Assembly: GCA_021732975.1 (NCBI GenBank)
Contig: JAKFWC010000024.1
Span: 124,001 to 188,000, forward strand
Origin: Planctomycetaceae bacterium
GTDB lineage: Bacteria; Planctomycetota; Planctomycetia; Planctomycetales; Planctomycetaceae
Reading direction: 5' to 3'
DNA: 64,000 nucleotides
Shown here: positions 1-64,000 of the stretch, in pieces
Numbering within the stretch: position 1 is the stretch's first letter
Layout of the letters: each line of letters opens with the position of its first letter
Notes under the pieces: generated by a model
Databases searched by the model: none
The model's input: the letters and a program-made list of their open reading frames with translations, nothing else
What the model was told of the DNA's origin: nothing
Position numbers and translations under genes: made by a program

Positions 1-577
1 CCCGCGTGATCGGCAGGTCGTACCCGTTCTTCGTGCCATCGGCATCCATCGAGGTCAACACGATTTCCCCCGCCCCTAACCGTTCAACCTCTTTCGCCCA
101 AGCGACGGCTTCCAGTCCCGTAGGAACACGACCGCCGTTGATGTGGACTTCCCAGAATTCCCGGCCATCTTTCTGCACGCGCTTCGGGTCGATGTTGACC
201 ACGATGCACTGGCTGCCAAATTTCAACGCAGCTTCCCGAATCAAGTCGGGATTCGTCACCGCGGTCGAGTTGATCGACACCTTGTCGCACCCGGCTTTGA
301 GCAGCTCGCGAATGTCGTCGACGGTCCGAATCCCCCCACCGACGGTGAGCGGCATAAAGACGACTTCCGATGTCCGTCGGACGACATCGAGAATGATCCC
401 GCGCTGTTCGTGACTCGCCGTGATGTCGAGAAACACGAGTTCATCGGCCCCCTGCTCTTCATATCGAGCCGCGATTTCCACGGGATCGCCTGCATCCCGC
501 AACTGCAGGAAGTTGACTCCCTTGACGACCCGCCCGGCATGCACATCGAGACAGGGAATAATCCGCTTCGCCAACAT
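1..577 (-). CDS. hisF: Imidazole glycerol phosphate synthase subunit HisF (partial, C-terminus outside window)
   Basis: Cyclase subunit of the HisF/HisH complex in cytoplasmic histidine synthesis; it converts PRFAR plus ammonia to imidazole glycerol phosphate and AICAR. The ORF track misses it because it runs off the left edge. Translating from the ATG ending at 577 gives an uninterrupted 192 residues of a protein normally about 255 long. It opens with [20 protein letters not shown] and has the two catalytic aspartates at the textbook positions, Asp11 (CLDV) and Asp130 (NIDPKR). The phosphate-binding GGGIR and the SMDADGTK stretch are also present. It is divergent from ruvX. No strong Shine-Dalgarno was seen, so the start rests on the family N-terminus. 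Confidence 0.97.
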
Positions 578-721
578 TTCAGAACATCCAAAGAAACTCG
601 CTTGCGCCTTGCAGAATCAACCAGACCGCGCTCTATCGAATGTCACAATCATCGGAGACATCCAACGCTTCCGACACGCCGCAACTCCTCAAAGTTCGAC
701 GAATGCAGTATCGTACCGAAT

Positions 722-1192
722 ATGGTTGAAATCAGCACGACAACGCCGATAGATCCGCCGCCGTTTCCGCGTCGCGGCACACTGGCGGGGGTGGATCACG
801 GACGGAAGCGGATTGGGTTAGCCGTCTCGAATTCCGACCAGACGATGGCCATGCCGGTCAGCACGCTCGACTCCAAGTCGCGCGTGCATGACGAACAGCA
901 TCTGCGGAAGTTCCGTGATGATTACGCCATCGTCGGCTGGGTGATCGGCTTGCCCCTCTTCAAAAGTGGCGACGAAAGCCCGCAATCGGCGGTCGTCCGC
1001 AAATTTGGGCGATGGCTGGAGCAAACGTTGGGGCGGCCCGTCACCTATTGGGATGAGCGGCTGACCTCTCACGCCGCGGAAGCCAAACTCGCGATGCTCG
1101 GAGAAAGCCCAAGTCGTGATAAAAGCCGTGTCGATGGTTTGGCGGCCCAAATCATTTTGCAGGCGTATCTGGATCACGCTCCCCCGCGGTGA
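722..1192 (+). CDS. ruvX: RuvX/YqgF-family putative pre-16S rRNA nuclease (Holliday junction resolvase-like)
   Basis: A 156-residue RNase H-fold protein. Family members are linked to 5' maturation of 16S rRNA and carry the older name Holliday junction resolvase. The sequence shows the first acidic motif in [12 protein letters not shown] (Asp25), the central IGLPL strand, YWDERLTS (Glu112) and the C-terminal Asp138 in SRVDGLAA, so the catalytic set looks complete. The ORF track starts at 143, but everything before 722 is antisense to hisF. The ATG at 722 gives a normal family length with a short proline-rich leader. A composite palindrome begins 8 bases after the stop. Confidence 0.93.
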
Positions 1193-1199
1193 TTAGATT

Positions 1200-1277
1200 G
1201 TGTGCCACGGCTCTGTGAGCCGTGCAAGATCAGAAAACGCTGTAAAGAATCGCACGGCCGACACGGCCGTGGCACAC
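1200..1277. repeat. Composite intergenic palindrome, GTGTGCCACGG family, copy 1
   Basis: The outer arms GTGTGCCACGG and CCGTGGCACAC are exact inverted copies. Each arm also folds on itself: the left as CACGGCT-ctgtg-AGCCGTG, the right as CACGGCCG-aca-CGGCCGTG. It begins 8 bases after the ruvX stop and is falsely read as the N-terminus of the next ORF. Related copies lie at 28446 and 53029. Confidence 0.9.
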
Positions 1278-1325
1278 CGAATGATTCCCTCAACGAACAA
1301 TGATCCCCTGCCGGAGGCACGAAAG

Positions 1326-2192
1326 ATGGCTGGTCTCGATCGGGAGGAGTATATCGAGCAGGCCTATTTTTTCCGGACCTTTGGCGAACGGCTCGATGAG
1401 AATTTGCCGGCGCAGGAGATTCTTGAAAGCCTGCGGGAAGAAGTGCTGGCGACGACGAAACTGCCAATGGCCATCGATGTCATGCGCGGTGAACTGATAC
1501 ACCAAGGTCGTTTGAGCGACGGCATGGTTCACCTGCCGCACTACTTCGCGCCGTTTCAGACATTCGTCATGCAGAAATCGGAAGAGGACAAAACGAAGTT
1601 CGATCAACGGACGGCGTTGCACATTCTGGAACGGGAAGCGAAGTACCGGAGCGAGAATCCCTCCGCCGCGGGATTATTCGTCTATCAATTTGAATGCCTG
1701 GCCCGGAATCGACTGGGGTATGACCGCGGTCTCGAAGCGATGGCGACCGATCCGTTGTACGATCCGCTGTGGCGCGAATGGGTCCGTAAGATTCGGCAAC
1801 GGCTCGGGGAACACGAGTTTGCCGATCTGATTTACGCCCGTTCGGAATGGTATCTCGAAGAAAAACGCCGGGCGGGACAAGCAGACTATGTACCTCCTGC
1901 GCCGATTCTCTTCGGCAAGTCGGAAGGCCGCATCGCCAAAGCCAATCGGGGCAAAGACCCGTTGTATCTCTTCGCCGCATTGCAACGACAATTGGGTTAT
2001 CCGGGTGTGCCCCGACCGCGGCCGGCGGAATCGCAACTGAAGCTGCCGCCGCAGTTGGAAATCCGGCTACAACGAATCGAGAAGCGGATGCAACTCGCTG
2101 AGAGCGAAGCGCAAGGCAAGCTCGATCTGAGTCAATTCTACACGTCGACACCGCAGTTTCCGGATGATGATTTGAATCCATCCACCCCCTGA
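1326..2192 (+). CDS. Conserved hypothetical protein, planctomycete type
   Basis: A 288-residue soluble protein with no signal peptide or membrane segment and many charged and aromatic residues (YIEQAYFFRTFGERL near the start). The C-terminus has a short helical, Arg/Glu-rich stretch near residues 240-265 and an acidic/proline tail. I do not recognise a catalytic motif. The track start at 1200 runs through a palindromic repeat; the ATG at 1326 follows CCGGAGGCACGAAAG, a good ribosome binding site. The last 55 bases overlap the 3' end of the convergent queG. It may be restricted to planctomycetes; function unknown. Confidence 0.8.
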   Translation: MAGLDREEYIEQAYFFRTFGERLDENLPAQEILESLREEVLATTKLPMAIDVMRGELIHQGRLSDGMVHLPHYFAPFQTFVMQKSEEDKTKFDQRTALHILEREAKYRSENPSAAGLFVYQFECLARNRLGYDRGLEAMATDPLYDPLWREWVRKIRQRLGEHEFADLIYARSEWYLEEKRRAGQADYVPPAPILFGKSEGRIAKANRGKDPLYLFAALQRQLGYPGVPRPRPAESQLKLPPQLEIRLQRIEKRMQLAESEAQGKLDLSQFYTSTPQFPDDDLNPSTP

Positions 2193-3343
2193 AGCCCAGT
2201 TATTCTGATGGCAGGGTCTCCGCCAAATTCCGCGAGCACAAGTGGATCCGTTTCCACGGCGCGATGAGCCTGCAACGCCGCTTCCGCCGCGGGATCATCG
2301 AATTGCCGCAGCGCCCAGACTGCTGCACCGCGGACAATCGAATCGGTATCGGTCAGCGCCGCAATCAATGCAGGTATCGCTTCATAACATTGCAAGTTGG
2401 CGAGCACGATCGCCGTCGTCCGCCGCATGCCGTTCCAGCCGGGACGATCCAATGGCGTCTTAGCGAACCGCGTTTGAAACTCCTCTTTGGACATCGTCAA
2501 GATCGCCAGCGCATCGGCGGGAGTGAGATCCGTCTGCGGTTGCACGACGGAATCGGTCGACGCCGGAGACTTGCGATTCCACGGACAAACGTCCTGGCAG
2601 AGATCACATCCGAACAGCCAATCGCCGATGTTGGTGCGATGCTCGCGCGGAATCGGGCCATCCAGTTCGATGTTGAAGTAGGCGAGACATCGGGTCGCAT
2701 CGAGAACATACGGCTCGGGAAACGCCTGCGTCGGGCAGACATCGAGGCAGCGCGTGCAGGTACCGCAATGGGTCGTGAGATGTGGTTCGTCCGGTTCCAG
2801 CGGAACATCGGTCAGCAAGCCACCGAGGAACAGAAAGCTGCCGGCCCGTTTGTGAATGAGCAGCGTGTTCTTGCCGAACCAGCCGAGTCCCGCCAACCTG
2901 GCAAAATCGCGCTCCAGCAGCGGGGCGGTATCCACCACCACACGAGTACGACACTGCGGAACTTCGTCGTGCAACCAATCGCCGAGTTGCTTCAGTCGCG
3001 CGCGTAAATAGTCGTGGTAGTCGCCGCGTGGATGAGCATAGCGGGCAATCCGCGCGGGGGCAGTGACCGGCACAGACTGCAGGGATTCGGTCTTGTAATT
3101 TAATGCGACCATCACCACGCTGCGGACACCCGCCAGCACGTTTTCGGGATGTTCGTACGCCGCCGCGCGACGGGGCAAGTAGTGCATCTCTCCGGCGAAA
3201 CCGTGTTCGAGCCACGACAGCAGTCGCGGGTAACCGGGCGGTGACACCGCGGGAGCGATGCCGATGAGATCGAAACCTAATCGCACCCCTTCCGCTTTCA
3301 ACCGAATGGCGAGCGAAGCGGGATCAGCTTCCGGGGTACTCAC
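2138..3343 (-). CDS. queG: Epoxyqueuosine reductase QueG
   Basis: Cobalamin-dependent iron-sulfur enzyme that reduces epoxyqueuosine to queuosine at the wobble base of tRNAs with GUN anticodons. The 401 residues include an N-terminal reductase region (LIGIAP, LNYK, Asp138 in VVVDTAP, GWFGKNT). Two 4Fe-4S clusters follow: CGTCTRCLDVCP (residues 193-203) and CDLCQDVCPWN (residues 246-253), with Cys219 in RCLAYF. A C-terminal HEAT-like helical repeat sits near 300-375 (RTTAIVLANLQ, RGAAVWALRQF), as usual for QueG. The start is GTG, overlapping the upstream stop as GTGA, so translation is probably coupled to the Gfo/Idh-like gene. Its 3' end overlaps the convergent gene by 55 bases. Confidence 0.95.
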   Translation of the reverse strand: MSTPEADPASLAIRLKAEGVRLGFDLIGIAPAVSPPGYPRLLSWLEHGFAGEMHYLPRRAAAYEHPENVLAGVRSVVMVALNYKTESLQSVPVTAPARIARYAHPRGDYHDYLRARLKQLGDWLHDEVPQCRTRVVVDTAPLLERDFARLAGLGWFGKNTLLIHKRAGSFLFLGGLLTDVPLEPDEPHLTTHCGTCTRCLDVCPTQAFPEPYVLDATRCLAYFNIELDGPIPREHRTNIGDWLFGCDLCQDVCPWNRKSPASTDSVVQPQTDLTPADALAILTMSKEEFQTRFAKTPLDRPGWNGMRRTTAIVLANLQCYEAIPALIAALTDTDSIVRGAAVWALRQFDDPAAEAALQAHRAVETDPLVLAEFGGDPAIRITGLQGVDGFKSSSGNCGVDV

Positions 3344-4281
3344 AATGCGTCCCAGGCGACGGACGCGTTCGTCGTGATCGAACGCCGCACGGATTCTAAC
3401 AAGCCCGCGGTAACGATGCTGCGAGATCGTTCGGCTGCGGACATCGGTGCAAGCATGTCCATTGCTTCTAATTCTTGCAGCGGATCGATGGATGGATTGT
3501 CGGCAGTAACCGATTCGTCAACCAACTCCCCGTCCGCGGTGGTGGTGATGATCCGCCGCTGATGATACGAACCGGCGGCACCTTCCATGATCCAGCCGGT
3601 GCGCAATCCCACGCGGGCAGTCCGGCGCAGTTCAATGTAGGCGGTGCTTCCGTCTTGAAACGCGATGTCCGTCGCAAAGCCATCTTCGGCAGGAAACTCG
3701 CGGGCCCAGACGGAGTGCGGCTCGGCGGTTGTCAACCCGGCCAATTGATCGAAAATCGGCGGGCCGGCAACGGCCAGGGTTTCGCTCCGGCGATACTGAG
3801 TCGCCGTACTTCCGGCCCAGACCGCATACTCTGCAGCGTACCAACGAAGAGCGTCAAGCCTTCCCAATCGTCCCGTGCCTAGTGCAGATGCGGCTGCGTG
3901 AAAGTCGGGTTCCGACCGTCGCAGCGCGACGACCCGCAGCGCGACATCACGAGCGTGTGCCAATTCAAACAGCGCAAGGGCTTCCGCACGGGAAGTCGCG
4001 ATGGGGGGCTCCACCAGTACGGACAGGCCCGCCGAGAGCAATTCCGCAATCAGCGAACCGCGATCCCACACCGGCAGGGCGACCAAAACCGCGGTGCAAT
4101 TGGTAGGACGGTTGATCAATTCCGAAACTCGGACCACCGGCATCGACGATGAATTGATCACATCGTCGGCCAGCGCTACCACACGGCCGGGGTTCAGAAG
4201 CTGCCAGCGTTCGCGGAAGAAATGCCCGCGGAGATTCAACCCGGCAATGGCCAGTCGCCAACTCTGTCGCGACATCCCCAT
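3340..4281 (-). CDS. Gfo/Idh/MocA-like oxidoreductase, atypical
   Basis: A 313-residue protein with a short Rossmann-type N-terminus (LAIAGLNLRG, RVVALAD) and the layout of the Gfo/Idh/MocA family: a predicted cofactor half, then a beta-sheet half with a conserved-looking FATDIAFQDGSTAYIEL strand pair. Two motifs deviate. There is no clean GxGxxG, and the family's E-K-P motif reads V-E-P-P-I, so the usual lysine is proline. It may be a non-catalytic or different-cofactor member. The track start at 4350 includes repeat-derived QAELGNE; ATG at 4281 or 4275 is the likely start. It is coupled to queG through a 4-base overlap. Confidence 0.75.
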   Translation of the reverse strand: MGMSRQSWRLAIAGLNLRGHFFRERWQLLNPGRVVALADDVINSSSMPVVRVSELINRPTNCTAVLVALPVWDRGSLIAELLSAGLSVLVEPPIATSRAEALALFELAHARDVALRVVALRRSEPDFHAAASALGTGRLGRLDALRWYAAEYAVWAGSTATQYRRSETLAVAGPPIFDQLAGLTTAEPHSVWAREFPAEDGFATDIAFQDGSTAYIELRRTARVGLRTGWIMEGAAGSYHQRRIITTTADGELVDESVTADNPSIDPLQELEAMDMLAPMSAAERSRSIVTAGLLESVRRSITTNASVAWDAL

Positions 4282-4314
4282 ATCGATACTGACCTTGTCG
4301 ATACCGTTACGTTT

Positions 4315-4444
4315 CTCGTTCCCAAGCTCCGCTTGGGAACGCTTTTCCACGAGGCTCTGCCTCGTCTTCTCCGTTGGCGCTGAGACACAGTCGTCGAGGC
4401 AGAACCTCGAGCCAAGACGTTCCCAGGCGGAACCTGGGAACGAG
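4315..4444. repeat. Composite palindrome, GTTCCCAAGC/GAGGCTCTGCCTC family, copy 1
   Basis: Four hairpins in the order A-B-B'-A': GTTCCCAAGC-tcc-GCTTGGGAAC, GAGGC-tct-GCCTC, then GAGGCAGAACCTC and GTTCCCAGGC-gga-acCTGGGAAC. A pairs with A' and B with B' across the element, so a long cruciform and four short hairpins are alternatives. It fills the gap between two minus-strand genes. Copies at 29337, 37038 and 45542. Confidence 0.9.
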
Positions 4445-4455
4445 TTTTGTGTAGC

Positions 4456-5166
4456 TTATGTCCCAGCGACTTTCGAGGCTCCGCTGATTTTGATCTTGAG
4501 TTTGCCCGTGCATTTGTGACCGGCGGGCACGTTCACTTTCAATTGCAGATATCCGGCTTGCGGCGGCGTCCAATCCTTCTTCGCCCGAACTTCAAACGGT
4601 TTGCCGGGCTTGTTGGTCTCCGCGTTCACGATGATGCCGATCAATGCTCCGACGGGGGCTCCCGGATAAACATCGACACCGTTATCGCTGGTCGCCAAGC
4701 CGTCCGCCGTCACTGGCAGCGTGGCGACAAACTTGTAATCGCCCGTCGCTTCGATGCGGACCAGGCGATCTTTCTGCAACATCGCCACCGCCGGCGTCCA
4801 CCCTCGGCTCACATCCATGTCGATCTCGAATTCGGAGGAATCGAGCGATTTCTCGGTCAGTTTGTCGATCTTGTCCTTCAACCCCGGCAGTTTGGGATCG
4901 AGCTTGTGGAGCACTTCGAGCAGAAACTTCGCGCGGTCGTATTCGCCGGCATCTTCATAACCCTTCGAGATATCCGTAGCGTCCCGCAGCAGTCCCTCCT
5001 GCAGTTCCTGCACGCGCGCATCGAGCGCCCGCACCCCCGTGCCCGTGGCCCCTTTCGACTTGGTCTTCGATTTCGAGCTTCCCGTCTGCGCCACGACAAA
5101 GTTGACGAGCACCAGACTGAGGATGCAGACCGGGCCGGCCAAAGCCACAATTTCGCGACGCGACAT
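4456..5166 (-). CDS. Secreted protein with LecA/PA-IL-like beta-sandwich domain
   Basis: A 236-residue exported protein. The N-terminus (MSRREIVALAGP then a hydrophobic run ending VVAQ) is a signal sequence or N-terminal anchor, followed by a Ser/Lys-rich linker and a helical region (residues about 40-100). The C-terminal part (about 105-225) has the rhythm of PA-IL/LecA-like galactose-binding sandwiches: WTPAVAMLQKDRLVRIEATGDY, then GVDVYPGAPVGALIGII and a terminal strand pair. Sugar binding is only inferred from this fold-level resemblance. Start ATG 5166 was chosen over the longer track start because the signal sequence begins there. The upstream 273 bases (5167-5439) form a divergent promoter region in which I see no gene or repeat. 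Confidence 0.7.
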   Translation of the reverse strand: MSRREIVALAGPVCILSLVLVNFVVAQTGSSKSKTKSKGATGTGVRALDARVQELQEGLLRDATDISKGYEDAGEYDRAKFLLEVLHKLDPKLPGLKDKIDKLTEKSLDSSEFEIDMDVSRGWTPAVAMLQKDRLVRIEATGDYKFVATLPVTADGLATSDNGVDVYPGAPVGALIGIIVNAETNKPGKPFEVRAKKDWTPPQAGYLQLKVNVPAGHKCTGKLKIKISGASKVAGT

Positions 5167-5439
5167 GGTGTGTTCTTTCGAGAGCGCTCGGAATCCATCG
5201 CCCAGTGGCACCGATGGTCACCGCTAAGGAATCCCTATTAGACGCCCAACCCCCCGCTAAACTCAAGCGGATTTCTCTCCTGCCGTACGACCCCGGCGTG
5301 ATATCCTGTCACCGGGCGGATTTGGCAGCATCAGAACGGACTGATAGGATGCGGATTCCCGAATTTCCACTCTGTGGAACCGGCGAGCAGGAATCGACAT
5401 CCTGCCGGTGAGCGATCGATCATGAGGAGAGGCCACGCG

Positions 5440-7515
<2,076 letters not shown>

Positions 7516-7576
7516 TTGTGTCGCCAAGGACGAAGTATCTGCCGCTCGCCATCTGTCTTGATAGAGCATATGACCG

Positions 7577-8608
7577 ATGAACGTACCGGCCGATGTCGCG
7601 TCCGAAGATCCTGAGCTAGCGGAGCGCGAGGCACAGGCGTTGCGCGGGCTGACCGTGGCGTACGGACGGTTGCGGCAGGAGATCGGCAAAGCGGTTATCG
7701 GACAGCAGGCCGTTGTAGACGAACTGCTGATCGCGCTGTTCAGCCGTGGGCATTGCCTGCTCGTCGGTGTTCCCGGTCTCGCAAAGACCCTTCTCGTCAG
7801 CACAGTGGCGAAAATTCTGCAACTGTCGTATCGCCGGATTCAATTCACACCCGATCTCATGCCCGGCGACATCACTGGGACTGATATCCTGCAGGAGGAC
7901 CCCGAGTCCGGTCGTCGACTGTTCCAATTCCTGCCGGGTCCGCTGTTCACAAACATGCTGCTGGCGGATGAAATCAACCGTACGCCGCCGAAGACACAAG
8001 CGGCTCTACTGGAAGCCATGCAGGAACGGCACGTGACGGTTGGGTCCAACACCTACCGGTTGCCGATTCCGTTCTTTGTACTGGCAACGCAGAACCCCAT
8101 CGAACAGGAAGGAACGTACCCCCTGCCGGAAGCGCAGCTCGATCGCTTCATGTTTCAAGTGGTCGTTCCGTATCCCACAGCCGCGGAGGAACTGCGGATC
8201 CTGAAGCAGACCACCAGCGGCGAAACTCCCGACCTGCACATCGTGCTCACGGGTCGACAAATCCTCGCGCTGCAGGAAGTCGTGCGGAAAGTCCCGGTTG
8301 CGGAGCACGTGTTCCTGTTCGCGCGTGATCTGGTACGGCTTACTCGGCCGAAGGAGCCCGATGCCCTGCCGTTTGTCAAGGAGATGGTGAGTTGGGGGGC
8401 CGGTCCGCGGGCGGGACAATATCTCATTCTCGGCGCGAAAGCGCGGGCGCTACTCGAAGGCCGCTTTCATGCCACGACGGAAGACGTGCAGGCGGTCGCC
8501 CCCGCAGTGTTGCGACATCGACTCGTGACCACGTTCGCCGCCCAAAGCCAGGGCATCACACCGGATGTCGTCGTGGATAATTTATTGTCGCATCTCCTCC
8601 GGTCTTAG
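7577..8608 (+). CDS. MoxR-family AAA+ ATPase
   Basis: A 343-residue cytoplasmic AAA+ ATPase of the MoxR clade, which acts as a chaperone for VWA-domain partners or metalloenzyme maturation. Walker A is GVPGLAKT (residues 64-71), Walker [22 protein letters not shown], sensor 1 [25 protein letters not shown], and the lid helices follow. MoxR genes usually sit directly before a DUF58 and VWA gene. Here the neighbour is an ExeA-like ATPase, with a VWA protein 2.3 kb away on the other strand. The TAG stop lies inside the left end of a short palindromic element. Confidence 0.93.
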
Positions 8609-8631
8609 CCCCCCGTCAATGACGGGGGGGT
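8605..8631. repeat. Short palindromic element, TTAGCCCCC family, copy 1
   Basis: CCCCCCGTCA-a-TGACGGGGGG, 10-base arms, preceded by CTTAG whose TAG is the moxR stop codon. It could act as a terminator but lacks a T-run. Nearly the same 25 bases, with the same CTTAG flank, recur at 23594 in front of genes, which argues for a dispersed repeat rather than a plain terminator. The rest of 8632-8758 shows nothing I recognise. Confidence 0.8.
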
Positions 8632-8758
8632 ATTCGGCGATTGCCCTCAACGTCGGCCCCCGCACGGTCGATCTTACCGTTACAGCCGGACGTGTCCCGG
8701 CTCCGACCGGCAGAAATTGCCGGTCAACGACAATCCCTGGCGACGGAACGCGGGCCTC

Positions 8759-9580
8759 ATGCACTGTGCTTACTGGCGATTGACGCACGATCCGTTTCTC
8801 GCCATCGGTGCGCATCACGCCTGGTTTCCCGCCGGAGACCACGACGAAGCCTTGTCGCGGATGTTGTACGCCGTCGAACGGTCCCATCGTTGCGGAATGA
8901 TTTGGGGCGACACCGGCCTCGGCAAATCACGCTTGCTGCAGGAAATTGGTCGGCAAACAAAGAGACCATCCACGAGGGTGGTGTACATCGATTTAACGGG
9001 CCTTGATCGAATTGAATTAGCGATCGCGCTGGCCAATGGCTGTGGCGCGGGATTCGATGCCACCGTGTCGGCCGCGGCGGCCTGGGTCTTTCTGGAAGAC
9101 TGGTTGCGTGGTCGTGCCGCGGTGACGGGGCATGTGGTGTGGTTGCTGGACAATGTCGATACGACCGCGGAATCGGTCGAGCCCGATGTGCTGCGACTCG
9201 CGCGACTCGCCGAGCGGACGCACACGGTCAGCACATTGATCCTCGCGCTGCAACGCCCGGGTTTGACCGAGCAGTTGCGCAGCTTTGCGGATTTCGTTGT
9301 AGAGCTGACTCCATGGAATCACGACGAAAGTCGCGAGTTCGTCACCCGATTGCTTGCCTCCGCGGGCGGTTCGCCGGATCTGTTCACCGATGAAGCGTGG
9401 GATGTATTGCTGGACGCCGGGCAAGGTTACCCGCACCGGTTGATGCGCATCGCAGAGGTCGCCCTCATTGCCGGTTGTGCGCTGGAAGCGTCGCATCTCG
9501 ATGTCGATGTACTCACCGCCGTGGTGCATCAACTCGGCTGGTCGCGCGCAGGGCTACATGCGATGCTGCCTGTCGCGTGA
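8759..9580 (+). CDS. ExeA-like AAA ATPase with altered Walker B
   Basis: A 273-residue P-loop ATPase. The opening MHCAYWRLTHDPF...DEALSRMLYAVE is the hallmark start of ExeA/general-secretion-pathway ATPases, which justifies ATG 8759 over the TTG at 8717. Walker A is GDTGLGKS. Walker B reads WLLDNVDT, so the usual Asp-Glu pair (LLIDEAQ) is Asp-Asn and the catalytic base is missing at the canonical spot. A C-terminal winged-helix-like region is present, but no membrane or peptidoglycan-binding segment was found. ExeA relatives act in secretion or as TniB/IstB-like transposition ATPases; with no transposase or secretin nearby, the role is open. It converges on the next gene with only 10 bases between stops. 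Confidence 0.8.
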   Translation: MHCAYWRLTHDPFLAIGAHHAWFPAGDHDEALSRMLYAVERSHRCGMIWGDTGLGKSRLLQEIGRQTKRPSTRVVYIDLTGLDRIELAIALANGCGAGFDATVSAAAAWVFLEDWLRGRAAVTGHVVWLLDNVDTTAESVEPDVLRLARLAERTHTVSTLILALQRPGLTEQLRSFADFVVELTPWNHDESREFVTRLLASAGGSPDLFTDEAWDVLLDAGQGYPHRLMRIAEVALIAGCALEASHLDVDVLTAVVHQLGWSRAGLHAMLPVA

Positions 9581-9590
9581 TCGATGGCAC

Positions 9591-10550
9591 TCACTCATCT
9601 TCTTCGTCGTCATCTTCATCATCGTGATCGGGATGCAGCGGGTCATCGGGATCGAAGAAGAAATCGCCCAGCCCCATTGGCGTGGATTGACCGCCCAGCG
9701 ATTGCCGTTTCCGCTCCGCGAGTCGCTGCAAATCGGCGGCTTCATCACCGAGACACGCGAGTAACGCCTCGGCCCACACGCGATCTTTTCCCACCGGATG
9801 GTTGCCGTCCTGTGCCAGGCGTTTCATCGCATACCGCAGCACGTTAAGGCCGTCGCGCGTCGAAAAATCGAGCTGCAATTCATGCGCCTGCTGCAAGAAG
9901 CCCACCGTGAGATTCAGCATCTCGGCTTCTGCAAACGGCAAGTGATACTGCAGGATCGCCAATTCGTCGTCGCGGGCGGGATGCCCCAACGTCAACGTCG
10001 GCTGCAAACGGCTGAGGATGTAATCGGGAATTTCGAATGTCGATTCATCGTCATTCATCGTCACGGCACAGCGAAAATCGACGTGAGCGTGAATCGTGAT
10101 TCCCGCGACGATCGATTCGACATACCGACGATGATCGAGCAGCGGCGCGAGACTTGCCCACGACTTCTCGTTCATGCGGTTGCCTTCGTCGAGAATGCAG
10201 ATCGCCCCGCGAACCATGGCTGTCACCAACGGTGAGGCGTGGTACTTGATTTTGCCGTCCTCGGCGAGCACGGGCGTTACCAGCAAGTCTTCCGGTCGCG
10301 TGTCCGATGTGCATTGATAGATGTAGACGCTTTGCTGCCGGGTGCGACCGGCGGCGATCGCCAGCGTGGTCTTGCCGATGCCGGGCACGCCGACAATGCG
10401 AGGCGAGAGCGGACGATCGCGAGCATCCACCGTCAACCAGCAGGCTTGCAACTGCTTGAGGACTTCACGCTGGCCAATCCATTCCCCCGGCGAATCGTCC
10501 GGCTGGCTGAGATGCAAGTTCACCCCGCCAATGTCCACGTGATCGACCAT
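9591..10550 (-). CDS. AAA_5 (CbbQ/MoxR-like) ATPase with acidic C-terminal tail
   Basis: A 319-residue ATPase of the dynein-related AAA_5 type, resembling CbbQ/NirQ activators that work with VWA partners. Walker A is GVPGIGKTT, Walker [15 protein letters not shown], sensor AVTMNDDE. The window before Walker A ([13 protein letters not shown]) and the lid ([16 protein letters not shown]) fit the family. The last 21 or so residues are almost all Asp/Glu with a few Pro/His (ending DEDDDEEDE), probably disordered. The start at 10550 is preceded by GAGGAACGG; the 40 extra residues in the track are low-complexity and rejected. The VWA gene upstream on the same strand is a plausible partner. Confidence 0.82.
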
Positions 10551-10674
10551 GTAGAACCGTTCCTCGCCGCAAAAATCTCGCTGCCGTGTCACGATCCCTA
10601 TCATAACGGAGAATGACGACCGCCCACGAGTCCGCCGGTTTTGTTGCCTTCGCTCCGAGATTGGATTCAAAGAG

Positions 10675-10862
10675 TTTTAGCCGCAAAAAGACACAAGAAG
10701 ACACAAAAAAGAGGAAGACATTTTTTGCCACAGAAGGCACAGAATTCACAGAAGGGAAGAAGAAGCCCTTCCGGATCTCATTTTTGTGAACTTTGTGCCT
10801 TCTGTGGCAAAACGGATTTGTCTTTCCTCTTGTGTTCTCTTGCGCCTTTTCGCGCCTAAAAT
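10675..10862. repeat. Long imperfect inverted repeat, CACAGAAGGCACAGA family, copy 1
   Basis: This fills most of the 317-base gap 10551-10867. The left arm starts TTTTAGCCGCAAAAAGACAC and contains GCCACAGAAGGCACA. The right arm contains TGTGCCTTCTGTGGC and ends GCGCCTAAAA. Arms are about 80-90 bases with scattered mismatches, and AT-richer than the genes. Related elements lie at 23122 and 62526. No coding signal was seen. Confidence 0.85.
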
Positions 10863-10867
10863 TCTTC

Positions 10868-13297
10868 TCACACTAAACCGCCCGCGCGGCGTAACCACCA
10901 TTCGGCTGACAGCAACGACATCAGCAGTACCAGCATCGGCCAGCGGTCCCACAGTGGGCGTTCTTCGGGCAAGGACGAGACCGCGGCAAAGGCTGGAAAA
11001 ACCTGCGGGAGTTCATGTAATTGATCGAGGCGGAACAACCGTCCGCCCGACGCCTGCGCCAGGCTTTCCAGAAACGCGGCGTCGGCGGTCACGTCGGCGG
11101 TTTCGCTCCCTTGCGGAGCCGTGATCGTGAATTCCGCGTCAACGGAACTCGGCAGCGGCGTCACTCCCTCGACAACCAACCGTGCGCGATATTCTCCCGG
11201 TGAAAGATCGGCTAACTCGACTGACGAGACCAATGGCCGTTGCGGTTCGGCGGCCAGTTCCGCTTCACTCACGACGATTTCACCGCGGCGGAGTTCCACT
11301 CGCGGCTTGCGGTCCGGATGCTGCTGCGCAAACCCGCCAGACCAGCGGGCCTGTAGCGTTACGGGTTCCCCCACAGCATAGCTCGAACGGAGCGAACCGA
11401 ATTGCACGAACTCATTTCCGGCGGAGAGTTTGGTTGTCGCCGCCCACCGCGCGAGTTGGCCCCAGAAGCGGTGGTGAAACTGGTCACCAGCCCGCAGTCG
11501 CCATCGCCAGGTGCTGTCCGTCGCCAACCACACCACCTGTCCCAACCCGAAGTGCTGATGAACCAGTAATGGCACATCAGCCGGTTTCTCCCCCGCCACA
11601 GCCTGGATCCGCTGTCCCCACGCCCACACGGTCGCTCCCGGTTTGGGTTCCCCGGAAATCGCCCACGTGGCTCCCGGCAGGACCGACCACACCGCGCGAT
11701 TCGCCTCGTTGTCGGTTGCGAACTGCAGAAAGGCTTGCCGCTCGCCATCGGGGGTGAGATGCCACGACCAGCCCTGCAGTCCCGCCACTTCCGTTCCGGC
11801 CATCGTCGGATGAGCCGGCCGGGGTTTCGTGATCGGCAGGAGTTTACTCAGACTGGGCGTGGAATCCACGAGCCGGGCCTGATGTCGTCCCGCGATCAGC
11901 ACCAGCGTCCCCCCCTGCTCCGAGACAAATTTCTCGACTTCACCCCAGATCGCAGCGGGCATTTGCTGGGCGTCAAGGTCACCGAGAATCAGCAGATCGC
12001 GCGAATGAAACCGACCCACGTCCGGCGCCTCTTTGATTTCCGACCAAGTTTGTGGGAAGAACGGCGCGTCGAGAATCTGCAGAAAGGGCTGCGAAAACAG
12101 CACCGTCTGCAAGTCGACACGGTCGTCCCGCGCGAGTGCCGCTTCCAAATACCGGAACTCCCACCGCGGCTCGCTGTCGACCAATAGTACATGGGATCGA
12201 TCATCCACCACTTGCAGCACGATTTCGCGATCGTTGTTATCAGCGCGTGTCTCATCCGGCCGCGGGGTGATCGAAACCTGATAACGATGGCGTCCCAACT
12301 CTTCCGGAGCCACCGTGAATGTCACAGACTGCGTCACTCCAGTGGCAACAACCGTTTGCGATTGCGACGCTGCGACACCCTGTTCGATCAGTGTGATCAT
12401 CAGCGGCGTCTCTTCAAAGCCATGCGCCGAAAACGTCACCGCGATCTGCGGTCGATCACCGCGGTAAGCGGCCAATGGAGCATCGACGCTGAGGATGGCG
12501 ATATCCCGCGGGCGATGCGTTGAGCCGATCAGCACGGGATAAATCGGGACACCACTTGCGCCGAAACTCTTCGCCAGCGCCAGTGTCGATGAGGGCGAGT
12601 CGTCGCGGCCATCGGTCAGCAGAACCACTCCCAGCGTTTTGCGGGCATCGTTCGCCAAAGCCGCTCGCAAGACCGACGAAATCTGTGTGGTTGTCGGGTG
12701 CAGTGACGCTGGCGGATTGGTCGCGTGTTCTGTCAGTTCATCGAATGTCGTCGCGGTTGTTTCCCCGGCGAAGAGGCGTCCCTCGAGTTCGCCCAGTTTC
12801 CCCAGCGCCGTTTGCAGTCCCTGCTGTGGATCAGTCATCACCCGCGCGGCCATTTCCGTGCGGCGCAGTGTCTTGAATCTCGCTGCGAGGGCGTCATCGC
12901 GAGTGATGTTTTCATCGGCCAGTTGCTCCTCCGTAGCTTGCCGATCCAGCCAGCCGAGGCCCACGCCCCATTGCAGCAATTCGCGTGCATCCGCAGCGGT
13001 ATCGGCGGATTGCATGCTGTCCGAAACATCCAGCGCCACGACAATTCGCCCGAGTTGCCGCGAGGTCACCGTCCATGGCCATGCGGGTTGCAGCAGCAGC
13101 AAGCCGAGAACAACCAGCGACGCACAGCGCAACGCCAGACATCCGCGAACGACGGTTCGTGATGCACTGTGTCGCTCCGCGTGTATTGAGTGCCAGGCCA
13201 AACCGAACGCGATCAGCACGGCCGTGACAATCACCGCGAACGTCGCCGCAGATCCGGCACCATTGAGTACGAACTGCGGTGCGATCCCGTCCGTCAC
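10868..13297 (-). CDS. Large membrane protein with VWA and glutamine-amidotransferase-like domains
   Basis: A 809-residue membrane-anchored protein of a type common in planctomycetes. There are two N-terminal helices (about 15-35 and 55-72) and a VWA domain (about 83-265) with a MIDAS start DVSDSMQS and LTDGRDD. Beta-sandwich segments follow, then a class I glutamine-amidotransferase-like/ThuA-like domain (about 370-600; LLVDSEPRWEFRYL, LILGDLDA, GGTLVLIAG). A C-terminal Ig-like part and a final helix (LVLLMSLLSAEWWL) close the protein. VWA proteins of this class usually pair with MoxR-type ATPases, and two are encoded nearby. The start is GTG with no clear Shine-Dalgarno, so it is less certain than the rest. 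Confidence 0.85.
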   Translation of the reverse strand: MTDGIAPQFVLNGAGSAATFAVIVTAVLIAFGLAWHSIHAERHSASRTVVRGCLALRCASLVVLGLLLLQPAWPWTVTSRQLGRIVVALDVSDSMQSADTAADARELLQWGVGLGWLDRQATEEQLADENITRDDALAARFKTLRRTEMAARVMTDPQQGLQTALGKLGELEGRLFAGETTATTFDELTEHATNPPASLHPTTTQISSVLRAALANDARKTLGVVLLTDGRDDSPSSTLALAKSFGASGVPIYPVLIGSTHRPRDIAILSVDAPLAAYRGDRPQIAVTFSAHGFEETPLMITLIEQGVAASQSQTVVATGVTQSVTFTVAPEELGRHRYQVSITPRPDETRADNNDREIVLQVVDDRSHVLLVDSEPRWEFRYLEAALARDDRVDLQTVLFSQPFLQILDAPFFPQTWSEIKEAPDVGRFHSRDLLILGDLDAQQMPAAIWGEVEKFVSEQGGTLVLIAGRHQARLVDSTPSLSKLLPITKPRPAHPTMAGTEVAGLQGWSWHLTPDGERQAFLQFATDNEANRAVWSVLPGATWAISGEPKPGATVWAWGQRIQAVAGEKPADVPLLVHQHFGLGQVVWLATDSTWRWRLRAGDQFHHRFWGQLARWAATTKLSAGNEFVQFGSLRSSYAVGEPVTLQARWSGGFAQQHPDRKPRVELRRGEIVVSEAELAAEPQRPLVSSVELADLSPGEYRARLVVEGVTPLPSSVDAEFTITAPQGSETADVTADAAFLESLAQASGGRLFRLDQLHELPQVFPAFAAVSSLPEERPLWDRWPMLVLLMSLLSAEWWLRRAGGLV

Positions 13298-13342
13298 CGG
13301 GAGAAAGCTCCTTGAATCTCCGACACCGATATTAGTTTATAC

Positions 13343-13392
13343 GGGGCGCGAAACCGCAAAGCGTGGATCATCGCTTTGCGGTTTCGCGCCCC
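13343..13392. repeat. Perfect 21-base inverted repeat between two minus-strand genes
   Basis: GGGGCGCGAAACCGCAAAGCG pairs without mismatch with its inverted copy at 13372-13392 around an 8-base loop. There is no T-run on either side, so an intrinsic terminator is not obvious. It lies downstream of the SMP-30 gene and about 45 bases before the VWA gene start. Confidence 0.88.
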
Positions 13393-13417
13393 CACGCTGT
13401 TCGCTTCCCTGTGTCCT

Positions 13418-14482
13418 CTACTTCACGGCTGGTAACTGGTACCCATCCCGGTTCACCTTGATCCGATACAAACTCGACCCCGCGGTGATGTACAGCGTCT
13501 TCGCATCTTTTCCGCGACCAAAACCGACATTGGTAGGCACTTCTGTGGGAATGTACGCCAGCTCTTTACCGTCCGGCGAATAGACGCAAATCCCCGGTCG
13601 ATTCTCCGCTCGCACCGCCACCCACAAGTTCCCTTCGGCATCCACCACCAAACCATCCGGACCGTCCTGGGGAGCGTAATCGACCAGCGTCTTGCGGAAC
13701 TTCGCGGTGCCTTCGAGTGAAAGATCGTACGCCATCAAGGCCATGTGTCCTTTCCGCAGCGGCGTGTCGACTTTGTCCGCCTGCACTCCCCCTTTGCCGC
13801 CGAGCCGTTCCAACCCCGTCGCTCCGTTATCATTGCTGATGACATACAGCGACTTCTGATCCGGTGAAATCGCCACGCCGTTGGGCTTGCCCGCATCGGT
13901 GATGATCCGCGCGATCTTGCCGTCGGTATCGATGCGGTACACTCCCTGCACCGGTTGATCGATCGTTTCCCAGCCGAGATACCGCGGATCACTGAAGTAG
14001 ATGCGTCCCTTCTCGTCGATTGTGATATCGTTCGGTGAGTTGAACGGACGACCTTCAAACATCGCAGCGATGATGTAACTTTTGCCGGTCTTCATGTCGG
14101 TCCGGGTGACGCGCCGTCCGCCGTAATCGGCCCCTTCCGCGACGAGCATGTTCCCCGCGGCATCGAACTTGATGCCGTTTGACATGCCGCTCGGCGACCG
14201 GAAAATCGTGGTCTTGCTCGTCGTGGGATCAAACTTCCAGATGTGTCCGGCTTCGATCGCGCCTTTGCCATCGATCGCTTTGTGTGAGAAGGTAATCTCA
14301 CTGAAATAGACCATTCCATCCGGCGCGACACAGACCCCTTCCGTCAGCACGTGGCTCTCGAAGAGTTTTTCGAGCTTTGCATCCGGGGAAACGATCGGCG
14401 TTTGTGCCGATACCGTCTCGAATGCTGTGAGACCCACGCCAATCGCCACCGTGAACGCAAGAAGCAGAGAGCGCTGCCGCAT
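13418..14482 (-). CDS. Exported SMP-30/gluconolactonase family protein
   Basis: A 354-residue beta-propeller with a clear signal peptide (MRQRSLLLAFTVAIGVG...VSAQ), so it works outside the cytoplasmic membrane. Family motifs include LTEGVCVAPDGMVYFSE, RPFNSPNDITIDEKGRIYFSDPRY, KPNGVAISPDQKSLYV and DGPDGLVVDAEGNLWVA, which carry the metal-binding Glu, Asn and Asp of SMP-30 lactonases. It probably hydrolyses a sugar lactone. It is third in the leftward operon, 59 bases after the hydroxyacid dehydrogenase, which fits a pathway for oxidised sugars. The exact substrate cannot be read from the sequence. Confidence 0.88.
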   Translation of the reverse strand: MRQRSLLLAFTVAIGVGLTAFETVSAQTPIVSPDAKLEKLFESHVLTEGVCVAPDGMVYFSEITFSHKAIDGKGAIEAGHIWKFDPTTSKTTIFRSPSGMSNGIKFDAAGNMLVAEGADYGGRRVTRTDMKTGKSYIIAAMFEGRPFNSPNDITIDEKGRIYFSDPRYLGWETIDQPVQGVYRIDTDGKIARIITDAGKPNGVAISPDQKSLYVISNDNGATGLERLGGKGGVQADKVDTPLRKGHMALMAYDLSLEGTAKFRKTLVDYAPQDGPDGLVVDAEGNLWVAVRAENRPGICVYSPDGKELAYIPTEVPTNVGFGRGKDAKTLYITAGSSLYRIKVNRDGYQLPAVK

Positions 14483-14541
14483 CGAAGTTGTCCTTTCAGT
14501 GGGGGAGTCCAGAGATTCTCATCACTATTCTCCGGGATAGA

Positions 14542-15579
14542 TCAGTGCACGATTCTCGTCCATTTCTTTTGAAAGCCCGGTCGCTCGAACACCTCGGGAT
14601 TGACCACTCCGCGCGGTCGGCGACCGTGCATCAAATCAATCATCGTCTGACACGCCGAGCGGCCGATGTCGCGGAAAAGTTCGTTCGTCCATGCGATACA
14701 GTGCGGTGCGAGCAACACGTTGTCAAACTCAGCGAACCGTGGCGCGGTCGTCAACGGTTCGTTATCGAAACAATCCAACGCCGCTCCGGCAATCCGCCCG
14801 GCTTTCAACGCAGCATACAACGCATCCTCGTTCACGATGCCGCCGCGTGCCGTATTGATGAGATACGCGGTCGGCTGCATGCGGTCCAGCTGCTCCTGAT
14901 CGATCAGATTCCGAGTCTGATCGGTCAGCGGACAATGCAGGGAAACGAAATCGGCTTCGGACATCAACGTTTCGAGCGAGACCGCACGGCAACCGTGTTC
15001 GACGATCACTTCCGGGGATGTAAACGGATCGAACACCAGCGGCGGATTCATGCCGAATCCGGCCAACAACTTCACCACCGCGCGACCGATGCCGCCGAAG
15101 CCGATCACACCCAGAGTTCGTTCGCGCAGTTCACTGCCCATGTAACCACTGCGGTCATTCCAGCGAGCTTCTCGCACCAGCTGGTCTTTGGTTCGCACAT
15201 GATGTGTGAGCGCGAGCATCCATGCCACCGTTGCTTCCGCCACCGGCCGGTCCACGGCCCCCGGTGTGATGGTGAGGACGACATCGGCGGCGGTACATGC
15301 AGCGACATCCACACTGTCGTAACCGACACCAAACCGTGCGAGGGCCAGCAGGTCGTCACTCCGGATTAAACTCTCCGCCGTGACGCGTGGCGTGAGGACG
15401 ATCACACCATTCACCCCCACCAACTGATCCGGTGCGATGACAGAACGATGATCGGCAAACCGACTGATCGAACAGCGGGCGGCATGCTGTTCAAAGAGAG
15501 AGAGACCAATGTCGCGGTACCGGGTTTGCCCACGATCATCGTAGAAGTCCGCGGTCAACGCGATGCGGAACGGGGTCAT
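14542..15579 (-). CDS. D-isomer-specific 2-hydroxyacid dehydrogenase
   Basis: A 345-residue NAD(P)-dependent oxidoreductase of the D-2-hydroxyacid/phosphoglycerate dehydrogenase family. It shows the N-terminal catalytic half (ALARFGVGYDSVD), the Rossmann motif GVIGFGGIGRAV and the catalytic trio: Arg in NTARGGIVNE, Glu in DNEP and His in LAPHCIAW. It likely interconverts a 2-keto acid and a hydroxy acid made or used by the aldolase encoded just upstream. ATG 15579 overlaps that gene's stop as ATGA, and GGAAGGAG lies about 10 bases upstream; the TTG in the track is rejected. Confidence 0.93.
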   Translation of the reverse strand: MTPFRIALTADFYDDRGQTRYRDIGLSLFEQHAARCSISRFADHRSVIAPDQLVGVNGVIVLTPRVTAESLIRSDDLLALARFGVGYDSVDVAACTAADVVLTITPGAVDRPVAEATVAWMLALTHHVRTKDQLVREARWNDRSGYMGSELRERTLGVIGFGGIGRAVVKLLAGFGMNPPLVFDPFTSPEVIVEHGCRAVSLETLMSEADFVSLHCPLTDQTRNLIDQEQLDRMQPTAYLINTARGGIVNEDALYAALKAGRIAGAALDCFDNEPLTTAPRFAEFDNVLLAPHCIAWTNELFRDIGRSACQTMIDLMHGRRPRGVVNPEVFERPGFQKKWTRIVH

Positions 15580-17231
15580 TTCCAAGGGTCTCCTTCCACT
15601 GTTGCGCAGCGTTCATCGACCACGATTCGTTCGGGCTTGGGACCGGCGTACACCCACAGCATTTCCATCGGACCATTCGAGTCGTTGATGAAATAGTGGA
15701 CCCGGCCGCGCGGTTGCAGTGCCGTCGCGCCGTCGGTCATCGAGTACCGCCGCCCTTCCACCACGCAGGTTGCCACGCCGGAGATGATGCAGATCGATTC
15801 ATCGAAATCGTGAACGTGCGCCGGCAACCGGCCACCGGGCTGAAAGAGGCCGTAGCCGCCGCTCATCTCGATCCCCGGCATCAATATCTCATTGAAGCAA
15901 TCGATGAACTCCGTGTTCGGCCCGGCGGGAAACCGCTTCGCAGTGAGGAAGCGATTGCAACGTTCACGACCGGGAAAGCCCGTGGAATCATCGGGCATTC
16001 GGCGGCGCGGGAAAAACGTATCCACCAAAGTCCGCGTGGGAGCATCCGTGGCCAACGCGACATGCAAGACCGCGGGTTCACTCGCCGTGGGGTTACGAGC
16101 CTGATGAACCAGTCCCGCGGGAATGACAAGGTTGTCCATTTTTTTGAGCGAGTAACTGCGGCCCTCCACATCCACGACAAGACTGCCACGCAGCAGGGTG
16201 ATGGACTCCGTAAAGGTGTGCGTGTGTTGCGGCAGCGTGGCCCCGGGAGCAAACGTGACCATCCCGGTTGTGAGGCGACGGGCCTGATTATGGCTGCCGA
16301 CGAGACACTCGAAACTTACGCCGCGGGCGAGTTCCGTCTGCGGACCGCTGCCGATAGCGTTCATCACTTCCGGGCGATCCGGGCGAAAGTTCTCCGCCGG
16401 CCGCGACAACGGCGGTGTGACGGCCGACTTCATATCCGGAGTCAGCGACGCGCGAATCGCACGGTCCTGACCGACGGCGGAAAGCGCGCCCTTCAACGAT
16501 CGCAGCAACAACCCGGCATCCATCCCCAGACCGATTGCACGAAAGCCCTGGGCTTGTCGTTCGCGCTGGTTGTCGATGCTCGTTGCGATGAGCCCGCAAT
16601 GCTTGCCCGCGGCACGAATCGTGTCCTTCATTTGCAGAATCTGTTCGGCAACTCCGGGGCCCTCCCATTGCCCGCGATACCCGGCGGTAGACGAAAAATC
16701 CGCCGGGCCGAAGAAGAACAATTCGACCCCATCGACCCGACACATCAGTGGCACTTGTCGCACCGTGCGAACCGTTTCGATGATGGGCACGACCAGCACA
16801 TGTTCGTTGGCTTCGGCAGCATGCTCGGCGAATGATTGCCCCCAACCAGTCGCGCGCTCGGCACCAATTCCGCGGAGACCCTCAAGCGGATACCGGGCGA
16901 AGGCCACGGCCTGCCGCAATTGTTCGGCCGATTCCACCCATGGGACGACAATACCGTCAGCACCGATATCGAGCGCTCGTTTAATCAACCCGGCGTTGAG
17001 CTCCGCGATTCGCACGAGTGCCACGGTCTCACTGCGGACGGTGGCGCGCAGATGATCAACGATTTCCTTCCAGTCGAGGTGCCCGTGTTCGGCGTCAATC
17101 ACGATCCAATCGAGATCGAGGGCAACTGCCATCTCGGTAACGCTCGGCGATTCCAGCGTCACCCACATCCCCCACACGGGAAGATCCTGAGCGAGCTTGC
17201 GGCGCAGGCGCTGAATGGCGGCGATTTTCAT
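15576..17231 (-). CDS. HpcH/HpaI-type aldolase fused to two cupin domains
   Basis: A 551-residue fusion. Residues about 1-255 are a class II, metal-dependent HpaI aldolase, with VIDAEHGH (His49), ALVRI (Arg74), VPIIET and FFGPADFS as metal and substrate residues; the family cleaves 4-hydroxy-2-keto acids to pyruvate plus an aldehyde. After a linker come two cupins: about 340-425 (PGATLPQHTHTFTE, GRSYSLKKMDNLVIPAG) and about 460-540 (PGGRLPAHVHDFDESICIISG, GRVHYF). The cupin half resembles sugar-acid-binding or isomerising bicupins. The track start at 17438 runs into the divergent promoter; ATG 17231 matches the aldolase N-terminus. First gene of the leftward operon, facing gntR. Confidence 0.9.
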   Translation of the reverse strand: MKIAAIQRLRRKLAQDLPVWGMWVTLESPSVTEMAVALDLDWIVIDAEHGHLDWKEIVDHLRATVRSETVALVRIAELNAGLIKRALDIGADGIVVPWVESAEQLRQAVAFARYPLEGLRGIGAERATGWGQSFAEHAAEANEHVLVVPIIETVRTVRQVPLMCRVDGVELFFFGPADFSSTAGYRGQWEGPGVAEQILQMKDTIRAAGKHCGLIATSIDNQRERQAQGFRAIGLGMDAGLLLRSLKGALSAVGQDRAIRASLTPDMKSAVTPPLSRPAENFRPDRPEVMNAIGSGPQTELARGVSFECLVGSHNQARRLTTGMVTFAPGATLPQHTHTFTESITLLRGSLVVDVEGRSYSLKKMDNLVIPAGLVHQARNPTASEPAVLHVALATDAPTRTLVDTFFPRRRMPDDSTGFPGRERCNRFLTAKRFPAGPNTEFIDCFNEILMPGIEMSGGYGLFQPGGRLPAHVHDFDESICIISGVATCVVEGRRYSMTDGATALQPRGRVHYFINDSNGPMEMLWVYAGPKPERIVVDERCATVEGDPWK

Positions 17232-17276
17232 GAAGCGAACAATCCCGGGCGCAAAAGACTTGACGATGAGCAATGA

Positions 17277-17301
17277 TCTGATTATCACTGTGATGATCAG
17301 A
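17277..17301. promoter_or_regulatory. Candidate GntR operator in the divergent promoter region
   Basis: TCTGATTATCAC-t-GTGATGATCAGA: 12-base arms with a single mismatch around one central base, in the 137 bases between the aldolase-cupin start (17231) and the gntR start (17369). Further TGATC-like half-sites flank it (ATGATC at both sides). Position and symmetry fit an autoregulated dimeric regulator controlling both operons. Confidence 0.6.
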
Positions 17302-17368
17302 ATGATCTTAGCGACCTGCGATTGCGATGCAAGCCCGCTCCCAGTCCTCTTTCGGAAAGTGTTGCGCG

Positions 17369-18175
17369 ATGTCGACCGGACTCGTCTCTCCGACAGAAGC
17401 CGATCGGAACGCCAGTACGGTCTGGGATTCGATCGCACTCATCATCCAGCAGCGCGGCCTGGCGGATGGCGATCAGCTTCCGTCTATCCGCGAACTGGCC
17501 GAGCAACTCGCGGTGAAGCATTCGGTGATCCGGGATGCCTTGCTGCGGGCGGAGACGAAAGGGTTGGTCACTATCCGTCCGCGAATGGGGGCATTTTTGC
17601 GATCGCCACAGTTATCGGAGACGGCAGCCCCCACCACCGATGATCCGATTGCCGCGGCGCTTTCGACAACCGGGCACAATCTCTTTCACCTGCTGGATGC
17701 ACGGCGACTCATCGAGATCGAACTGGCGGGGCGAGCGGCCGAACGTCGGCAACTGGAGGACTTGCTTCCCGTCCGGAATGCGCTGGAAGGGATGTTGCGG
17801 TGGACACCGGATGTCGGTCCCGCGACGTATGTGGACCTCGATATTCGGTTTCATGTGGAAATTGCCCGATTGGCGGGGAACACCACGCTGCTGTCGCTGC
17901 AGCAAGGCCTGATGGAATTATTACGGCCGCATCTGGTGGATGTCCCGCGCGATGCCACCCGGCAGGCAACGACCGATCAATCACACCGGCGGATTTATGC
18001 GGCGTTGGTGCGCGGTGATGCGGAAGGCGCGCGCAGCGCGATGCGGAAACACCTCAGCCTGGCGTACGACAGCCTGTTGCAGGATATGCAGGAACCGCCA
18101 CGGAGTGGACGAGAGCGTTCGCCGGGGACTCGGAAGACACTGTCCGAGAAGCCTCGTCACGGAGCCGCATCATGA
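17369..18175 (+). CDS. GntR-family transcriptional regulator (FCD/FadR-type)
   Basis: A 268-residue repressor-type regulator. The N-terminal winged helix-turn-helix (about 12-80) has LADGDQLPSIRELAEQLAVKHSVIRDALLRAETKGLV, the GntR signature. The C-terminal all-helical FCD domain (about 105-240) has LLDARRLIEIELAGRAAER, DLDIRFHVEIARLAGN and the SHRRIYAALVRGD helix, which supply metal and effector ligands in FadR/VanR relatives. The effector is likely an organic or sugar acid handled by the divergent operon. ATG 17369 is preferred to 17327 (GGAAAG upstream). The stop overlaps the next start as ATGA, so it is co-translated with the PSCyt gene. Confidence 0.9.
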   Translation: MSTGLVSPTEADRNASTVWDSIALIIQQRGLADGDQLPSIRELAEQLAVKHSVIRDALLRAETKGLVTIRPRMGAFLRSPQLSETAAPTTDDPIAAALSTTGHNLFHLLDARRLIEIELAGRAAERRQLEDLLPVRNALEGMLRWTPDVGPATYVDLDIRFHVEIARLAGNTTLLSLQQGLMELLRPHLVDVPRDATRQATTDQSHRRIYAALVRGDAEGARSAMRKHLSLAYDSLLQDMQEPPRSGRERSPGTRKTLSEKPRHGAAS

Positions 18176-21100
18176 ATCGAGTAGCTGGTCGATCAGGATC
18201 GTGGCTACTGATTATCAGGTGCCTGCTTCTGCTTCCAACTGTCGTTTCAGGTCAGGCTGCGTCTGCTGACGATGCCGGAACCGAGTTCTTCGAAAAGAAG
18301 ATTCGGCCGATCCTCGTGCAGCATTGCTTGGAGTGTCACGGGGCGAATCCCAAGAAGATCGGTGGCAATCTCCATCTCGATAGTCGGCAGGGTCTCCGCA
18401 CCGGGGGTGATTCCGGGCCGGCGGTGGAACCAGGGAAACCCGAGGCGAGCTTGTTGATCTCCGCCGTGAAATACGGGGCGGAATCGATCCAGATGCCGCC
18501 GAAGGGCAAGCTGTCGGACGCCGTCATTGCCGATCTGGAAGCGTGGGTGAAAATGGGAGTCCCCGATCCGCGCGAGTCGACAACAGTGGCTCGTCCTTCC
18601 TCGAATTGGGAGGACATTCTCCGAGAGCGGCGCGGCTGGTGGAGTTTGCTACCGGTGCAATCCCCGCCGATTCCAGAGTCTAAAGCCGCCTGGTCGAACC
18701 ATCCGATTGATCGGTTGATCCTCACCAAGCTGGAAACGGAAGGGTTGCGGCCAGGGCGCCCCACCACGGCCGCGACACTGGCGCGGCGGCTCAGCCTGAT
18801 CCTCACCGGGTTGCCTCCAACGGCCGACCAGATTGATCGATTCGTCCGCGCGTGCGGCGCCGTTGCCTCCAGCGAACCAATTCCCGAAACCGCGGTGGCG
18901 GCCTATGTCGACGAGTTGCTTGCCTCCCCTCACTTTGGCGAACGATGGGCGCGACACTGGATGGACATCGTTCGCTTTACGGAAACCCACGGCAACGAAT
19001 GGAACTATGAAGTTCATCACGCCTGGCAGTACCGCGACTATTTGATCCGAGCATTCAACGACGACCTTCCCTACGATCAACTCGTACGGGAACACATCGC
19101 CGGGGATTTGCTGCCGCAGCAGCGCTGGAATGCCAGTGAGAAATTTCGCGAATCCCCCATCGGCACGGCGTTTTACCGGTTCGGTGAGGTCAATCACGAC
19201 GATTGCATCAGTCTCCGCGAGTTGGGTTACGACCTGCTCGACAACCAGATCGACACGTTGAGCAAAGCGTTTCAGGCAACCACGATTGCGTGTGCGCGAT
19301 GCCACGATCACAAGTTGGATGCCGTGTCGATGGCCGATTATTACGGGCTGCTCGGCATCATCCGCAGTTCACGTCTGGTCAGTCACACGCTCGATTCCCC
19401 TGAAGTGGTCGCGGCTCCGGCGGCACGGCTGAAGGAATTGAAGCACGCCATTCGTGAGGAACTCGCCGCGGTCTGGCTGGAAGATGTCCGTACGATTTCG
19501 GCGTATCTGCCAGCCGTAACCGCCCGGAAAACGAATGCCACGAACGCGGCCGAACTTGCGCAAGGGCTTGAGGCATCGCGGCTGGAGAAATGGCTGGCGG
19601 TATTGAACGCTGAAAAAGTCCCGCTGGAAGACCCATTGGAACCGTGGCGTCGATTGACGGCGGCGGGAGATGATCCGGTGGCGTTCGCGACCGCATGGAC
19701 AACGACCGCGAAGATGTACGCCGATCAGGATCGTGAGCGATCCGCCCAAGCTGCACGTTACACCACGTGGGCCGACTTCCGCACGGAAATCCCGGCAACT
19801 TGGCAAGCAGGCGGGCTGGGGTTGCAGGCATCGTCACCCAGTGGCGAGTTCGCCTTACACGACGGCGGCGAGGTGGTTGTCAAAGCCGTCTTTCCGGCCG
19901 GAACCTATTCCTCCGCAATCTCCGAACGCCTCAATGGAACCTTGCGGTCACCCGTGCTACCTGCGGGTACGAAACACATCAGCTTTCAAATCGCCGGTGA
20001 ACGAAGCAGTGCGCTGCGGCTGGTGTCGAACCATTGTCAGTTGAACTACAAGAACTATCGAGCGTTGATTTCCCCCTCGCTGCAATGGATCACGTTTGCC
20101 CCGCCGGACGATGCCGACAGTCTGCGGACGTACGCCGAGCTGATGACGATGTTCGACAATCCGAAGTTTCCCGATCAGTTGGCCGCGTTGGGCGGAGACA
20201 GTGGGAACTACAAGTTGCCGTGGGATCAAGCAGCAGAGAATCCACGGTCGTGGTGGGGCGTGACGCGCGTCGTCCTACATGATGCGCCGGAGCCACCGAC
20301 ACCAGCATTGAGTCCGTTGCGTCGCGTCTTCGAGGGCGATGCACCGACGACAAGGACCGAGGTGGCTGGCCAGTATACTAAAATCATGGAGCAGGTGGTG
20401 CTCGCATGGAACGAGAACCGTGCGACCGATGACGATGTCTGCTGGTTAAACGCGTTTCTGCAGCGGGATCTGCTGCGAAATCAGGTATCGGCGTCACCCC
20501 GTTTGGCAGCGTTGGTGGACGAGTATCGCAACATCGAACGGACGTTGCCGTTGCCAAAGATCATTCCCGGCGTGGCAGACAGCGGCAGTGGCTACGATCA
20601 ACCGATCTTCATTCGCGGCGATTGTCAACGACCAGGATCGCCTACGGTCCGACGGTATCTCGAAGTCCTCGCCAACTCGCGTGAGCCGATTGCTTCATCG
20701 GGAAGCGGACGACTCGAACTGGCAGAACGAATCGCGGACCCAAAGAATCCGCTCACGGCCCGAGTGATGGTGAATCGTGTCTGGCACCATCTGTTCGGTG
20801 CGGGAATTGTGCGAACGGTCGACGATTTCGGTCATGTGGGAGACCTGCCCTCGCATCCGGAATTGCTCGATCATCTGGCAACGCAGTTCGTGAACGATGG
20901 CTGGTCGATCAAACGCTTGATCCGATCGATTGTACTCACGCGCACGTTCCAGCAAACGGCGGATCATCGCTCTGTTGAGGGGTTGAAAGCCGATCCGGAG
21001 AATCGCCTGCTGTGGCATTATCCGGCCCGTCGCATGGAAGCCGAGGCGATCCGCGATGCCATCCTCGCGACATCGGGCCGGTTGGATCGGACACCCTTCG

Positions 21101-21585
21101 GCCCCAGCGTGCAACCGTTCCGCGATACCCCGAATGCCGACCGGCGGTTGTTCCCCGGACCGCTCGATGGCCACGGTCGTCGGAGCGTGTACATCAAAAA
21201 CAATTTGATGGAAGCCCCGCGGTTTCTGAGTGCGTTCAATTTCCCGGGCGGCAAGGTGACTCAGGGGAAACGCGATGCCACGAATGTCCCGGCCCAAGCC
21301 CTCGCGCTGCTCAACGACCCCTTCGTATTGCAACAAGCAGAAGCGTGGTCGACGAAGCTGGTGCAACACACGGACGCCAATCCCGCGGAGCGCGTGCGGT
21401 TCATGTTTCATTCCGCTTTGGGACGGCCGCCGAGCAATGATGACGAGACACGGTTCATCGCAACGCTACACGAACTGGCTCAATTGCGCGGCGTGACGAA
21501 AAACGACGTGATGAAGACGCCGGCTGTGTGGCAGGACTTGGCCCACATTTTGTTCAACCTGCAAGAGTTTTTGTATATTCCGTGA
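18172..21585 (+). CDS. PSCyt1-DUF1549-DUF1553 planctomycete cytochrome protein with inserted beta-rich domain
   Basis: A 1137-residue exported protein. After the signal peptide (ending near SGQAASA) comes a cytochrome c-like domain with one haem motif CLECH (Cys52, Cys55). DUF1549 (about 175-400) includes HFGERWARHWMDIVRF and CARCHDHK, a second CxxCH. DUF1553 (about 850-1110) includes NPLTARVMVNRVWHHLFG and SHPELLDHLATQF. Between them, about 510-710, lies an extra beta-strand-rich region (FALHDGGEVVVKAVFP, ISFQIAGERSSALRLV) that looks like a carbohydrate-binding-type sandwich. The biochemical role of this family is unknown; coupling to gntR ties it to regulated use of one compound. Confidence 0.92.
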   Translation: MNRVAGRSGSWLLIIRCLLLLPTVVSGQAASADDAGTEFFEKKIRPILVQHCLECHGANPKKIGGNLHLDSRQGLRTGGDSGPAVEPGKPEASLLISAVKYGAESIQMPPKGKLSDAVIADLEAWVKMGVPDPRESTTVARPSSNWEDILRERRGWWSLLPVQSPPIPESKAAWSNHPIDRLILTKLETEGLRPGRPTTAATLARRLSLILTGLPPTADQIDRFVRACGAVASSEPIPETAVAAYVDELLASPHFGERWARHWMDIVRFTETHGNEWNYEVHHAWQYRDYLIRAFNDDLPYDQLVREHIAGDLLPQQRWNASEKFRESPIGTAFYRFGEVNHDDCISLRELGYDLLDNQIDTLSKAFQATTIACARCHDHKLDAVSMADYYGLLGIIRSSRLVSHTLDSPEVVAAPAARLKELKHAIREELAAVWLEDVRTISAYLPAVTARKTNATNAAELAQGLEASRLEKWLAVLNAEKVPLEDPLEPWRRLTAAGDDPVAFATAWTTTAKMYADQDRERSAQAARYTTWADFRTEIPATWQAGGLGLQASSPSGEFALHDGGEVVVKAVFPAGTYSSAISERLNGTLRSPVLPAGTKHISFQIAGERSSALRLVSNHCQLNYKNYRALISPSLQWITFAPPDDADSLRTYAELMTMFDNPKFPDQLAALGGDSGNYKLPWDQAAENPRSWWGVTRVVLHDAPEPPTPALSPLRRVFEGDAPTTRTEVAGQYTKIMEQVVLAWNENRATDDDVCWLNAFLQRDLLRNQVSASPRLAALVDEYRNIERTLPLPKIIPGVADSGSGYDQPIFIRGDCQRPGSPTVRRYLEVLANSREPIASSGSGRLELAERIADPKNPLTARVMVNRVWHHLFGAGIVRTVDDFGHVGDLPSHPELLDHLATQFVNDGWSIKRLIRSIVLTRTFQQTADHRSVEGLKADPENRLLWHYPARRMEAEAIRDAILATSGRLDRTPFGPSVQPFRDTPNADRRLFPGPLDGHGRRSVYIKNNLMEAPRFLSAFNFPGGKVTQGKRDATNVPAQALALLNDPFVLQQAEAWSTKLVQHTDANPAERVRFMFHSALGRPPSNDDETRFIATLHELAQLRGVTKNDVMKTPAVWQDLAHILFNLQEFLYIP

Positions 21586-21587
21586 AG

Positions 21588-21664
21588 TGCTCCGTCGCAG
21601 TCCGGAGCGCAAGCGACGGGCGTCATGACATCATGTGGACTCCCGTCGCTCGCGCTCCGGGCTG
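21588..21664. repeat. Composite palindrome, GCGCAAGCGACGG family, copy 1
   Basis: Left AGTCCGGAGCGCAAGCGACG pairs with right CGTCGCTCGCGCTCCGGGCT with two mismatches. It starts 3 bases after the PSCyt stop and ends about 20 bases before the DUF1501 start, so the linked genes are separated only by this element. Related to the copy at 34857. Confidence 0.85.
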
Positions 21665-21686
21665 GGAAAGAGGAGAACCGAACATC

Positions 21687-23111
21687 ATGACACAGTGTTG
21701 TCCCGGACGATTCCGCGCGTCACTCTCCCGGCGCGAGATGCTCGCCGTGTCTGCGAATGGGTTCGGCATGCTCGCGCTGTCGGCGATGCTGGCCGAAGAG
21801 ACTCGCGCGGAAACCGAATCTTCGGCGATCATCCACGCGCCCCATTTCCCCGCCCGCGCCAAGAACGTCATCTTCTGCTTCATGGATGGCGGCGTCGCGC
21901 ACACCGATTCTTTCGATCCGAAACCTAAGCTCGATGAACTCGACGGCAAGTCGTTTACCGAATCGAAGAACCCCACGGCGAACGGGAACCGCCTCTGGTT
22001 GAAAAGTCCGTGGCCGTTTCAGCAGCATGGCGAAGCGGGGATTCCGGTCAGTAGTTTGTTTCCCCACTTGGCCCAATGTGTGGATGACCTCGCGATCATC
22101 CGGTCGATGAAGGCCGATCTGCCGATCCATTCGACCGGCGTGTTGCGGTTGCATACCGGCTCTAACAACGCCGGGCGGCCGAGTCTCGGTTCGTGGGTCA
22201 ACTACGGTCTGGGCAGCGAGAACCGCAATCTTCCCGGCTTCGTGGTGCTCAGTTTCGGAGTCGTCCCGTGCGGCGGCCTCGAAAATTTTTCCAACGGCTT
22301 TCTGCCTGCCAGTCATCAGGCATCGATGTTTCAAGCCGACGGCACACCCATCGACAACATTCAACCGGCCGACAAAGATCCGCGGCTACAGCAGGCGAAG
22401 CTCGGCTTGCTGCGTGGTCTCGATACGGGATTCTCGCAATCGCTTGGTATCGACGACGGCGTGGAATCCGCCATTCGCAATTACGAAATGGCGTACCGCA
22501 TGCAATCGCTGGTCCCCGATGTCCTCGATCTGCGTCAGGAAACGGCAGCGACCCAAGCGATGTATGGCATCGACTCGTCTGTCCCATCGCAACGGTTGTA
22601 CGGCACGCAATGTCTCCGCGCCCGTCGGCTCATTGAAGCCGGTGTCCGTTTCGTCGAGATCACGTGTCCGCCCGGTGCGTCGAACGGGACATGGGATCAG
22701 CACGGCAATCTGAAAGCCGGTCACGAGAAGAACGCGCTCGACACCGATCAGGCGATTGCCGGATTGCTGTGCGATCTGAAGCAGCGCGGCATGCTCGACG
22801 AAACGCTGGTCGTCTGGGCCGGCGAATTCGGCCGCACGCCCCATTCCGCCGGGCGCGATGGCCGCGATCATCACCCGGAAGGCTTTACCGTGTGGCTTGC
22901 GGGCGGAGGGACAAAGCGCGGCGTGATCTACGGCGCGACCGACGAGCTAGGAATGCAGGCCATCGAAAACGTCACATCCTTCTACGATCTGCATGCGACG
23001 ATCCTGCATCTGCTCGGCCTCGATCACGAACGCCTGACCTACCGTTTCGGCGGCCGCAATATGCGTCTCACCGATGTTCACGGCGAAGTCATCCACGGCG
23101 TCGTGGCATAA
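21687..23111 (+). CDS. DUF1501 protein, twin-arginine exported
   Basis: A 474-residue sulfatase-like-fold protein of the DUF1501 family, the standard partner of PSCyt/DUF1553 genes. The N-terminus holds SRREMLAV, a twin-arginine motif before a hydrophobic stretch, implying folded export. Family landmarks: KNVIFCFMDGGVAHTDSFDPKP, HSTGVLRLHTG, LVVWAGEFGRTPHSAGRDGRDHHPEGFTVW and a C-terminal LHATILHLLGLDHERLTYRF, with the Asp/His set of alkaline-phosphatase-like enzymes. ATG 21687 follows AGAGGAGA; the track start at 21528 lies inside the PSCyt gene and the repeat. Confidence 0.92.
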   Translation: MTQCCPGRFRASLSRREMLAVSANGFGMLALSAMLAEETRAETESSAIIHAPHFPARAKNVIFCFMDGGVAHTDSFDPKPKLDELDGKSFTESKNPTANGNRLWLKSPWPFQQHGEAGIPVSSLFPHLAQCVDDLAIIRSMKADLPIHSTGVLRLHTGSNNAGRPSLGSWVNYGLGSENRNLPGFVVLSFGVVPCGGLENFSNGFLPASHQASMFQADGTPIDNIQPADKDPRLQQAKLGLLRGLDTGFSQSLGIDDGVESAIRNYEMAYRMQSLVPDVLDLRQETAATQAMYGIDSSVPSQRLYGTQCLRARRLIEAGVRFVEITCPPGASNGTWDQHGNLKAGHEKNALDTDQAIAGLLCDLKQRGMLDETLVVWAGEFGRTPHSAGRDGRDHHPEGFTVWLAGGGTKRGVIYGATDELGMQAIENVTSFYDLHATILHLLGLDHERLTYRFGGRNMRLTDVHGEVIHGVVA

Positions 23112-23121
23112 ATCCAAATGC

Positions 23122-23203
23122 GATTCGGCCACTGAGGGCACAAAGAACAAGGAGAACAATGCATTACCCCTTTTGTGGTGCTTGTGCCTCTTGTGGCTAA
23201 ATC
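23122..23203. repeat. Imperfect inverted repeat, CACAGA-type family, copy 2
   Basis: Left GATTCGGCCACTGAGGGCAC pairs imperfectly with right TGTGCCTCTTGTGGCTAAATC. It sits between convergent genes, and its right end TTTAGCC (minus strand) supplies the TAG stop of the zinc-ribbon gene. Confidence 0.75.
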
Positions 23204-23565
23204 TCATCCGCTTCGACGAAGCCCCAGTTATCGCCGTCCGACCACAACCAGAGCACAAAGCGATGGCCGCAACGCAGGCATTCACGACGGGCTTCGTACT
23301 CGGCGACGATGCGAGACTTGATGTGCGCCGGTGCGGCGTGTTTCCCCGCGGGTAACGGCGACAGACCACCATCCCACGTGGAGAGGGCTCCGCCGCACGC
23401 GGCGCAATTCGACGATTGCAGGATGGGGCGAGCCTGATCGAGCAAGCGTTGCCGCACGTCGAGTTCATCGCGATGCCGACGAATCTCGCGCAGCACGAAC
23501 CACGCCGCGACGATGAATACCGCGAGCGTTCCCAGTCCGACAACGAGCGTGAAGACTTCGACCAT
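23197..23565 (-). CDS. Small membrane protein with zinc-ribbon-like Cys pairs
   Basis: A 122-residue protein. One N-terminal transmembrane helix (about 5-25, VFTLVVGLGTLAVFIVAAWFV) is followed by a basic helix (LREIRRHRDELDVRQRLLDQA) and a domain with two CxxC pairs, CAAC (about residue 54) and CLRC (about 96), spaced as in a zinc ribbon. The rest is Trp-rich (LWLWSDGDNWGFVEADEI). I do not recognise a family; membrane-tethered metal binding is inferred. It is divergent from the aminotransferase gene. The stop TAG falls in the end of a dispersed palindrome. Confidence 0.72.
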   Translation of the reverse strand: MVEVFTLVVGLGTLAVFIVAAWFVLREIRRHRDELDVRQRLLDQARPILQSSNCAACGGALSTWDGGLSPLPAGKHAAPAHIKSRIVAEYEARRECLRCGHRFVLWLWSDGDNWGFVEADEI

Positions 23566-23593
23566 TGCCGCATCGTACCGCGTTCAACGCGTC

Positions 23594-23620
23594 TTAGCCC
23601 CCCCGTCATTGACGGGGGGC
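23594..23620. repeat. Short palindromic element, TTAGCCCCC family, copy 2
   Basis: CTTAGCCCCCCCGTCATTGACGGGGGGC is nearly identical to the copy at 8605 but lies in a divergent promoter region (23566-23694), where it cannot be a terminator of either flanking gene. This is the best evidence that the family is a dispersed element. Confidence 0.8.
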
Positions 23621-23694
23621 GAAGACGACGGAATCATGACGATAACGATCATCTCGAACCGCTTCCGCAATCCATTTTTGCCGTTGAGTTCCCC

Positions 23695-24939
23695 ATGCCC
23701 CCCTTTCTCCTTGACTGGATTCGCACTCAATTCCCGGCGTTGTCTCGACAAGAACATGGCCGACCGGTGGCCTATTTTGATGGCCCCGCGGGCAGTCAGG
23801 TACCGCAGTCCGTGGCCAACGCCGTCAGCCGGTATCTGTTGACAACCAACTCGAATCGCGGCGGCGTTTTCACCGTGGCGCAAGAGAGTGATGCGATTGT
23901 CGACACGGCTCATCAAGCCGCGGCGAACCTTTTTGGCACCAATGATCCGGCCTGTACCGTCTTCGGCGCGAACATGACGACGTTGACGCTCGCTGTCAGT
24001 CGAGCCTTGGCACGAACATGGAACACCGGCGATGAAGTGCTTGTCACGCGGCTCGATCATGATGCGAACGTTACACCGTGGATTCTGGCCGCGCGCGATG
24101 CCGGGGCGATTGTGAAGCATGTCGATGTCCACCTCGAAGACGGCACGCTGGATCAGACGAGTTTTCGCAACGCCCTTTCATCGCGGACAAAACTGGTCGC
24201 CATCGGGTATGCGTCGAATGTCACCGGGACGATTAACCCGATCGCGCCGATGATTGCTGCGGCGAAGGCAGCCGGGGCGCTGACGTTTATCGATGCGGTG
24301 CATTATGCACCGCACGGGTTGATCGATGTCACCGCGCTCGGCTGCGATTTCCTGGCGTGTTCGGCGTACAAATTTTTCGGCCCGCACGTGGGTTTGCTGT
24401 ACGGTCGCCGCGATCTGCTGGAAGAGATCACCCCTTACAAGTTGCGAGTGAGCAGCAACCAGTTACCCGGCAAATGGATGACCGGCACGCAAGCGCATGA
24501 GCTGCTCGCCGGAGTGAGTGCGGCGATTCGTTATCTGGCCGACATGGGTCGTCGTTGTGCTTCGACTGACTGTGAACGGACGGCGTTACAATCGGCATTT
24601 GCGGCGATTCGGGCCTACGAACAGTCGTTGTCGGAACGAATGCTCGCCGGGTTGCGAAGCCTCGGTGGATACCGCGTCTGGGGCCTCACCGATGCCGCGC
24701 GGATTGCCGAGCGTGTACCAACATTTTCCTTGACACACGCTCGGTTCACACCGAAAGAACTCGCGGAACGGCTTGCAGCGGAAGGCTTGTACGCGTGGTG
24801 CGGCAATCATTATGGATTGCCGTTCACGGAAGCCGCAGGGCTGGAACCACACGGGACGCTACGAATTGGATTGCTGCATTACAACACGGTCGAAGAAGTC
24901 GATCGTGTACTAGAGGCGCTTGAACGAATCAGCGCATAG
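23695..24939 (+). CDS. Cysteine desulfurase-like class V aminotransferase
   Basis: A 414-residue PLP enzyme of the cysteine-desulfurase-like (VC1184/TIGR01976-type) group. Visible motifs: YFDGPAGSQVP near the start, FGANMTTLTLAVSRAL, DHDANVTPW, VIGYASNVTGTINP-like VAIGYASNVTGT, FIDAVHYAPHGLIDV (Asp and His binding PLP) and the Schiff-base lysine in CSAYKFFGPHVG. Near the C-terminus Cys in YAWCGNHYG is a possible sulfur-accepting residue, but position and context differ from IscS/SufS, so the substrate is uncertain. The track start at 23416 is antisense to the neighbour; ATG 23695 fits the family. Confidence 0.9.
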   Translation: MPPFLLDWIRTQFPALSRQEHGRPVAYFDGPAGSQVPQSVANAVSRYLLTTNSNRGGVFTVAQESDAIVDTAHQAAANLFGTNDPACTVFGANMTTLTLAVSRALARTWNTGDEVLVTRLDHDANVTPWILAARDAGAIVKHVDVHLEDGTLDQTSFRNALSSRTKLVAIGYASNVTGTINPIAPMIAAAKAAGALTFIDAVHYAPHGLIDVTALGCDFLACSAYKFFGPHVGLLYGRRDLLEEITPYKLRVSSNQLPGKWMTGTQAHELLAGVSAAIRYLADMGRRCASTDCERTALQSAFAAIRAYEQSLSERMLAGLRSLGGYRVWGLTDAARIAERVPTFSLTHARFTPKELAERLAAEGLYAWCGNHYGLPFTEAAGLEPHGTLRIGLLHYNTVEEVDRVLEALERISA

Positions 24940-24946
24940 AAAGTCT

Positions 24947-25050
24947 CATTCCGTCGCTTGCGCTTCGCGGAACCCCAGCGCCCACGCTCGTTCCCCCAGA
25001 AGATCATCGCGCCGATTTGTGTACCCGCAAAGCGCAAGCGAGGAAGAATC
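24947..25050. repeat. Composite palindrome, CGCTTGCGCTTCGCGG family, copy 1
   Basis: Left CCGTCGCTTGCGCTTCGCGG pairs with right CCGCAAAGCGCAAGCGAGG, with flanking CATTC/GAATC. It occupies the gap between two convergent genes and carries the GCGCAAGCG core shared with the elements at 21588, 40421 and 50871. Confidence 0.8.
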
Positions 25051-26095
25051 ATTTCCCCGAGGGATGTTTCCAATCTGCGATCCACAATTGGCTGGAACCA
25101 TCCGGCGTGCGCGTCGAGGTCCACATCAACTTGATGCCATCGGGACTGAAGACCGGCAGTACATTGGCAGACGTGCTGTGCGTGATCTGATGAATCGCGC
25201 CGGCTTTGAACGACTTCGACTGCATGTCGATGTCCATCAGAAACAGATTGAAGTGGGCTTGAGACGGTCCTTTGCTGTAATCGGCCCGCGACCAGATGAT
25301 CGACTTCCCATTGGGGTGGAAGAACGGGCACCAATTGACTTCGTCGAGATTGCTCGTGAGCTGCACTTCCGTCTTGCCGTCAACCGAGACCGCAAAGAGC
25401 TGCAACATGTGTTCCTTGTGGCGATCACTGCGAAAGATCACCCATTGATTGTCGGGGGAGAAAAACGGACCGCCGTCGTAGCCGGCCTGATTCACGATCT
25501 GTCGGACGTTCGATCCATCCGCGTCCATGATGTAGAGATCGGGGTCGCCGTCGCGCGATGAGGTGAACACGATGTGCTTGCCATCGGACGAGTAACTCCC
25601 CTCGGCGTCGTAACCGGGGGCATCGGTCAACCGCTTCATCCCGGTGCCGTCGAAGTTCACGACATAAATATCCATATGCGGATCGAAGTCCCACTGGTAG
25701 CGCCGGCGTCCTCCCGCGACAGCTTCATCGCGGGCGGCCTTCTCCGTCACGTCGATGTGTGGGTCGGTGTGACTCGAGGCAAACATGATCTGCTTGCCGT
25801 CCGGAGTGAAGTAGGCGCATGTGGTCCGACCGCGGCCGGTGCTGACGAGTCGCGGGGTCTTCTCGTCCAGCTTCTGGGTATAGATCTGGTAGAACGGATA
25901 GCCGATGGGATATGCCTGATAGACAATCCACTGGCCATCGCGCGAAAAATAACCTTCACCGGCCCGTGGCAGTCCGAATGTGACCTGGTGAAGATTGGAA
26001 AGCGTTGCCGCTTCTTTTACGGCATCGGTGACGACTTCTTTCGGCGGCTGCCCGAACAGGGCGGACAGCAAGACCACGGCGATTCCGGCGAACAT
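25049..26095 (-). CDS. Exported TolB-like/WD40-like beta-propeller protein
   Basis: A 348-residue propeller with a short N-terminal hydrophobic segment (MFAGIAVVLLSALFGQP) that probably directs export. PD40/TolB-type repeats recur about every 45-50 residues: GYFSRDGQWIVYQ, AYFTPDGKQIMFASS, GSYSSDGKHIVFTSSRDGDPDLYIMDADG, PFFSPDNQWVIFRSD and PVFSPDGIKLMWTS. Such proteins serve as periplasmic scaffolds or as the propeller halves of peptidases; no catalytic domain follows here. Start ATG 26095 has GGGGATATC upstream. Function beyond the fold is unknown. Confidence 0.82.
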   Translation of the reverse strand: MFAGIAVVLLSALFGQPPKEVVTDAVKEAATLSNLHQVTFGLPRAGEGYFSRDGQWIVYQAYPIGYPFYQIYTQKLDEKTPRLVSTGRGRTTCAYFTPDGKQIMFASSHTDPHIDVTEKAARDEAVAGGRRRYQWDFDPHMDIYVVNFDGTGMKRLTDAPGYDAEGSYSSDGKHIVFTSSRDGDPDLYIMDADGSNVRQIVNQAGYDGGPFFSPDNQWVIFRSDRHKEHMLQLFAVSVDGKTEVQLTSNLDEVNWCPFFHPNGKSIIWSRADYSKGPSQAHFNLFLMDIDMQSKSFKAGAIHQITHSTSANVLPVFSPDGIKLMWTSTRTPDGSSQLWIADWKHPSGK

Positions 26096-26154
26096 ATCGA
26101 TATCCCCATAAAGGTTTTGTTTGACGTTACAATATCACGGAGAAGAGAGACCGA

Positions 26155-26240
26155 CCACGCTTGCGCTTCACAGGATCCCAGAGATCGCGTTGGGTCGGAG
26201 ATGTTCACGGGCGCTGGGATCCTGCAAAGCGTGAGCGTGG
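26155..26240. repeat. Composite palindrome, CGCTTGCGCTT...GGATCC family, copy 2
   Basis: Left CCACGCTTGCGCTTCACAGG plus ATCCCA pairs with right TGGGATCCTGCAAAGCGTGA plus GCGTGG, a 26-base imperfect stem with about 34 bases between. It lies in the 204-base divergent gap 26096-26299. Confidence 0.88.
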
Positions 26241-26299
26241 GATGTTGAAATCGAAATCATCGCGACGTTTTAATTCTTGTTCCCTCGACGGAGATGTGT

Positions 26300-27538
26300 A
26301 TGCGCGCGATGGTGCTCGGATTGATCGTGACGGCGCTTGCCGCTGCTCCCCCGGTGAAGAAAGTTCCGGCAGGTCCGTTGGCGGTGGATGCCGTATCGCT
26401 CAAATCGGGACGGTCGCTTCGCGGCGCGATCTTGCAACGAAACGCGGATCGCTCCATAACGATGGCGGTCTCCCGCTCGTGGTTGAAGGCCGCAAATCCA
26501 GAATTGTTCGAGCAACAGGATACGCTCGATCTCAAGACCCAGCGTGAAGCGTGGACCCAAGCCCGCGATCATTTGAAAGTGCTTCTCGAAACCCCGCCGG
26601 AGTCACAGCGGCTGGCGTTCTTCCTGCAAAGTGAACTCGATGCGCTGGAAAACAATCTCACCGCGGAAGAACCGCAACGAGCCGAGTTCTTCTGGATCGA
26701 ACTGTCTGGATCGCAAATTTCGCGGGTGACCCCGGCGACTCCAGAACGTCAAAAACTGGCGGTGATTGCATGGAGCGAAGGGTTCATTGATGTCGAAACG
26801 CAGGATGCCGCGACGCTGCAGAAGGACCTGACCAAGCGAAAAATCCCGCTCGATGGCCCAACCCCGGACATTTCCTCGCGGCTACCGCCCCGGCCGCAGG
26901 ATGACCGTGAATGGGCGGCTCGACTGGCGGTAGTGGAATATGTCTACCGGCAAGCGATTGATTTCCAGGGCATGGGTGACACGCTCGTCCGGACGGGTGA
27001 GGGCCAGAAGCCCGATCTGACAGCCCTCTTTCAAAAGCTGATGAAACAGCAAGTCGATTCCGTGCTGAAAGACTTGCTCAACGAAGGACCGGCGCGGCCG
27101 GAACCGATCAAACCGGAACGTGAGCTCTTCGCTCCGGCGATTGCCGCCGCGGAGTCCGCCGGGTCGCGCGGCTTCCGAGTCACGCGCCTGCAGATGGACC
27201 CCGAGCGCAACCGCGTCGGTGTCGAAGTCCGTTTTGTCGCGAAGCTCGATGAGAACCGCTGGCAAACCGTGTGGCTGACAACGGAGTTCGCCGATACCAC
27301 TCAACCGCGCCCGGACATCGAAGCGAAGATTGAGCAAGACCCGCAGGTCAAATCGATCCTGGAAACGATCAAGACCGTCGGCCTGTTCGACGACGCACCG
27401 TTGCGGACGGCTCTCCGGACGGGGGCCGCGACCATGTCCGCGATGCAAAGTGCCGAGCAGGCGTTCTTCACTTTCACCAACCGCTACACGCAGCACATTG
27501 ACCGTCCGAAACTGCTGCTTCCGGCCATCGCCCCGTGA
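26300..27538 (+). CDS. Exported hypothetical protein
   Basis: A 412-residue protein with a signal peptide (MRAMVLGLIVTALAAAPPV). Residues about 25-45 (VDAVSLKSGRSLRGAILQRNADRSITMAVSR) read like a small beta-barrel of the SH3/LSm kind often seen at the start of planctomycete secreted proteins. The remainder is helical and charged with a mixed C-terminal domain (GFRVTRLQMDPERNRVGVEVRFVAKLDENRWQTVWLTTEF). No catalytic motif recognised. Two ATGs compete at 26294 and 26300; GACGGAG directly abuts the first, so the second is favoured. Function unknown. Confidence 0.78.
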   Translation: MRAMVLGLIVTALAAAPPVKKVPAGPLAVDAVSLKSGRSLRGAILQRNADRSITMAVSRSWLKAANPELFEQQDTLDLKTQREAWTQARDHLKVLLETPPESQRLAFFLQSELDALENNLTAEEPQRAEFFWIELSGSQISRVTPATPERQKLAVIAWSEGFIDVETQDAATLQKDLTKRKIPLDGPTPDISSRLPPRPQDDREWAARLAVVEYVYRQAIDFQGMGDTLVRTGEGQKPDLTALFQKLMKQQVDSVLKDLLNEGPARPEPIKPERELFAPAIAAAESAGSRGFRVTRLQMDPERNRVGVEVRFVAKLDENRWQTVWLTTEFADTTQPRPDIEAKIEQDPQVKSILETIKTVGLFDDAPLRTALRTGAATMSAMQSAEQAFFTFTNRYTQHIDRPKLLLPAIAP

Positions 27539-27583
27539 TGTTCTGGTCCGCTGTGATCGACGTGCAGATTCGACCAGGGGCAT

Positions 27584-28390
27584 TCAAGGGGTCAACTTAT
27601 TCGCGAAGCGTGTGAATCCCGTCTGTGAGCGATCTTCGATAATCTTCGCGATGCCGTAGAATGCACCGGTTGCCCCCGGTTCGACATACAAAGCGCGAAC
27701 TGGACCGGTGATGACGCAGTTGCGGACGGTCGATTTCACGATGACTTCATCGAAACGACCGGACAGCATGATGTCGTTCGCGGTCCCTTCGAGAATCACC
27801 TGTCCGTTGATGATCAGGTTGGTACCGATGATGTTCTGACCGTCCACAATCCGCAGCACCGGCAACACACCGACACCGGTATCAAGTTGGACGCTCGTCA
27901 TGCTGCAATGCACGGCGTTGTGAAGCAGGATCGATTCCCGGCGGGTGTCGGCGATGCGGATATCATGCATGGTCACGCGGCGAATTCCCGCCGCTCCGGG
28001 CTGACGCAGCATGCTGCCATCAATGACAATTCCTCGGTCGGCCGTGCCGCGGACACCGTCCCCGTGGCCGTCGCCGTAAATCAGCAGCCGTTGCAGCAGC
28101 ATCTCGCCGGAACGGGAATCTTTCCCCGCGGCGGTAATAGTGAGGGCATCGCCGGACATGTGCGTGCGAGCGCGGAGCTTCAGATTCTGCACGCTGCCGC
28201 CGGTGCCGGTGTAGGCCGGATCGCCGACACCGGTGAAGACGATCCCGTGGGAATCGCCGGGGAACGAGATGATCGGGCCGCGCTCATCAGTGCCGACGGG
28301 ACCGGAGCCGATAATGTCGATCCCCGAACCAATCGTCAGTTCGTTTTCGAGATTGATTCGGGTCGTGAAGTGGTGCGGAATTGTTGGCAT
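27584..28390 (-). CDS. Right-handed beta-helix protein, possibly N-terminally truncated
   Basis: A 268-residue protein made almost wholly of short strands and turns typical of a parallel beta-helix: IDIIGSGPVG, GIVFTGVGD, VTMHDIRIADTRRESILLHNAV, NIIGTNLIINGQVILEGTANDIML, VRNCVITGPVRALYVEPG. Relatives include pectate-lyase and GH28-like folds and phage tail spikes, but no catalytic residues were identified and there is no signal peptide. The usual first turn (the 'gtvylPpGty' segment) is absent; the frame upstream of ATG 28390 is a dispersed palindrome. It follows folE on the same strand after 165 bases. It may be a real compact protein or a 5'-eroded gene. Confidence 0.6.
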   Translation of the reverse strand: MPTIPHHFTTRINLENELTIGSGIDIIGSGPVGTDERGPIISFPGDSHGIVFTGVGDPAYTGTGGSVQNLKLRARTHMSGDALTITAAGKDSRSGEMLLQRLLIYGDGHGDGVRGTADRGIVIDGSMLRQPGAAGIRRVTMHDIRIADTRRESILLHNAVHCSMTSVQLDTGVGVLPVLRIVDGQNIIGTNLIINGQVILEGTANDIMLSGRFDEVIVKSTVRNCVITGPVRALYVEPGATGAFYGIAKIIEDRSQTGFTRFANKLTP

Positions 28391-28445
28391 CAGCGTGTTC
28401 CCGGGAACTTGGCCACGCTTTGCACCCCGTGGACTGATATTGATT

Positions 28446-28523
28446 GTGTGCCACAGCCGTGTCGGCCGTGCGGAGTGGCAAATCGCTCTGCAAAATCGCA
28501 CGGCCGACGCGGCCGTGGCACAC
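28446..28523. repeat. Composite palindrome, GTGTGCCACGG family, copy 2
   Basis: Left GTGTGCCACAGCCGTGTCGG plus CCGTGC pairs with right GCACGGCCGACGCGGCCGTG plus GCACAC. It occupies the gap between folE and the beta-helix gene and is translated as a false N-terminal extension of the latter in the ORF track. Confidence 0.9.
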
Positions 28524-28555
28524 GAAAGCGAATCCATCTACGAGATGTTATGATG

Positions 28556-29212
28556 TTATGTCGTGCGACGACCGTGGATGAGGGACAGAACTTCCGCCCG
28601 GCTCGACACGTTGGTTTTGAAAAGGCCGCGGACGGCGTTGGTGATCGTCACACTGCCCGGCTTGCGAATGCCGCGGATCGTCATACAGGAATGGCTGGCT
28701 TCCAGCATCACGATCACGCCTTTGGGATCGAGTTCCTGCTGCAGCAGATCCGCAATCTGATGCGTCATCCGCTCCTGCACTTGAGGCTTGCGGGAAATCT
28801 CTTCCACCACTCTTGCCAGTTTACTCAAACCCACGACTTTGCCGCGAGGAAGGTAGCCGACATGCGCCGTGCCAATGAACGGCAGCAGATGGTGTTCGCA
28901 CATGCTGTTGAAGGTGATGTCGCGAACGAGAACCAGTTCGTCGTACTGTTCTTCAAAGGTCTTCTTCAGATGGCGACCGGGTTCGAGCGTCAGCCCGCCG
29001 AAGAGTTCGGCATACATCCGGGCCACGCGGGCCGGGGTTTCGAGCAGCCCGTTGCGGTCCGGGTCTTCCCCGACGGCGGCCAGAATCTCGCGGACCGCGC
29101 GCTCGATGCGCGGCAGATCCACCGTTTGGTTGGCGGGGCGATTTGGCTCACTCGAGGCGGCCCCGCTGACACAGAGGTCGTCGCGGGAATTATCAGTCTC
29201 ATCCATCGGCAT
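28556..29212 (-). CDS. folE: GTP cyclohydrolase I
   Basis: A 218-residue FolE, converting GTP to 7,8-dihydroneopterin triphosphate, the entry step to folate and also to tetrahydromethanopterin-type pterins, whose C1 enzyme mch is encoded 23 kb away. Zinc ligands are Cys105 and His108 in [10 protein letters not shown] and Cys176 in [18 protein letters not shown] and [10 protein letters not shown] are family blocks. The 32 N-terminal residues before [11 protein letters not shown] are polar and probably disordered. The ATG at 29212 has CCGGAG 8 bases upstream; the longer track start extends toward a repeat. Confidence 0.95.
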
Positions 29213-29336
29213 TGCCGAACTCCGGTTGTGATTGCAGGGGGCAGACGGCATGGAAACATCAACGAGGTCAATTTTGTAACCGCATTCAATGCTAGGGGTC
29301 GCCGCAGTGATCGTCAAATCGCTGGTCGATAACGAA

Positions 29337-29466
29337 CTCGTTCCAGGCTCCACCTGGGAACGGGCGTCCGCGAGGCTCTGCCTCGTTGTAAGACACCCTC
29401 ACGCCATGATCTGGAGAGACGCGGAGCGTCTCGGACGAGCGTTCCCAGACGGAGCATGGGAACGAG
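29337..29466. repeat. Composite palindrome, GTTCCCAAGC/GAGGCTCTGCCTC family, copy 2
   Basis: Same A-B-B'-A' plan as 4315. Its core (gtaagaca...ctggagagacgcggagcgtctcgga, quoted in part) matches the copy at 45542 far better than the copies at 4315 and 37038, defining a subfamily. It lies in the 397-base divergent gap 29213-29609; the rest of that gap shows nothing I recognise. Confidence 0.9.
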
Positions 29467-29609
29467 ATGTCGGTATGGTTTCCCACTTCAAAGAAGCCCT
29501 CCGATTTCCGGGGGTTTCCTACAAATCGGAATCCGCTGATCCCGAATTGACCGAGGCGAGGTCATGGCCTACAACGGCCTGCGTGGGGGGCTTTGAGGAG
29601 AACGATTCC

Positions 29610-30440
29610 ATGCCTCCCCGCGTCTGGACTGTGTTTGCGGCGTTCGTTCTCATCGGGATCGCGATTCAAGCCGCGGTGATGAGTACGGGCCTGATCTGTG
29701 CCTGGTGGCAAACGGGCGAAACACAAATTCTGACGCTGTTCAACCGCGCCGCCGCGTTTGAGCAAACCCACGCAGGATTCGTCATCTGCCGCTTGCCCGC
29801 GCATCTCGTGCTGCTGGCCGGGACGTTGCTCCTGGCCTGGCGATCTCCTCAGCGGCTCTGCGACCGACTTGGGATGACTCGTTGTCGCTGGTCAGTTGGC
29901 CAATGGATTGTGACGACGGGAGCGGCATTGGTCCCGTTGTTGGCGTCGCTCTGTTTCGCGGCGGGTTTTGTGCCCGTGTTGGAACCCATCCCCTTCACAC
30001 AGGACATTCACTGGGGGCCTGCCAGTGCTTACCTCTTTTACATGACGATTGCTCCGCCGTTCGTAGAAGAGCTGTTCTTTCGAGGCTATATGCAGCGACG
30101 ATTGATGCAGCGGTGGCCAGCAGTGCCTTCCCTGCTGATCACCGCGGTTTTGTTCACCATCGCACACGGGATCACCCCCGCGATTCTGGTGACGGTGTTT
30201 CCCGTGGCCTTATGGCTGGGGATGTTGGCGTGGAAAACCGGGTCCATCTGGCCGGGCTGTGTCTGTCATGCGTGGCTCAATTTCCTCTGGTGTGGTTGGC
30301 CAGTGTTGAATCAACTGGCCGAAACATCGCCGGTGTTGAGCATTCCGTTTGGAGCCTATGTCATCGTGTTGGCCGGACTCTGCTTTTTGCTGACATTGTC
30401 CTGGTTGCATGAGACGCGGAGCGCCGTGGTGACCGAATGA
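29610..30440 (+). CDS. CPBP-family intramembrane metalloprotease
   Basis: A 276-residue polytopic membrane protein of the CAAX protease/bacteriocin-processing (Abi) family. It shows about seven hydrophobic segments and the conserved motifs PFVEELFFRGYMQRRL (Glu-Glu plus Arg), LFTIAHGITP (His) and the C-terminal CHAWLNFLW (His/Asn). Bacterial members cleave prenylated or small membrane peptides; the substrate here is unknown. ATG 29610 follows TTTGAGGAG; the 107 extra track residues are repeat-derived. Confidence 0.9.
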   Translation: MPPRVWTVFAAFVLIGIAIQAAVMSTGLICAWWQTGETQILTLFNRAAAFEQTHAGFVICRLPAHLVLLAGTLLLAWRSPQRLCDRLGMTRCRWSVGQWIVTTGAALVPLLASLCFAAGFVPVLEPIPFTQDIHWGPASAYLFYMTIAPPFVEELFFRGYMQRRLMQRWPAVPSLLITAVLFTIAHGITPAILVTVFPVALWLGMLAWKTGSIWPGCVCHAWLNFLWCGWPVLNQLAETSPVLSIPFGAYVIVLAGLCFLLTLSWLHETRSAVVTE

Positions 30441-30558
30441 CAGGCATCACTCACGCTCGGGACGGGAACGTCAGGGCGAAATTCCTCTTTCCAAGAAACG
30501 GACATTGCCATAAAACCCACGCTGCGCATGACGGAAGCGTGCGCCAGGAGTGGCGTCG

Positions 30559-31797
30559 ATGCGGTTGGACGCGGTGATTTTTGGTGGTGGTGTCGCCGGT
30601 CTCTGGCTGCTCGATCGACTTGCGCGACAAGGCTGCCACGCCGTGCTGCTGGAAGCCGGCGAACTTGGAGCCGGGCAAACCGTCGCCGCGCAGGGCATCA
30701 TTCACGGCGGCTTGAAATACACGTTACAGGGTCTACTGACCCCGTCGGCCAAAAGCATTCGGGGCATGCCCGCCCTATGGCGCGCTGCGCTGCTCGGCCA
30801 CGCGACACCCAATCTGACGCGCACCCACATCCGTTCCGACTGTTGTTATCTCTGGCAAACCGACTCCCTGTCGTCACGCGCAGGGATGATCGGCGCGAAA
30901 ATCGGCCTGCAAATCAAACCGGAAACCCTCGGCCTCGACGACCGCCCGGAAGCCCTGCGGCATGTCCCCGGTACCGTCGCCAAATTGGCGGAACAAGTCA
31001 TTTGTCCGCGCAGTTTCCTCGCCGATCTGGCCGAACAATATCAGGATCGCCTGCTGAAGATCGATATCAAGAACGGTCTTCGCTTCCGCCTGCACAGCCC
31101 GGGTGAAATTTCCGCGGTCGAACTGACAGATCCCGGTAGCGGCCGGGAATTGGTGCTGTCTCCACGACAAGTCGTCTTCACCGCCGGCGCTGGGAACGTG
31201 GCGCTGAGAAAACTCGCGAAACTCGACGACGCCGTGATGCAGCGCCGCCCGCTGCAGATGGTGCTCGTTCGTGGGGAATTGCCGATATTGAACGGTCATT
31301 GTGTCGATGGAGCGAAAACCCGCGTCACCATCACCTGCGATGTCGATGCGCGCGGCCGGATGGTCTGGCAGATTGGCGGCCAACTCGCGGAAGACGGCGT
31401 CGCGATGTCCCCGCAAGCATTGACGCAACGCGCCGCGCAGGAACTGCAAGCCGTGTTGCCGGGCGTCAACTTCGATCACACTGAATGGTCGACGTACCAG
31501 GTCGACCGTGCGGAAGGATCGACGAATCAGGGTTCGCGCCCAGAGACCGTACAGGTGCTGTGCGCCGGCAATGTCACCACCGGGTGGCCGACGAAAATGG
31601 CGCTGGCCCCCGTGTTGGCGAACGAGATTGCCAGCCGTATCACCGCGGAAGCGTCCTCGGCCCCGTTTCAATCAACCGCATGGGCCGATTGGCCGCGTCC
31701 CAACGTCGCCCTGTTGCCGTGGGAAGACCCGCATCGTCAATGGTGGCCACAGCCGAAGTCGACTCACCAAGCCCCACCCCAACGTCGCGCCGCATGA
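30559..31797 (+). CDS. FAD-dependent oxidoreductase (DAO/GlpD-like)
   Basis: A 412-residue flavoprotein. The N-terminus gives the dinucleotide-binding fold IFGGGVAGLWLLDRLARQG (GxGxxG variant G-G-G-V-A-G) followed by an acidic residue at the second strand (LLEAGELGAGQT), and IIHGGLKY. C-terminal sheets contain VVFTAGAGNVALRKLA and LCAGNVTTGWPTKMALAPVLA, a second FAD-contact region. It resembles glycerol-3-phosphate-dehydrogenase/D-amino-acid-oxidase-type enzymes; the substrate is unknown. ATG 30559 has CCAGGAG 8 bases upstream, better than the GTG at 30550. The stop overlaps the next start as ATGA. Confidence 0.86.
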   Translation: MRLDAVIFGGGVAGLWLLDRLARQGCHAVLLEAGELGAGQTVAAQGIIHGGLKYTLQGLLTPSAKSIRGMPALWRAALLGHATPNLTRTHIRSDCCYLWQTDSLSSRAGMIGAKIGLQIKPETLGLDDRPEALRHVPGTVAKLAEQVICPRSFLADLAEQYQDRLLKIDIKNGLRFRLHSPGEISAVELTDPGSGRELVLSPRQVVFTAGAGNVALRKLAKLDDAVMQRRPLQMVLVRGELPILNGHCVDGAKTRVTITCDVDARGRMVWQIGGQLAEDGVAMSPQALTQRAAQELQAVLPGVNFDHTEWSTYQVDRAEGSTNQGSRPETVQVLCAGNVTTGWPTKMALAPVLANEIASRITAEASSAPFQSTAWADWPRPNVALLPWEDPHRQWWPQPKSTHQAPPQRRAA

Positions 31798-32510
31798 ACC
31801 GTCTCCTGCCGCTGTCGATGCTGCTGGCGATGTGTTGCACGGCCGGGTGTGCGACATCGGCCGCATTCCCGCCGGAATCGGTACCACCTCATATTGTGCC
31901 GGTGACGCCGTCCTTGCCGGTCACACCGATCCAGTACCCTCCGGAGATTCCTCCCAACTACGACTGGGGGCATTTCCACGGCGATTTACGGTTGGAACTC
32001 GTCGGCGGTCGGGATGCCAGGCTGGTTTCCAACTTCGGTTACGTCGACCCGCACGGCACCGATTGGCCGGCTCCGCGCGGTTCGCTCGTCAACGGCGCAT
32101 CAATCCCGCAAGCGTTCTGGAGTTTTGTCGGCGGACCGTGGGACGGAGCGTATCGCCAGGCTTCTGTCGTGCATGATGTTGCCTGCGATTCGATGCAGGC
32201 GACATGGCAGGAGACACACCGCATGTTCTATCACGCCTGCCGTTGCGGCGGCGTCGAGGAGCGGACCGCCAAGCTCATGTACTGGGCGGTCTACCATTTC
32301 GGTCCGCGCTGGGAACCACAAACGGTGATGACGAAAGAACTCCGCGTGGTAGACGGCAACCCCACCGCCGTCGATGTGCCCAAGACGACCTCCCAGCGCG
32401 TGGCGATGGCACCGCCGACAGCCGCCCAACTGCAGCACGCACGAGCCTACTTCCAGCAAAACAGCCCAGACCTCGACGCGATTCCGTCGTTACAGTTTGC
32501 GCCGCAGTAA
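31794..32510 (+). CDS. DUF1353 lipoprotein
   Basis: A 238-residue exported protein with a lipoprotein-type leader (MNRLLPLSMLLAMCCTAGCATS; a likely lipobox TAGC). Residues about 60-160 carry the DUF1353 signature: RGSLVNGASIPQAFWSFVGGPWDGAYRQASVVHDVACD, where the C-terminal His-Asp of VVHD is invariant. A proline-rich stretch (PVTPSLPVTPIQYPPEIPPNYDWG) separates lipid anchor and domain. DUF1353 occurs in phage and bacterial proteins without a proven activity. Translation is coupled to the FAD oxidoreductase by ATGA; why these two pair is unclear. Confidence 0.88.
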   Translation: MNRLLPLSMLLAMCCTAGCATSAAFPPESVPPHIVPVTPSLPVTPIQYPPEIPPNYDWGHFHGDLRLELVGGRDARLVSNFGYVDPHGTDWPAPRGSLVNGASIPQAFWSFVGGPWDGAYRQASVVHDVACDSMQATWQETHRMFYHACRCGGVEERTAKLMYWAVYHFGPRWEPQTVMTKELRVVDGNPTAVDVPKTTSQRVAMAPPTAAQLQHARAYFQQNSPDLDAIPSLQFAPQ

Positions 32511-32525
32511 CCTCCTGATTCGGGC

Positions 32526-32594
32526 GCCGCTGGCTCTGCCAGTGCATTGCAATCTGTGCGTTGGTTGGAAAAAAACACTGGCAAAGCCAGCGGC
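32526..32594. repeat. Composite palindrome, CACTGGCTCTGCCAGTG family, copy 1
   Basis: Left GCCGCTGGCTCTGCCAGTGC pairs with right CACTGGCAAAGCCAGCGGC; each arm is also a CTGGC-tct-GCCAG hairpin. It begins 16 bases after the DUF1353 stop, in the 340-base gap 32511-32850. The remaining 256 bases before the next gene show no clear feature; a promoter for that gene is expected there. Confidence 0.88.
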
Positions 32595-32850
32595 AGACAA
32601 CTCGAATTCTTAATCGCGAGAATGCATTAGCGTCGTGCGGCTCACATCATTCCAGCCATACTGCCACCAGCCGGTTCGTGCCGATTTTTCCGGGTGCGCA
32701 AACGTGTCGCATAACGGAATCTCAATCGGTTGCGGGGATCACACAGTTTCAGTGTGACTTTCGCCGATGGAGTGCTAAGCTCTCACGAACCCAATGGTCT
32801 CCGTGATGAGCCCCTGCCGTTTTCATCCCACCGCCCAAAGGTGCCCCACC

Positions 32851-33519
32851 ATGCCTCGCATCCTGCTGTTCAGCCTGATTTTTGCATCCCTCACCGCTCC
32901 TGCGTACGCCGGTCGTCCGGTTTGCCAACCGTGTGTTCCGCAGACGAACTGCTGCTACCGGTTCCCGCTCACGTATCCGGAAGCCCTGAAGCGGGCGGAA
33001 GATGCGACTCGCGCCGAAGCGGAGATTGTCGCGCTCAAGAGCGAAGTCGAAAAGATGAAGGCGGAACTCGCCGCTGCGAAGACGGAGCGGGATGCCGCCG
33101 TCGCGATGGCGAAAGCTTCCGACGAAAAGGCCACCAAGAGCGATGCCGTTTCTAAGGAAATGACGGTTGCCGCGACCGCCGCCAACGAAAAGGCGGCGGC
33201 GGCCGAGAAAGCCGCCAATGATGCCAAGGCGGCCGCAAAGAAGTCCGACGAAGCCGCCGCGGCTGCGACCGAAGCCAGCAAGAAAGCGGAAGAAGCCACG
33301 AAACTTGCCCAGAAGGAAGCTGCCGACGCCAAAACGGCACTGGAAAAATCGCAAGCCGAAGTCGCCGAGTTGAAGAAATCGACCACGGAATTGACCAAGG
33401 CCGCGGACGCCTTGAAGAAAGAACTCGAAGAGTCGAAGAAGAAACTCGACGCCCCCAAGAAAGAAGACACGCCGAAAGTCGAAGACGACAAGAAACCGGA
33501 AGAAAAGAAGCCGGAATAA
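32851..33519 (+). CDS. Exported Ala/Lys/Glu-rich coiled-coil protein
   Basis: A 222-residue protein with a signal peptide (MPRILLFSLIFASLTAPAYAG), then a Cys-rich patch (CQPCVPQTNCCYRF). From about residue 50 to 200 runs one continuous heptad-like helix (ALKSEVEKMKAELAAAKTERDAA, EKAAAAEKAANDAKAAAKK), and a Lys/Glu/Pro tail follows (EDDKKPEEKKPE). Such proteins are usually fibrous cell-envelope or spacer proteins; no enzymatic signature. The Cys cluster could cross-link or bind metal. ATG 32851 has AAAGGTG upstream; the 19 extra track residues are not signal-like. Confidence 0.82.
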   Translation: MPRILLFSLIFASLTAPAYAGRPVCQPCVPQTNCCYRFPLTYPEALKRAEDATRAEAEIVALKSEVEKMKAELAAAKTERDAAVAMAKASDEKATKSDAVSKEMTVAATAANEKAAAAEKAANDAKAAAKKSDEAAAAATEASKKAEEATKLAQKEAADAKTALEKSQAEVAELKKSTTELTKAADALKKELEESKKKLDAPKKEDTPKVEDDKKPEEKKPE

Positions 33520-33550
33520 TTGCGACCCACATCGATTTACACTCAACCCG

Positions 33551-33634
33551 GAAGCCCAGGGATTCTGATCCCTGGGTCTCTTCATTTGTACGGAAGGGTG
33601 CAATGCGACCCAGGGTTCAGAAACCCTGGGCTTC
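33551..33634. repeat. Composite palindrome, CCCAGGGATTCTGATCCCTGGG family
   Basis: Left arm hairpin CCCAGGGAT-tctg-ATCCCTGGG and right arm hairpin CCCAGGGTT-caga-AACCCTGGG; the two arms are also inverted copies of each other (GAAGCCCAGGG / CCCTGGGCTTC). It is the clearest example of the double-hairpin plan with complementary TCTG and CAGA loops. Confidence 0.92.
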
Positions 33635-33721
33635 GTGGGGACAATCGACATCGCGCTCCATGCATGGTACGAAATCACTCTTGGTGAGTTGCGCCCCCGA
33701 TCTCGTCCGAAAGAACGTGTT

Positions 33722-34300
33722 ATGTCCGCCTTGGAACGGAGTCCGGAATTGCATCACCGCGACCGCAGTCGAGTAGTGATCGTCGATGTACAGGACAAAC
33801 TCGTCGCGGCCATGCCGGCGGGAGCAGCGCTCGTCGCGAATGTGGCCTGGCTGGCAGCAGCAGCGCGATTATGCGGCGTGCCAATTCATATCACCGAGCA
33901 GTATCCACAGGGGCTCGGCGCAACGGTCGCGGCCTTGCAGGAATTTGCGTCCGAACGACAGGCAAAACTCCGTTTCAGTGCGACCGAAGCACTCGGTTGG
34001 CTCCCCGCACTTTCGGAACCGGAAGGCCGCGATCAGATCATCCTCGCCGGGGTGGAAGCGCACGTCTGTGTGTTGCAGACGGCGTTCGATCTGTTGGCGC
34101 AAGGCTATCAGGTGACACTCACCGTTGATGCCATTGCGAGCCGTCGCGAAACCGACCAGCGGGTCGCGATCGAACGGCTGCGTGACGCCGGGGCTACGGT
34201 TGCAACCAGCGAGGCCATCGCCTTCGAGTGGATGGAAACCGCCGCCGACCCGCAATTCCGGGCGTTGAGCGCGCTCGCCAGGAATCGCACGCTCACTTAG
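33722..34300 (+). CDS. Isochorismatase-family cysteine hydrolase
   Basis: A 192-residue hydrolase of the isochorismatase/nicotinamidase superfamily (YcaC-like). The likely triad is Asp22 (VIVDVQDKL), Lys82 (QAKLRFSA) and Cys116 (GVEAHVCVLQTA), with the family's cis-peptide region before the Cys. The family hydrolyses amides, vinyl ethers or carbamoyl compounds; substrate unassigned. It precedes aroH but 185 bases with a repeat lie between, so a shared function is not implied. ATG 33722 (GAAAGAACG upstream) replaces the track start at 33635. The TAG stop belongs to the following TTAGCCCCC element. Confidence 0.9.
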   Translation: MSALERSPELHHRDRSRVVIVDVQDKLVAAMPAGAALVANVAWLAAAARLCGVPIHITEQYPQGLGATVAALQEFASERQAKLRFSATEALGWLPALSEPEGRDQIILAGVEAHVCVLQTAFDLLAQGYQVTLTVDAIASRRETDQRVAIERLRDAGATVATSEAIAFEWMETAADPQFRALSALARNRTLT

Positions 34301-34376
34301 CCCCCGTTGTCCGCAACGAGAGATCACCAATGGGTATCGCTGGAAGCCCCCCGGGTGAAGACAACCGGGGACTAAA
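34297..34376. repeat. Palindromic element, TTAGCCCCC family, copy 3 (long form)
   Basis: Left TTAGCCCCCGTTGTC pairs with right GACAACCGGGGACTAA around a longer interior. The first TAG is the stop codon of the isochorismatase gene. A half-copy (TAGCCCCCGGTTGTC) is fused to the element at 37018. Confidence 0.85.
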
Positions 34377-34485
34377 TGAATGGTTTCCACGGACAACTGA
34401 CAACGGCCCCGCATTCGGCTAACATGATTCGCAACCTACCCGTCACCGGGTTCACTTCACCCTCATTTTTCCGGATTTCCTTCCG

Positions 34486-34857
34486 ATGACCGTGCGCGGC
34501 ATTCGAGGCGCGACGAGCGTTCCTGAAGATCGACCCGACCTCATTCTCGCGGCGACGCGCGAATTGCTCGAGGAATTGATCGCCGCCAATCAGATCACCG
34601 ACTTCGAGGACATCGTCTCGGCGATCTTCACCACGACGCCCGACTTGACCTCCACGTTCCCCGCGGAAGCAGCGCGTGCTATCGGCATGAAGCAAGTGCC
34701 GCTGTTGTGTGCATCGGAGATCGCGGTCCCGAAAAGTCTGCCGAAGTGCATCCGTGTGCTGCTGCACGTCAACACAACCAAGCGGCAGGGTGAGATTCAG
34801 CACATCTACCTGCACGAAGCGAAGAAGCTGCGTCCGGACATGGTCAGCGCGCAGTAG
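34486..34857 (+). CDS. aroH: Monofunctional chorismate mutase, AroH class
   Basis: A 123-residue AroH-type chorismate mutase, making prephenate from chorismate for Phe/Tyr synthesis in the cytoplasm. Every residue known from the Bacillus subtilis enzyme is at the same number: Arg7 (RGIRGAT), Cys75 and Glu78 (LCASEIAVP), Arg90 (KCIRVLLHV) and Tyr108 (HIYLHEA). Length is normal. No aromatic-pathway gene is adjacent. The stop codon touches the left end of a dispersed palindrome. Confidence 0.96.
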
Positions 34858-34941
34858 CTCCTCCGTCGCAGTCCGGAGCGCAAGCGACGGCCGTGTTTCA
34901 TCACCGCTGACTGCGCCGTCCGCAAAGCGCAAGCGGAGCCG
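34857..34941. repeat. Composite palindrome, GCGCAAGCGACGG family, copy 2 (decayed)
   Basis: The left half CTCCGTCGCAGTCCGGAGCG plus CAAGCGACGG matches the copy at 21588 over about 30 bases and folds as CCGTCGC...GCGACGG. The right half (CCGTCCGCAAAGCGCAAGCG) has diverged. It starts at the aroH stop. Confidence 0.75.
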
Positions 34942-35024
34942 GTCCCTTGCGCAATCGACCACGATGTGATTAGAATCGACTGAGAGTCGATACGGGTCGT
35001 GCTTGGTTGTGGGGAGTCAGCAGC

Positions 35025-37010
35025 ATGCTGCGGAGAATGGGTGTCACCGTTGCGTTGATCGGAATCGTGCTGGCGACGGCCGCCAAGCTTGCCGCCGGTG
35101 ACGCGGCAGTCGAAGCCAAAGACCGGCTGCGCGAGAACGTCAAATATCTCTCCAGCGACGAACTCGAAGGCCGCGGCATCGGCACACAGGGGCTCACGAC
35201 CGCAGGCAACTTCATCCGCGAAGAGTTTCAGAAGCTCGGCCTCGCCGTCGATCGTGTGCAGGGCAACGCCTACCAGAAGTTCGACCTGATTTCGTCCGCG
35301 AAACTCGGCGACAAGAACTCTCTGCAATTCATCGGCCCGGATGGCAAAACCATCGATCTTGAACTCGGCAAGGACTGCGAAGTCTGCTCGTTTGCCGGGT
35401 CAGGAGAGTTCGAGGGCGAAGTCGTCTTCCTCGGCTATGGCATCGAAGACGGCGAGTCAAAATACAACGATTTCGACGGCATTGATGTCGCCGGGAAGGT
35501 CGTGATCATCATGCGACGCAACCCACAACAGGGGAATGCGAAGGGACCGTTCTCCGGACACGGCACGTCCCGTCATGCTGAACTCCGGACCAAGCTGATT
35601 CAGGCGAATCAGCACAAAGCCGCAGCGGTGTTGTTCGTGAATGATCCGTACGGCGTGAAGCAGAAAGCGGAAAGCCGCGAGAAAAGTTTGGCCAAAGCGA
35701 CCGCCGATATCGCCGCCCTCGCCGATGCCTACCTCGCAACACCGGAAGCCGACCCCAAAGAAAAGCTGACGGCCGCCATTGCGAAATGGAAGACCCAGAA
35801 AGACGCCGGGGCAAAGGCCGTCGACGACGAATTGCTCAAGTTCGGTTACGCCGGGTATGGAGACGATAAGCCGATGATCCCGGCGTTTCACATCACACAG
35901 GCGCAGATCAACGCCATGTTGAAGGCGGCTCTCAAAACGAGCCTCACAGACCTCGAAACGGAGATCGATCAGAATTTCAAACCCCGTTCGCAAGTGATCA
36001 CCGGCTGGAAAGCGAAAGGGGCCGCAAGCGTGGTCCGCGTTCGTAGCGATGTCGCCAATGTGATCGGGATCCTCGACGGAACCGGGCCGAAAGCGGAAGA
36101 AACGATCGTCATCGGCGCGCACTATGATCATGTCGGCCGCGGCGGGGCGAATTCGTTGTCCCCCGGTTCCACCGATGTGCATAACGGCGCGGATGACAAC
36201 GCCTCGGGGACCGTTGCGCTGTTGGAACTCGCGCGTCGTTTCACTGCCCGCCCGCAAAAATTGCCGCGGCGATTGATGTTCATTGCCTTCACTGCGGAAG
36301 AGTTAGGATTGCTCGGTTCGGCCAAGTATGTGAAGGAACCAATTGTCCCACTGGACCAGACGATCGCCATGTTCAACATGGACATGGTCGGCCGGTTGCA
36401 CGAAGACAAGCTCACCATCTTCGGCAGCGGCACCAGCCAACGCTGGGAACCGGAGTTGAAAGCGCTCAACGAACAAGCGGGCTTCAAGCTCACGTTCAAA
36501 CCGGAAGGCTTCGGTCCCAGCGATCACTCATCGTTCTACGGGAAGAAGATCCCCGTCCTGCACTTCTTCACGAATAATCATCCGGACTATCACCGACCGA
36601 CGGATGACTGGGAAAAGCTCAACATCGAGGGCATCGAGCGCGTGGTGACGATGCTCGAAAAACTGATCGTCATGACCGCCGAGAAGCCGGAGAAGCCCGA
36701 TTACATCGAAGTGAAGCAGGCCCCCACGGCCCAGCGCGGCGGCACCCGCCCCTACTTCGGCACGATTCCCGATTTCGCCAGCGAAGGGGAAGGTTACGGC
36801 ATCTCCGGCGCGGCTCCCGGCAGCCCGGCAGAAAAGGGCGGACTGAAGGACGGCGACCGCATTGTCGCCCTCGGCGAAAACAAAGTCACCGGCCTCGACG
36901 ACTTCGACCTCGCTCTCCGAAAGTTCAAAGCGGGCGATGAGATTACGGTCACCGTGACGCGCGACGGGAAACCGGTGGTATTGAAAGTGACCCTCGAACC
37001 ACCGCGGTAA
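35025..37010 (+). CDS. Exported M28 metallopeptidase with PA and PDZ domains
   Basis: A 661-residue zinc aminopeptidase-like protein. Order: signal peptide (MLRRMGVTVALIGIVLATAAKLAAG), M28 N-lobe, inserted PA domain (about 100-230, VFLGYGIEDGE, KVVIIMRR), the catalytic M28 part and a C-terminal PDZ domain. Zinc-site blocks are HYDHVGRGG, GADDNASG, FTAEELGLLGS, FNMDMVGR and the final His in NNHPDYHRPTDD. The PDZ (about 585-655) reads GSPAEKGGLKDGDRIVALGENKVTG. The M28-PA-PDZ combination suggests degradation of peptides at the cell surface. ATG 35025 has GGGGAG 9 bases upstream and precedes the signal peptide directly. Confidence 0.93.
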   Translation: MLRRMGVTVALIGIVLATAAKLAAGDAAVEAKDRLRENVKYLSSDELEGRGIGTQGLTTAGNFIREEFQKLGLAVDRVQGNAYQKFDLISSAKLGDKNSLQFIGPDGKTIDLELGKDCEVCSFAGSGEFEGEVVFLGYGIEDGESKYNDFDGIDVAGKVVIIMRRNPQQGNAKGPFSGHGTSRHAELRTKLIQANQHKAAAVLFVNDPYGVKQKAESREKSLAKATADIAALADAYLATPEADPKEKLTAAIAKWKTQKDAGAKAVDDELLKFGYAGYGDDKPMIPAFHITQAQINAMLKAALKTSLTDLETEIDQNFKPRSQVITGWKAKGAASVVRVRSDVANVIGILDGTGPKAEETIVIGAHYDHVGRGGANSLSPGSTDVHNGADDNASGTVALLELARRFTARPQKLPRRLMFIAFTAEELGLLGSAKYVKEPIVPLDQTIAMFNMDMVGRLHEDKLTIFGSGTSQRWEPELKALNEQAGFKLTFKPEGFGPSDHSSFYGKKIPVLHFFTNNHPDYHRPTDDWEKLNIEGIERVVTMLEKLIVMTAEKPEKPDYIEVKQAPTAQRGGTRPYFGTIPDFASEGEGYGISGAAPGSPAEKGGLKDGDRIVALGENKVTGLDDFDLALRKFKAGDEITVTVTRDGKPVVLKVTLEPPR

Positions 37011-37017
37011 ACGCACA

Positions 37018-37157
37018 TAGCCCCCGGTTGTCGCGCACTCGTTCCCAAGCTCCGCTTGGGAACGTCTTTCTCCGAGGCTCTGCCTCGTCATCCTTCGTAC
37101 ACTCAGTCGAGGCAGAGCCTCGATCCCGGACGTTCCCAGGCAGAGCTTGGGAACGAG
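37018..37157. repeat. Composite palindrome, GTTCCCAAGC family copy 3, fused to a TTAGCCCCC half-element
   Basis: 37038-37157 is an A-B-B'-A' element (GTTCCCAAGC-tcc-GCTTGGGAAC, GAGGC-tct-GCCTC, GAGGC-aga-GCCTC, GTTCCCAGGC-aga-GCTTGGGAAC). Directly before it, 37018-37034 is the left half of a TTAGCCCCC element with no right half. It lies in the 280-base gap after the M28 gene. Confidence 0.88.
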
Positions 37158-37290
37158 TTGCCGGTGGCGCGTATACCGGCATCCCGAGTTTCGCTCTTGT
37201 GCTCGCGTCGTTTCGGACCGATAATTCACATCACTGCCCGTTGATCCTTCCGCCCTGCCCCTGCCTGCCTTGCTGCCGAGGAAGCCCACC

Positions 37291-40200
37291 GTGCGACTTG
37301 CTCTCCTTCTGGGACTCGCCAGTTCGTTCCTTGCGTCCACGATTGCGGCCGAAGAATCGCCGACCTTCGAACAGGACATCTGGCCAATTTTTCGCGCCCA
37401 TTGCTTCGATTGCCATGGCGCGACGGCGGAACTGAAGGGCGGACTCGATCTGCGGTTGGTGCGGTTTCAAACCAGGGGTGGCGAAAGTGGACCGGCGCTG
37501 GTTGCGGGCGATCCCGCGGGGAGTTACCTGCTCGACCGCATTGAAAGTGGCGAAATGCCGCCCGGCGAAGCGAAGGTGACGCTGAAGGAAAAGGAGATTC
37601 TGCGACGTTGGATCGCACAGGGAGCAAAAACCGCGCGACCGGAACCGACGGAACTCGCGCCGGGGTTGGGAATCACGCCCGAAGAACGCCGGTACTGGGC
37701 ATTTCAACCAATTCAACGCCCCGACACGCCAACGGTGAAAGCCGCAGATCGGGTCGTCACGCCGATTGATGCGTTGATCCTGCAGAAGCTCGAAGCCCAC
37801 AATCTGACGATGGCACCCCAAGCCGATAAGACCACGCTGGTCCGCCGGGCCTATTTTGATTTGATCGGTCTACCGCCGACGTTTGAGCAGGTGCAGACCT
37901 TTGTCAACGATCCCTCTCCCGGCGCATGGGAACGGTTGATCGATGACCTGTTGCAATCGCCGCAGTATGGCGAGCGCTGGGGTCGGCACTGGCTCGATGT
38001 CGCGGGTTATGCCGATTCCGATGGCGTCTCCAACGACGATCCGATCCGGCCGTATGCGTACAAGTACCGCGATTACGTCATCCGGTCCTTCAACGCGGAT
38101 AAACCGTTCGATCAGTTCCTCATCGAACAACTCGCGGGGGATGAGCTTGTCCCGTTGCCGCATGCGAACCTGACGCCGGAGCAAATCGAAAAGCTCATCG
38201 CGACCGGCTTCCTGCGGATGGCGGCCGATGGGACATCCAGCGGCGGGACCGATGCCGCGGTCGCGAGCAATCAGGCCATCGCCGATACGATCAAAATCGT
38301 GACGACCTCGCTGTATGGTCTTTCGGTCGGCTGTGCTCAATGTCACGATCATCGATACGATCCAATCCCGCAGGCCGACTACTACGGACTGCGGTCGATT
38401 CTCGAACCGGCCCTCAATTCCAATCAATGGCGGAATCCCGGGCAGCGGGTGGTGTCGCTCTTCACCGATGCGGACCGTGCGAAGTCCGCAGAGATCGAGA
38501 ACGAAGCCAAACCGGTGATCGCCGAGCGCGATGAAAAACAGCAGAAATACATCGACGCGGCCTTCACGAAGGAGCTCGAAAAGCATCCCGAAGAACTGCG
38601 CGACCCGTTGCGAAAGGCGTTCTACACCCCCGCGGACAAGCGGACGCCGGAGCAGCAGACTCTGCTCAAAGAGCGGCCAAGTGCGAACATCAATCCGGGT
38701 GTGCTCTATCAGTACGATCCCGCCGCCGCGGAAGAACTGAAGAAACTCGGCGAGAAGATCGCCGAGATTCGGGGCAAGAAACCGGTGGAGGATTTCATCA
38801 GCCCGCTCACCGAAGTCAGCGGTACGGCCCCGGTCGCGAAGTTATTTCATCGGGGCGACTATCGCCAACCGCAAGCGGAGATCGCTCCCGCCGATTTGCA
38901 GATCGCGACATCCTCGGAAACCCGCAAGACGTTCCCGGCCGATGACGCAGAACTGCCGACATCCGGTCGCCGGTTGGCCTGGGCGAAGTGGTTGACATCG
39001 GGACAACACCCGTTGCTCGGCCGCGTGCTAGCCAATCGAATCTGGATGCATCACTTTGGTCGCGGCATCGTTTCGACCCCGGGTGAATTCGGCAAACTCG
39101 GCGAACTACCGTCGCATCCGGAATTGCTCGATTGGCTGGCTTCGGAATTTGCATCCAACGGCTGGAGTCTGAAGAAACTCCATAAGACGATCATGCTGTC
39201 GAGCGTCTATCAGCAGTCATCGCGCCGCACGCCGGAGCAGGATGCCGTCGACAGCGATAACCGGTTGTACGGCCGCATGTCGGTTCGTCGGTTGGAAGCC
39301 GAAGCCATTCGTGATCGACTGTTAACCGTGAGCGGCGTGTTGGATCGCACCCCGTTCGGACCGCCCGTTGCCATCGCGCCGGATGACGCCGGGCAGATTG
39401 TGGTGACGAACGATGTCCCGCGGCGAAGTGTCTATCTGCAAGTACGTCGCACGCAACCGGTGGCGATGCTCACCGCGTTCGATGCCCCCGTGATGGACGT
39501 GAACTGCGAACGCCGGCCGAGTTCCACAGTCGCCGGGCAATCGCTGATGTTGATGAATAGTCTGCAGGTGTTAAAGTCCGCGCGACAACTCGCCGATCGC
39601 GTTCGCAAGGACGCCGATACGGGCATCCCGATCCCGGCAGAGATCACGCAGCGGTTGCAAATCGCTCAGTCGCCGTGGTCGTATGGCGCGGGGGCATTCA
39701 ATGCAGAATCCAGCCGCGTGGAAAAATTCACGCCGCTCGCGCACTGGACGGGTTCGCAATGGCAGGGGGGCGCAAACCTGCCGGACCCCACCATTGGCTA
39801 CACACTGTTGCATGCATCGGGTGGTCACACGGGCGATAATCCCGATCATGCGACGGTACGGCGATTCACAGCCCCCGTATCCGGCACGATTTCGATTCGT
39901 GGAACATTGCATCACCCGTCCGAAAACGGTGACGGCGTCCGCGGGCGAATTGTCTCCAGCCGCGAGGGGATGCTGGCCTCGTGGACGGCGAAAACGATCT
40001 CCGTCGACACGGCTGTGGTTGGGACCATGATCGAAGCTGGCGACACCATCGACTTCATCGTCGACTGCAACGAGAACGTGACCTCGGATTCGTTCAACTG
40101 GACCGCATTGATTGAGTTGAAAGATGCGACGGGGAAGGTGCTGCGAAGTTGGGACACCGCCGCCGGTTTCCGTGGACCGACGACCTCGGGACTGCCGCAG

Positions 40201-40416
40201 CAAATCGTCGCCGCTTGGCGCTGTGCCTACGGACGCGACATCACGCCCGCGGAATTGAACCGGGCCGCAACCTTCGCCGCGGATCAACTGGCCGTGTTGC
40301 AGACACTCCCCGCGGATGCCAAGAAAACCAATCCCCCCGCGGATGATGAACTGTTGATGCTGACGAACCTCTGCCAGCAATTGTTGGGATCGAACGAATT
40401 TTTGTACGTGGATTGA
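37291..40416 (+). CDS. PSCyt1-DUF1549-DUF1553 protein with beta-sandwich inserted in DUF1553
   Basis: A 1041-residue exported paralogue of the 18172 gene. Signal peptide MRLALLLGLASSFLASTIAA; cytochrome motif CFDCHGA (Cys38, Cys41); DUF1549 with RRAYFDLIGLPPT, YGERWGRHWLDVAGYADSDG and CAQCHDHRYD; DUF1553 with HPLLGRVLANRIWMHHFGRGI and SHPELLDWLASEF. A beta-rich module (about 815-945, with YTLLHASGGHTG, FTAPVSGTISIRGTL, DFIVDCNEN) interrupts the end of DUF1553 and looks like a ligand-binding sandwich. Start GTG 37291 follows GAGGAAG by 8 bases, better than the TTG in the track. Confidence 0.92.
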   Translation: MRLALLLGLASSFLASTIAAEESPTFEQDIWPIFRAHCFDCHGATAELKGGLDLRLVRFQTRGGESGPALVAGDPAGSYLLDRIESGEMPPGEAKVTLKEKEILRRWIAQGAKTARPEPTELAPGLGITPEERRYWAFQPIQRPDTPTVKAADRVVTPIDALILQKLEAHNLTMAPQADKTTLVRRAYFDLIGLPPTFEQVQTFVNDPSPGAWERLIDDLLQSPQYGERWGRHWLDVAGYADSDGVSNDDPIRPYAYKYRDYVIRSFNADKPFDQFLIEQLAGDELVPLPHANLTPEQIEKLIATGFLRMAADGTSSGGTDAAVASNQAIADTIKIVTTSLYGLSVGCAQCHDHRYDPIPQADYYGLRSILEPALNSNQWRNPGQRVVSLFTDADRAKSAEIENEAKPVIAERDEKQQKYIDAAFTKELEKHPEELRDPLRKAFYTPADKRTPEQQTLLKERPSANINPGVLYQYDPAAAEELKKLGEKIAEIRGKKPVEDFISPLTEVSGTAPVAKLFHRGDYRQPQAEIAPADLQIATSSETRKTFPADDAELPTSGRRLAWAKWLTSGQHPLLGRVLANRIWMHHFGRGIVSTPGEFGKLGELPSHPELLDWLASEFASNGWSLKKLHKTIMLSSVYQQSSRRTPEQDAVDSDNRLYGRMSVRRLEAEAIRDRLLTVSGVLDRTPFGPPVAIAPDDAGQIVVTNDVPRRSVYLQVRRTQPVAMLTAFDAPVMDVNCERRPSSTVAGQSLMLMNSLQVLKSARQLADRVRKDADTGIPIPAEITQRLQIAQSPWSYGAGAFNAESSRVEKFTPLAHWTGSQWQGGANLPDPTIGYTLLHASGGHTGDNPDHATVRRFTAPVSGTISIRGTLHHPSENGDGVRGRIVSSREGMLASWTAKTISVDTAVVGTMIEAGDTIDFIVDCNENVTSDSFNWTALIELKDATGKVLRSWDTAAGFRGPTTSGLPQQIVAAWRCAYGRDITPAELNRAATFAADQLAVLQTLPADAKKTNPPADDELLMLTNLCQQLLGSNEFLYVD

Positions 40417-40420
40417 ACGA

Positions 40421-40499
40421 CAACGAGCCCGAAGCGCCAGCGCCGGGTTCTTTACATTGAATGATCAATACACCCGTCGCTGGCGCTTCGGGCTTGTTG
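40421..40499. repeat. Composite palindrome, GAGCCCGAAGCGC family, copy 1
   Basis: Left CAACGAGCCCGAAGCGCCAG pairs with right CTGGCGCTTCGGGCTTGTTG. It fills the 96-base gap inside the PSCyt-DUF1501 pair, 4 bases after the first stop. Second copy at 50871. Confidence 0.9.
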
Positions 40500-40512
40500 A
40501 GAAAGACTCGAA

Positions 40513-41952
40513 ATGACGACATCCATCCGCACACGCCGTGAGTTCCTCGCCGATAACGCGATGGGCATCGGTTCCATCGCGCTCGCATGGATGCTCCAGC
40601 AGAAAAAGCTGCTCGCCAAACCCGCGGCGGTCACGCAGCGGCAAGCACAGTACGATCTGAAGCCGAAGACGCCGCACTTCGCGCCACGGGCGCAAGCGAT
40701 GATCTCGCTCTTCATGCACGGTGGTCCGGCCCACATGGACCTGACCGACCCCAAGCCCGAACTGACCAAGCATAGCGGGCAAGACTACACCGGCGAAGTG
40801 GTCTACAGCTTCGTCAACCGCGCCAGCAAGAAGTTGCTCGGCAGTCCGTGGAAGTTCTCCAAGCACGGCGAATGCGGGACCGAACTCTCGGAACTCCTGC
40901 CCCATACCGCGAATATCGTCGATGACATGTGCCTCATCCGTTCGATGCACACCGGGCACAACGGCCACGAAGTCTCCATCCGCTACTTCCACGGCGGCAT
41001 TCCCGCGGTGTTGGGACGGCCGACGATGGGCTCGTGGTTGGTTTACGGGCTCGGCTGTGAAACGCAGAATCTCCCGGCATACATGGTGCTCACCGATCCG
41101 GGCGGGCATCCTGTCGACGGTGTGACGAACTGGTCGAATGGCTTCATGCCACCGCTGTTTCAAGGAACCGTGCTGCGACCGACCGAGCCGCGGATTCTGA
41201 ATCTCAACCCGCCTCCGATGCTGAAAGGAACGCTGCAGCAGCAGAACCTCGCTCTGCTCGACGACCTGAACCGACAGCACAGTGAATTGCATCCCGGCGA
41301 AGCGGACCTCGAAGCCCGGATCGCCAGTTATGAACTCGCGGCCCGCATGCAAACCGCAGCGACGGAAGCCCTCGATCTCTCGCAGGAAACCGAAGCGACG
41401 CAGAAGCTCTACGGTCTCGATCAAGACGCGACACGCGAATACGGTACGCGGTGTCTCATCGCCCGGCGGCTAGTCGAACGCGGTGTGCGCTTCGTCCAGA
41501 TGTTCCTGGGTGGTCAACCGTGGGACACACACACCGGAATTCGCGGCGCGCTGCCGACCATCTGCAAGCGAACCGATCAGCCGGCCGCCGCCTTGGTCAA
41601 AGATTTGAAGCAGCGCGGCATGCTCGATTCCACGCTGGTCCACTGGGGCGGCGAGATCGGTCGCCTGCCGGTGACCGAAGGGACCGGTGACCAGGAAGGT
41701 CGCGATCACAACGGCCAGGGCTTTTCGACATGGCTTGCCGGCGGCGGCGTCAAAGGAGGCATGGTCTACGGCGAGACGGATGAAGTCGGTCATCGCGCGG
41801 TCACGAACGTCGTCACGCCCAACGATTACCAGGCAACCGTGCTCAACCTCTTCGGCCTCAATCACACGGAGTTGATGTACCGGCATAACGGTCAGGAACA
41901 GATCATCACCGCGAAGCGCGAATGCCACGTCGTGAGTGAAATCCTGCGATAA
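40513..41952 (+). CDS. DUF1501 protein (partner of the 37291 gene)
   Basis: A 479-residue DUF1501 protein. The leader TRREFLADNAMGIGSIALAWML is a twin-arginine-type signal without a clear cleavage site. Family blocks: QAMISLFMHGGPAHMDLTDPKP, GHNGHEVSIRYFHGG, LVHWGGEIGRLPV, GRDHNGQGFSTWLAGGGVKGG and the C-terminal YQATVLNLFGLNHTELMYRHNG. It is linked to the preceding PSCyt gene as in other planctomycetes, with a repeat in between. The activity is unproven; the fold is alkaline-phosphatase/sulfatase-like. Confidence 0.93.
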   Translation: MTTSIRTRREFLADNAMGIGSIALAWMLQQKKLLAKPAAVTQRQAQYDLKPKTPHFAPRAQAMISLFMHGGPAHMDLTDPKPELTKHSGQDYTGEVVYSFVNRASKKLLGSPWKFSKHGECGTELSELLPHTANIVDDMCLIRSMHTGHNGHEVSIRYFHGGIPAVLGRPTMGSWLVYGLGCETQNLPAYMVLTDPGGHPVDGVTNWSNGFMPPLFQGTVLRPTEPRILNLNPPPMLKGTLQQQNLALLDDLNRQHSELHPGEADLEARIASYELAARMQTAATEALDLSQETEATQKLYGLDQDATREYGTRCLIARRLVERGVRFVQMFLGGQPWDTHTGIRGALPTICKRTDQPAAALVKDLKQRGMLDSTLVHWGGEIGRLPVTEGTGDQEGRDHNGQGFSTWLAGGGVKGGMVYGETDEVGHRAVTNVVTPNDYQATVLNLFGLNHTELMYRHNGQEQIITAKRECHVVSEILR

Positions 41953-41957
41953 TAGCT

Positions 41958-41991
41958 GTGAGCGGCAAGGCGCTAGCGCCTTGCCGCTCAC
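41958..41991. repeat. Perfect 34-base palindrome
   Basis: GTGAGCGGCAAGGCGCT followed by its exact inverted copy, with no loop, 5 bases after the DUF1501 stop. It may be the collapsed form of a composite element or a binding site for a dimeric protein. It is distinct from the terminator that follows. Confidence 0.9.
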
Positions 41992-42016
41992 GGAGAATGT
42001 GCAGTCCATCAATGAA

Positions 42017-42053
42017 AGCAGCCCAGGGAAAGTATTCCCCGGGCTGCTGTTTT
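42017..42053. terminator. Bidirectional intrinsic terminator between convergent genes
   Basis: AGCAGCCC-a-GGGAA / TTCCC-c-GGGCTGCT, a 14-base stem with one mismatch and loop AGTA, followed by GTTTTC on the plus strand and by TTTCATT on the minus strand. It serves the DUF1501 gene and the convergent YHS protein gene. Confidence 0.82.
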
Positions 42054-42076
42054 CAATCCGAACTTACCGTGAATCG

Positions 42077-43885
42077 TTATTCGATCCCGGCAGGAGCGGA
42101 GAATTTAGCGGGGTCGGCGGTGAAGACGGCGTGGGTCTCTTCGCTGGAGAAGAGATACAACTGGCCCTTGAACCACGCGGCGAAATCGAGCGTTCCTTCC
42201 GACACGTCTTTATCACGAATCAGCACCACCACGTCGGCCCCGTAAGCTGCCGGGGCATATCCAGCCGGTGCCTGGTCGAACTTGGCTTTGGCTTCGGCGG
42301 ACGCGAAGTGGAACTTCTGACCGCGGAACTGCGAATGGAACTCGGGCTTGGCGTCTTTCAGTTCCCGTTCGTCACGGAGGGTGACCGGGCAGAAACCCTT
42401 TAACCCCTTCATGCCGCCGCGGTCTTTGATCTTCTGCATCTTGGCGGCGTATTCGGCCGAATCAGCGGTTGCGGGTGTCGTGGGCTTGGCATCAATCGGA
42501 GCACCGGGCAGCGCGAGAATCGGTTCATTGGTGGGCTTGGCAACATCGGCCGGGAAGAATTCGTCGTCTTCCGTCGCGGTCGATGTGGTGGGAGCCGCCG
42601 GCACCGCTTTCGCGGTTTCTTCCGGTTCGATGGCTGCCGTAGTTGGTGCGGCAACGACCAACGTGTTCGTCTCGGGTGCCGTCAAGGGCAACGGTTCGGC
42701 GACCGCATCGGCAAGCGGGGCCGCTTCGATGGATACCGGCTTCGCAACGATGGGATCATCTTCGAGCGCCACTCCGGAGAACGGTGACTCCGTCGCTTCA
42801 CTGTCGGCTTTGGCTTCGCCTTCTTCGGGGAACGGTTCCGGGAATTCGCCTTCCGGCATCGGCGACCCAGCAGCCGCGATCGGCATTTCCGGATCGGCAT
42901 CCATCACAACCGGTTCTTCAAACGGCGAGGCTTCTGGACTGTCTGCATCGACAATCACAGGCTCTTCAAACACGGGTTCAGGCTCAGTGGAAGTCCGAGG
43001 CGTAAACGATCCGCCAGTGGACGGACCGGTGATGACGGGGCCCGTTGTTGGCGGCGGCACAATCACCCGGGCAGCCACCGGTTCGGGGACCGCGGCAGCT
43101 GGAGTCGATTCGAGTTGCAATTTCTCGGCAACATTCACTGGAGTTGCCGGGACCGCATTGGCAGCGGGCACTTGCACTGGAACTGTAGCCGCCACAATCG
43201 CCGGACGCGCGGGTTGCTCGGTCAGGCGTTTCGGCTGACTTCCGCTGTAGGGTGCATACCCTCGAGCCGGTGCTGGAGGAGGAGTTTGTTGAGCCACCGC
43301 CGCGGGTTGAGGAACCGGCTGTGTTACCGCAACAGGCGGCGCCGCGGGTTGGCTCACGGGCTTTGAACCGGGTGTGATTCGCCGAAAGAAAGACACGAAC
43401 GGGTTGCGACTGGTCGGTCGTGCCGGGGCACTCGCCGCCGGGGCAACGCCACCACGCGGTGGAACCGTCACATTGGTCCCGTAGGCGGGCTGGGGAGCGG
43501 GAACCGGTGTCATGGGTTGAGCGGCCGATCGCCCGTTGATCCGTTGCATTTGCGCCGGGGTTGGAACTTCCGGGGCTTCACGACCGCTCTCGTAATAGAG
43601 CCGCCGCAGTTCTTTCTGGACGGGCGTTTCGTTTTCGATGCCCGCCGTTAGAGCAATGGCCGGCGCCGTCGGTTGGACAGTTTCTTCCATCGGCGGCACG
43701 GTCGGGGCAGTGGTTCGGGCCGTCGACTTCGCGCTGGCTTGGCGGACCGCCGGCTTTACAGCCGGCTTTCCCGTCGCCGGAGAGATGCCGGACTGGGCAA
43801 TGGTGATTGACGGAGCAGTGAGCATTCCCATCGCAGCGGCGCTGAGAATCCACTTGGGCATTCGGTAAGGATGTGGCCAACGCAT
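42077..43885 (-). CDS. Exported Pro/Ala-rich protein with tandem YHS-like domains
   Basis: A 602-residue secreted protein. The signal region ends near SITIAQ. About 390 residues of Pro/Ala/Val/Thr/Glu-rich, low-complexity sequence follow, very probably disordered, with one short helical island (PVQKELRRLYYESGRE). The C-terminal 110 residues hold two YHS-like units: GLKGFCPVTLRDERELKDAKPEFHSQFRGQKFHFAS-EAKAKF (Cys and Tyr/His-type metal ligands) and ADVVVLIRDKDVSEGTLDFAAWFKGQLYLFSSEETHAVF. YHS domains bind metal and occur in copper or metal handling. The start at 43885 has AGGAGATCC 10 bases upstream. A periplasmic metal-binding role is inferred. Confidence 0.8.
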   Translation of the reverse strand: MRWPHPYRMPKWILSAAAMGMLTAPSITIAQSGISPATGKPAVKPAVRQASAKSTARTTAPTVPPMEETVQPTAPAIALTAGIENETPVQKELRRLYYESGREAPEVPTPAQMQRINGRSAAQPMTPVPAPQPAYGTNVTVPPRGGVAPAASAPARPTSRNPFVSFFRRITPGSKPVSQPAAPPVAVTQPVPQPAAVAQQTPPPAPARGYAPYSGSQPKRLTEQPARPAIVAATVPVQVPAANAVPATPVNVAEKLQLESTPAAAVPEPVAARVIVPPPTTGPVITGPSTGGSFTPRTSTEPEPVFEEPVIVDADSPEASPFEEPVVMDADPEMPIAAAGSPMPEGEFPEPFPEEGEAKADSEATESPFSGVALEDDPIVAKPVSIEAAPLADAVAEPLPLTAPETNTLVVAAPTTAAIEPEETAKAVPAAPTTSTATEDDEFFPADVAKPTNEPILALPGAPIDAKPTTPATADSAEYAAKMQKIKDRGGMKGLKGFCPVTLRDERELKDAKPEFHSQFRGQKFHFASAEAKAKFDQAPAGYAPAAYGADVVVLIRDKDVSEGTLDFAAWFKGQLYLFSSEETHAVFTADPAKFSAPAGIE

Positions 43886-44459
43886 TGTCCAGGATCTCCT
43901 GCTCCGCCTCGGCAAGTCGCCTCGGCCGTGTCCGATTCGACCAGAAACCCGGACTTAAACCGAATTTCTGAATGAAGTTACGTCTCACAAGCCCCATCGA
44001 AACTCGTGATCCCTGTCAGCGGGATGAAGTGTGAACTCGCACTCTTTCCCGCGCACAGGCTTGGTAAGCTTCATCGTCGTACCGATCGTGAGGTTTGTAC
44101 GGCGTGTGCGGATTTTGCGAATGAATCCGGCGTTACAGCGGCTACCGTCGACACGTTCGGAAAAATCAACAAACTCAACGCATACCACCCATTTCGACAT
44201 CACGCCGGATGCCCAAGAGGATTCTGCACATCTGCCATCGCTGCGGTCGCCAGACCGCGGGATCTTCGCCTTGTGAGGATCGAGAGGAAAATTCCCCGCT
44301 TTCTGGTGAGAGCAGCTACGCTTCTTTCTTAACCGCGTGCGGCATTTTCCCTGGGTCGCTTCTTTGTGACGGTCGGTAGATGCGCTACTCCCGTGTCCCC
44401 CGCCGCGGTATCTTCAAGAGAATAAACTCACCGTCCTCCTCCGACGAAAGTCGCTGACC
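43886..44459. other. 574-base region without a confident gene
   Basis: No dispersed palindrome is evident here. Two short ORFs compete. On the minus strand, 43985-44203 encodes 72 polar residues (starting MMSKWVVCVEFVDFSERVD, ending DHEFRWGL). On the plus strand, 44209-44379 encodes 56 residues starting MPKRILHICHRCGR with a C-x2-C and further Cys, too short for the track. Neither has a good ribosome binding site, and third-position GC looks lower than in neighbouring genes. I cannot decide between a small gene, a decayed gene and regulatory sequence. Confidence 0.4.
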
Positions 44460-45497
44460 ATGGCCAGCCCGATTTTTCCCGACGACAATTCCGCCCGCCC
44501 AGTGGCTCCCACGGTTGTCGTTCATACCCAGCCACACAACATCTGGCAGACATGGGCGCTGCGGCTGGCGATGATTGCACTCGGCATCTCCGTCCTGGCA
44601 AATATCGGAATGTTCGCCTCGTTCCAGGAATACTTCGCCAACGCCGAACCGCCGCACGAGTTGTATCACTCCGGCGACAAGCTGGCCCGCGACAAAATCG
44701 CCGTGCTCACGATGAACGGCACCATCATGCCCCCCTACACCGAACGGCTGATCGCCCAGATCAAAGCCGTCGAGAAAGCGGATGAAGTCAAAGGGGTGTT
44801 GCTCGTCGTTGATAGCCCGGGGGGACTGGTCGCCGACAGTCACGAAATTTATCACCGCTTGAAGAAGCTCAGCGACAAGAAGCCGGTCTATGTGCAGATG
44901 AAGCGGATTGCCGCGTCCGGCGGGTATTACATTGCGATGGGAGCCGGCACCAACGGTAAGATTTACGCCGAGCCCACCACCTGGACCGGCTCCATTGGCG
45001 TCATCATCCCGCGCTACGATTTCACCAAGCTCGCCGAAAAGTTCGGCGTCGATTCGGCACCGATCAAAACCGGCGAGTTCAAGGATGCCCTCAGCCCGTT
45101 CCGTCCCCTCTCCGATAATGAACGTAAGGTGTGGGACAACATCATCGGCCAGGCGTTTGAACAATTCCGCGAGGTCATTGATACAAACCGCGACGCGATG
45201 AACGCCGACCAAGTGATGGCCGTCGCGACTGGGGAAGTCTTCACGGCCAAAGACGCGAAGTCCAAGGGGCTCGTCGATGAGATTGGTTACGAAGAAGATT
45301 CGCTGGCTGCGCTGCAGACAAAACTCGGGTTGAGCACCGCCCGTGTCGTAACGTATTCCTATCCGACAACGCTAATCGACGTACTCCTCGGAGGGTCGGC
45401 CAAAGCCTCGGGTTCCGATCGCTGGAAAGCCGTAATGGAAGCCAGTGTTCCGAAAGCGTTGTACTTCTGTTCGTGGCTGCCACCACTGCCGGAGTGA
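44460..45497 (+). CDS. sppA: Signal peptide peptidase SppA, S49 family
   Basis: A 345-residue membrane-bound serine/lysine protease that degrades cleaved signal peptides. It has one N-terminal transmembrane segment (about 30-52, LRLAMIALGISVLANIGMF) and then the crotonase-like catalytic domain: LVVDSPGGLVADSHEIY, RIAASGGYYIAMGA (nucleophile Ser), TTWTGSIGVII and IKTGEFKDALSPFRPLSDNERKVWDN (region of the general-base Lys in short SppA). Length suits the single-domain form that assembles as an octamer. ATG 44460 has a weak upstream site. A GTTCCCAAGC-family element follows the stop. Confidence 0.94.
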   Translation: MASPIFPDDNSARPVAPTVVVHTQPHNIWQTWALRLAMIALGISVLANIGMFASFQEYFANAEPPHELYHSGDKLARDKIAVLTMNGTIMPPYTERLIAQIKAVEKADEVKGVLLVVDSPGGLVADSHEIYHRLKKLSDKKPVYVQMKRIAASGGYYIAMGAGTNGKIYAEPTTWTGSIGVIIPRYDFTKLAEKFGVDSAPIKTGEFKDALSPFRPLSDNERKVWDNIIGQAFEQFREVIDTNRDAMNADQVMAVATGEVFTAKDAKSKGLVDEIGYEEDSLAALQTKLGLSTARVVTYSYPTTLIDVLLGGSAKASGSDRWKAVMEASVPKALYFCSWLPPLPE

Positions 45498-45541
45498 AAG
45501 CGATGGAAGAGAGTAACCAACTCGAAACGAACTCGTACGAA

Positions 45542-45670
45542 CTCGTTCCCAGGCTCTGTGGGAACGGGCATCCGCGAGGCTCTGCCTCGCTGTAAGACAT
45601 CATTACGCTATAAACTGGAGAGGCGCGGAGCGTCTCGGACGGGCGTTCCTACGCGGAGCATGGGAACGAG
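45542..45670. repeat. Composite palindrome, GTTCCCAAGC/GAGGCTCTGCCTC family, copy 4
   Basis: Outer CTCGTTCCCAGGCTC and GAGCATGGGAACGAG, inner GAGGC-tct-GCCTC and GGCGCGGAGCGTC. It shares its central segment with the copy at 29337. It ends about 36 bases before the next gene. Confidence 0.9.
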
Positions 45671-45706
45671 GGAAACGAGGAACGTGTTGCGGTAACGGAC
45701 GCGGTT

Positions 45707-47095
45707 ATGAACGCCTCGAGGTTCGCAGCAGTTTCTCGTCGCCACTGGTTGGCGCAGGCGTCCGGTTTGTATCTCGGCGGATGGGCTTCCTCGTCCGCGA
45801 CACCCGCTGCGACGGCAGCCTCACCCCGGGCGAAGACGGTGTTGTTTGTCGTCGCGAATGGCGGGCAAAGCCAACTCGAAACGTGGGATCCGAAACCGCT
45901 CGCGCCGCGCGAAGTCCGTGGCGATTTCTCGACGATCTCCACCTCGGTGCCGGGAACGCAGTTCTCAGAGCATCTGCCGCGATTGGCCCAACGCGCGCAC
46001 CAGTTCGCGGTCATCCGTTCGATGTCGCACGAAGACCTCGACCACGGTTCGGCATTGTATCTCACGCTCACAGGCCAATATTACGCGCGACGGTCCAGTA
46101 ATCCGCTCCCCGCGGCGACCGATTGGCCAACGATGGGCGCCGTGGTGAAACGCGTCCGACCGACGCAGGATTCGCTGGAAACCGCGATCCATCTCAATGG
46201 CCCCGCACAGATTCCCATCAACATCGGTGCCGGTCAAAACGCTGGCTTCCTCGGCCCCGATTTCGATCCGATGCTCTTGGGCGACATTACCGCCGAAGCC
46301 ACAATCCTGCCGGGACTCTCACCGCTGCCGTTGCTCGATGTTGCCCGACGAAACGAACGAGCGCGGCTGCTGCGACAAATGGAACGTGCCGACCGGCATG
46401 CTTCCACGGAAGCCCAACGGCAGCAGACGCTGTATGACCGTGCGTTTGATTTGCTTGATCGTCCTTCGGTGCAGCATGCGTTCAATCTCGACCGTGAACC
46501 GGCAGCGCTGCGGGATCGCTACGGCCGCAATCGTTCGGGTCAGGCCTGCCTGCTCGCCCGACGGCTGGTGGAAGCCGGCGTGCCGTGGATTACTCTCTTC
46601 TGGAATCACACCGGCCGGGGGCAAGACCTCGCGCCGAACGACGCCGAGGAATACGGTTGGGACACGCACAACGACATCTTCGACGCCTTGAAGAATCGCT
46701 TGTTGCCGCGGTTCGATCAGAGTTTTTCGACACTGCTCGATGATCTCTACGGCCGTGGTTTAATGGATAGCACGCTGGTGGTCTGTGCTGGTGAGTTCGG
46801 CCGCGCTCCGTTGGTGGCCCTCGAAAAGAACTTCGCGGGAGAATCACCCGGCCGCAAACACTGGGCGTCGTGCTACTCGATCATTGCCGCCGGAGCGGGC
46901 GTCAAACCGGGCCAGATCATCGGGGCGTCCGATCGTCGCGGAGCGTACCCCGCCACGGAGAGTTGGGGACCGTGGGATCTCACCGCGACGATGTTCCACG
47001 CGTTGGGTCTCGATCCGGAATCGCACTTCACCGACAAATCCGGCCGCCCGTTTCCGCTCACAAGCGGCCGCGTGATTGCACCGTTGTATGGTTAA
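45707..47095 (+). CDS. DUF1501 protein without a PSCyt partner
   Basis: A 462-residue DUF1501 protein. The N-terminus SRRHWLAQASGLYLGGWASSSA is a twin-arginine-type signal. Family blocks: KTVLFVVANGGQSQLETWDPKPLAPREVRGDF, FAVIRSMSHEDLDHGSALYLTLTG, LVVCAGEFGRAP, RKHWASCYSIIAAGAGVKPGQIIGASDRRGAYP, and FHALGLDPESHFTDKSGRPF. The first block has V-V-A-N-G-G where most members have a D/H-G-G-P motif, so the metal site may differ. No cytochrome gene is adjacent; a second orphan DUF1501 of the same subgroup lies at 48464. Confidence 0.9.
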   Translation: MNASRFAAVSRRHWLAQASGLYLGGWASSSATPAATAASPRAKTVLFVVANGGQSQLETWDPKPLAPREVRGDFSTISTSVPGTQFSEHLPRLAQRAHQFAVIRSMSHEDLDHGSALYLTLTGQYYARRSSNPLPAATDWPTMGAVVKRVRPTQDSLETAIHLNGPAQIPINIGAGQNAGFLGPDFDPMLLGDITAEATILPGLSPLPLLDVARRNERARLLRQMERADRHASTEAQRQQTLYDRAFDLLDRPSVQHAFNLDREPAALRDRYGRNRSGQACLLARRLVEAGVPWITLFWNHTGRGQDLAPNDAEEYGWDTHNDIFDALKNRLLPRFDQSFSTLLDDLYGRGLMDSTLVVCAGEFGRAPLVALEKNFAGESPGRKHWASCYSIIAAGAGVKPGQIIGASDRRGAYPATESWGPWDLTATMFHALGLDPESHFTDKSGRPFPLTSGRVIAPLYG

Positions 47096-47103
47096 TTCGA
47101 GAT

Positions 47104-47202
47104 CGTTTAGCCGCGACTCGGAGTCCGCGGAGAAGAGCGCTAACGAAAATCGCACGATCGGTGTGAAATCCGCGTAGCGCTCCTTCGGGTCGCGGCTAAA
47201 CG
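47104..47202. repeat. Composite palindrome, TTTAGCCGCGAC family
   Basis: CGTTTAGCCGCGAC pairs with GTCGCGGCTAAACG; inner AGCGCT copies pair as well. It fills the gap between two convergent genes and shares the TTTAGCC terminus with the elements at 10675 and 23122. Confidence 0.88.
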
Positions 47203-47207
47203 GCGAT

Positions 47208-48332
47208 TCAATTCTTCCGGCGTGCCATCGCGCGGGGTAACTCGAGCTGAAACTCGCGTTGCAGTTCCGGTACCGACTTGCCGACGATTCGCTCGAACTC
47301 GGCGACGCGTTCGTCGGGACGGTCGAGTTCCAGCGGCTTCTTGCCGGAATAATGCTTCACCAGCACGTTGTACTCGGCCCGGTACTTCGTCACGAGGAGC
47401 CAATGCAATCCCCACGCATGGCCGTAGGCTTCGGCAGCCAGCACATCCCCTTGGAACGGTTGGTCACGAGCCACGATTTCCGTCCACGTCACCACGCGGG
47501 CGCGGAGGGCCATCTGGCCGTAACGGTCGCTGATCGACTTGGGACCGCTGCGGACGCGGTCGCCATCCCCCTCAAACCCGGTGGCGATGCCCTCATTGAA
47601 CCACGACGGAATGGGGGCAAAACGGTTCAGGATGCCGCGGTTATAAACCTGTTGGTGAACGGCTTCATGCAGGGGAGTATCGAACGTTGTGCATTCGCTG
47701 AGCCGGATCACCAACCGATTCGTTTGCAGATCATAAAACGCAGCAATGTTGGGTGACGACAGCCCGCCTTGATCTTCCGTCACGCGGGCCGTATAGGCAT
47801 CGAAGTGGCGATCCGATTCAAAGATCAGCGCCACCAGGGGAAACTTCACCGCCTGCGTTTCAATGCGAGCCTGTTTGACGAACTCGAGGAAATTCGTCTG
47901 CATCCCTTTGAAAAACGTCCCGGCCTTCTTCACGACGTTCTGATACCGCTTTTCCACGGCGGGGTCCAGCGCACCCGGACGCGCGCGGACCAGCACAATC
48001 ACGAAGGGCTTGTCGATGTTCGAGATCGTTCGCGTGGCACTGAACTCCTCATTGATCTGCTGGAGAAGTTCATCATGGGTCAGAGGTTTCGGATCGGGCC
48101 CTGAGGTTCGCTGCTGAATGCGGTCTGAGGGAATCAGCTTCCATCCGCCATCGGGCATCTCAAGCGCCGTCGCCTTGCGGCCTTCCCCGGCAAACCGCGC
48201 GGTGAGCGTGGCGGTGTCCCCATTGTCCAGCTTGATGGTGAATTCATCGCCGAACGCATTTACGTGAAAAAGCAGCAGCATCGTCGTCAGAAAAGACCGC
48301 AACAAGACTCGCTTGCCGCTGAGCGGACTCAC
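47208..48332 (-). CDS. Exported DUF1570 protein (gluzincin-like)
   Basis: A 374-residue protein with a signal peptide (from GTG 48332: SGKRVLLRSFLTTMLLLFHVNAFGDE). An SHA-like strand region (TIKLDNGDTATLTARFAGEGRKATALEMPDGGWKLIPSDRI) is followed by the DUF1570 domain with HEAVHQQVYN, a HExxH-type zinc motif variant, and SWFNEGIATGFEGDG supplying the third (Glu) ligand. It probably acts as a metallopeptidase outside the cytoplasm; activity unproven. The track start at 48467 reads through a repeat. The GTG is chosen for GGGGACG upstream and a proper signal peptide; the downstream ATG would truncate it. Confidence 0.82.
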   Translation of the reverse strand: MSPLSGKRVLLRSFLTTMLLLFHVNAFGDEFTIKLDNGDTATLTARFAGEGRKATALEMPDGGWKLIPSDRIQQRTSGPDPKPLTHDELLQQINEEFSATRTISNIDKPFVIVLVRARPGALDPAVEKRYQNVVKKAGTFFKGMQTNFLEFVKQARIETQAVKFPLVALIFESDRHFDAYTARVTEDQGGLSSPNIAAFYDLQTNRLVIRLSECTTFDTPLHEAVHQQVYNRGILNRFAPIPSWFNEGIATGFEGDGDRVRSGPKSISDRYGQMALRARVVTWTEIVARDQPFQGDVLAAEAYGHAWGLHWLLVTKYRAEYNVLVKHYSGKKPLELDRPDERVAEFERIVGKSVPELQREFQLELPRAMARRKN

Positions 48333-48341
48333 AGCGTCCCC

Positions 48342-48429
48342 GTGTGCCACTGGCTTTGCCAGTGTCTTGATTTTTTTTTGATTCCTTCTTGAGTCGAAGA
48401 CGAAGACACTGGCAGAGCCAGTGGCACAC
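48342..48429. repeat. Composite palindrome, CACTGGCTCTGCCAGTG family, copy 2
   Basis: GTGTGCCACTGGCTTTGCCA plus GTGTCTT and AAGACACTGGCAGAGCCAGT plus GGCACAC pair almost fully around a T-rich centre. Each arm is also a CACTGGC hairpin. It separates two minus-strand genes. Confidence 0.92.
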
Positions 48430-48463
48430 ATTAGACGGCGGGATGTCTCACGAAGAGTGCTCA

Positions 48464-49876
48464 TCATGCCAGCACCGGCTCAATCGGGCGGCCGCTGCAG
48501 ACCACATAGGGCCTTCCCTGGCGATCGTGAATTTCCGTGTGCGGATCGATTCCCAAGGCCGCGTAAATCGTCGCCGTCACATCCGCGGGACTGACGGCGT
48601 CGCGGAGCGGATAGCCGCCGTCGCGGTCCGACGCGCCGTACAACGCACCGGCTTGGATGCCCGCCCCCGCCATCAACACCGAATAACAATATGGCCAATG
48701 ATCGCGTCCATCGGCCGCAGCTCCCGCGCTGGACGTAATCATCCCTACCTTGGGCGTGCGGCCAAACTCGCCCATGATCACGACGAGCGTATCGTCCAGC
48801 AGCCCGCGTTCGGCAAGATCATCTAGCAGCGCCGACACAGCCCGGTCAAATGGTGGACCCAATGCGCGCCGCATCAACTTGAAGTGATCCCGATGCGTGT
48901 CCCACGCCTGATCGATACGACGCCCGGTCATCAAGGTGACGAGTTTCACCCCGGCTTCCAACATCCGCCGCGCGAGCAATGCCGATTGTCCCAGATGCGG
49001 CAGTCCGCCGAATTTCCTCGCCTCGATGGACCGATCGCTGCCGGGATCGAGACCGTATTCCATGCGAGTCGACGCCGGTTCGCGCGACAAATCGAATGCT
49101 GTCCGCACGGCGGGAGAGGCAAGCAGGTCCACCGCCTGTTGCTGAAAGAGCGACATCCGCTGCATCGCCGTTGTGTCGACCGCATGCGTCGTGCTGATGC
49201 GTTGCATCAATTCGTGACGTTGCTGCAATCGTGACTGCGACGACTGAGCCAACGGAGCAAATCCCGGCGGCGAATACCCCGGCAAACTCGGATCGCCGGT
49301 GACGAACGGATCGTAAGCCGCGCCGAGAAATCCCGCGGTCTGTCCCGGCAGATCGGAGCCGTTGTTGAATTGCTTTTCGGCGATGTGCAGGAAGTCGGGC
49401 ATCGCTCCCTGCGACGGCCGCAACTTCGCCAGCACCGCCCCCACCGGCGGGAAGTTCTCCGGCCCGGAGTTCACCACAAGCTGGCCACTCTCGACCGGAT
49501 ACCGCCCCGTCAGCGCGTAGTAGCTGCCGGCGTTGTGATCGTTGATGGCGTGCGTCACCGAACGAACGACGGCAAACCGATGGGCATGCTGCGACAGTCC
49601 CGGCAGCAGTTCCGAGAACGGCAACTCGGGATTCGATGTCTGAATCACGCCAAATTCACCACGAATATTCGCCGGCGCTTTCGGCTTTACATCCCACAAA
49701 TCGATGTGCGAGGGACCGCCATCCATGAAGATGAGGAGGCAACGTTCCGCGTTCTTGCGTCCCGGCCGTTCCGTCGCCGCAGCGAGATGGTCGACTGTTA
49801 ATCCCAATGGCGTGAGCGCGCCGAGGCGCAGCCAATCGCGGCGAGTGAACCCGGATGTGAGACAGTCGTCGGACAT
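48464..49876 (-). CDS. DUF1501 protein upstream of DUF1570
   Basis: A 470-residue DUF1501 protein. TRRDWLRLGALTPLGLTVDHL is a clear twin-arginine-type leader. Family blocks: ERCLLIFMDGGPSHIDLWDVKPKAPANIRGEF, FAVVRSVTHAINDHNAGSYYALTGRYP, LVVIMGEFGRTPKVG, GRDHWPYCYSVLMAGAGIQAGALYGASDRDGGYP and YAALGIDPHTEIHDRQGRP. It lies on the same strand as the DUF1570 gene, 131 bases upstream, with a repeat between them. ATG 49876 was picked over GTG 49888; both are possible. Activity unknown. Confidence 0.92.
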   Translation of the reverse strand: MSDDCLTSGFTRRDWLRLGALTPLGLTVDHLAAATERPGRKNAERCLLIFMDGGPSHIDLWDVKPKAPANIRGEFGVIQTSNPELPFSELLPGLSQHAHRFAVVRSVTHAINDHNAGSYYALTGRYPVESGQLVVNSGPENFPPVGAVLAKLRPSQGAMPDFLHIAEKQFNNGSDLPGQTAGFLGAAYDPFVTGDPSLPGYSPPGFAPLAQSSQSRLQQRHELMQRISTTHAVDTTAMQRMSLFQQQAVDLLASPAVRTAFDLSREPASTRMEYGLDPGSDRSIEARKFGGLPHLGQSALLARRMLEAGVKLVTLMTGRRIDQAWDTHRDHFKLMRRALGPPFDRAVSALLDDLAERGLLDDTLVVIMGEFGRTPKVGMITSSAGAAADGRDHWPYCYSVLMAGAGIQAGALYGASDRDGGYPLRDAVSPADVTATIYAALGIDPHTEIHDRQGRPYVVCSGRPIEPVLA

Positions 49877-49954
49877 CGAAACGTCCACGGGAAGGGAACT
49901 CTGAAGAATTCATCCTATCCGGAGTGGGAAGTCGACACCAGACGATATTGGAAA

Positions 49955-50031
49955 GGTTGAGGGTCGAGGGTCGAAAGTTGAGGGCAAGACGATTCTTTTC
50001 TGACCCTCAACCTTCGGCTATCAACCCTCAG
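49955..50031. repeat. Imperfect palindrome, GAGGGTCGAGGGTCGAAAG family
   Basis: GGTTGAGGGTCGAGGGTCGA plus AAGTTGAGGG pairs with ACCCTCAACCTTCGGCTATC plus AACCCTC. It abuts the PIG-L gene's stop. It is the only member of its family in the window. Confidence 0.8.
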
Positions 50032-50035
50032 CCTC

Positions 50036-50800
50036 TCACGGCGAGAGAATCTGGGCGAGGAGATCGTCGTGCGGGTAGGGATGCCCGCGGTGCTGACAGA
50101 AGCCTTCGCCGTAGGCGACGCCAAGTTGTTCCCCCCGCGCGGCGGACCACCGACGGGTGCCGTCGAGATACTCGTCCAACCCGTGTTGTCGCCGCAACCA
50201 ATCGCGTTGACTGGCATGACAGGCAAGCATTTCCAGTTTGGTTTCAATCGTGTCCGAAATGTCGACGATCAACATTGGCGGTTGCGGGCGGCCGTAGTAA
50301 TCGACGCCTTCAATCGCATCGACATAGTAAAGGTGCGGAATGCCCGACAGTGGCGGGGCGGGATCCCATTGCCGCGTGACATAATGCGGAACAGACGCAT
50401 TGAAGCACGCGTCGCGCACCAGGCGGCTGGTGACTTCGTGGTCGCTCATGTAATCGATGGGTGGGGCGGTCATCACGATGTCCGGCCGGGCTCGCCGCAC
50501 CGCTTCCGTTACCCGCCGGCGGCTGTCGTCGTTATGTTCAATCGACAAGTCGCGGAACTCCAGACACATGTAGTCCGCCCCGAGCAGATCCGCCGCACGC
50601 TTGGCTTCGGCTCGACGCACCGCACTGATTTCATCCGGCAGCAACTCTGCGCTGCCGAGATCGCCGGGCGTCATTGTGGCGATGGTGATGTGACAGCCAA
50701 GTTGCTTGAGCCGCAACAACGTTCCCGCACACTGGATTTCGACATCATCCGGATGGGCATGAATTGCCAGGATTCGCAGAGATCTTAGATCAGCGGCCAT
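50036..50800 (-). CDS. PIG-L family deacetylase
   Basis: A 254-residue zinc-dependent deacetylase of the LmbE/PIG-L family, which removes N-acetyl groups from GlcNAc-containing conjugates (as in BshB or MshB). Metal and catalytic motif AHPDDVE lies near residue 15, and the third zinc ligand His in [16 protein letters not shown] near 120. LTPGDLG-like [12 protein letters not shown] and [17 protein letters not shown] are family blocks. The C-terminal stretch ([23 protein letters not shown]) is typical of the planctomycete subgroup. Cytoplasmic, no signal. ATG 50800 chosen; GTG 50809 is an alternative. Confidence 0.92.
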
Positions 50801-50870
50801 GTCCGTCACTTTCGTAGAGGAGTGCGAACAAGTCTATCGTGACGACGGATCGGACGGAATCATTGCCTTT

Positions 50871-50940
50871 ACGAGCCCGAAGCGCAAGCGCCGGGTTCTT
50901 CTATCAGAATGCACCCGGCGCTCGCGCTTCGGGCTTGTTA
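50871..50940. repeat. Composite palindrome, GAGCCCGAAGCGC family, copy 2
   Basis: ACGAGCCCGAAGCGCAAGCG plus CCGGGT pairs with ACCCGGCGCTCGCGCTTCGG plus GCTTGT. Same family as 40421. It sits between the ATP-grasp gene's stop and the PIG-L gene's start. Confidence 0.9.
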
Positions 50941-50951
50941 TCGCGCTCGTG

Positions 50952-51821
50952 TTAATGCATTAACCATTGAATGAACACGTCCGCGATGTTGATTTGATTG
51001 GCGCGGGCGAATGCCTTCCAACCGGGGACCGCGTTGACCTCGATGACATAACCGTGGCCGAGACGATCGTACAGAATGTCGACACCGGCGAAGATCGCTC
51101 CCGTGGCGGCGGTCGCACGGAGCGCCCAATCGATTTCCATTGCGGTGGGTTGATGTGGCTCGCCGCGGGCCTGACGAGAAACGTTGGTCCGAAAGTCGTT
51201 CTCGGCGATGCGGCGCATGCCACCGAGAACTTTTCCGTCGAGAACCAGCACGCGGACATCGCTGCCGCCGTGGTCGATGAAACGTTGTAGATAGAGGACG
51301 GACTGCATCCGCGACAGCGTGAAGAAGACGCGCTGCCCGATGTCCGGGTCACTCACTCGCACGATGCCACGGCCTTCTGCACCGAAAAGCGGCTTCACCA
51401 CGACATCGCCACCGAGTTGATCGAGAGCGAGCAGTGCCGCCTCGGGCGATTCACAGACAATGGTGTCGGGGACCGGCAACCCTGCAGCGGTAAGGCGCGA
51501 GGTGGTGAGGTACTTGTCGACCGCACATTCGAGCGACTTTGGCGGATTGATCACCCGTACGCCGCGCGCTTCGAGACGGGCGAGCCAATCCATGCGGACG
51601 ACGACTTGCTCCAACGATCCGGGCGGCATCGTGCGGACAATGATCGCATCGACATCATTCGCGGCCGCTTCCCCGACATGAAAGGTTTCGCCCCCGGTGC
51701 GGATTGAGCCGATGATCTGCGGAAAGTCCCAGCGCTCAACGTGGTGGCCATGATCGCCTGCCGCTCGTGTGAGATCGCGGTAGTACCCACTGTCGGCACT
51801 GGCGAGAATGGCGAGTCGCAC
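50952..51821 (-). CDS. RimK-like ATP-grasp ligase, probably linked to tetrahydromethanopterin synthesis
   Basis: A 289-residue ATP-grasp enzyme. Motifs: NPPKSLECAVDKYLTTSRLTAAGLPVPDT, GGDVVVKPLFGAEGRGIVRV (ATP-binding Lys and glycine loop), VRVLVLDGKVLGGMRR, and FAGVDILYDRLGHGYVIEVNAVPGWKAF with the Mg-binding Glu/Asn. Such RimK relatives add glutamate or similar amino acids to a carboxylate; members beside mch in C1 gene clusters have been tied to the H4MPT side chain (MptN-like). Here mch lies 183 bases upstream on the same strand, supporting that role by context only. Start is GTG. Confidence 0.85.
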   Translation of the reverse strand: MRLAILASADSGYYRDLTRAAGDHGHHVERWDFPQIIGSIRTGGETFHVGEAAANDVDAIIVRTMPPGSLEQVVVRMDWLARLEARGVRVINPPKSLECAVDKYLTTSRLTAAGLPVPDTIVCESPEAALLALDQLGGDVVVKPLFGAEGRGIVRVSDPDIGQRVFFTLSRMQSVLYLQRFIDHGGSDVRVLVLDGKVLGGMRRIAENDFRTNVSRQARGEPHQPTAMEIDWALRATAATGAIFAGVDILYDRLGHGYVIEVNAVPGWKAFARANQINIADVFIQWLMH

Positions 51822-51902
51822 GAAGGAGATCCGGAAGGAATATCAAAATACCGAAGGATAGGGCCACTGTCTCTGTGCTGAACACAACAACCCGACTTGC
51901 TT

Positions 51903-51984
51903 GTGTGCCACTGGCTCTGCCAGTGCTCTTTCTATTGTTTGAAAGGCTGCCGGTGGGAAGACACTGGCAGAGCCCGTGGCACAC
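51903..51984. repeat. Composite palindrome, CACTGGCTCTGCCAGTG family, copy 3
   Basis: GTGTGCCACTGGCTCTGCCA plus GTG pairs with CACTGGCAGAGCCCGTGGCA plus CAC; left arm folds as CACTGGC-tct-GCCAGTG. It lies in the 183-base gap between mch and the ATP-grasp gene. Confidence 0.92.
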
Positions 51985-52004
51985 GAAGATGACCGTAGAA
52001 CAAA

Positions 52005-52958
52005 TCACGCGATCCCGAACGACTTCACAAGAATATCTTGCCGCACGCCGCCGGCGATGTGGACGCGGCCGGTTTCGACGTTGTGGAAGACGATCTCCGC
52101 GGGACTGAAAAGCATCTTGTCGATCTTGTAGAAATCGCGGCCGGCCGCCTCGAAGACTTCGAGGAACGGCTGACCGAACATCGATGATGACTGCGACGGA
52201 ACCTTGGGGGCGATCTCGGCGAGGGAATCGTCATCGCCGTTGACGAGCAGCGTCACGCGGCCGCCGTAAAGGATGGCATCGTTGGTGCGGCCGATGCCTT
52301 CGAGATCGTTCTTGGCGACTGGTGCCAGCGGGGCGACACCGTAGCCGCTGCGGACGCGGTTCACATCGAAGCCGAGTTCAAACAGCTTGTGCATCGCCGT
52401 TTCGATGGAGCGGGCCAGCACCTGATAGTTCCCGGCGATGCTCGATGTCGGCGCGACCGCGAGAATCACATCGGACGGTGCGACACGGGCCTGCTCGGCG
52501 ATGTACTCGAACACATCGCGGCCGGGCAATTTGGCGGACTCGAGCACGCCGACGACTTGCGGAGCATCTTCGCGATACCACAGTTTGTCGAAGAGGGCTT
52601 CCTTCCCGTAGGCCGCCCGCATCGGTCCGGAGCCCATCGCAAAGTATTTGCCGACACTGATCTGCCAGCCGGCATATTGGCTGAACAAACACGCGGCGAC
52701 AGGGTAGTCCGTCTGCACCGCGACATGCGGCCAGTGGTGATTGCCGAGCGTACCATACACCGTACTGATATCCGCCAGCCCGGACATGGTGATCGAGGCC
52801 AGCATCGCCCCGGCTTCCAGGCCGCCTTCGGTCTCGACACCGAAATCCAGCAAGAGGCCACTGCCATTCAGTTCCTGCGCGCCGACGCGGAGATCCTCGG
52901 GATTTTCCGAGATGTCCTCAATCAACTGGGACGCGAGATCGTTGAGTTCGAGATTCAT
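52005..52958 (-). CDS. mch: Methenyltetrahydromethanopterin cyclohydrolase
   Basis: A 317-residue Mch, which interconverts N5,N10-methenyl-H4MPT and N5-formyl-H4MPT in the pterin-linked formaldehyde oxidation pathway shared by methylotrophs, archaea and planctomycetes. The whole length matches the family: LLDFGVETEGGLEAGAMLASI, VQTDYPVAACLFSQYAGWQI, YFAMGSGPMRA, APTSSIAGNYQVLARSIETAMHKL, RVRSGYGVAPLAPVAKNDLEGIGRTNDAILYGG and the Phe/Tyr-rich DFYKIDKMLFSPA. The ATG at 52958 gives normal size; 42 upstream track residues come from a repeat. Cytoplasmic. Confidence 0.96.
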   Translation of the reverse strand: MNLELNDLASQLIEDISENPEDLRVGAQELNGSGLLLDFGVETEGGLEAGAMLASITMSGLADISTVYGTLGNHHWPHVAVQTDYPVAACLFSQYAGWQISVGKYFAMGSGPMRAAYGKEALFDKLWYREDAPQVVGVLESAKLPGRDVFEYIAEQARVAPSDVILAVAPTSSIAGNYQVLARSIETAMHKLFELGFDVNRVRSGYGVAPLAPVAKNDLEGIGRTNDAILYGGRVTLLVNGDDDSLAEIAPKVPSQSSSMFGQPFLEVFEAAGRDFYKIDKMLFSPAEIVFHNVETGRVHIAGGVRQDILVKSFGIA

Positions 52959-52988
52959 GCTGGGGATCGGCTTGTTTTTCGTTATGGA

Positions 52989-53137
52989 AGAGAGGAACCA
53001 CGCGAAAGAGAAAAGAACAACTAAAGATGTGTGCCACGGTCGTGCGAACGGGGATAACGCTTTGTTCCAACGCACGGCCGACACGGCCGTGGCACACAGT
53101 CAGAATGTCCTCCGTGGTTCCCAATCCTCTCTTTTTC
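52989..53137. repeat. Nested composite palindrome: GTGTGCCACGG family copy 3 within another inverted repeat
   Basis: The inner element 53029-53097 has outer arms GTGTGCCACGG / CCGTGGCACAC, as at 1200. It is flanked by a second, less perfect pair: left GAGAGGAACCACG and right CGTGGTTCCCAATCCTCTC, with a 6-base indel. The 177-base gap 52959-53135 is almost all element. Confidence 0.8.
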
Positions 53138-53663
53138 ACGGTTGAGCGGGACGGAACTCCGCCGGGAGTTCTTGCGGCTGAAATCGTAGCCGGATTTCCT
53201 GCTGGCAACAATCACACGGTTTGATCTCGTACATCGGGATCGCACAGATGTCGCACCAGTAATCGGTGTAGTTGCGGGTACCGTCTTTGTCGAACGTGTA
53301 GACCATCAGCACTTGCAGGTACGGCACGCCCGGGCGGCGGTAACCGATCAGTTCGACCTTGCGGTCGCGCAGTCGTTCATCCTGATAGAACGCCCTGCCG
53401 CGCCAATCGGGCAGGATGGGGATGATCTCGTTGTCCGGCGTGAGCAACGCCACCTGTTCGCGCAGCTCCTGCGGATAGACTTTCACTTTCAGCCGTTTTA
53501 ACGCGTCCGGCGTCTTCAGCACTTCGCCGTGGAACACCTGTTTCGGCGGTGCGGGCCGGTCATCGGATGGTTCGGCACCGATGGCGCAGATCGCAACCAC
53601 GACACCAAGACTGCTGAGGAATCGACGCAAACAGACGCACATTGCCGGGACGCCTACAGTCAC
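53136..53663 (-). CDS. Exported Cys-rich hypothetical protein
   Basis: A 175-residue protein with a signal peptide (LRRFLSSLGVVVAICAIGAEP). The mature part has an OB-like strand region (KVELIGYRRPGVPYLQVLMVYTFDKDG) and near the C-terminus a cluster CDICAIPMYEIKPCDCCQQE: five Cys in about 18 residues, suited to binding zinc, iron or copper. I do not recognise the family. The GTG start overlaps the stop of the BI-1 gene as GTGA, suggesting coupling; an internal ATG at 53642 would remove 7 residues and is also possible. Confidence 0.75.
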   Translation of the reverse strand: MTVGVPAMCVCLRRFLSSLGVVVAICAIGAEPSDDRPAPPKQVFHGEVLKTPDALKRLKVKVYPQELREQVALLTPDNEIIPILPDWRGRAFYQDERLRDRKVELIGYRRPGVPYLQVLMVYTFDKDGTRNYTDYWCDICAIPMYEIKPCDCCQQEIRLRFQPQELPAEFRPAQP

Positions 53664-54406
53664 CGTTCGTTGCTACGGAGTTTCATCAGCAGCCGCAGGA
53701 TCTCGACGTACAACCAGACCAGCGTGACCATCAGGCCGAATGCCGCGTACCACTCCATGTACTTGGGCGTCCCGCGAGCGGCGGCGGCTTCAATGAAGTC
53801 GAAGTCGAGCACCAGATTGAGCGCGGCGATCACGACCACGAACGCGCTGAAGCCAATGCCAATAATGCCCGCTTCATGAATGAACGGCATGCGAATCGAG
53901 AAGAAGCCGAGAATCATCGACGCGAGATACAACAGAGCGATCCCACCGGTCGCGGCGAACACGCCCAGTTTGAAATTTTCCGTCGCCTTGATGAGGCCGG
54001 TTTGATACGCCATCAGCAGCGCGAACATCGTGCCGAACGTGAGCCCAACGGCCTGCATGGCGATACCGGGGTAACGCGCGTTGATAGTCGCCGTCAGCCC
54101 GCCGAGAAAGAGCCCTTCCGCCAGAGCATACAACGGGCCGGTGATGGAGGCACCGCGGGGATAGAAGCTCGTGATGAGCGCCAACACGAACCCGCCGATC
54201 GCGCCGCCGATAATCCACGGCATGGCGGCTTGCGGGGTCGCAAGAACCATCGACCACGTCCAGCTCGCCGAGCCGACGCAGAGTCCGAGCAGAATGAGCG
54301 TTTTCGTCGCCGCCCCCTGCACGGTCATCACATTCGTGGCCGATGTTGCGGTCGACTCGTACGGGACGAACGTCTCCGCATTCAAAGCCGGATTGCCACT
54401 GCGCAT
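53660..54406 (-). CDS. Bax inhibitor-1/YccA family membrane protein
   Basis: A 248-residue protein with seven predicted transmembrane segments and the BI-1 (TMBIM) layout: a polar N-terminus (RSGNPALNAETFVPYES), ITSFYPRGASITGPLYALAEGLFLGGLTATINARYPGIAMQAVGLTFGTMFALLMAY, and a C-terminal region LVLDFDFIEAAAARGTPKYMEWYAAFGLMVTLVWLYVEILRLL with the conserved Asp pair of the YccA/BsYetJ calcium-leak channels. Bacterial members conduct calcium or modulate FtsH-type proteolysis; the role here is unknown. The track start at 54889 is rejected because it runs back through a repeat into the kinase gene. Confidence 0.92.
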   Translation of the reverse strand: MRSGNPALNAETFVPYESTATSATNVMTVQGAATKTLILLGLCVGSASWTWSMVLATPQAAMPWIIGGAIGGFVLALITSFYPRGASITGPLYALAEGLFLGGLTATINARYPGIAMQAVGLTFGTMFALLMAYQTGLIKATENFKLGVFAATGGIALLYLASMILGFFSIRMPFIHEAGIIGIGFSAFVVVIAALNLVLDFDFIEAAAARGTPKYMEWYAAFGLMVTLVWLYVEILRLLMKLRSNER

Positions 54407-54497
54407 GTAACGATTCCAATAACGGAGAGGTGAAGCCTGTTCACAGAAGTATACGCAAAGAAGAGAACGACGACGAGGGCGGTGCGGATCACATTTC

Positions 54498-54589
54498 ACG
54501 AGCCGGACGGGTGAGCGACGAGCCTGCGTATTCTTGTACCCTGCGAGAATCAGACGAAATAAACTCCGTCGCTCACATCTCCGGCTCGT
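54498..54589. repeat. Composite palindrome, CGAGCCGGAAGCG-type family, copy 1
   Basis: Left ACGAGCCGGACGGGTGAGCG plus ACG pairs with right CGTCGCTCACATCTCCGGCT plus CGT. It occupies the gap between the kinase stop and the BI-1 start. Related to 63689. Confidence 0.85.
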
Positions 54590-54600
54590 AATCGGCACCG

Positions 54601-56829
54601 TTACGGCAGTTTCCACACGCGGACGGAGCCGTCGCGGCCACCAGAGGCGAGCATCGTACCTGCCTGATTGAACGCCACGGCATGGATCGCGATTTTGTGA
54701 CCTAGATAGCGGTCCAACAAACTGCCGGAATTCGCGTCCCACACCTTCACGATCCCGTCGTGTCCGCCCGTGGCGATTTTGGTCCCATCGGGAGAAAACG
54801 CGACGGCCCAGATGTCGCCATCGTGGGCTTCCCATGTTCGGACTGATTTGCCGTTGCTGGTGTCCCAGATGCGAATCGTGCGATCCCACCCAACGGATGC
54901 CAACCGCCTTCCATCATGGTTGAACGCCAACGCATACACCGGTCCCGTATGGCCTTCGAGGGGCAGCTTCTGGGCGAGCGTCTGCGCGTTCCACAGTCGC
55001 ACGGTTTTATCGGTCCCCGCCGTGGCGATGGTCTCGTCGTTCGGTGAAATCACTACGGAATACACTGCACCCGATTGTTGCATCTCGGCCCGCGGTTTTT
55101 CGGGGTTATCAAAGGACCAGGCCAGCACATGACCATCACGGACACCGGAATACAAGGACCGGCCGTCGTGTGACAGGGCCATTCCGCGGACGGCGTTGGC
55201 GTGCTCAAACGTCTGCACCGGTTCCGATTCTCCGACTTTCCAGATTTTGACCAACCCATCATCCCCCGCCGTGGCAAGCCGTTCGCCGCTGAGTGAGAAC
55301 TGAGCGGACCAAACGACGCCGCGGTGAGCCGGAAACGTCGACTTCACGCTTTCCGTCGCCCAATCCCATAGCCGGACCGAACCGTCTTCGACCGCCATTG
55401 CGACGGTATCGCCGCTGGGATTGAAGGCGACCGACCAGACCGTGCCTGCGTTGGCACTCAACACGGCAACCGGTTCTGCGGAAGAAACGGGAGCCGCTTC
55501 GGTCGGGGTGACCATCACGGGGATGATCTTGGGGCGACTGGCAAAGAACATTCCCCCCAAGACGCCGAAAACCAGAAAGGCGGCGCCGATGCCCATCGTG
55601 ATCCGTCGATGGCGGGTGTGAATGGCGCGGAGTTCATCCTTGCAGACGGTCGGGACTTCGTCCGATGTCGCCTTCATCAACGTCCACTCGTACTCGAACA
55701 GTTCCGCCAGCAGGGCCGCGGATTGAATGCGGTCTTCCGGTTTCTTGGCGAGAAGCTGTTCGATGGTGTCCGCGAGCCAACTGGGGATTGCCGGGTTGAT
55801 TTCGCGAATCGGTTGCGGGTTAGTCTCGGCAATTTGCCTAAGGATCGCCAGCGCGGAGTTCCCTTTGAACGGCGGTTGCCCGACGCTCATTTCGTACAGA
55901 ATCGCTCCGAGGCTGAAGAGATCGGAACGCGGATCCGCTTCTTCACCGAGGGCTTGTTCGGGAGCCATGTACATCGGGGTGCCGGTGACGAAACCGGTGC
56001 GGGTGAGCTTCACATCATCCACGACGCGGGCCAGACCGAAATCGGTGAGTTTGACACGATCATTCGGCGGTTCGAGAAGAATATTGCCCGGCTTGATGTC
56101 GCGATGAATCAAGCCCTGAGCATGAGCGGCGACCAATCCCTGCGACGCCTGCAAGCCGATGCGGATGATCTCCCGCGCGGGCATCTGCTTCACGCGGTTG
56201 AGCCGTTCTTCGAGGGTTTCCCCCGAGACCAATTGCATCACGAGGTACGGCAGGCCGAGGCCATCTTCCCCTTGCCGTTCCACCTGATGGACAGCGACGA
56301 CGTTCTCGTGGGTGATCGACGCCGCCGCGCGGGCTTCTCGACAGAACCGCTGACGTGACAGTTCATCGTCCGCCAGATCGGGATCGAGCACTTTGATGGC
56401 GACATGCCGCTGCAGTCGGGAATCGAACGCTTCGAGAACGATGCCCATCCCGCCGCGGCCGATGATGCGCATCACGTCGAATTGCGCAAGTCGTCCGAGG
56501 TACGCGGGATCGGTGGGTGGTAATAAAAAGTCGAGCGAGGGCGTCCCCCGGCGAGGTGTCGTCCTCGGTACAAAAGTTTCGTTGTACACGCCATCGAGTG
56601 CTTTCAATGCCGGCCAGTATGCGGATTCTTTCGCCGGATTCGCAGCATCCAGATGGGCCACGAGTTGCGAGACATCTGACCCTTCGGTGGCGATTTCTTC
56701 GAGCTTCGCCTGGCAGCACTCGCACGAATCCATGTGCTGCGTGCATTGCTGCTGGCGTTCACCCGAGAGCGATCCCTCTAGTAGTTGGCGAAGTTCGTCC
56801 CGTTCGGGACATTGCTGACGCGGAGCCAT
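54601..56829 (-). CDS. Zinc-finger anti-sigma-like/Ser-Thr kinase/WD40 fusion protein
   Basis: A 742-residue membrane protein with four parts. Residues 1-60 form a ZAS-like zinc finger (C-P-E-R-D at the start, then H32-x3-C36-x2-C39). Residues about 115-380 are a Hanks-type kinase: GRGGMGIV P-loop, VAIKVL lysine, HRDIKPGN catalytic loop, DFGLA, MAPEQ. One transmembrane helix (about 412-432, MGIGAAFLVFGVLGGMFFA) follows, and then a seven-bladed WD40 propeller outside the membrane (e.g. VRLWDWAT, VKIWKVGE, IRIWDTSNGK, VRVWKLP end). The ECF sigma gene ends 1 base upstream, so the pair is an operon. The zinc finger probably holds the sigma factor, with kinase or propeller input releasing it. Confidence 0.92.
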   Translation of the reverse strand: MAPRQQCPERDELRQLLEGSLSGERQQQCTQHMDSCECCQAKLEEIATEGSDVSQLVAHLDAANPAKESAYWPALKALDGVYNETFVPRTTPRRGTPSLDFLLPPTDPAYLGRLAQFDVMRIIGRGGMGIVLEAFDSRLQRHVAIKVLDPDLADDELSRQRFCREARAAASITHENVVAVHQVERQGEDGLGLPYLVMQLVSGETLEERLNRVKQMPAREIIRIGLQASQGLVAAHAQGLIHRDIKPGNILLEPPNDRVKLTDFGLARVVDDVKLTRTGFVTGTPMYMAPEQALGEEADPRSDLFSLGAILYEMSVGQPPFKGNSALAILRQIAETNPQPIREINPAIPSWLADTIEQLLAKKPEDRIQSAALLAELFEYEWTLMKATSDEVPTVCKDELRAIHTRHRRITMGIGAAFLVFGVLGGMFFASRPKIIPVMVTPTEAAPVSSAEPVAVLSANAGTVWSVAFNPSGDTVAMAVEDGSVRLWDWATESVKSTFPAHRGVVWSAQFSLSGERLATAGDDGLVKIWKVGESEPVQTFEHANAVRGMALSHDGRSLYSGVRDGHVLAWSFDNPEKPRAEMQQSGAVYSVVISPNDETIATAGTDKTVRLWNAQTLAQKLPLEGHTGPVYALAFNHDGRRLASVGWDRTIRIWDTSNGKSVRTWEAHDGDIWAVAFSPDGTKIATGGHDGIVKVWDANSGSLLDRYLGHKIAIHAVAFNQAGTMLASGGRDGSVRVWKLP

Positions 56830-56830
56830 G

Positions 56831-57436
56831 TTAATTCTCTTCCTGCCGACGCAGGTTTTCGACTTCCTGTTTCAACCGGGCGAGCACGCGGCTTTTGGCC
56901 ACATACACCGCTCCGGCGGATAAACTTAACTGCTGGGCGACATCTCCCGCCGATTGCCCTTCAACGGCGGTAAGCCAAAACGCCCGCCAGGTGTTCTGCT
57001 GGAACTCCGGTTGCACCAGTTCCATTGCCAAGGCTGCCAGACGACGTTGATATTCCGTCTCCCAGGTCTCCGCCCCGACGCTCTCGGGATGCGTCTCCAA
57101 AAGGCGATTGGTTGCGGTGTCCCCCGATCCCTGCGGCCGGATGCGGCGGGCCGACAGGAAGTTGAACACCTTGTTGCGGGTGATCGTGAACAACCATCCG
57201 CGAAACGTTCCTTGTTTGCGGTCGTAGTCCAATCGCCCAATCGCCGAAGAAACCGAGCGCAGCACATCCTGCATCAGGTCGGCCGCGTCGGCGTCCTGCA
57301 GTCCGCGTTTGCGGGCGAAGCCATACACTACCGGTCCGTACAGACGGACGAATTCGTGCCAGGCGTCGCTGTTTTCTCCCTCGCGCAGTTGCACCAGCAG
57401 GCTGGCGCGAGTCAGCGGTGAATCGTCGACGGCCAT
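56831..57436 (-). CDS. ECF-type RNA polymerase sigma factor, planctomycete group
   Basis: A 201-residue sigma-70 family protein. Region 2 (about 25-95) contains WHEFVRLYGPVVYGFARKRGLQDADAADLMQDVLRSV and FRGWLFTITRNKVFNFL; region 4 (about 135-195) contains AFWLTAVEGQSAGDVAQQLSLSAGAVYVAKSRVLARLKQEV, a helix-turn-helix for -35 recognition. It is typical of planctomycete ECF groups paired with kinase proteins. Two ATGs lie side by side at 57439 and 57436, after GGTGG; the second has better spacing. The 34 extra N-terminal track residues are Arg-rich and rejected. Confidence 0.92.
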   Translation of the reverse strand: MAVDDSPLTRASLLVQLREGENSDAWHEFVRLYGPVVYGFARKRGLQDADAADLMQDVLRSVSSAIGRLDYDRKQGTFRGWLFTITRNKVFNFLSARRIRPQGSGDTATNRLLETHPESVGAETWETEYQRRLAALAMELVQPEFQQNTWRAFWLTAVEGQSAGDVAQQLSLSAGAVYVAKSRVLARLKQEVENLRRQEEN

Positions 57437-57622
57437 CATTCCACCAAAGGAGTTCCTTCGCAGCCGTCGACCAAAAGATCGCGGCCGTCCGCGAGCGCGT
57501 CGCCTCCCATAATACGCGCCACAGGCCATCCGGACGAGGACCACGGTGAGCGGATCGCCAGTTTTGCTGCGGTGACATGACGACTTCCTGATGTTTGTCG
57601 TTCTCGATGTGTGTTATCGGAA

Positions 57623-59029
57623 TTAACGTTGCGCAAGTTTCGGCATGCTTTCTTCCGGTTGGATGACCGTCCCGGTAACGAGATCGTCGGTCGGATTTAC
57701 GACCAGCCGTTCACCACCGGTGATGCCGTCCACCACGACGACACGAGTGCCGAGATCGCGCCCGAGGCCCACTCGACGAACTTCAATCTGATCGTGTTCG
57801 CCCACCAGAGCCACATGCGGGCCGTCGATGCGCATCGAGAGTGTGTTCGTGGGAATCGTCCAGGCGGTCGCTTCCTGCGGAACGGTCAGCGTCACTTGCG
57901 TGTAACTCCCGGGTTGCAGGCGCTGCGTGTCATTCGGCAATTCAATTTCGGCGAGCATAGTGCGGCTGTTGGCTTCCACCGATTCGGAGATGCGGGTGAT
58001 CTCTCCTAAAACCGGCGGTGACGATGATTCCGGTAGCCGCAGGCTGGCCACGACGCCACGGCGAATCTGCATCGAATAGGTTTGCGGCACCTGCAACTGC
58101 ACGCGAATGCGGTGCATATCTTCCAGCACGAACAACGGTTCGGTTCCCGCGGTGACGAGCATGCCGACTTCCGCATTCCGGCGGGTCACCACACCATCAA
58201 ACGGGGCCACAATCCGCTTGAAACTTTGCAGTTCCTTGAGTCGTTCCACATTCGATCGGCGACTTTGCGCGGTCGATTCGCGGACGGTGATGATCGCTGC
58301 CCGCGTTTCGAGATTCGCTCGCCGACGGGTGATGTCCGCTTCTGCCGCAGCCACATCGGCACCGCTGGCTTCAACTTGTCGCGAGGCCGTGTCGAGTTCT
58401 TCCTGCGGGATGATTTTGTTTTTGACGAGATCCTGCCGACGCCCCAGTTGACTGCGGGCCAGTTCGAGGTCCGCTTTCACACGGCCCAGTTGGGCTTCAG
58501 CGTTCTGAAGGTCCGCGTGGGCTTCCACTCGTTCCGCCTGAGCCTGCACCACCGCCGACTCGGCTTCGCCTGCCAGCGCAACAGCCTGAGCCAATTCCTG
58601 GTCGAGCTCCGGCGTTTCGATCTCGGCGAGCAAATCGCCCGTCTTGACCGTTGCCCCGAGATCGTAATGCCACGTTTTCAGATATCCGTTGACTCGGGCA
58701 TGCAGTGTGGTGGTTTGCCACGGCCGCATGGTTCCTGGCAGCACCACCTGTGTGGTCGTCGCCGGTGTCGGACGTTCCACGCGGACGACCCGCGGTTGCA
58801 GGTGTTCATCGTGAACCGTCGACGACGTGGTGCGAGCCCATTCCCACGGCCGCATCGCCACGGTGGTTCCACTCACGGCCAACACCGCGGCGAGCGGCCA
58901 ACCGAGCACAAACCCGGAACGTTTTCCCGGCGGCAGACGGTGTGTCCCCGACCGACGCATTGCCCCATTGGGCAACGCTTCAGTCAGTTTGGTGTCCTGC
59001 GGGCGGGATTCGGTCAGCACGGAATTCAT
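57623..59029 (-). CDS. RND efflux periplasmic adaptor (HlyD/MFP family)
   Basis: A 468-residue membrane fusion protein linking an RND pump to the outer membrane. One N-terminal transmembrane segment (about 38-58) is followed by an RVERPTPATTTQVVLPGTMRPWQ strand, a lipoyl half-motif (VNGYLKTWHYDLGATVKTGDLLAEIETPELDQEL) and an alpha-hairpin coiled coil (about 145-260). The second lipoyl half (IVAPFDGVVTRRNAEVGMLVTAG) and beta-barrel and membrane-proximal domains come next (RVQLQVPQTYSMQIRRGVVASLRL). ATG 59029 has GGAG 8 bases upstream. It lies downstream of, and 247 bases from, the pump gene, which is the reverse of the usual order. No outer-membrane TolC gene is seen. Confidence 0.93.
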   Translation of the reverse strand: MNSVLTESRPQDTKLTEALPNGAMRRSGTHRLPPGKRSGFVLGWPLAAVLAVSGTTVAMRPWEWARTTSSTVHDEHLQPRVVRVERPTPATTTQVVLPGTMRPWQTTTLHARVNGYLKTWHYDLGATVKTGDLLAEIETPELDQELAQAVALAGEAESAVVQAQAERVEAHADLQNAEAQLGRVKADLELARSQLGRRQDLVKNKIIPQEELDTASRQVEASGADVAAAEADITRRRANLETRAAIITVRESTAQSRRSNVERLKELQSFKRIVAPFDGVVTRRNAEVGMLVTAGTEPLFVLEDMHRIRVQLQVPQTYSMQIRRGVVASLRLPESSSPPVLGEITRISESVEANSRTMLAEIELPNDTQRLQPGSYTQVTLTVPQEATAWTIPTNTLSMRIDGPHVALVGEHDQIEVRRVGLGRDLGTRVVVVDGITGGERLVVNPTDDLVTGTVIQPEESMPKLAQR

Positions 59030-59098
59030 CGTGTACTCCATCGAAGAACAGTCTGATCTACAGGAAATACCGCCGCCGCCGCCGATTCTTACAGCAAA

Positions 59099-59128
59099 CG
59101 AAAAAAGACCCGGACCGCGGGATCCGGG
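59099..59128 (-). terminator. Intrinsic terminator between RND pump and adaptor genes
   Basis: Read on the minus strand: CCCGGA-tcccgcgg-TCCGGG followed by TCTTTTTTCG. It lies after the pump gene and before the adaptor start, so adaptor transcription probably needs a promoter in 59030-59098. Confidence 0.7.
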
Positions 59129-59135
59129 ACTTACT

Positions 59136-59264
59136 GTTGTGCGCGGGTCTCCCAACCCCGCACGCTCTTCGACCGTAGGTCTTCTCTTTGTTTGTGGGAG
59201 ATCAAAGAAAATGCGGAGACCTGCGGTCGCGGGAAGTGCAGGATCGGGAGACCCGCGCACAACA
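59136..59264. repeat. Composite palindrome, GTTGTGCGCGGGTCTCCC family
   Basis: GTTGTGCGCGGGTCTCCC pairs without mismatch with GGGAGACCCGCGCACAAC. Inner segments (e.g. AGGTCTTCTCTTTG / CAAAGAAAATGCGGAGACCT) pair imperfectly. It is the only member in the window and lies between pump and adaptor genes. Confidence 0.9.
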
Positions 59265-59276
59265 CTCGTCACGCAT

Positions 59277-62200
59277 CTATTCCGTTACCGGAGCGGGTGC
59301 ATGCCCCCGTCGCAGCAGGCTGTACACCACCGGCACGAACAGCAGCGTGGTCAACGTCGCGACCAGCAAGCCACCGATCACCGCCCGTCCGAGTGGCGCG
59401 TTCTGCTCGCCCCCTTCACCCAAGCCGAGGGACATCGGCAACATCCCCATGATCATCGCCGCGGCGGTCATCAACACTGGCCGCAACCGCGTGCGGCCGG
59501 CTTCCAACGCGGCGGCGTAGGCGGAGTGTCCTTCCAACCGCTGTTCGTTGGCGAAGGTCACCAGCAGAATACTGTTCGCCGTCGCCACGCCGATGGACAT
59601 GATCGCCCCCATCAATGCCGGGACGCTGAAGGTGGTGTTCCACAAATACAGTGACCATACGATCCCCACAAACGCCCCCGGCAACGCGGTGATGATGATG
59701 AACGGGTCGAGCCAGCTCTGAAAATTCACGACCATCAACAGGTACACCAGCACCGCGGCGAAGACCAAACCGAGTCCCAACCGATAGAACGCCGATTCCA
59801 TGCTTTCCACCTGGCCCCGCATCGTGAGCGTATTCCCCGGAGCGAGTTTGGCGCGGTAACCATCGAGTAACTGGTTAATCTCACTCGCCACGCTGCCGAG
59901 GTCGCGTCCCTGCACATTGGCATACACGTCGAACGTCTTTTGGACGTTCGTGTGATTCGCGACTTCCGGCGTCACGCCCCGCTTCACCGTCGCGACGTTC
60001 GATAGCAGTTGCACCGAAGAATTGGCATGCGAGGATAATGGCAACGCGCTGATCGCATCGATGCTGTCCATTTTGTAGGTCGGCGTTCGCGATTCCACGA
60101 GGTACGAGATGCCCATGTTGGGATCGACCCAATAGTTGGGTTGCACCTGGCCGCTGCCGGAGAGGGACACCAGCAGGCTGTTCGCCACGTCCTGCTGCGT
60201 GAAACCGAGTTCGCGAGCGCGGGTTTGATCCACCGATACATGCAGCGTGGGAACGTTCATCACCTGATGCAGGTGGGCGTCCTGCACGCCGCGGATTTGC
60301 CGGACCTTCTCGACGATTTCCGTCGCCATCTGATAGTTCTCGGCGGCGCTCATCCCGGCGAACTGGATGTCGATCGGAGCGGGCAGACCGAAGTTCAGAA
60401 TCTGGCTGACAATGTCAGCCGGTTGAAAGAAGAACGTCAGTTCCGGAAAGCGTTGCGGCAACTCACGTCGCAACGCGGCGACATACTGCGGCGTCGATTG
60501 CGACCGATGGTGACTCAACGCCACCAGGATCTCACCGTCGGCCATGCCGGTCGTCGCACTATCGCCGAAGGCCATCGCATAAGTGCGGTTGGGCAGCCCG
60601 ATGTTGTCGAGCACAAGATCGACTTCGTGAGTGGGAATGATTTCCTTGATCGCGCGTTCCACATCGCTGAAATACGTTTCAGTCTGTTCGACACGCGTCC
60701 CGGCGGGGGCTCGCACATGCAACCGGAACTGACCGGTGTCCACCGTCGGAAAGAAGTCACGACCGACCCACGGCAACAACGTGAAACCACTCGCCACGAC
60801 TCCCGCGAACAGCAGGAACACCGCGGTCCGATGTCGCAGATTCCACTGCAACACCGTGACGTAGGCGTCACGAAGTTGCTCGAATTTCTCTTCAAAGGCC
60901 GCATGCAGCCGACCGAACCAGCCGTGGTCGTTACCGTGTCCCTGCTTCAATTCGGCGGGCAACAGATAGTCGACCATTGTCGGGACAATCGTCCGCGATA
61001 GCAGGTACGACGCCAGCATCGCAAACGCCACAGCCAATGCGAGCGGAGTGAAGAGATACTTCGGCGGCCCCTCCAGAAACAACACCGACACGAATACGAT
61101 GCTGATCGTCAGCGTCGACACAAACGTCGGCCCGGCGATCTGCATCGCCCCATCGAGAATCGCCTGCCGCAGCGGTTTTCCCAAACCAATGTTGCGGTGA
61201 ATGTTCTCGATTTCCACAGTCGCATCGTCCACGAGAATCCCCACGGCGAGCGCAAGTCCCCCGAGCGTCATCACGTTGAGTGAATGCCCCAGCAGGTACA
61301 GCATCACGATCGACGACAGAATCGCGAGCGGAATCGACACCGCGATAATCAACGTACTCCGCCAGCTTCCGAGGAAGATGAGAATCATCGCCGCGGTGAG
61401 CAAGCCGGCGATAATGCTTTCCACAACCACACCTTCAATTGCGGCCGTCACGAACAGCGATTGATCGAACAACAGTTCGATCCGCAAGTCTTTCGGCGCG
61501 GAGGCAATGATCTCCGGCATCTTCGCCTTCACCTGATTGACGATGTCGAGTGTGGAGGCGTTACCGTTCTTGAGCAGCGTGACCAAAGCTCCGCGGCTAC
61601 CGTTGCGCCGCACGATTGTGGTTTGAGCATTGCTCCCGTCTCGTACCTGAGCAACGTCACGCATCGTGATCGTTGCCCCGCCGACGACTTTGATCGGAAT
61701 GTCGTTAAAGCTGTCCGGCGTGAGCGGCGTATTGTTCATCGTCACCGGGTATTCATGCGTGTCGATCCGCGCGACCCCCGTGGGATAGGCCAGGTTGTAG
61801 GCGTTGATCGCGTCGGCCACATCCTTCGGTGAGATCCCCTTGGCATTGAGCAAATGCGGATCGAGATCAACCATCACCTGCCGTTCACGCCCCCCATACG
61901 GCGTGGGCATCGTCAGCCCCTGCACCGTCGAAAGCTGAGTGCGGAGGATATAGAGGCCATAGTCGTAAACCGATTCTTCGGACATCGTGTCGCTGCTGAG
62001 ACCCACCTGCAGAATCGGCACGCTCGACGCATTGAACCGGACGATGACTGGCGGTTGAATCCCCGGCGGCATCACGGCCCGAATCGCTTGAGCAACGGCC
62101 GTCACTTGCGACAGCGCGGTCCCGATGTTCGCTCCCTGGTGGAAGTAAATCTTGATGACTCCGACACCGTTCAGCGATTGCGATTCCATTCGCTTGATGT

Positions 62201-62429
62201 CGTTGACATTGGACGACAGGGCATACTCGCTGTACGTTGTGATCCGGCGTTCGAGTTCGCTCGATTCCATCCCTTTGTAGGTCCAGATCACCGTCACGAC
62301 AGGGATGTCGATTTCCGGAAAGATGTCCGTTCGCATCTGACTGATCGACGTGACGCCCAGCACACCGATGAGCAGGGCCATCACGACGAAGGTATAGGGC
62401 CGCTGCAGGGCCAATCGCACGATCCACAT
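59277..62429 (-). CDS. RND efflux transporter permease (AcrB/HAE-like)
   Basis: A 1050-residue inner-membrane proton-driven pump with 12 predicted transmembrane helices and two large periplasmic loops. Start MWIVRLALQRPYTFVVMALLIGVLGV is typical. The transmembrane-4 acidic pair is present (AVGILVDDATVEIENIHRN). At the equivalent of AcrB Lys940 in helix 10 the sequence reads GVATANSILLVTF, with Ala where Lys is usual, as in a distinct subgroup, so substrate cannot be assigned. ATG 62429 has CCGGAGAC upstream. The adaptor gene follows on the same strand after a repeat and a terminator. The gap 62430-62920 upstream holds a repeat. Confidence 0.95.
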   Translation of the reverse strand: MWIVRLALQRPYTFVVMALLIGVLGVTSISQMRTDIFPEIDIPVVTVIWTYKGMESSELERRITTYSEYALSSNVNDIKRMESQSLNGVGVIKIYFHQGANIGTALSQVTAVAQAIRAVMPPGIQPPVIVRFNASSVPILQVGLSSDTMSEESVYDYGLYILRTQLSTVQGLTMPTPYGGRERQVMVDLDPHLLNAKGISPKDVADAINAYNLAYPTGVARIDTHEYPVTMNNTPLTPDSFNDIPIKVVGGATITMRDVAQVRDGSNAQTTIVRRNGSRGALVTLLKNGNASTLDIVNQVKAKMPEIIASAPKDLRIELLFDQSLFVTAAIEGVVVESIIAGLLTAAMILIFLGSWRSTLIIAVSIPLAILSSIVMLYLLGHSLNVMTLGGLALAVGILVDDATVEIENIHRNIGLGKPLRQAILDGAMQIAGPTFVSTLTISIVFVSVLFLEGPPKYLFTPLALAVAFAMLASYLLSRTIVPTMVDYLLPAELKQGHGNDHGWFGRLHAAFEEKFEQLRDAYVTVLQWNLRHRTAVFLLFAGVVASGFTLLPWVGRDFFPTVDTGQFRLHVRAPAGTRVEQTETYFSDVERAIKEIIPTHEVDLVLDNIGLPNRTYAMAFGDSATTGMADGEILVALSHHRSQSTPQYVAALRRELPQRFPELTFFFQPADIVSQILNFGLPAPIDIQFAGMSAAENYQMATEIVEKVRQIRGVQDAHLHQVMNVPTLHVSVDQTRARELGFTQQDVANSLLVSLSGSGQVQPNYWVDPNMGISYLVESRTPTYKMDSIDAISALPLSSHANSSVQLLSNVATVKRGVTPEVANHTNVQKTFDVYANVQGRDLGSVASEINQLLDGYRAKLAPGNTLTMRGQVESMESAFYRLGLGLVFAAVLVYLLMVVNFQSWLDPFIIITALPGAFVGIVWSLYLWNTTFSVPALMGAIMSIGVATANSILLVTFANEQRLEGHSAYAAALEAGRTRLRPVLMTAAAMIMGMLPMSLGLGEGGEQNAPLGRAVIGGLLVATLTTLLFVPVVYSLLRRGHAPAPVTE

Positions 62430-62525
62430 GGGATGTCTCCGGTGAAAAGTTCCTCAATGAGAGGAATTACCGGCGGAAGCAACGATTCTTACAGGGGTCG
62501 CTGATTTCCTGACATGCGGAGAAGA

Positions 62526-62671
62526 CGGATTATCCACAGAGGTCACAGAAGACACAGAGAGAAAAAGAGGACGAAAAGTAAAGAAGGCAATTCTCTTAAT
62601 CCTGAATTGATTCCCTCCCTGTTTCTCTCCCTCGTCTTTCGGTGTCTTCTGTGACCTCTGTGGAAAACCGT
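62526..62671. repeat. Long imperfect inverted repeat, CACAGAGGTCACAGA family, copy 3
   Basis: Left ACGGATTATCCACAGAGGTC plus ACAGAAGACAC pairs with right GTCTTCTGTGACCTCTGTGG plus AAAACCGT. The arms are AT-richer than genes. It lies in the 491-base divergent gap 62430-62920; the remaining 62672-62920 has small GC hairpins (e.g. ACCGCGGCGTCACGCCGGT) but no recognised gene. Confidence 0.88.
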
Positions 62672-62920
62672 ATTTCCTCTCCCCTTTTTGTGGCTGTTTT
62701 TTGTGACTCCTCTGAAAAAATCTTTTGAAATCCGTGTAAGACCGCGGCGTCACGCCGGTAATCCCTGCAACAGGCCGACGCGAATGACGGTGGTCAACGC
62801 GAGGCCAGCAACCTCGAACTCTATTCACATCAATGGTTTCGAGCTTCGCTCTCTGGGCCGGGCATGTTGCCGGGTCTGATGAATTCTGTCCGGTTCGATT
62901 CAGCAATCAGGAACTTGATC

Positions 62921-63673
62921 ATGTCGCAGAAACTGCAAGGCAAAGTGGCGGTGGTGACCGGGGCGTCCAAGGGAATCGGTGCGGCGATCGCGCTGCATCT
63001 GGCCAAAGAAGGGGCGTCTGTCGTCGTCAACTACTCGTCGAGCAAAGATGGGGCCGACCGCGTGGTGGCAGCCATCGTCGACAACGGTGGCAAGGCCCTC
63101 GCCGTCAAAGCCAATGTCGCCAAGTTCGAGGACGTTCAGCACCTCTTTGCCGAAACGAAGAAAGCCTTTGGCAAGGTCGATGTCCTCGTCAACAACGCCG
63201 GGATCTACGAATTCGCTCCGCTCGAAGCGATCAATCCCGAACACTTCCACAAGCAGTTCGATCTCAATGTTCTCGGTCTGCTGCTGACGACGCAGGAAGC
63301 CGTCAAACTCTTCCCGGCCGAAGGGGGCAGCATCGTCAACCTGAGTTCCGTCGTCGCCACGACACCGGTCCCGAACGCCTCGGTCTACAGTGCGACAAAG
63401 GGAGCGGTCGATGCCCTCACCCGCTCGCTCGCCGCCGAGTTGGGACCGCGGCACATTCGCGTCAATGCGATCAATCCCGGCATGGTCGAAACCGAAGGGA
63501 CGCACACGGCCGGAATCACGGAAAGCGATTTCCGCAAGCAGATCGAACAACAAACACCACTCGGCCGCATCGGCCAACCGCGTGACATCGCCACCGCCAC
63601 GGTCTTCCTCGCGTCATCCGATGCCGGTTGGGTCACCGGTCAAACGCTGCTCGTCGCCGGCGGTTACCGCTAG
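62921..63673 (+). CDS. Short-chain dehydrogenase/reductase (FabG-like)
   Basis: A 250-residue classical SDR using NAD(P)H. Cofactor motif TGASKGIG (residues about 13-20), NNAG at about 88, catalytic Ser in NLSSVVA and Y-x3-K in VYSATKGAVDAL, then NAINPGMVETEG and the C-terminal GWVTGQTLLVAGG. It most resembles 3-oxoacyl-ACP reductase or glucose-1-dehydrogenase-type SDRs; without neighbours in a pathway the substrate is open. ATG 62921 has CAGGAAC upstream; the 19 extra track residues are rejected. Confidence 0.92.
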   Translation: MSQKLQGKVAVVTGASKGIGAAIALHLAKEGASVVVNYSSSKDGADRVVAAIVDNGGKALAVKANVAKFEDVQHLFAETKKAFGKVDVLVNNAGIYEFAPLEAINPEHFHKQFDLNVLGLLLTTQEAVKLFPAEGGSIVNLSSVVATTPVPNASVYSATKGAVDALTRSLAAELGPRHIRVNAINPGMVETEGTHTAGITESDFRKQIEQQTPLGRIGQPRDIATATVFLASSDAGWVTGQTLLVAGGYR

Positions 63674-63688
63674 TTCTTCCCAATTTTG

Positions 63689-63779
63689 ACGAGCCGGAAG
63701 CGGAAGCGACGGTCTTCATCCTTAACTCACGCTCGTAAAGCGGCGCAAAAGAATCCGTCGCTCACGCTTCCGGCTCGTT
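63689..63779. repeat. Composite palindrome, CGAGCCGGAAGCG family, copy 2
   Basis: ACGAGCCGGAAGCGGAAGCG plus ACGG pairs with CCGTCGCTCACGCTTCCGGC plus TCGT. It starts about 15 bases after the SDR stop. The short centre has a further CTCACGCTCGTAAAGCG segment. Confidence 0.9.
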
Positions 63780-63821
63780 GTTTCCTGTCCCAATCGCCTT
63801 GGTTACGAATGGATCACTGTC

Positions 63822-64000
63822 ATGGCCGCTTTCACTGTGTTGCATGTTGTGATTAGCCTGGTCGGAATCGGTACGGGCTTCGTCGTTCTGGCGGACATGC
63901 TTGCCAGACGGCAGAGGGAGAGTTGGACGGCTTGGTTTCTGGCGACCACCGTGTTGACCAGCGTCACGGGATTCGGGTTTCCGGCCGACCGCGTCTTGCC
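63822..64000 (+). CDS. Membrane protein, N-terminal fragment (runs off window)
   Basis: An open frame from ATG 63822 to the window edge, 59 residues, too short and open-ended for the track. It starts MAAFTVLHVVISLVGIGTGFVVLADML, one hydrophobic segment, then ARRQRESW and a second segment WFLATTVLTSVTGFGF. This fits a small polytopic membrane protein with repeated two-helix hairpins. Family not recognised from the fragment. Confidence 0.7.
   Translation, partial: MAAFTVLHVVISLVGIGTGFVVLADMLARRQRESWTAWFLATTVLTSVTGFGFPADRVL

What the first reader, a model, noticed from the sequence alone, without database searches (positions are those of the whole stretch)
1200..63779. A dense set of composite intergenic palindromes with one design but many unrelated sequences
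About 28 intergenic gaps hold an imperfect palindrome of about 25-190 bases, and none falls inside a gene I accept. There are at least a dozen sequence families, several with 2-4 copies in 64 kb. All have outer inverted arms, and many have arms that are hairpins themselves, so a long cruciform and two or more short hairpins are alternatives. No RAYT, transposase or retron gene is visible. Shared design with diverse sequence suggests a common mechanism of origin (a trans-acting mobiliser, or a selected mRNA/DNA structure).
Basis: partly seen in the sequence, partly recalled or inferred. Interest (0 to 1): 0.78.

Follow-up and report, generated by a model that had tools for sequence, protein, structure and literature searches.

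The report
Planctomycete palindromes with trans-encoded mobiliser genes
The many palindromes between the genes of this planctomycete are mostly miniature mobile DNA elements, and their probable movers lie elsewhere in this genome or its sister species: known REP transposases for most, and for some two unrelated small-protein genes that are themselves boxed in by matching inverted repeats, a link I could not find described.

Summary
The window has 23-24 strong imperfect palindromes against 0 expected at the same score. All lie in gaps or at over-called gene starts, and they fall into about 11 sequence families; 22 of 23 scanned elements belong to families dispersed in the genome or a congener. 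The suspicion of a trans-acting mobiliser is right. "No RAYT" is true of the window only: the 65%-complete genome encodes at least three intact REP-associated transposases (RAYTs), two flanked by palindromes of window families (B, C). Congeners carry RAYTs flanked by families A, E and F. These are REPIN-type elements: known kind, new families. Copy numbers differ about tenfold between congeners, and orthologous gaps differ. Two families are not RAYT-linked. J has 7-nt-periodic arms and matches the inverted flanks of an own-genome four-helix-bundle gene (PF05635, 23S rRNA intervening-sequence protein). D matches the flanks of GxxExxY genes (PF13366). In related genomes 30/40 and 26/33 such genes are bounded by inverted repeats, against 5/1500 random spans; across phyla 41/79 for the four-helix gene, against 0/146 shifted controls. 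I found no description of this. Families G, H, I and K remain unassigned. Movement itself is inferred, not observed.

The parts
1200..1277 (.). Family A (A1 subtype) palindrome, GTGTGCCACGGC..
   Evidence: IR score 16; cluster 8
4315..4444 (.). Family C compound palindrome, two hairpins per arm (CTCGTTCCCAAGCTCCGCTTGGGAACG + CGAGGCTCTGCCTCG)
   Evidence: score 27.5; cluster 2; flanks own RAYT at G000:C18
10723..10812 (.). Family D palindrome, CCACAGAAGGCACAGAATTCACAGAA arms, period about 9
   Evidence: score 23.5; period; matches flanks of GxxExxY gene L138
13343..13392 (.). Family E palindrome, GGGGCGCGAAACCGCAAAGCG
   Evidence: score 21; flanks RAYT L154 of congener G001
21590..21672 (.). 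Family B palindrome (CCGGAGCGCAAGCGACGG variant)
   Evidence: score 20; cluster 1
24954..25041 (.). Family F palindrome, TCGCTTGCGCTTCGCGG
   Evidence: score 14.5; resembles the CGCTTGCGCTTTGCAG arms of RAYT L156 by eye; no separate BLAST hit
26155..26240 (.). Family F palindrome, CCACGCTTGCGCTTCACAGGATCCCAG; lies in a divergent gap
   Evidence: score 17; BLAST match to both flanks of congener RAYT L156
28446..28523 (.). Family A (A1) palindrome
   Evidence: score 22; cluster 8
29343..29459 (.). Family C compound palindrome; divergent gap, overlaps the probably over-called start of the 29289 ORF
   Evidence: score 19.5; cluster 2
32526..32594 (.). Family A (A2) palindrome
   Evidence: score 16.5; cluster 0
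33551..33634 (.). Family G palindrome, GAAGCCCAGGG..CCCTGGGCTTC; unassigned (only a weak CCCAGGG resemblance to flanks of IS200-like gene L001)
   Evidence: score 23; cluster 25; no arm match to L001
37037..37158 (.). Family C compound palindrome; the G001 orthologous gap keeps a C-like right half only
   Evidence: score 31; alignment
40421..40499 (.). Family B1 palindrome, present at the same site in G001 with arms conserved and spacer diverged
   Evidence: score 23; alignment; B1 flanks own RAYT G000:C21
41958..41991 (.). Family H palindrome GTGAGCGGCAAGGCGCTAGCGCC..; unassigned
   Evidence: score 16; cluster 4
47104..47202 (.). Family I palindrome CGTTTAGCCGCGACTCGGAG..; conserved in G001; unassigned
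   Evidence: score 15; alignment
48342..48429 (.). Family A2 REPIN; absent from the orthologous G001 gap, which holds a different, periodic palindrome
   Evidence: score 24.5; alignment
49951..50037 (.). Family J heptad palindrome, GGTTGAGGGTCGAGGGTCGAAAGTTGAGGG
   Evidence: lag 7, z 4.1; matches both flanks of own four-helix-bundle gene L123
50871..50938 (.). Family B1 palindrome, conserved in G001
   Evidence: score 21; alignment
51903..51984 (.). Family A2 REPIN; absent from the orthologous G001 gap
   Evidence: score 20.5; alignment
53028..53098 (.). Family A1 palindrome; absent from G001
   Evidence: score 14.5; alignment
54498..54589 (.). Family B2 palindrome ACGAGCCGGACGGG..
   Evidence: score 15.5; cluster 1
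59135..59264 (.). Family K compound palindrome GTTGTGCGCGGGTCTCCC..; seen in own genome only; unassigned
   Evidence: score 25.5; cluster 10
62530..62667 (.). Family D palindrome CCACAGAGGTCACAGAAGACACAGAG; divergent gap
   Evidence: I2; weak similarity to flanks of GxxExxY genes L138, L187
63689..63778 (.). Family B2 palindrome ACGAGCCGGAAGCGGAAGCGACGG
   Evidence: score 19; B2 arms flank RAYT L048 of G034

Best explanation
The palindromes are short non-autonomous repeat elements: two inverted copies of a family-specific arm around a variable spacer. Each family is copied in trans by a cognate gene elsewhere in the genome (or lost from it, or in the unassembled 35%). For A, B, C, E and F the cognate gene is a RAYT/TnpAREP (single-strand HUH-Y1 nuclease), making these REPINs. 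For J (7-nt-periodic arms) the cognate gene is most likely the four-helix-bundle S23/intervening-sequence protein (PF05635), and for D a GxxExxY protein (PF13366). 'One design, many sequences' follows because each mobiliser keeps an inverted-arm structure while arm sequences diverge family by family. Shown: dispersed families, gene-family pairing, intact RAYT catalytic residues, differing congener copy numbers, orthologous-gap differences. Inferred: that RAYTs cut and join these REPs, and that the PF05635 and PF13366 proteins act on their palindromes at all.
For: RAYT pairing: B1 palindromes flank an intact RAYT in this genome and its ortholog at the same site in a congener. C flanks the own RAYT at C18. 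A2 flanks two RAYTs of G002. E and F flank RAYTs L154 and L156 of G001. In three congeneric genomes 17/19 Y1 loci have inverted flanks, against 5/1500 random spans. HUH histidines and the catalytic Tyr are invariant, and the best solved relative is E. coli TnpAREP 4er8. Copy number in own genome, G001, G002: A2 42/209/18 arms, C 20/1/1 hairpin sites, reversed-pattern controls 0. Gap differences: A elements at 48342, 51903 and 53028 missing in G001; an A element in G001 missing at 41958. J: BLAST match to both flanks of own PF05635 gene L123. D: match to GxxExxY flanks. PF05635 30/40 and PF13366 26/33 with inverted flanks; PF05635 across phyla 41/79 against 0/146 shifted.
Against: No transposition event was observed, and no precise empty site with both junctions was mapped. 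Families A, E and F have their RAYT only in congeners, and D its gene only in congeners; the own genome is 65% complete, so absence is untested. G, H, I and K have no partner. The A, B and C head sequences (GTGTG, ACGAG, CTCG) are not the canonical GTAG. For J and D the small gene could be cargo of the palindrome rather than its mover; to my knowledge PF05635 proteins have no known nuclease activity, and the own J partner L123 has an in-frame stop. The pairing hypotheses were formed on three genomes; the wider sets were mostly new loci but include the first ones.
Confidence: 0.8

Rival explanations
1. They are ordinary intrinsic terminators or mRNA 3'-end structures evolved independently in each gap.
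For: Most lie between co-oriented genes (gene order); all fold stably as RNA; a few singletons in the sample look like true terminators.
Against: Nearly all belong to dispersed sequence families; three lie in divergent gaps (26155, 29343, 62530); copy numbers differ tenfold between congeners; orthologous gaps differ; the same arms flank RAYT genes.
Confidence: 0.05
2. Mobile in origin, but now kept by selection for an RNA or DNA structure (gene-end insulation, transcript stability, supercoil relief), so persistence rather than movement explains most of the pattern.
For: B elements at 40421 and 50871 and I at 47104 persist at the same site in a congener with arms nearly unchanged and spacer diverged; the orthologous four-helix element keeps 97% and 93% arm complementarity while arms differ 26-28% between species.
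Against: Many gaps are not shared; arm conservation could also come from gene conversion among copies.
Confidence: 0.3
3. For J and D only: the palindromes are older elements of unknown mobiliser, and the four-helix and GxxExxY genes are cargo captured between two arms.
For: The solved relatives of PF05635 proteins are uncharacterised; arms differ widely in sequence between loci.
Against: The association is frequent for two specific gene families, one tested across phyla, and each has its own arm grammar, unlike random cargo.
Confidence: 0.3

Closest known systems
REPINs mobilised by RAYT/TnpAREP (PMC3116915, PMC6006769, PMC8266576)
   Same: Inverted pairs of short hairpin repeats, extragenic, multi-family, each family flanking its own Y1 HUH gene; GTAG- and GTGG-headed families with RAYTs also occur in congener G001.
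   Different: Window families A, B, C have non-canonical heads; C and K have two hairpins per arm; six of seven Y1 proteins tested fall below the NCBIfam RAYT cut-off.
TIRtrons / TIRYT genes (PMC3733652)
   Same: Tyrosine transposase genes flanked by long inverted repeats unrelated to GTAG REPs, some with dispersed copies.
   Different: The examples in the text I read come from other phyla; window families were not among them.
23S rRNA intervening sequences encoding S23p (PMC4990558)
   Same: A small PF05635-type gene inside terminal inverted repeats, called a selfish element.
   Different: Those sit in 23S rRNA helices; here they sit in ordinary intergenic gaps, with 7-nt-periodic arms and stand-alone palindromes.
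TAACTGA heptamer direct repeats (PMC4679880)
   Same: Intergenic 7-nt direct repeats of unknown origin; the author raised a repeat-binding protein as the mobile element.
   Different: One direct-repeat motif, almost never inverted, no gene linked; here many motifs, inverted arms, linked to PF05635.

Membership tests
REPIN/RAYT system | Short hairpin repeats in inverted pairs, many copies, extragenic | tested here: met
REPIN/RAYT system | Cognate Y1 HUH transposase gene flanked by the same repeat | tested here: met
   B and C in own genome; A, E, F in congeners
REPIN/RAYT system | HUH motif and catalytic tyrosine intact, TnpAREP-like | tested here: met
   Invariant H, H, Y; best PDB match 4er8 TnpAREP
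REPIN/RAYT system | 5' GT[AG]G tetranucleotide at the foot of the hairpin | tested here: inconclusive
   Present in clusters 7, 16, 17, 23 of the samples; window A, B, C carry GTGTG, ACGAG, CTCG instead
REPIN/RAYT system | RAYT cleaves and rejoins its REP | not testable with these tools
   Needs biochemistry
Intrinsic terminators | Placed 3' of genes, not in divergent gaps, site-specific sequence | tested here: not met
   Divergent gaps 26155, 29343, 62530; dispersed families
23S rRNA IVS elements (for J) | PF05635 gene within terminal inverted repeats | tested here: met
   L123 flanks match J
23S rRNA IVS elements (for J) | Insertion within a 23S rRNA helix | tested here: not met
   J lies between two protein genes; L130 lies between moxR- and DUF58-like genes (names by my reading)
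23S rRNA IVS elements (for J) | RNase III excision from the transcript | not testable with these tools
   Needs RNA mapping

The most novel reading that the evidence does not exclude
Two small non-transposase protein families, the four-helix-bundle S23/intervening-sequence protein and the GxxExxY protein, are each the hallmark gene of a widespread, undescribed class of bacterial mobile element bounded by periodic inverted repeats (7-nt; about 8-10-nt), with stand-alone palindromes as their non-autonomous derivatives, and arms that change in sequence in concert while keeping pairing and period.
Probability: 0.45. Interest if true: 0.85.

Novelty: new variant of a known kind. Interest (0 to 1): 0.66.

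Why it matters
It gives most of a dense palindrome load in a planctomycete a concrete candidate mover and makes the repeat-to-gene rule testable family by family. The link of 7-nt-periodic inverted repeats to PF05635 genes across phyla offers a candidate explanation for both the origin of 23S rRNA intervening sequences and unexplained heptamer repeats, two open questions, and gives a first genomic context for the uncharacterised GxxExxY family.

Tried and rejected
PF01797 alone finds only 2 Y1 genes in the own genome; a RAYT profile found 5 matches, 3 of them intact RAYTs. Many RAYT-like and IS200 loci of other genera show no local palindrome. L001's CCCAGGG palindromes do not match family G beyond the core, so G is left unassigned. 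An I-like match at L191 looks like coincidence with CGCGGAG repeats. PDB matches of a GxxExxY protein to designed PPR proteins are taken as chance. Literature searches for PF05635 or GxxExxY with repeats gave nothing relevant. The terminator explanation was rejected as a general one.
Full report
Observation. The window (G000:C2:124001-188000) comes from a 3.76-Mb genome in 24 contigs, 65% complete. DUF1501, PSCyt1/PSCyt2/PSD1 and DUF1570 proteins fit a planctomycete. An inverted-repeat scan gives 23 elements at score >=14 and none at that score in four dinucleotide shuffles; one more, 62530-62667, comes from the repeat finder. All lie in gaps or over the 5' end of an ORF; for 48342, 53028 and 54498 the conserved part of the gene begins only downstream of the palindrome when aligned with congener G001, so the starts were over-called. 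All fold as hairpins, many with hairpins nested in each arm.

Families. Clustering the window with 400 kb of this genome and 400 kb of congener G001 gives 28 families with at least two members; 22 of the 23 scanned window elements belong to one. Window families: A (GTGTGCCAC), B (ACGAGCC), C (CTCGTTCCC, two hairpins per arm), D (CCACAGA..), E (GGGGCGCGAAACCGC), F (GCTTGCGCTT), G (GAAGCCCAGGG), H (GTGAGCGGCAAGG), I (TTTAGCCGCGAC), J (GGTTGAGGGTCGA, period 7), K (GTTGTGCGCGGGTCTCCC). The A2 arm occurs 42, 209 and 18 times in G000, G001 and G002 with a reversed-pattern control of 0. The C hairpin has 20, 1 and 1 sites (each site appears on both strands because the pattern is palindromic). Such tenfold shifts among congeners fit family-specific amplification.

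RAYT pairing. PF01797 found two Y1 genes in the own genome. A RAYT profile found five matches, of which C1, C18 and C21 are intact RAYTs, C7 a decayed copy and C11 a fragment. The C21 gene is flanked on both sides by B1 palindromes; its ortholog in G001 sits at the same place, beside an isoleucyl-tRNA-synthetase-like reading frame, again with B1 on both sides. The C18 gene is flanked by C-type double hairpins. G002 has two RAYTs flanked by A2 arms. G001 RAYTs L154 and L156 are flanked by E and F arms; B2 arms flank a RAYT of G034. Other RAYTs of the genus are flanked by families seen elsewhere in the samples (clusters 6,7,17,18,23). Overall 17 of 19 Y1 loci of three congeners have inverted flanks, against 5 of 1500 random spans. 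HUH histidines and the tyrosine are invariant and the nearest solved protein is E. coli TnpAREP. This is the REPIN/RAYT arrangement (PMC3116915, PMC6006769) with TIRtron-like variation (PMC3733652).

Synteny. Window 33.7-54.5 kb aligns with G001:C2 75.0-94.9 kb, mostly at 78-83%. B elements at 40421 and 50871 and the I element at 47104 are present in both species, arms nearly identical, spacers diverged. A elements at 48342, 51903 and 53028 are absent in G001, where two of the gaps hold different palindromes; conversely G001 has an A element where the window has H at 41958. The C element at 37037 is half-preserved. This mixture of old and lineage-specific copies is expected of mobile repeats and not of terminators. 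Three elements lie in divergent gaps (gene order).

A second and third class. Among palindrome arms with strong internal periodicity, 12 of 14 have period 7; window J is one, and window D has period 9. I guessed, from memory of such genes, that PF05635 (23S rRNA intervening-sequence protein, four-helix bundle) and PF13366 (GxxExxY) genes might be their partners, and tested it. In the three congeners 11 of 13 PF05635 genes showed inverted repeats between flanks, and the own-genome gene L123 has arms matching J at about 90-93%. All 4 GxxExxY genes had inverted flanks, and those of L138 match D at 81%. The wider sets gave 30/40 for PF05635 (best period 7 in 24, 8 in 5) and 26/33 for PF13366 (mostly 8-10), against 5/1500 random spans and 4/140 shifted spans (totals include the first 13 and 4 loci). 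In 80 PF05635 loci from named GTDB genomes, 41 of 79 usable have inverted flanks, mostly period 7, against 0/146 shifted; taxa with inverted flanks include Bacteroidota, Acidobacteriota, Verrucomicrobiota, Bacillota and Pseudomonadota. An orthologous PF05635 element sits in the same moxR-DUF58-like gap in G000 and G001; left and right arms are 97% and 93% complementary within a species but only 72-74% identical between species. Related moxR-DUF58-like loci of G002 lack it, but at about 70% identity these may be paralogs, so this is only suggestive of an empty site.

Mechanism. Shown: pairing, families, catalytic residues of RAYTs, gap differences. Inferred from published RAYT work: single-strand cutting and joining of the hairpins. 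For PF05635 and PF13366 only association is shown; the proteins may move the palindromes, be carried by them, or act on their RNA. The S23p genes inside 23S rRNA insertions, described as selfish and bounded by inverted repeats (PMC4990558), and unexplained heptamer repeats (PMC4679880) are the nearest known things. I found no paper joining PF05635 or GxxExxY genes to dispersed periodic palindromes, but only open-access text was searchable.

Limits. The own genome is incomplete, sampling was partly biased, calls for start codons are crude, and G, H, I and K have no partner.

Noticed in passing
G000:C20 (L130 1376-1920) and G001:C39 (L134/L301): Orthologous four-helix-bundle elements whose two arms changed together: 97% and 93% complementary within species, 72-74% identical between species.
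   Followed up: partly
L215-L293: PF05635 genes bounded by inverted 7-nt-periodic repeats occur across many bacterial phyla, each with a different repeat sequence.
   Followed up: partly
L137 (G001:C57) 1228-1387 and 1961-2120: A GxxExxY gene with a palindrome on each side sits between two direct copies of a 160-bp stretch, 88% identical, like a long target duplication or recombination scar.
   Followed up: no
window 53136-53642: A called gene is missing from the syntenic G001 region, lost or gained together with the adjacent A palindrome at 53028.
   Followed up: no
L149 (G000:C7) about 1500-1810: A decayed C-type RAYT with a C-type element on one side and a truncated reading frame.
   Followed up: partly
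window 59135-59264 and cluster 10: Family K resembles C in having two hairpins per arm and was seen only in the own-genome sample; no partner gene found.
   Followed up: no
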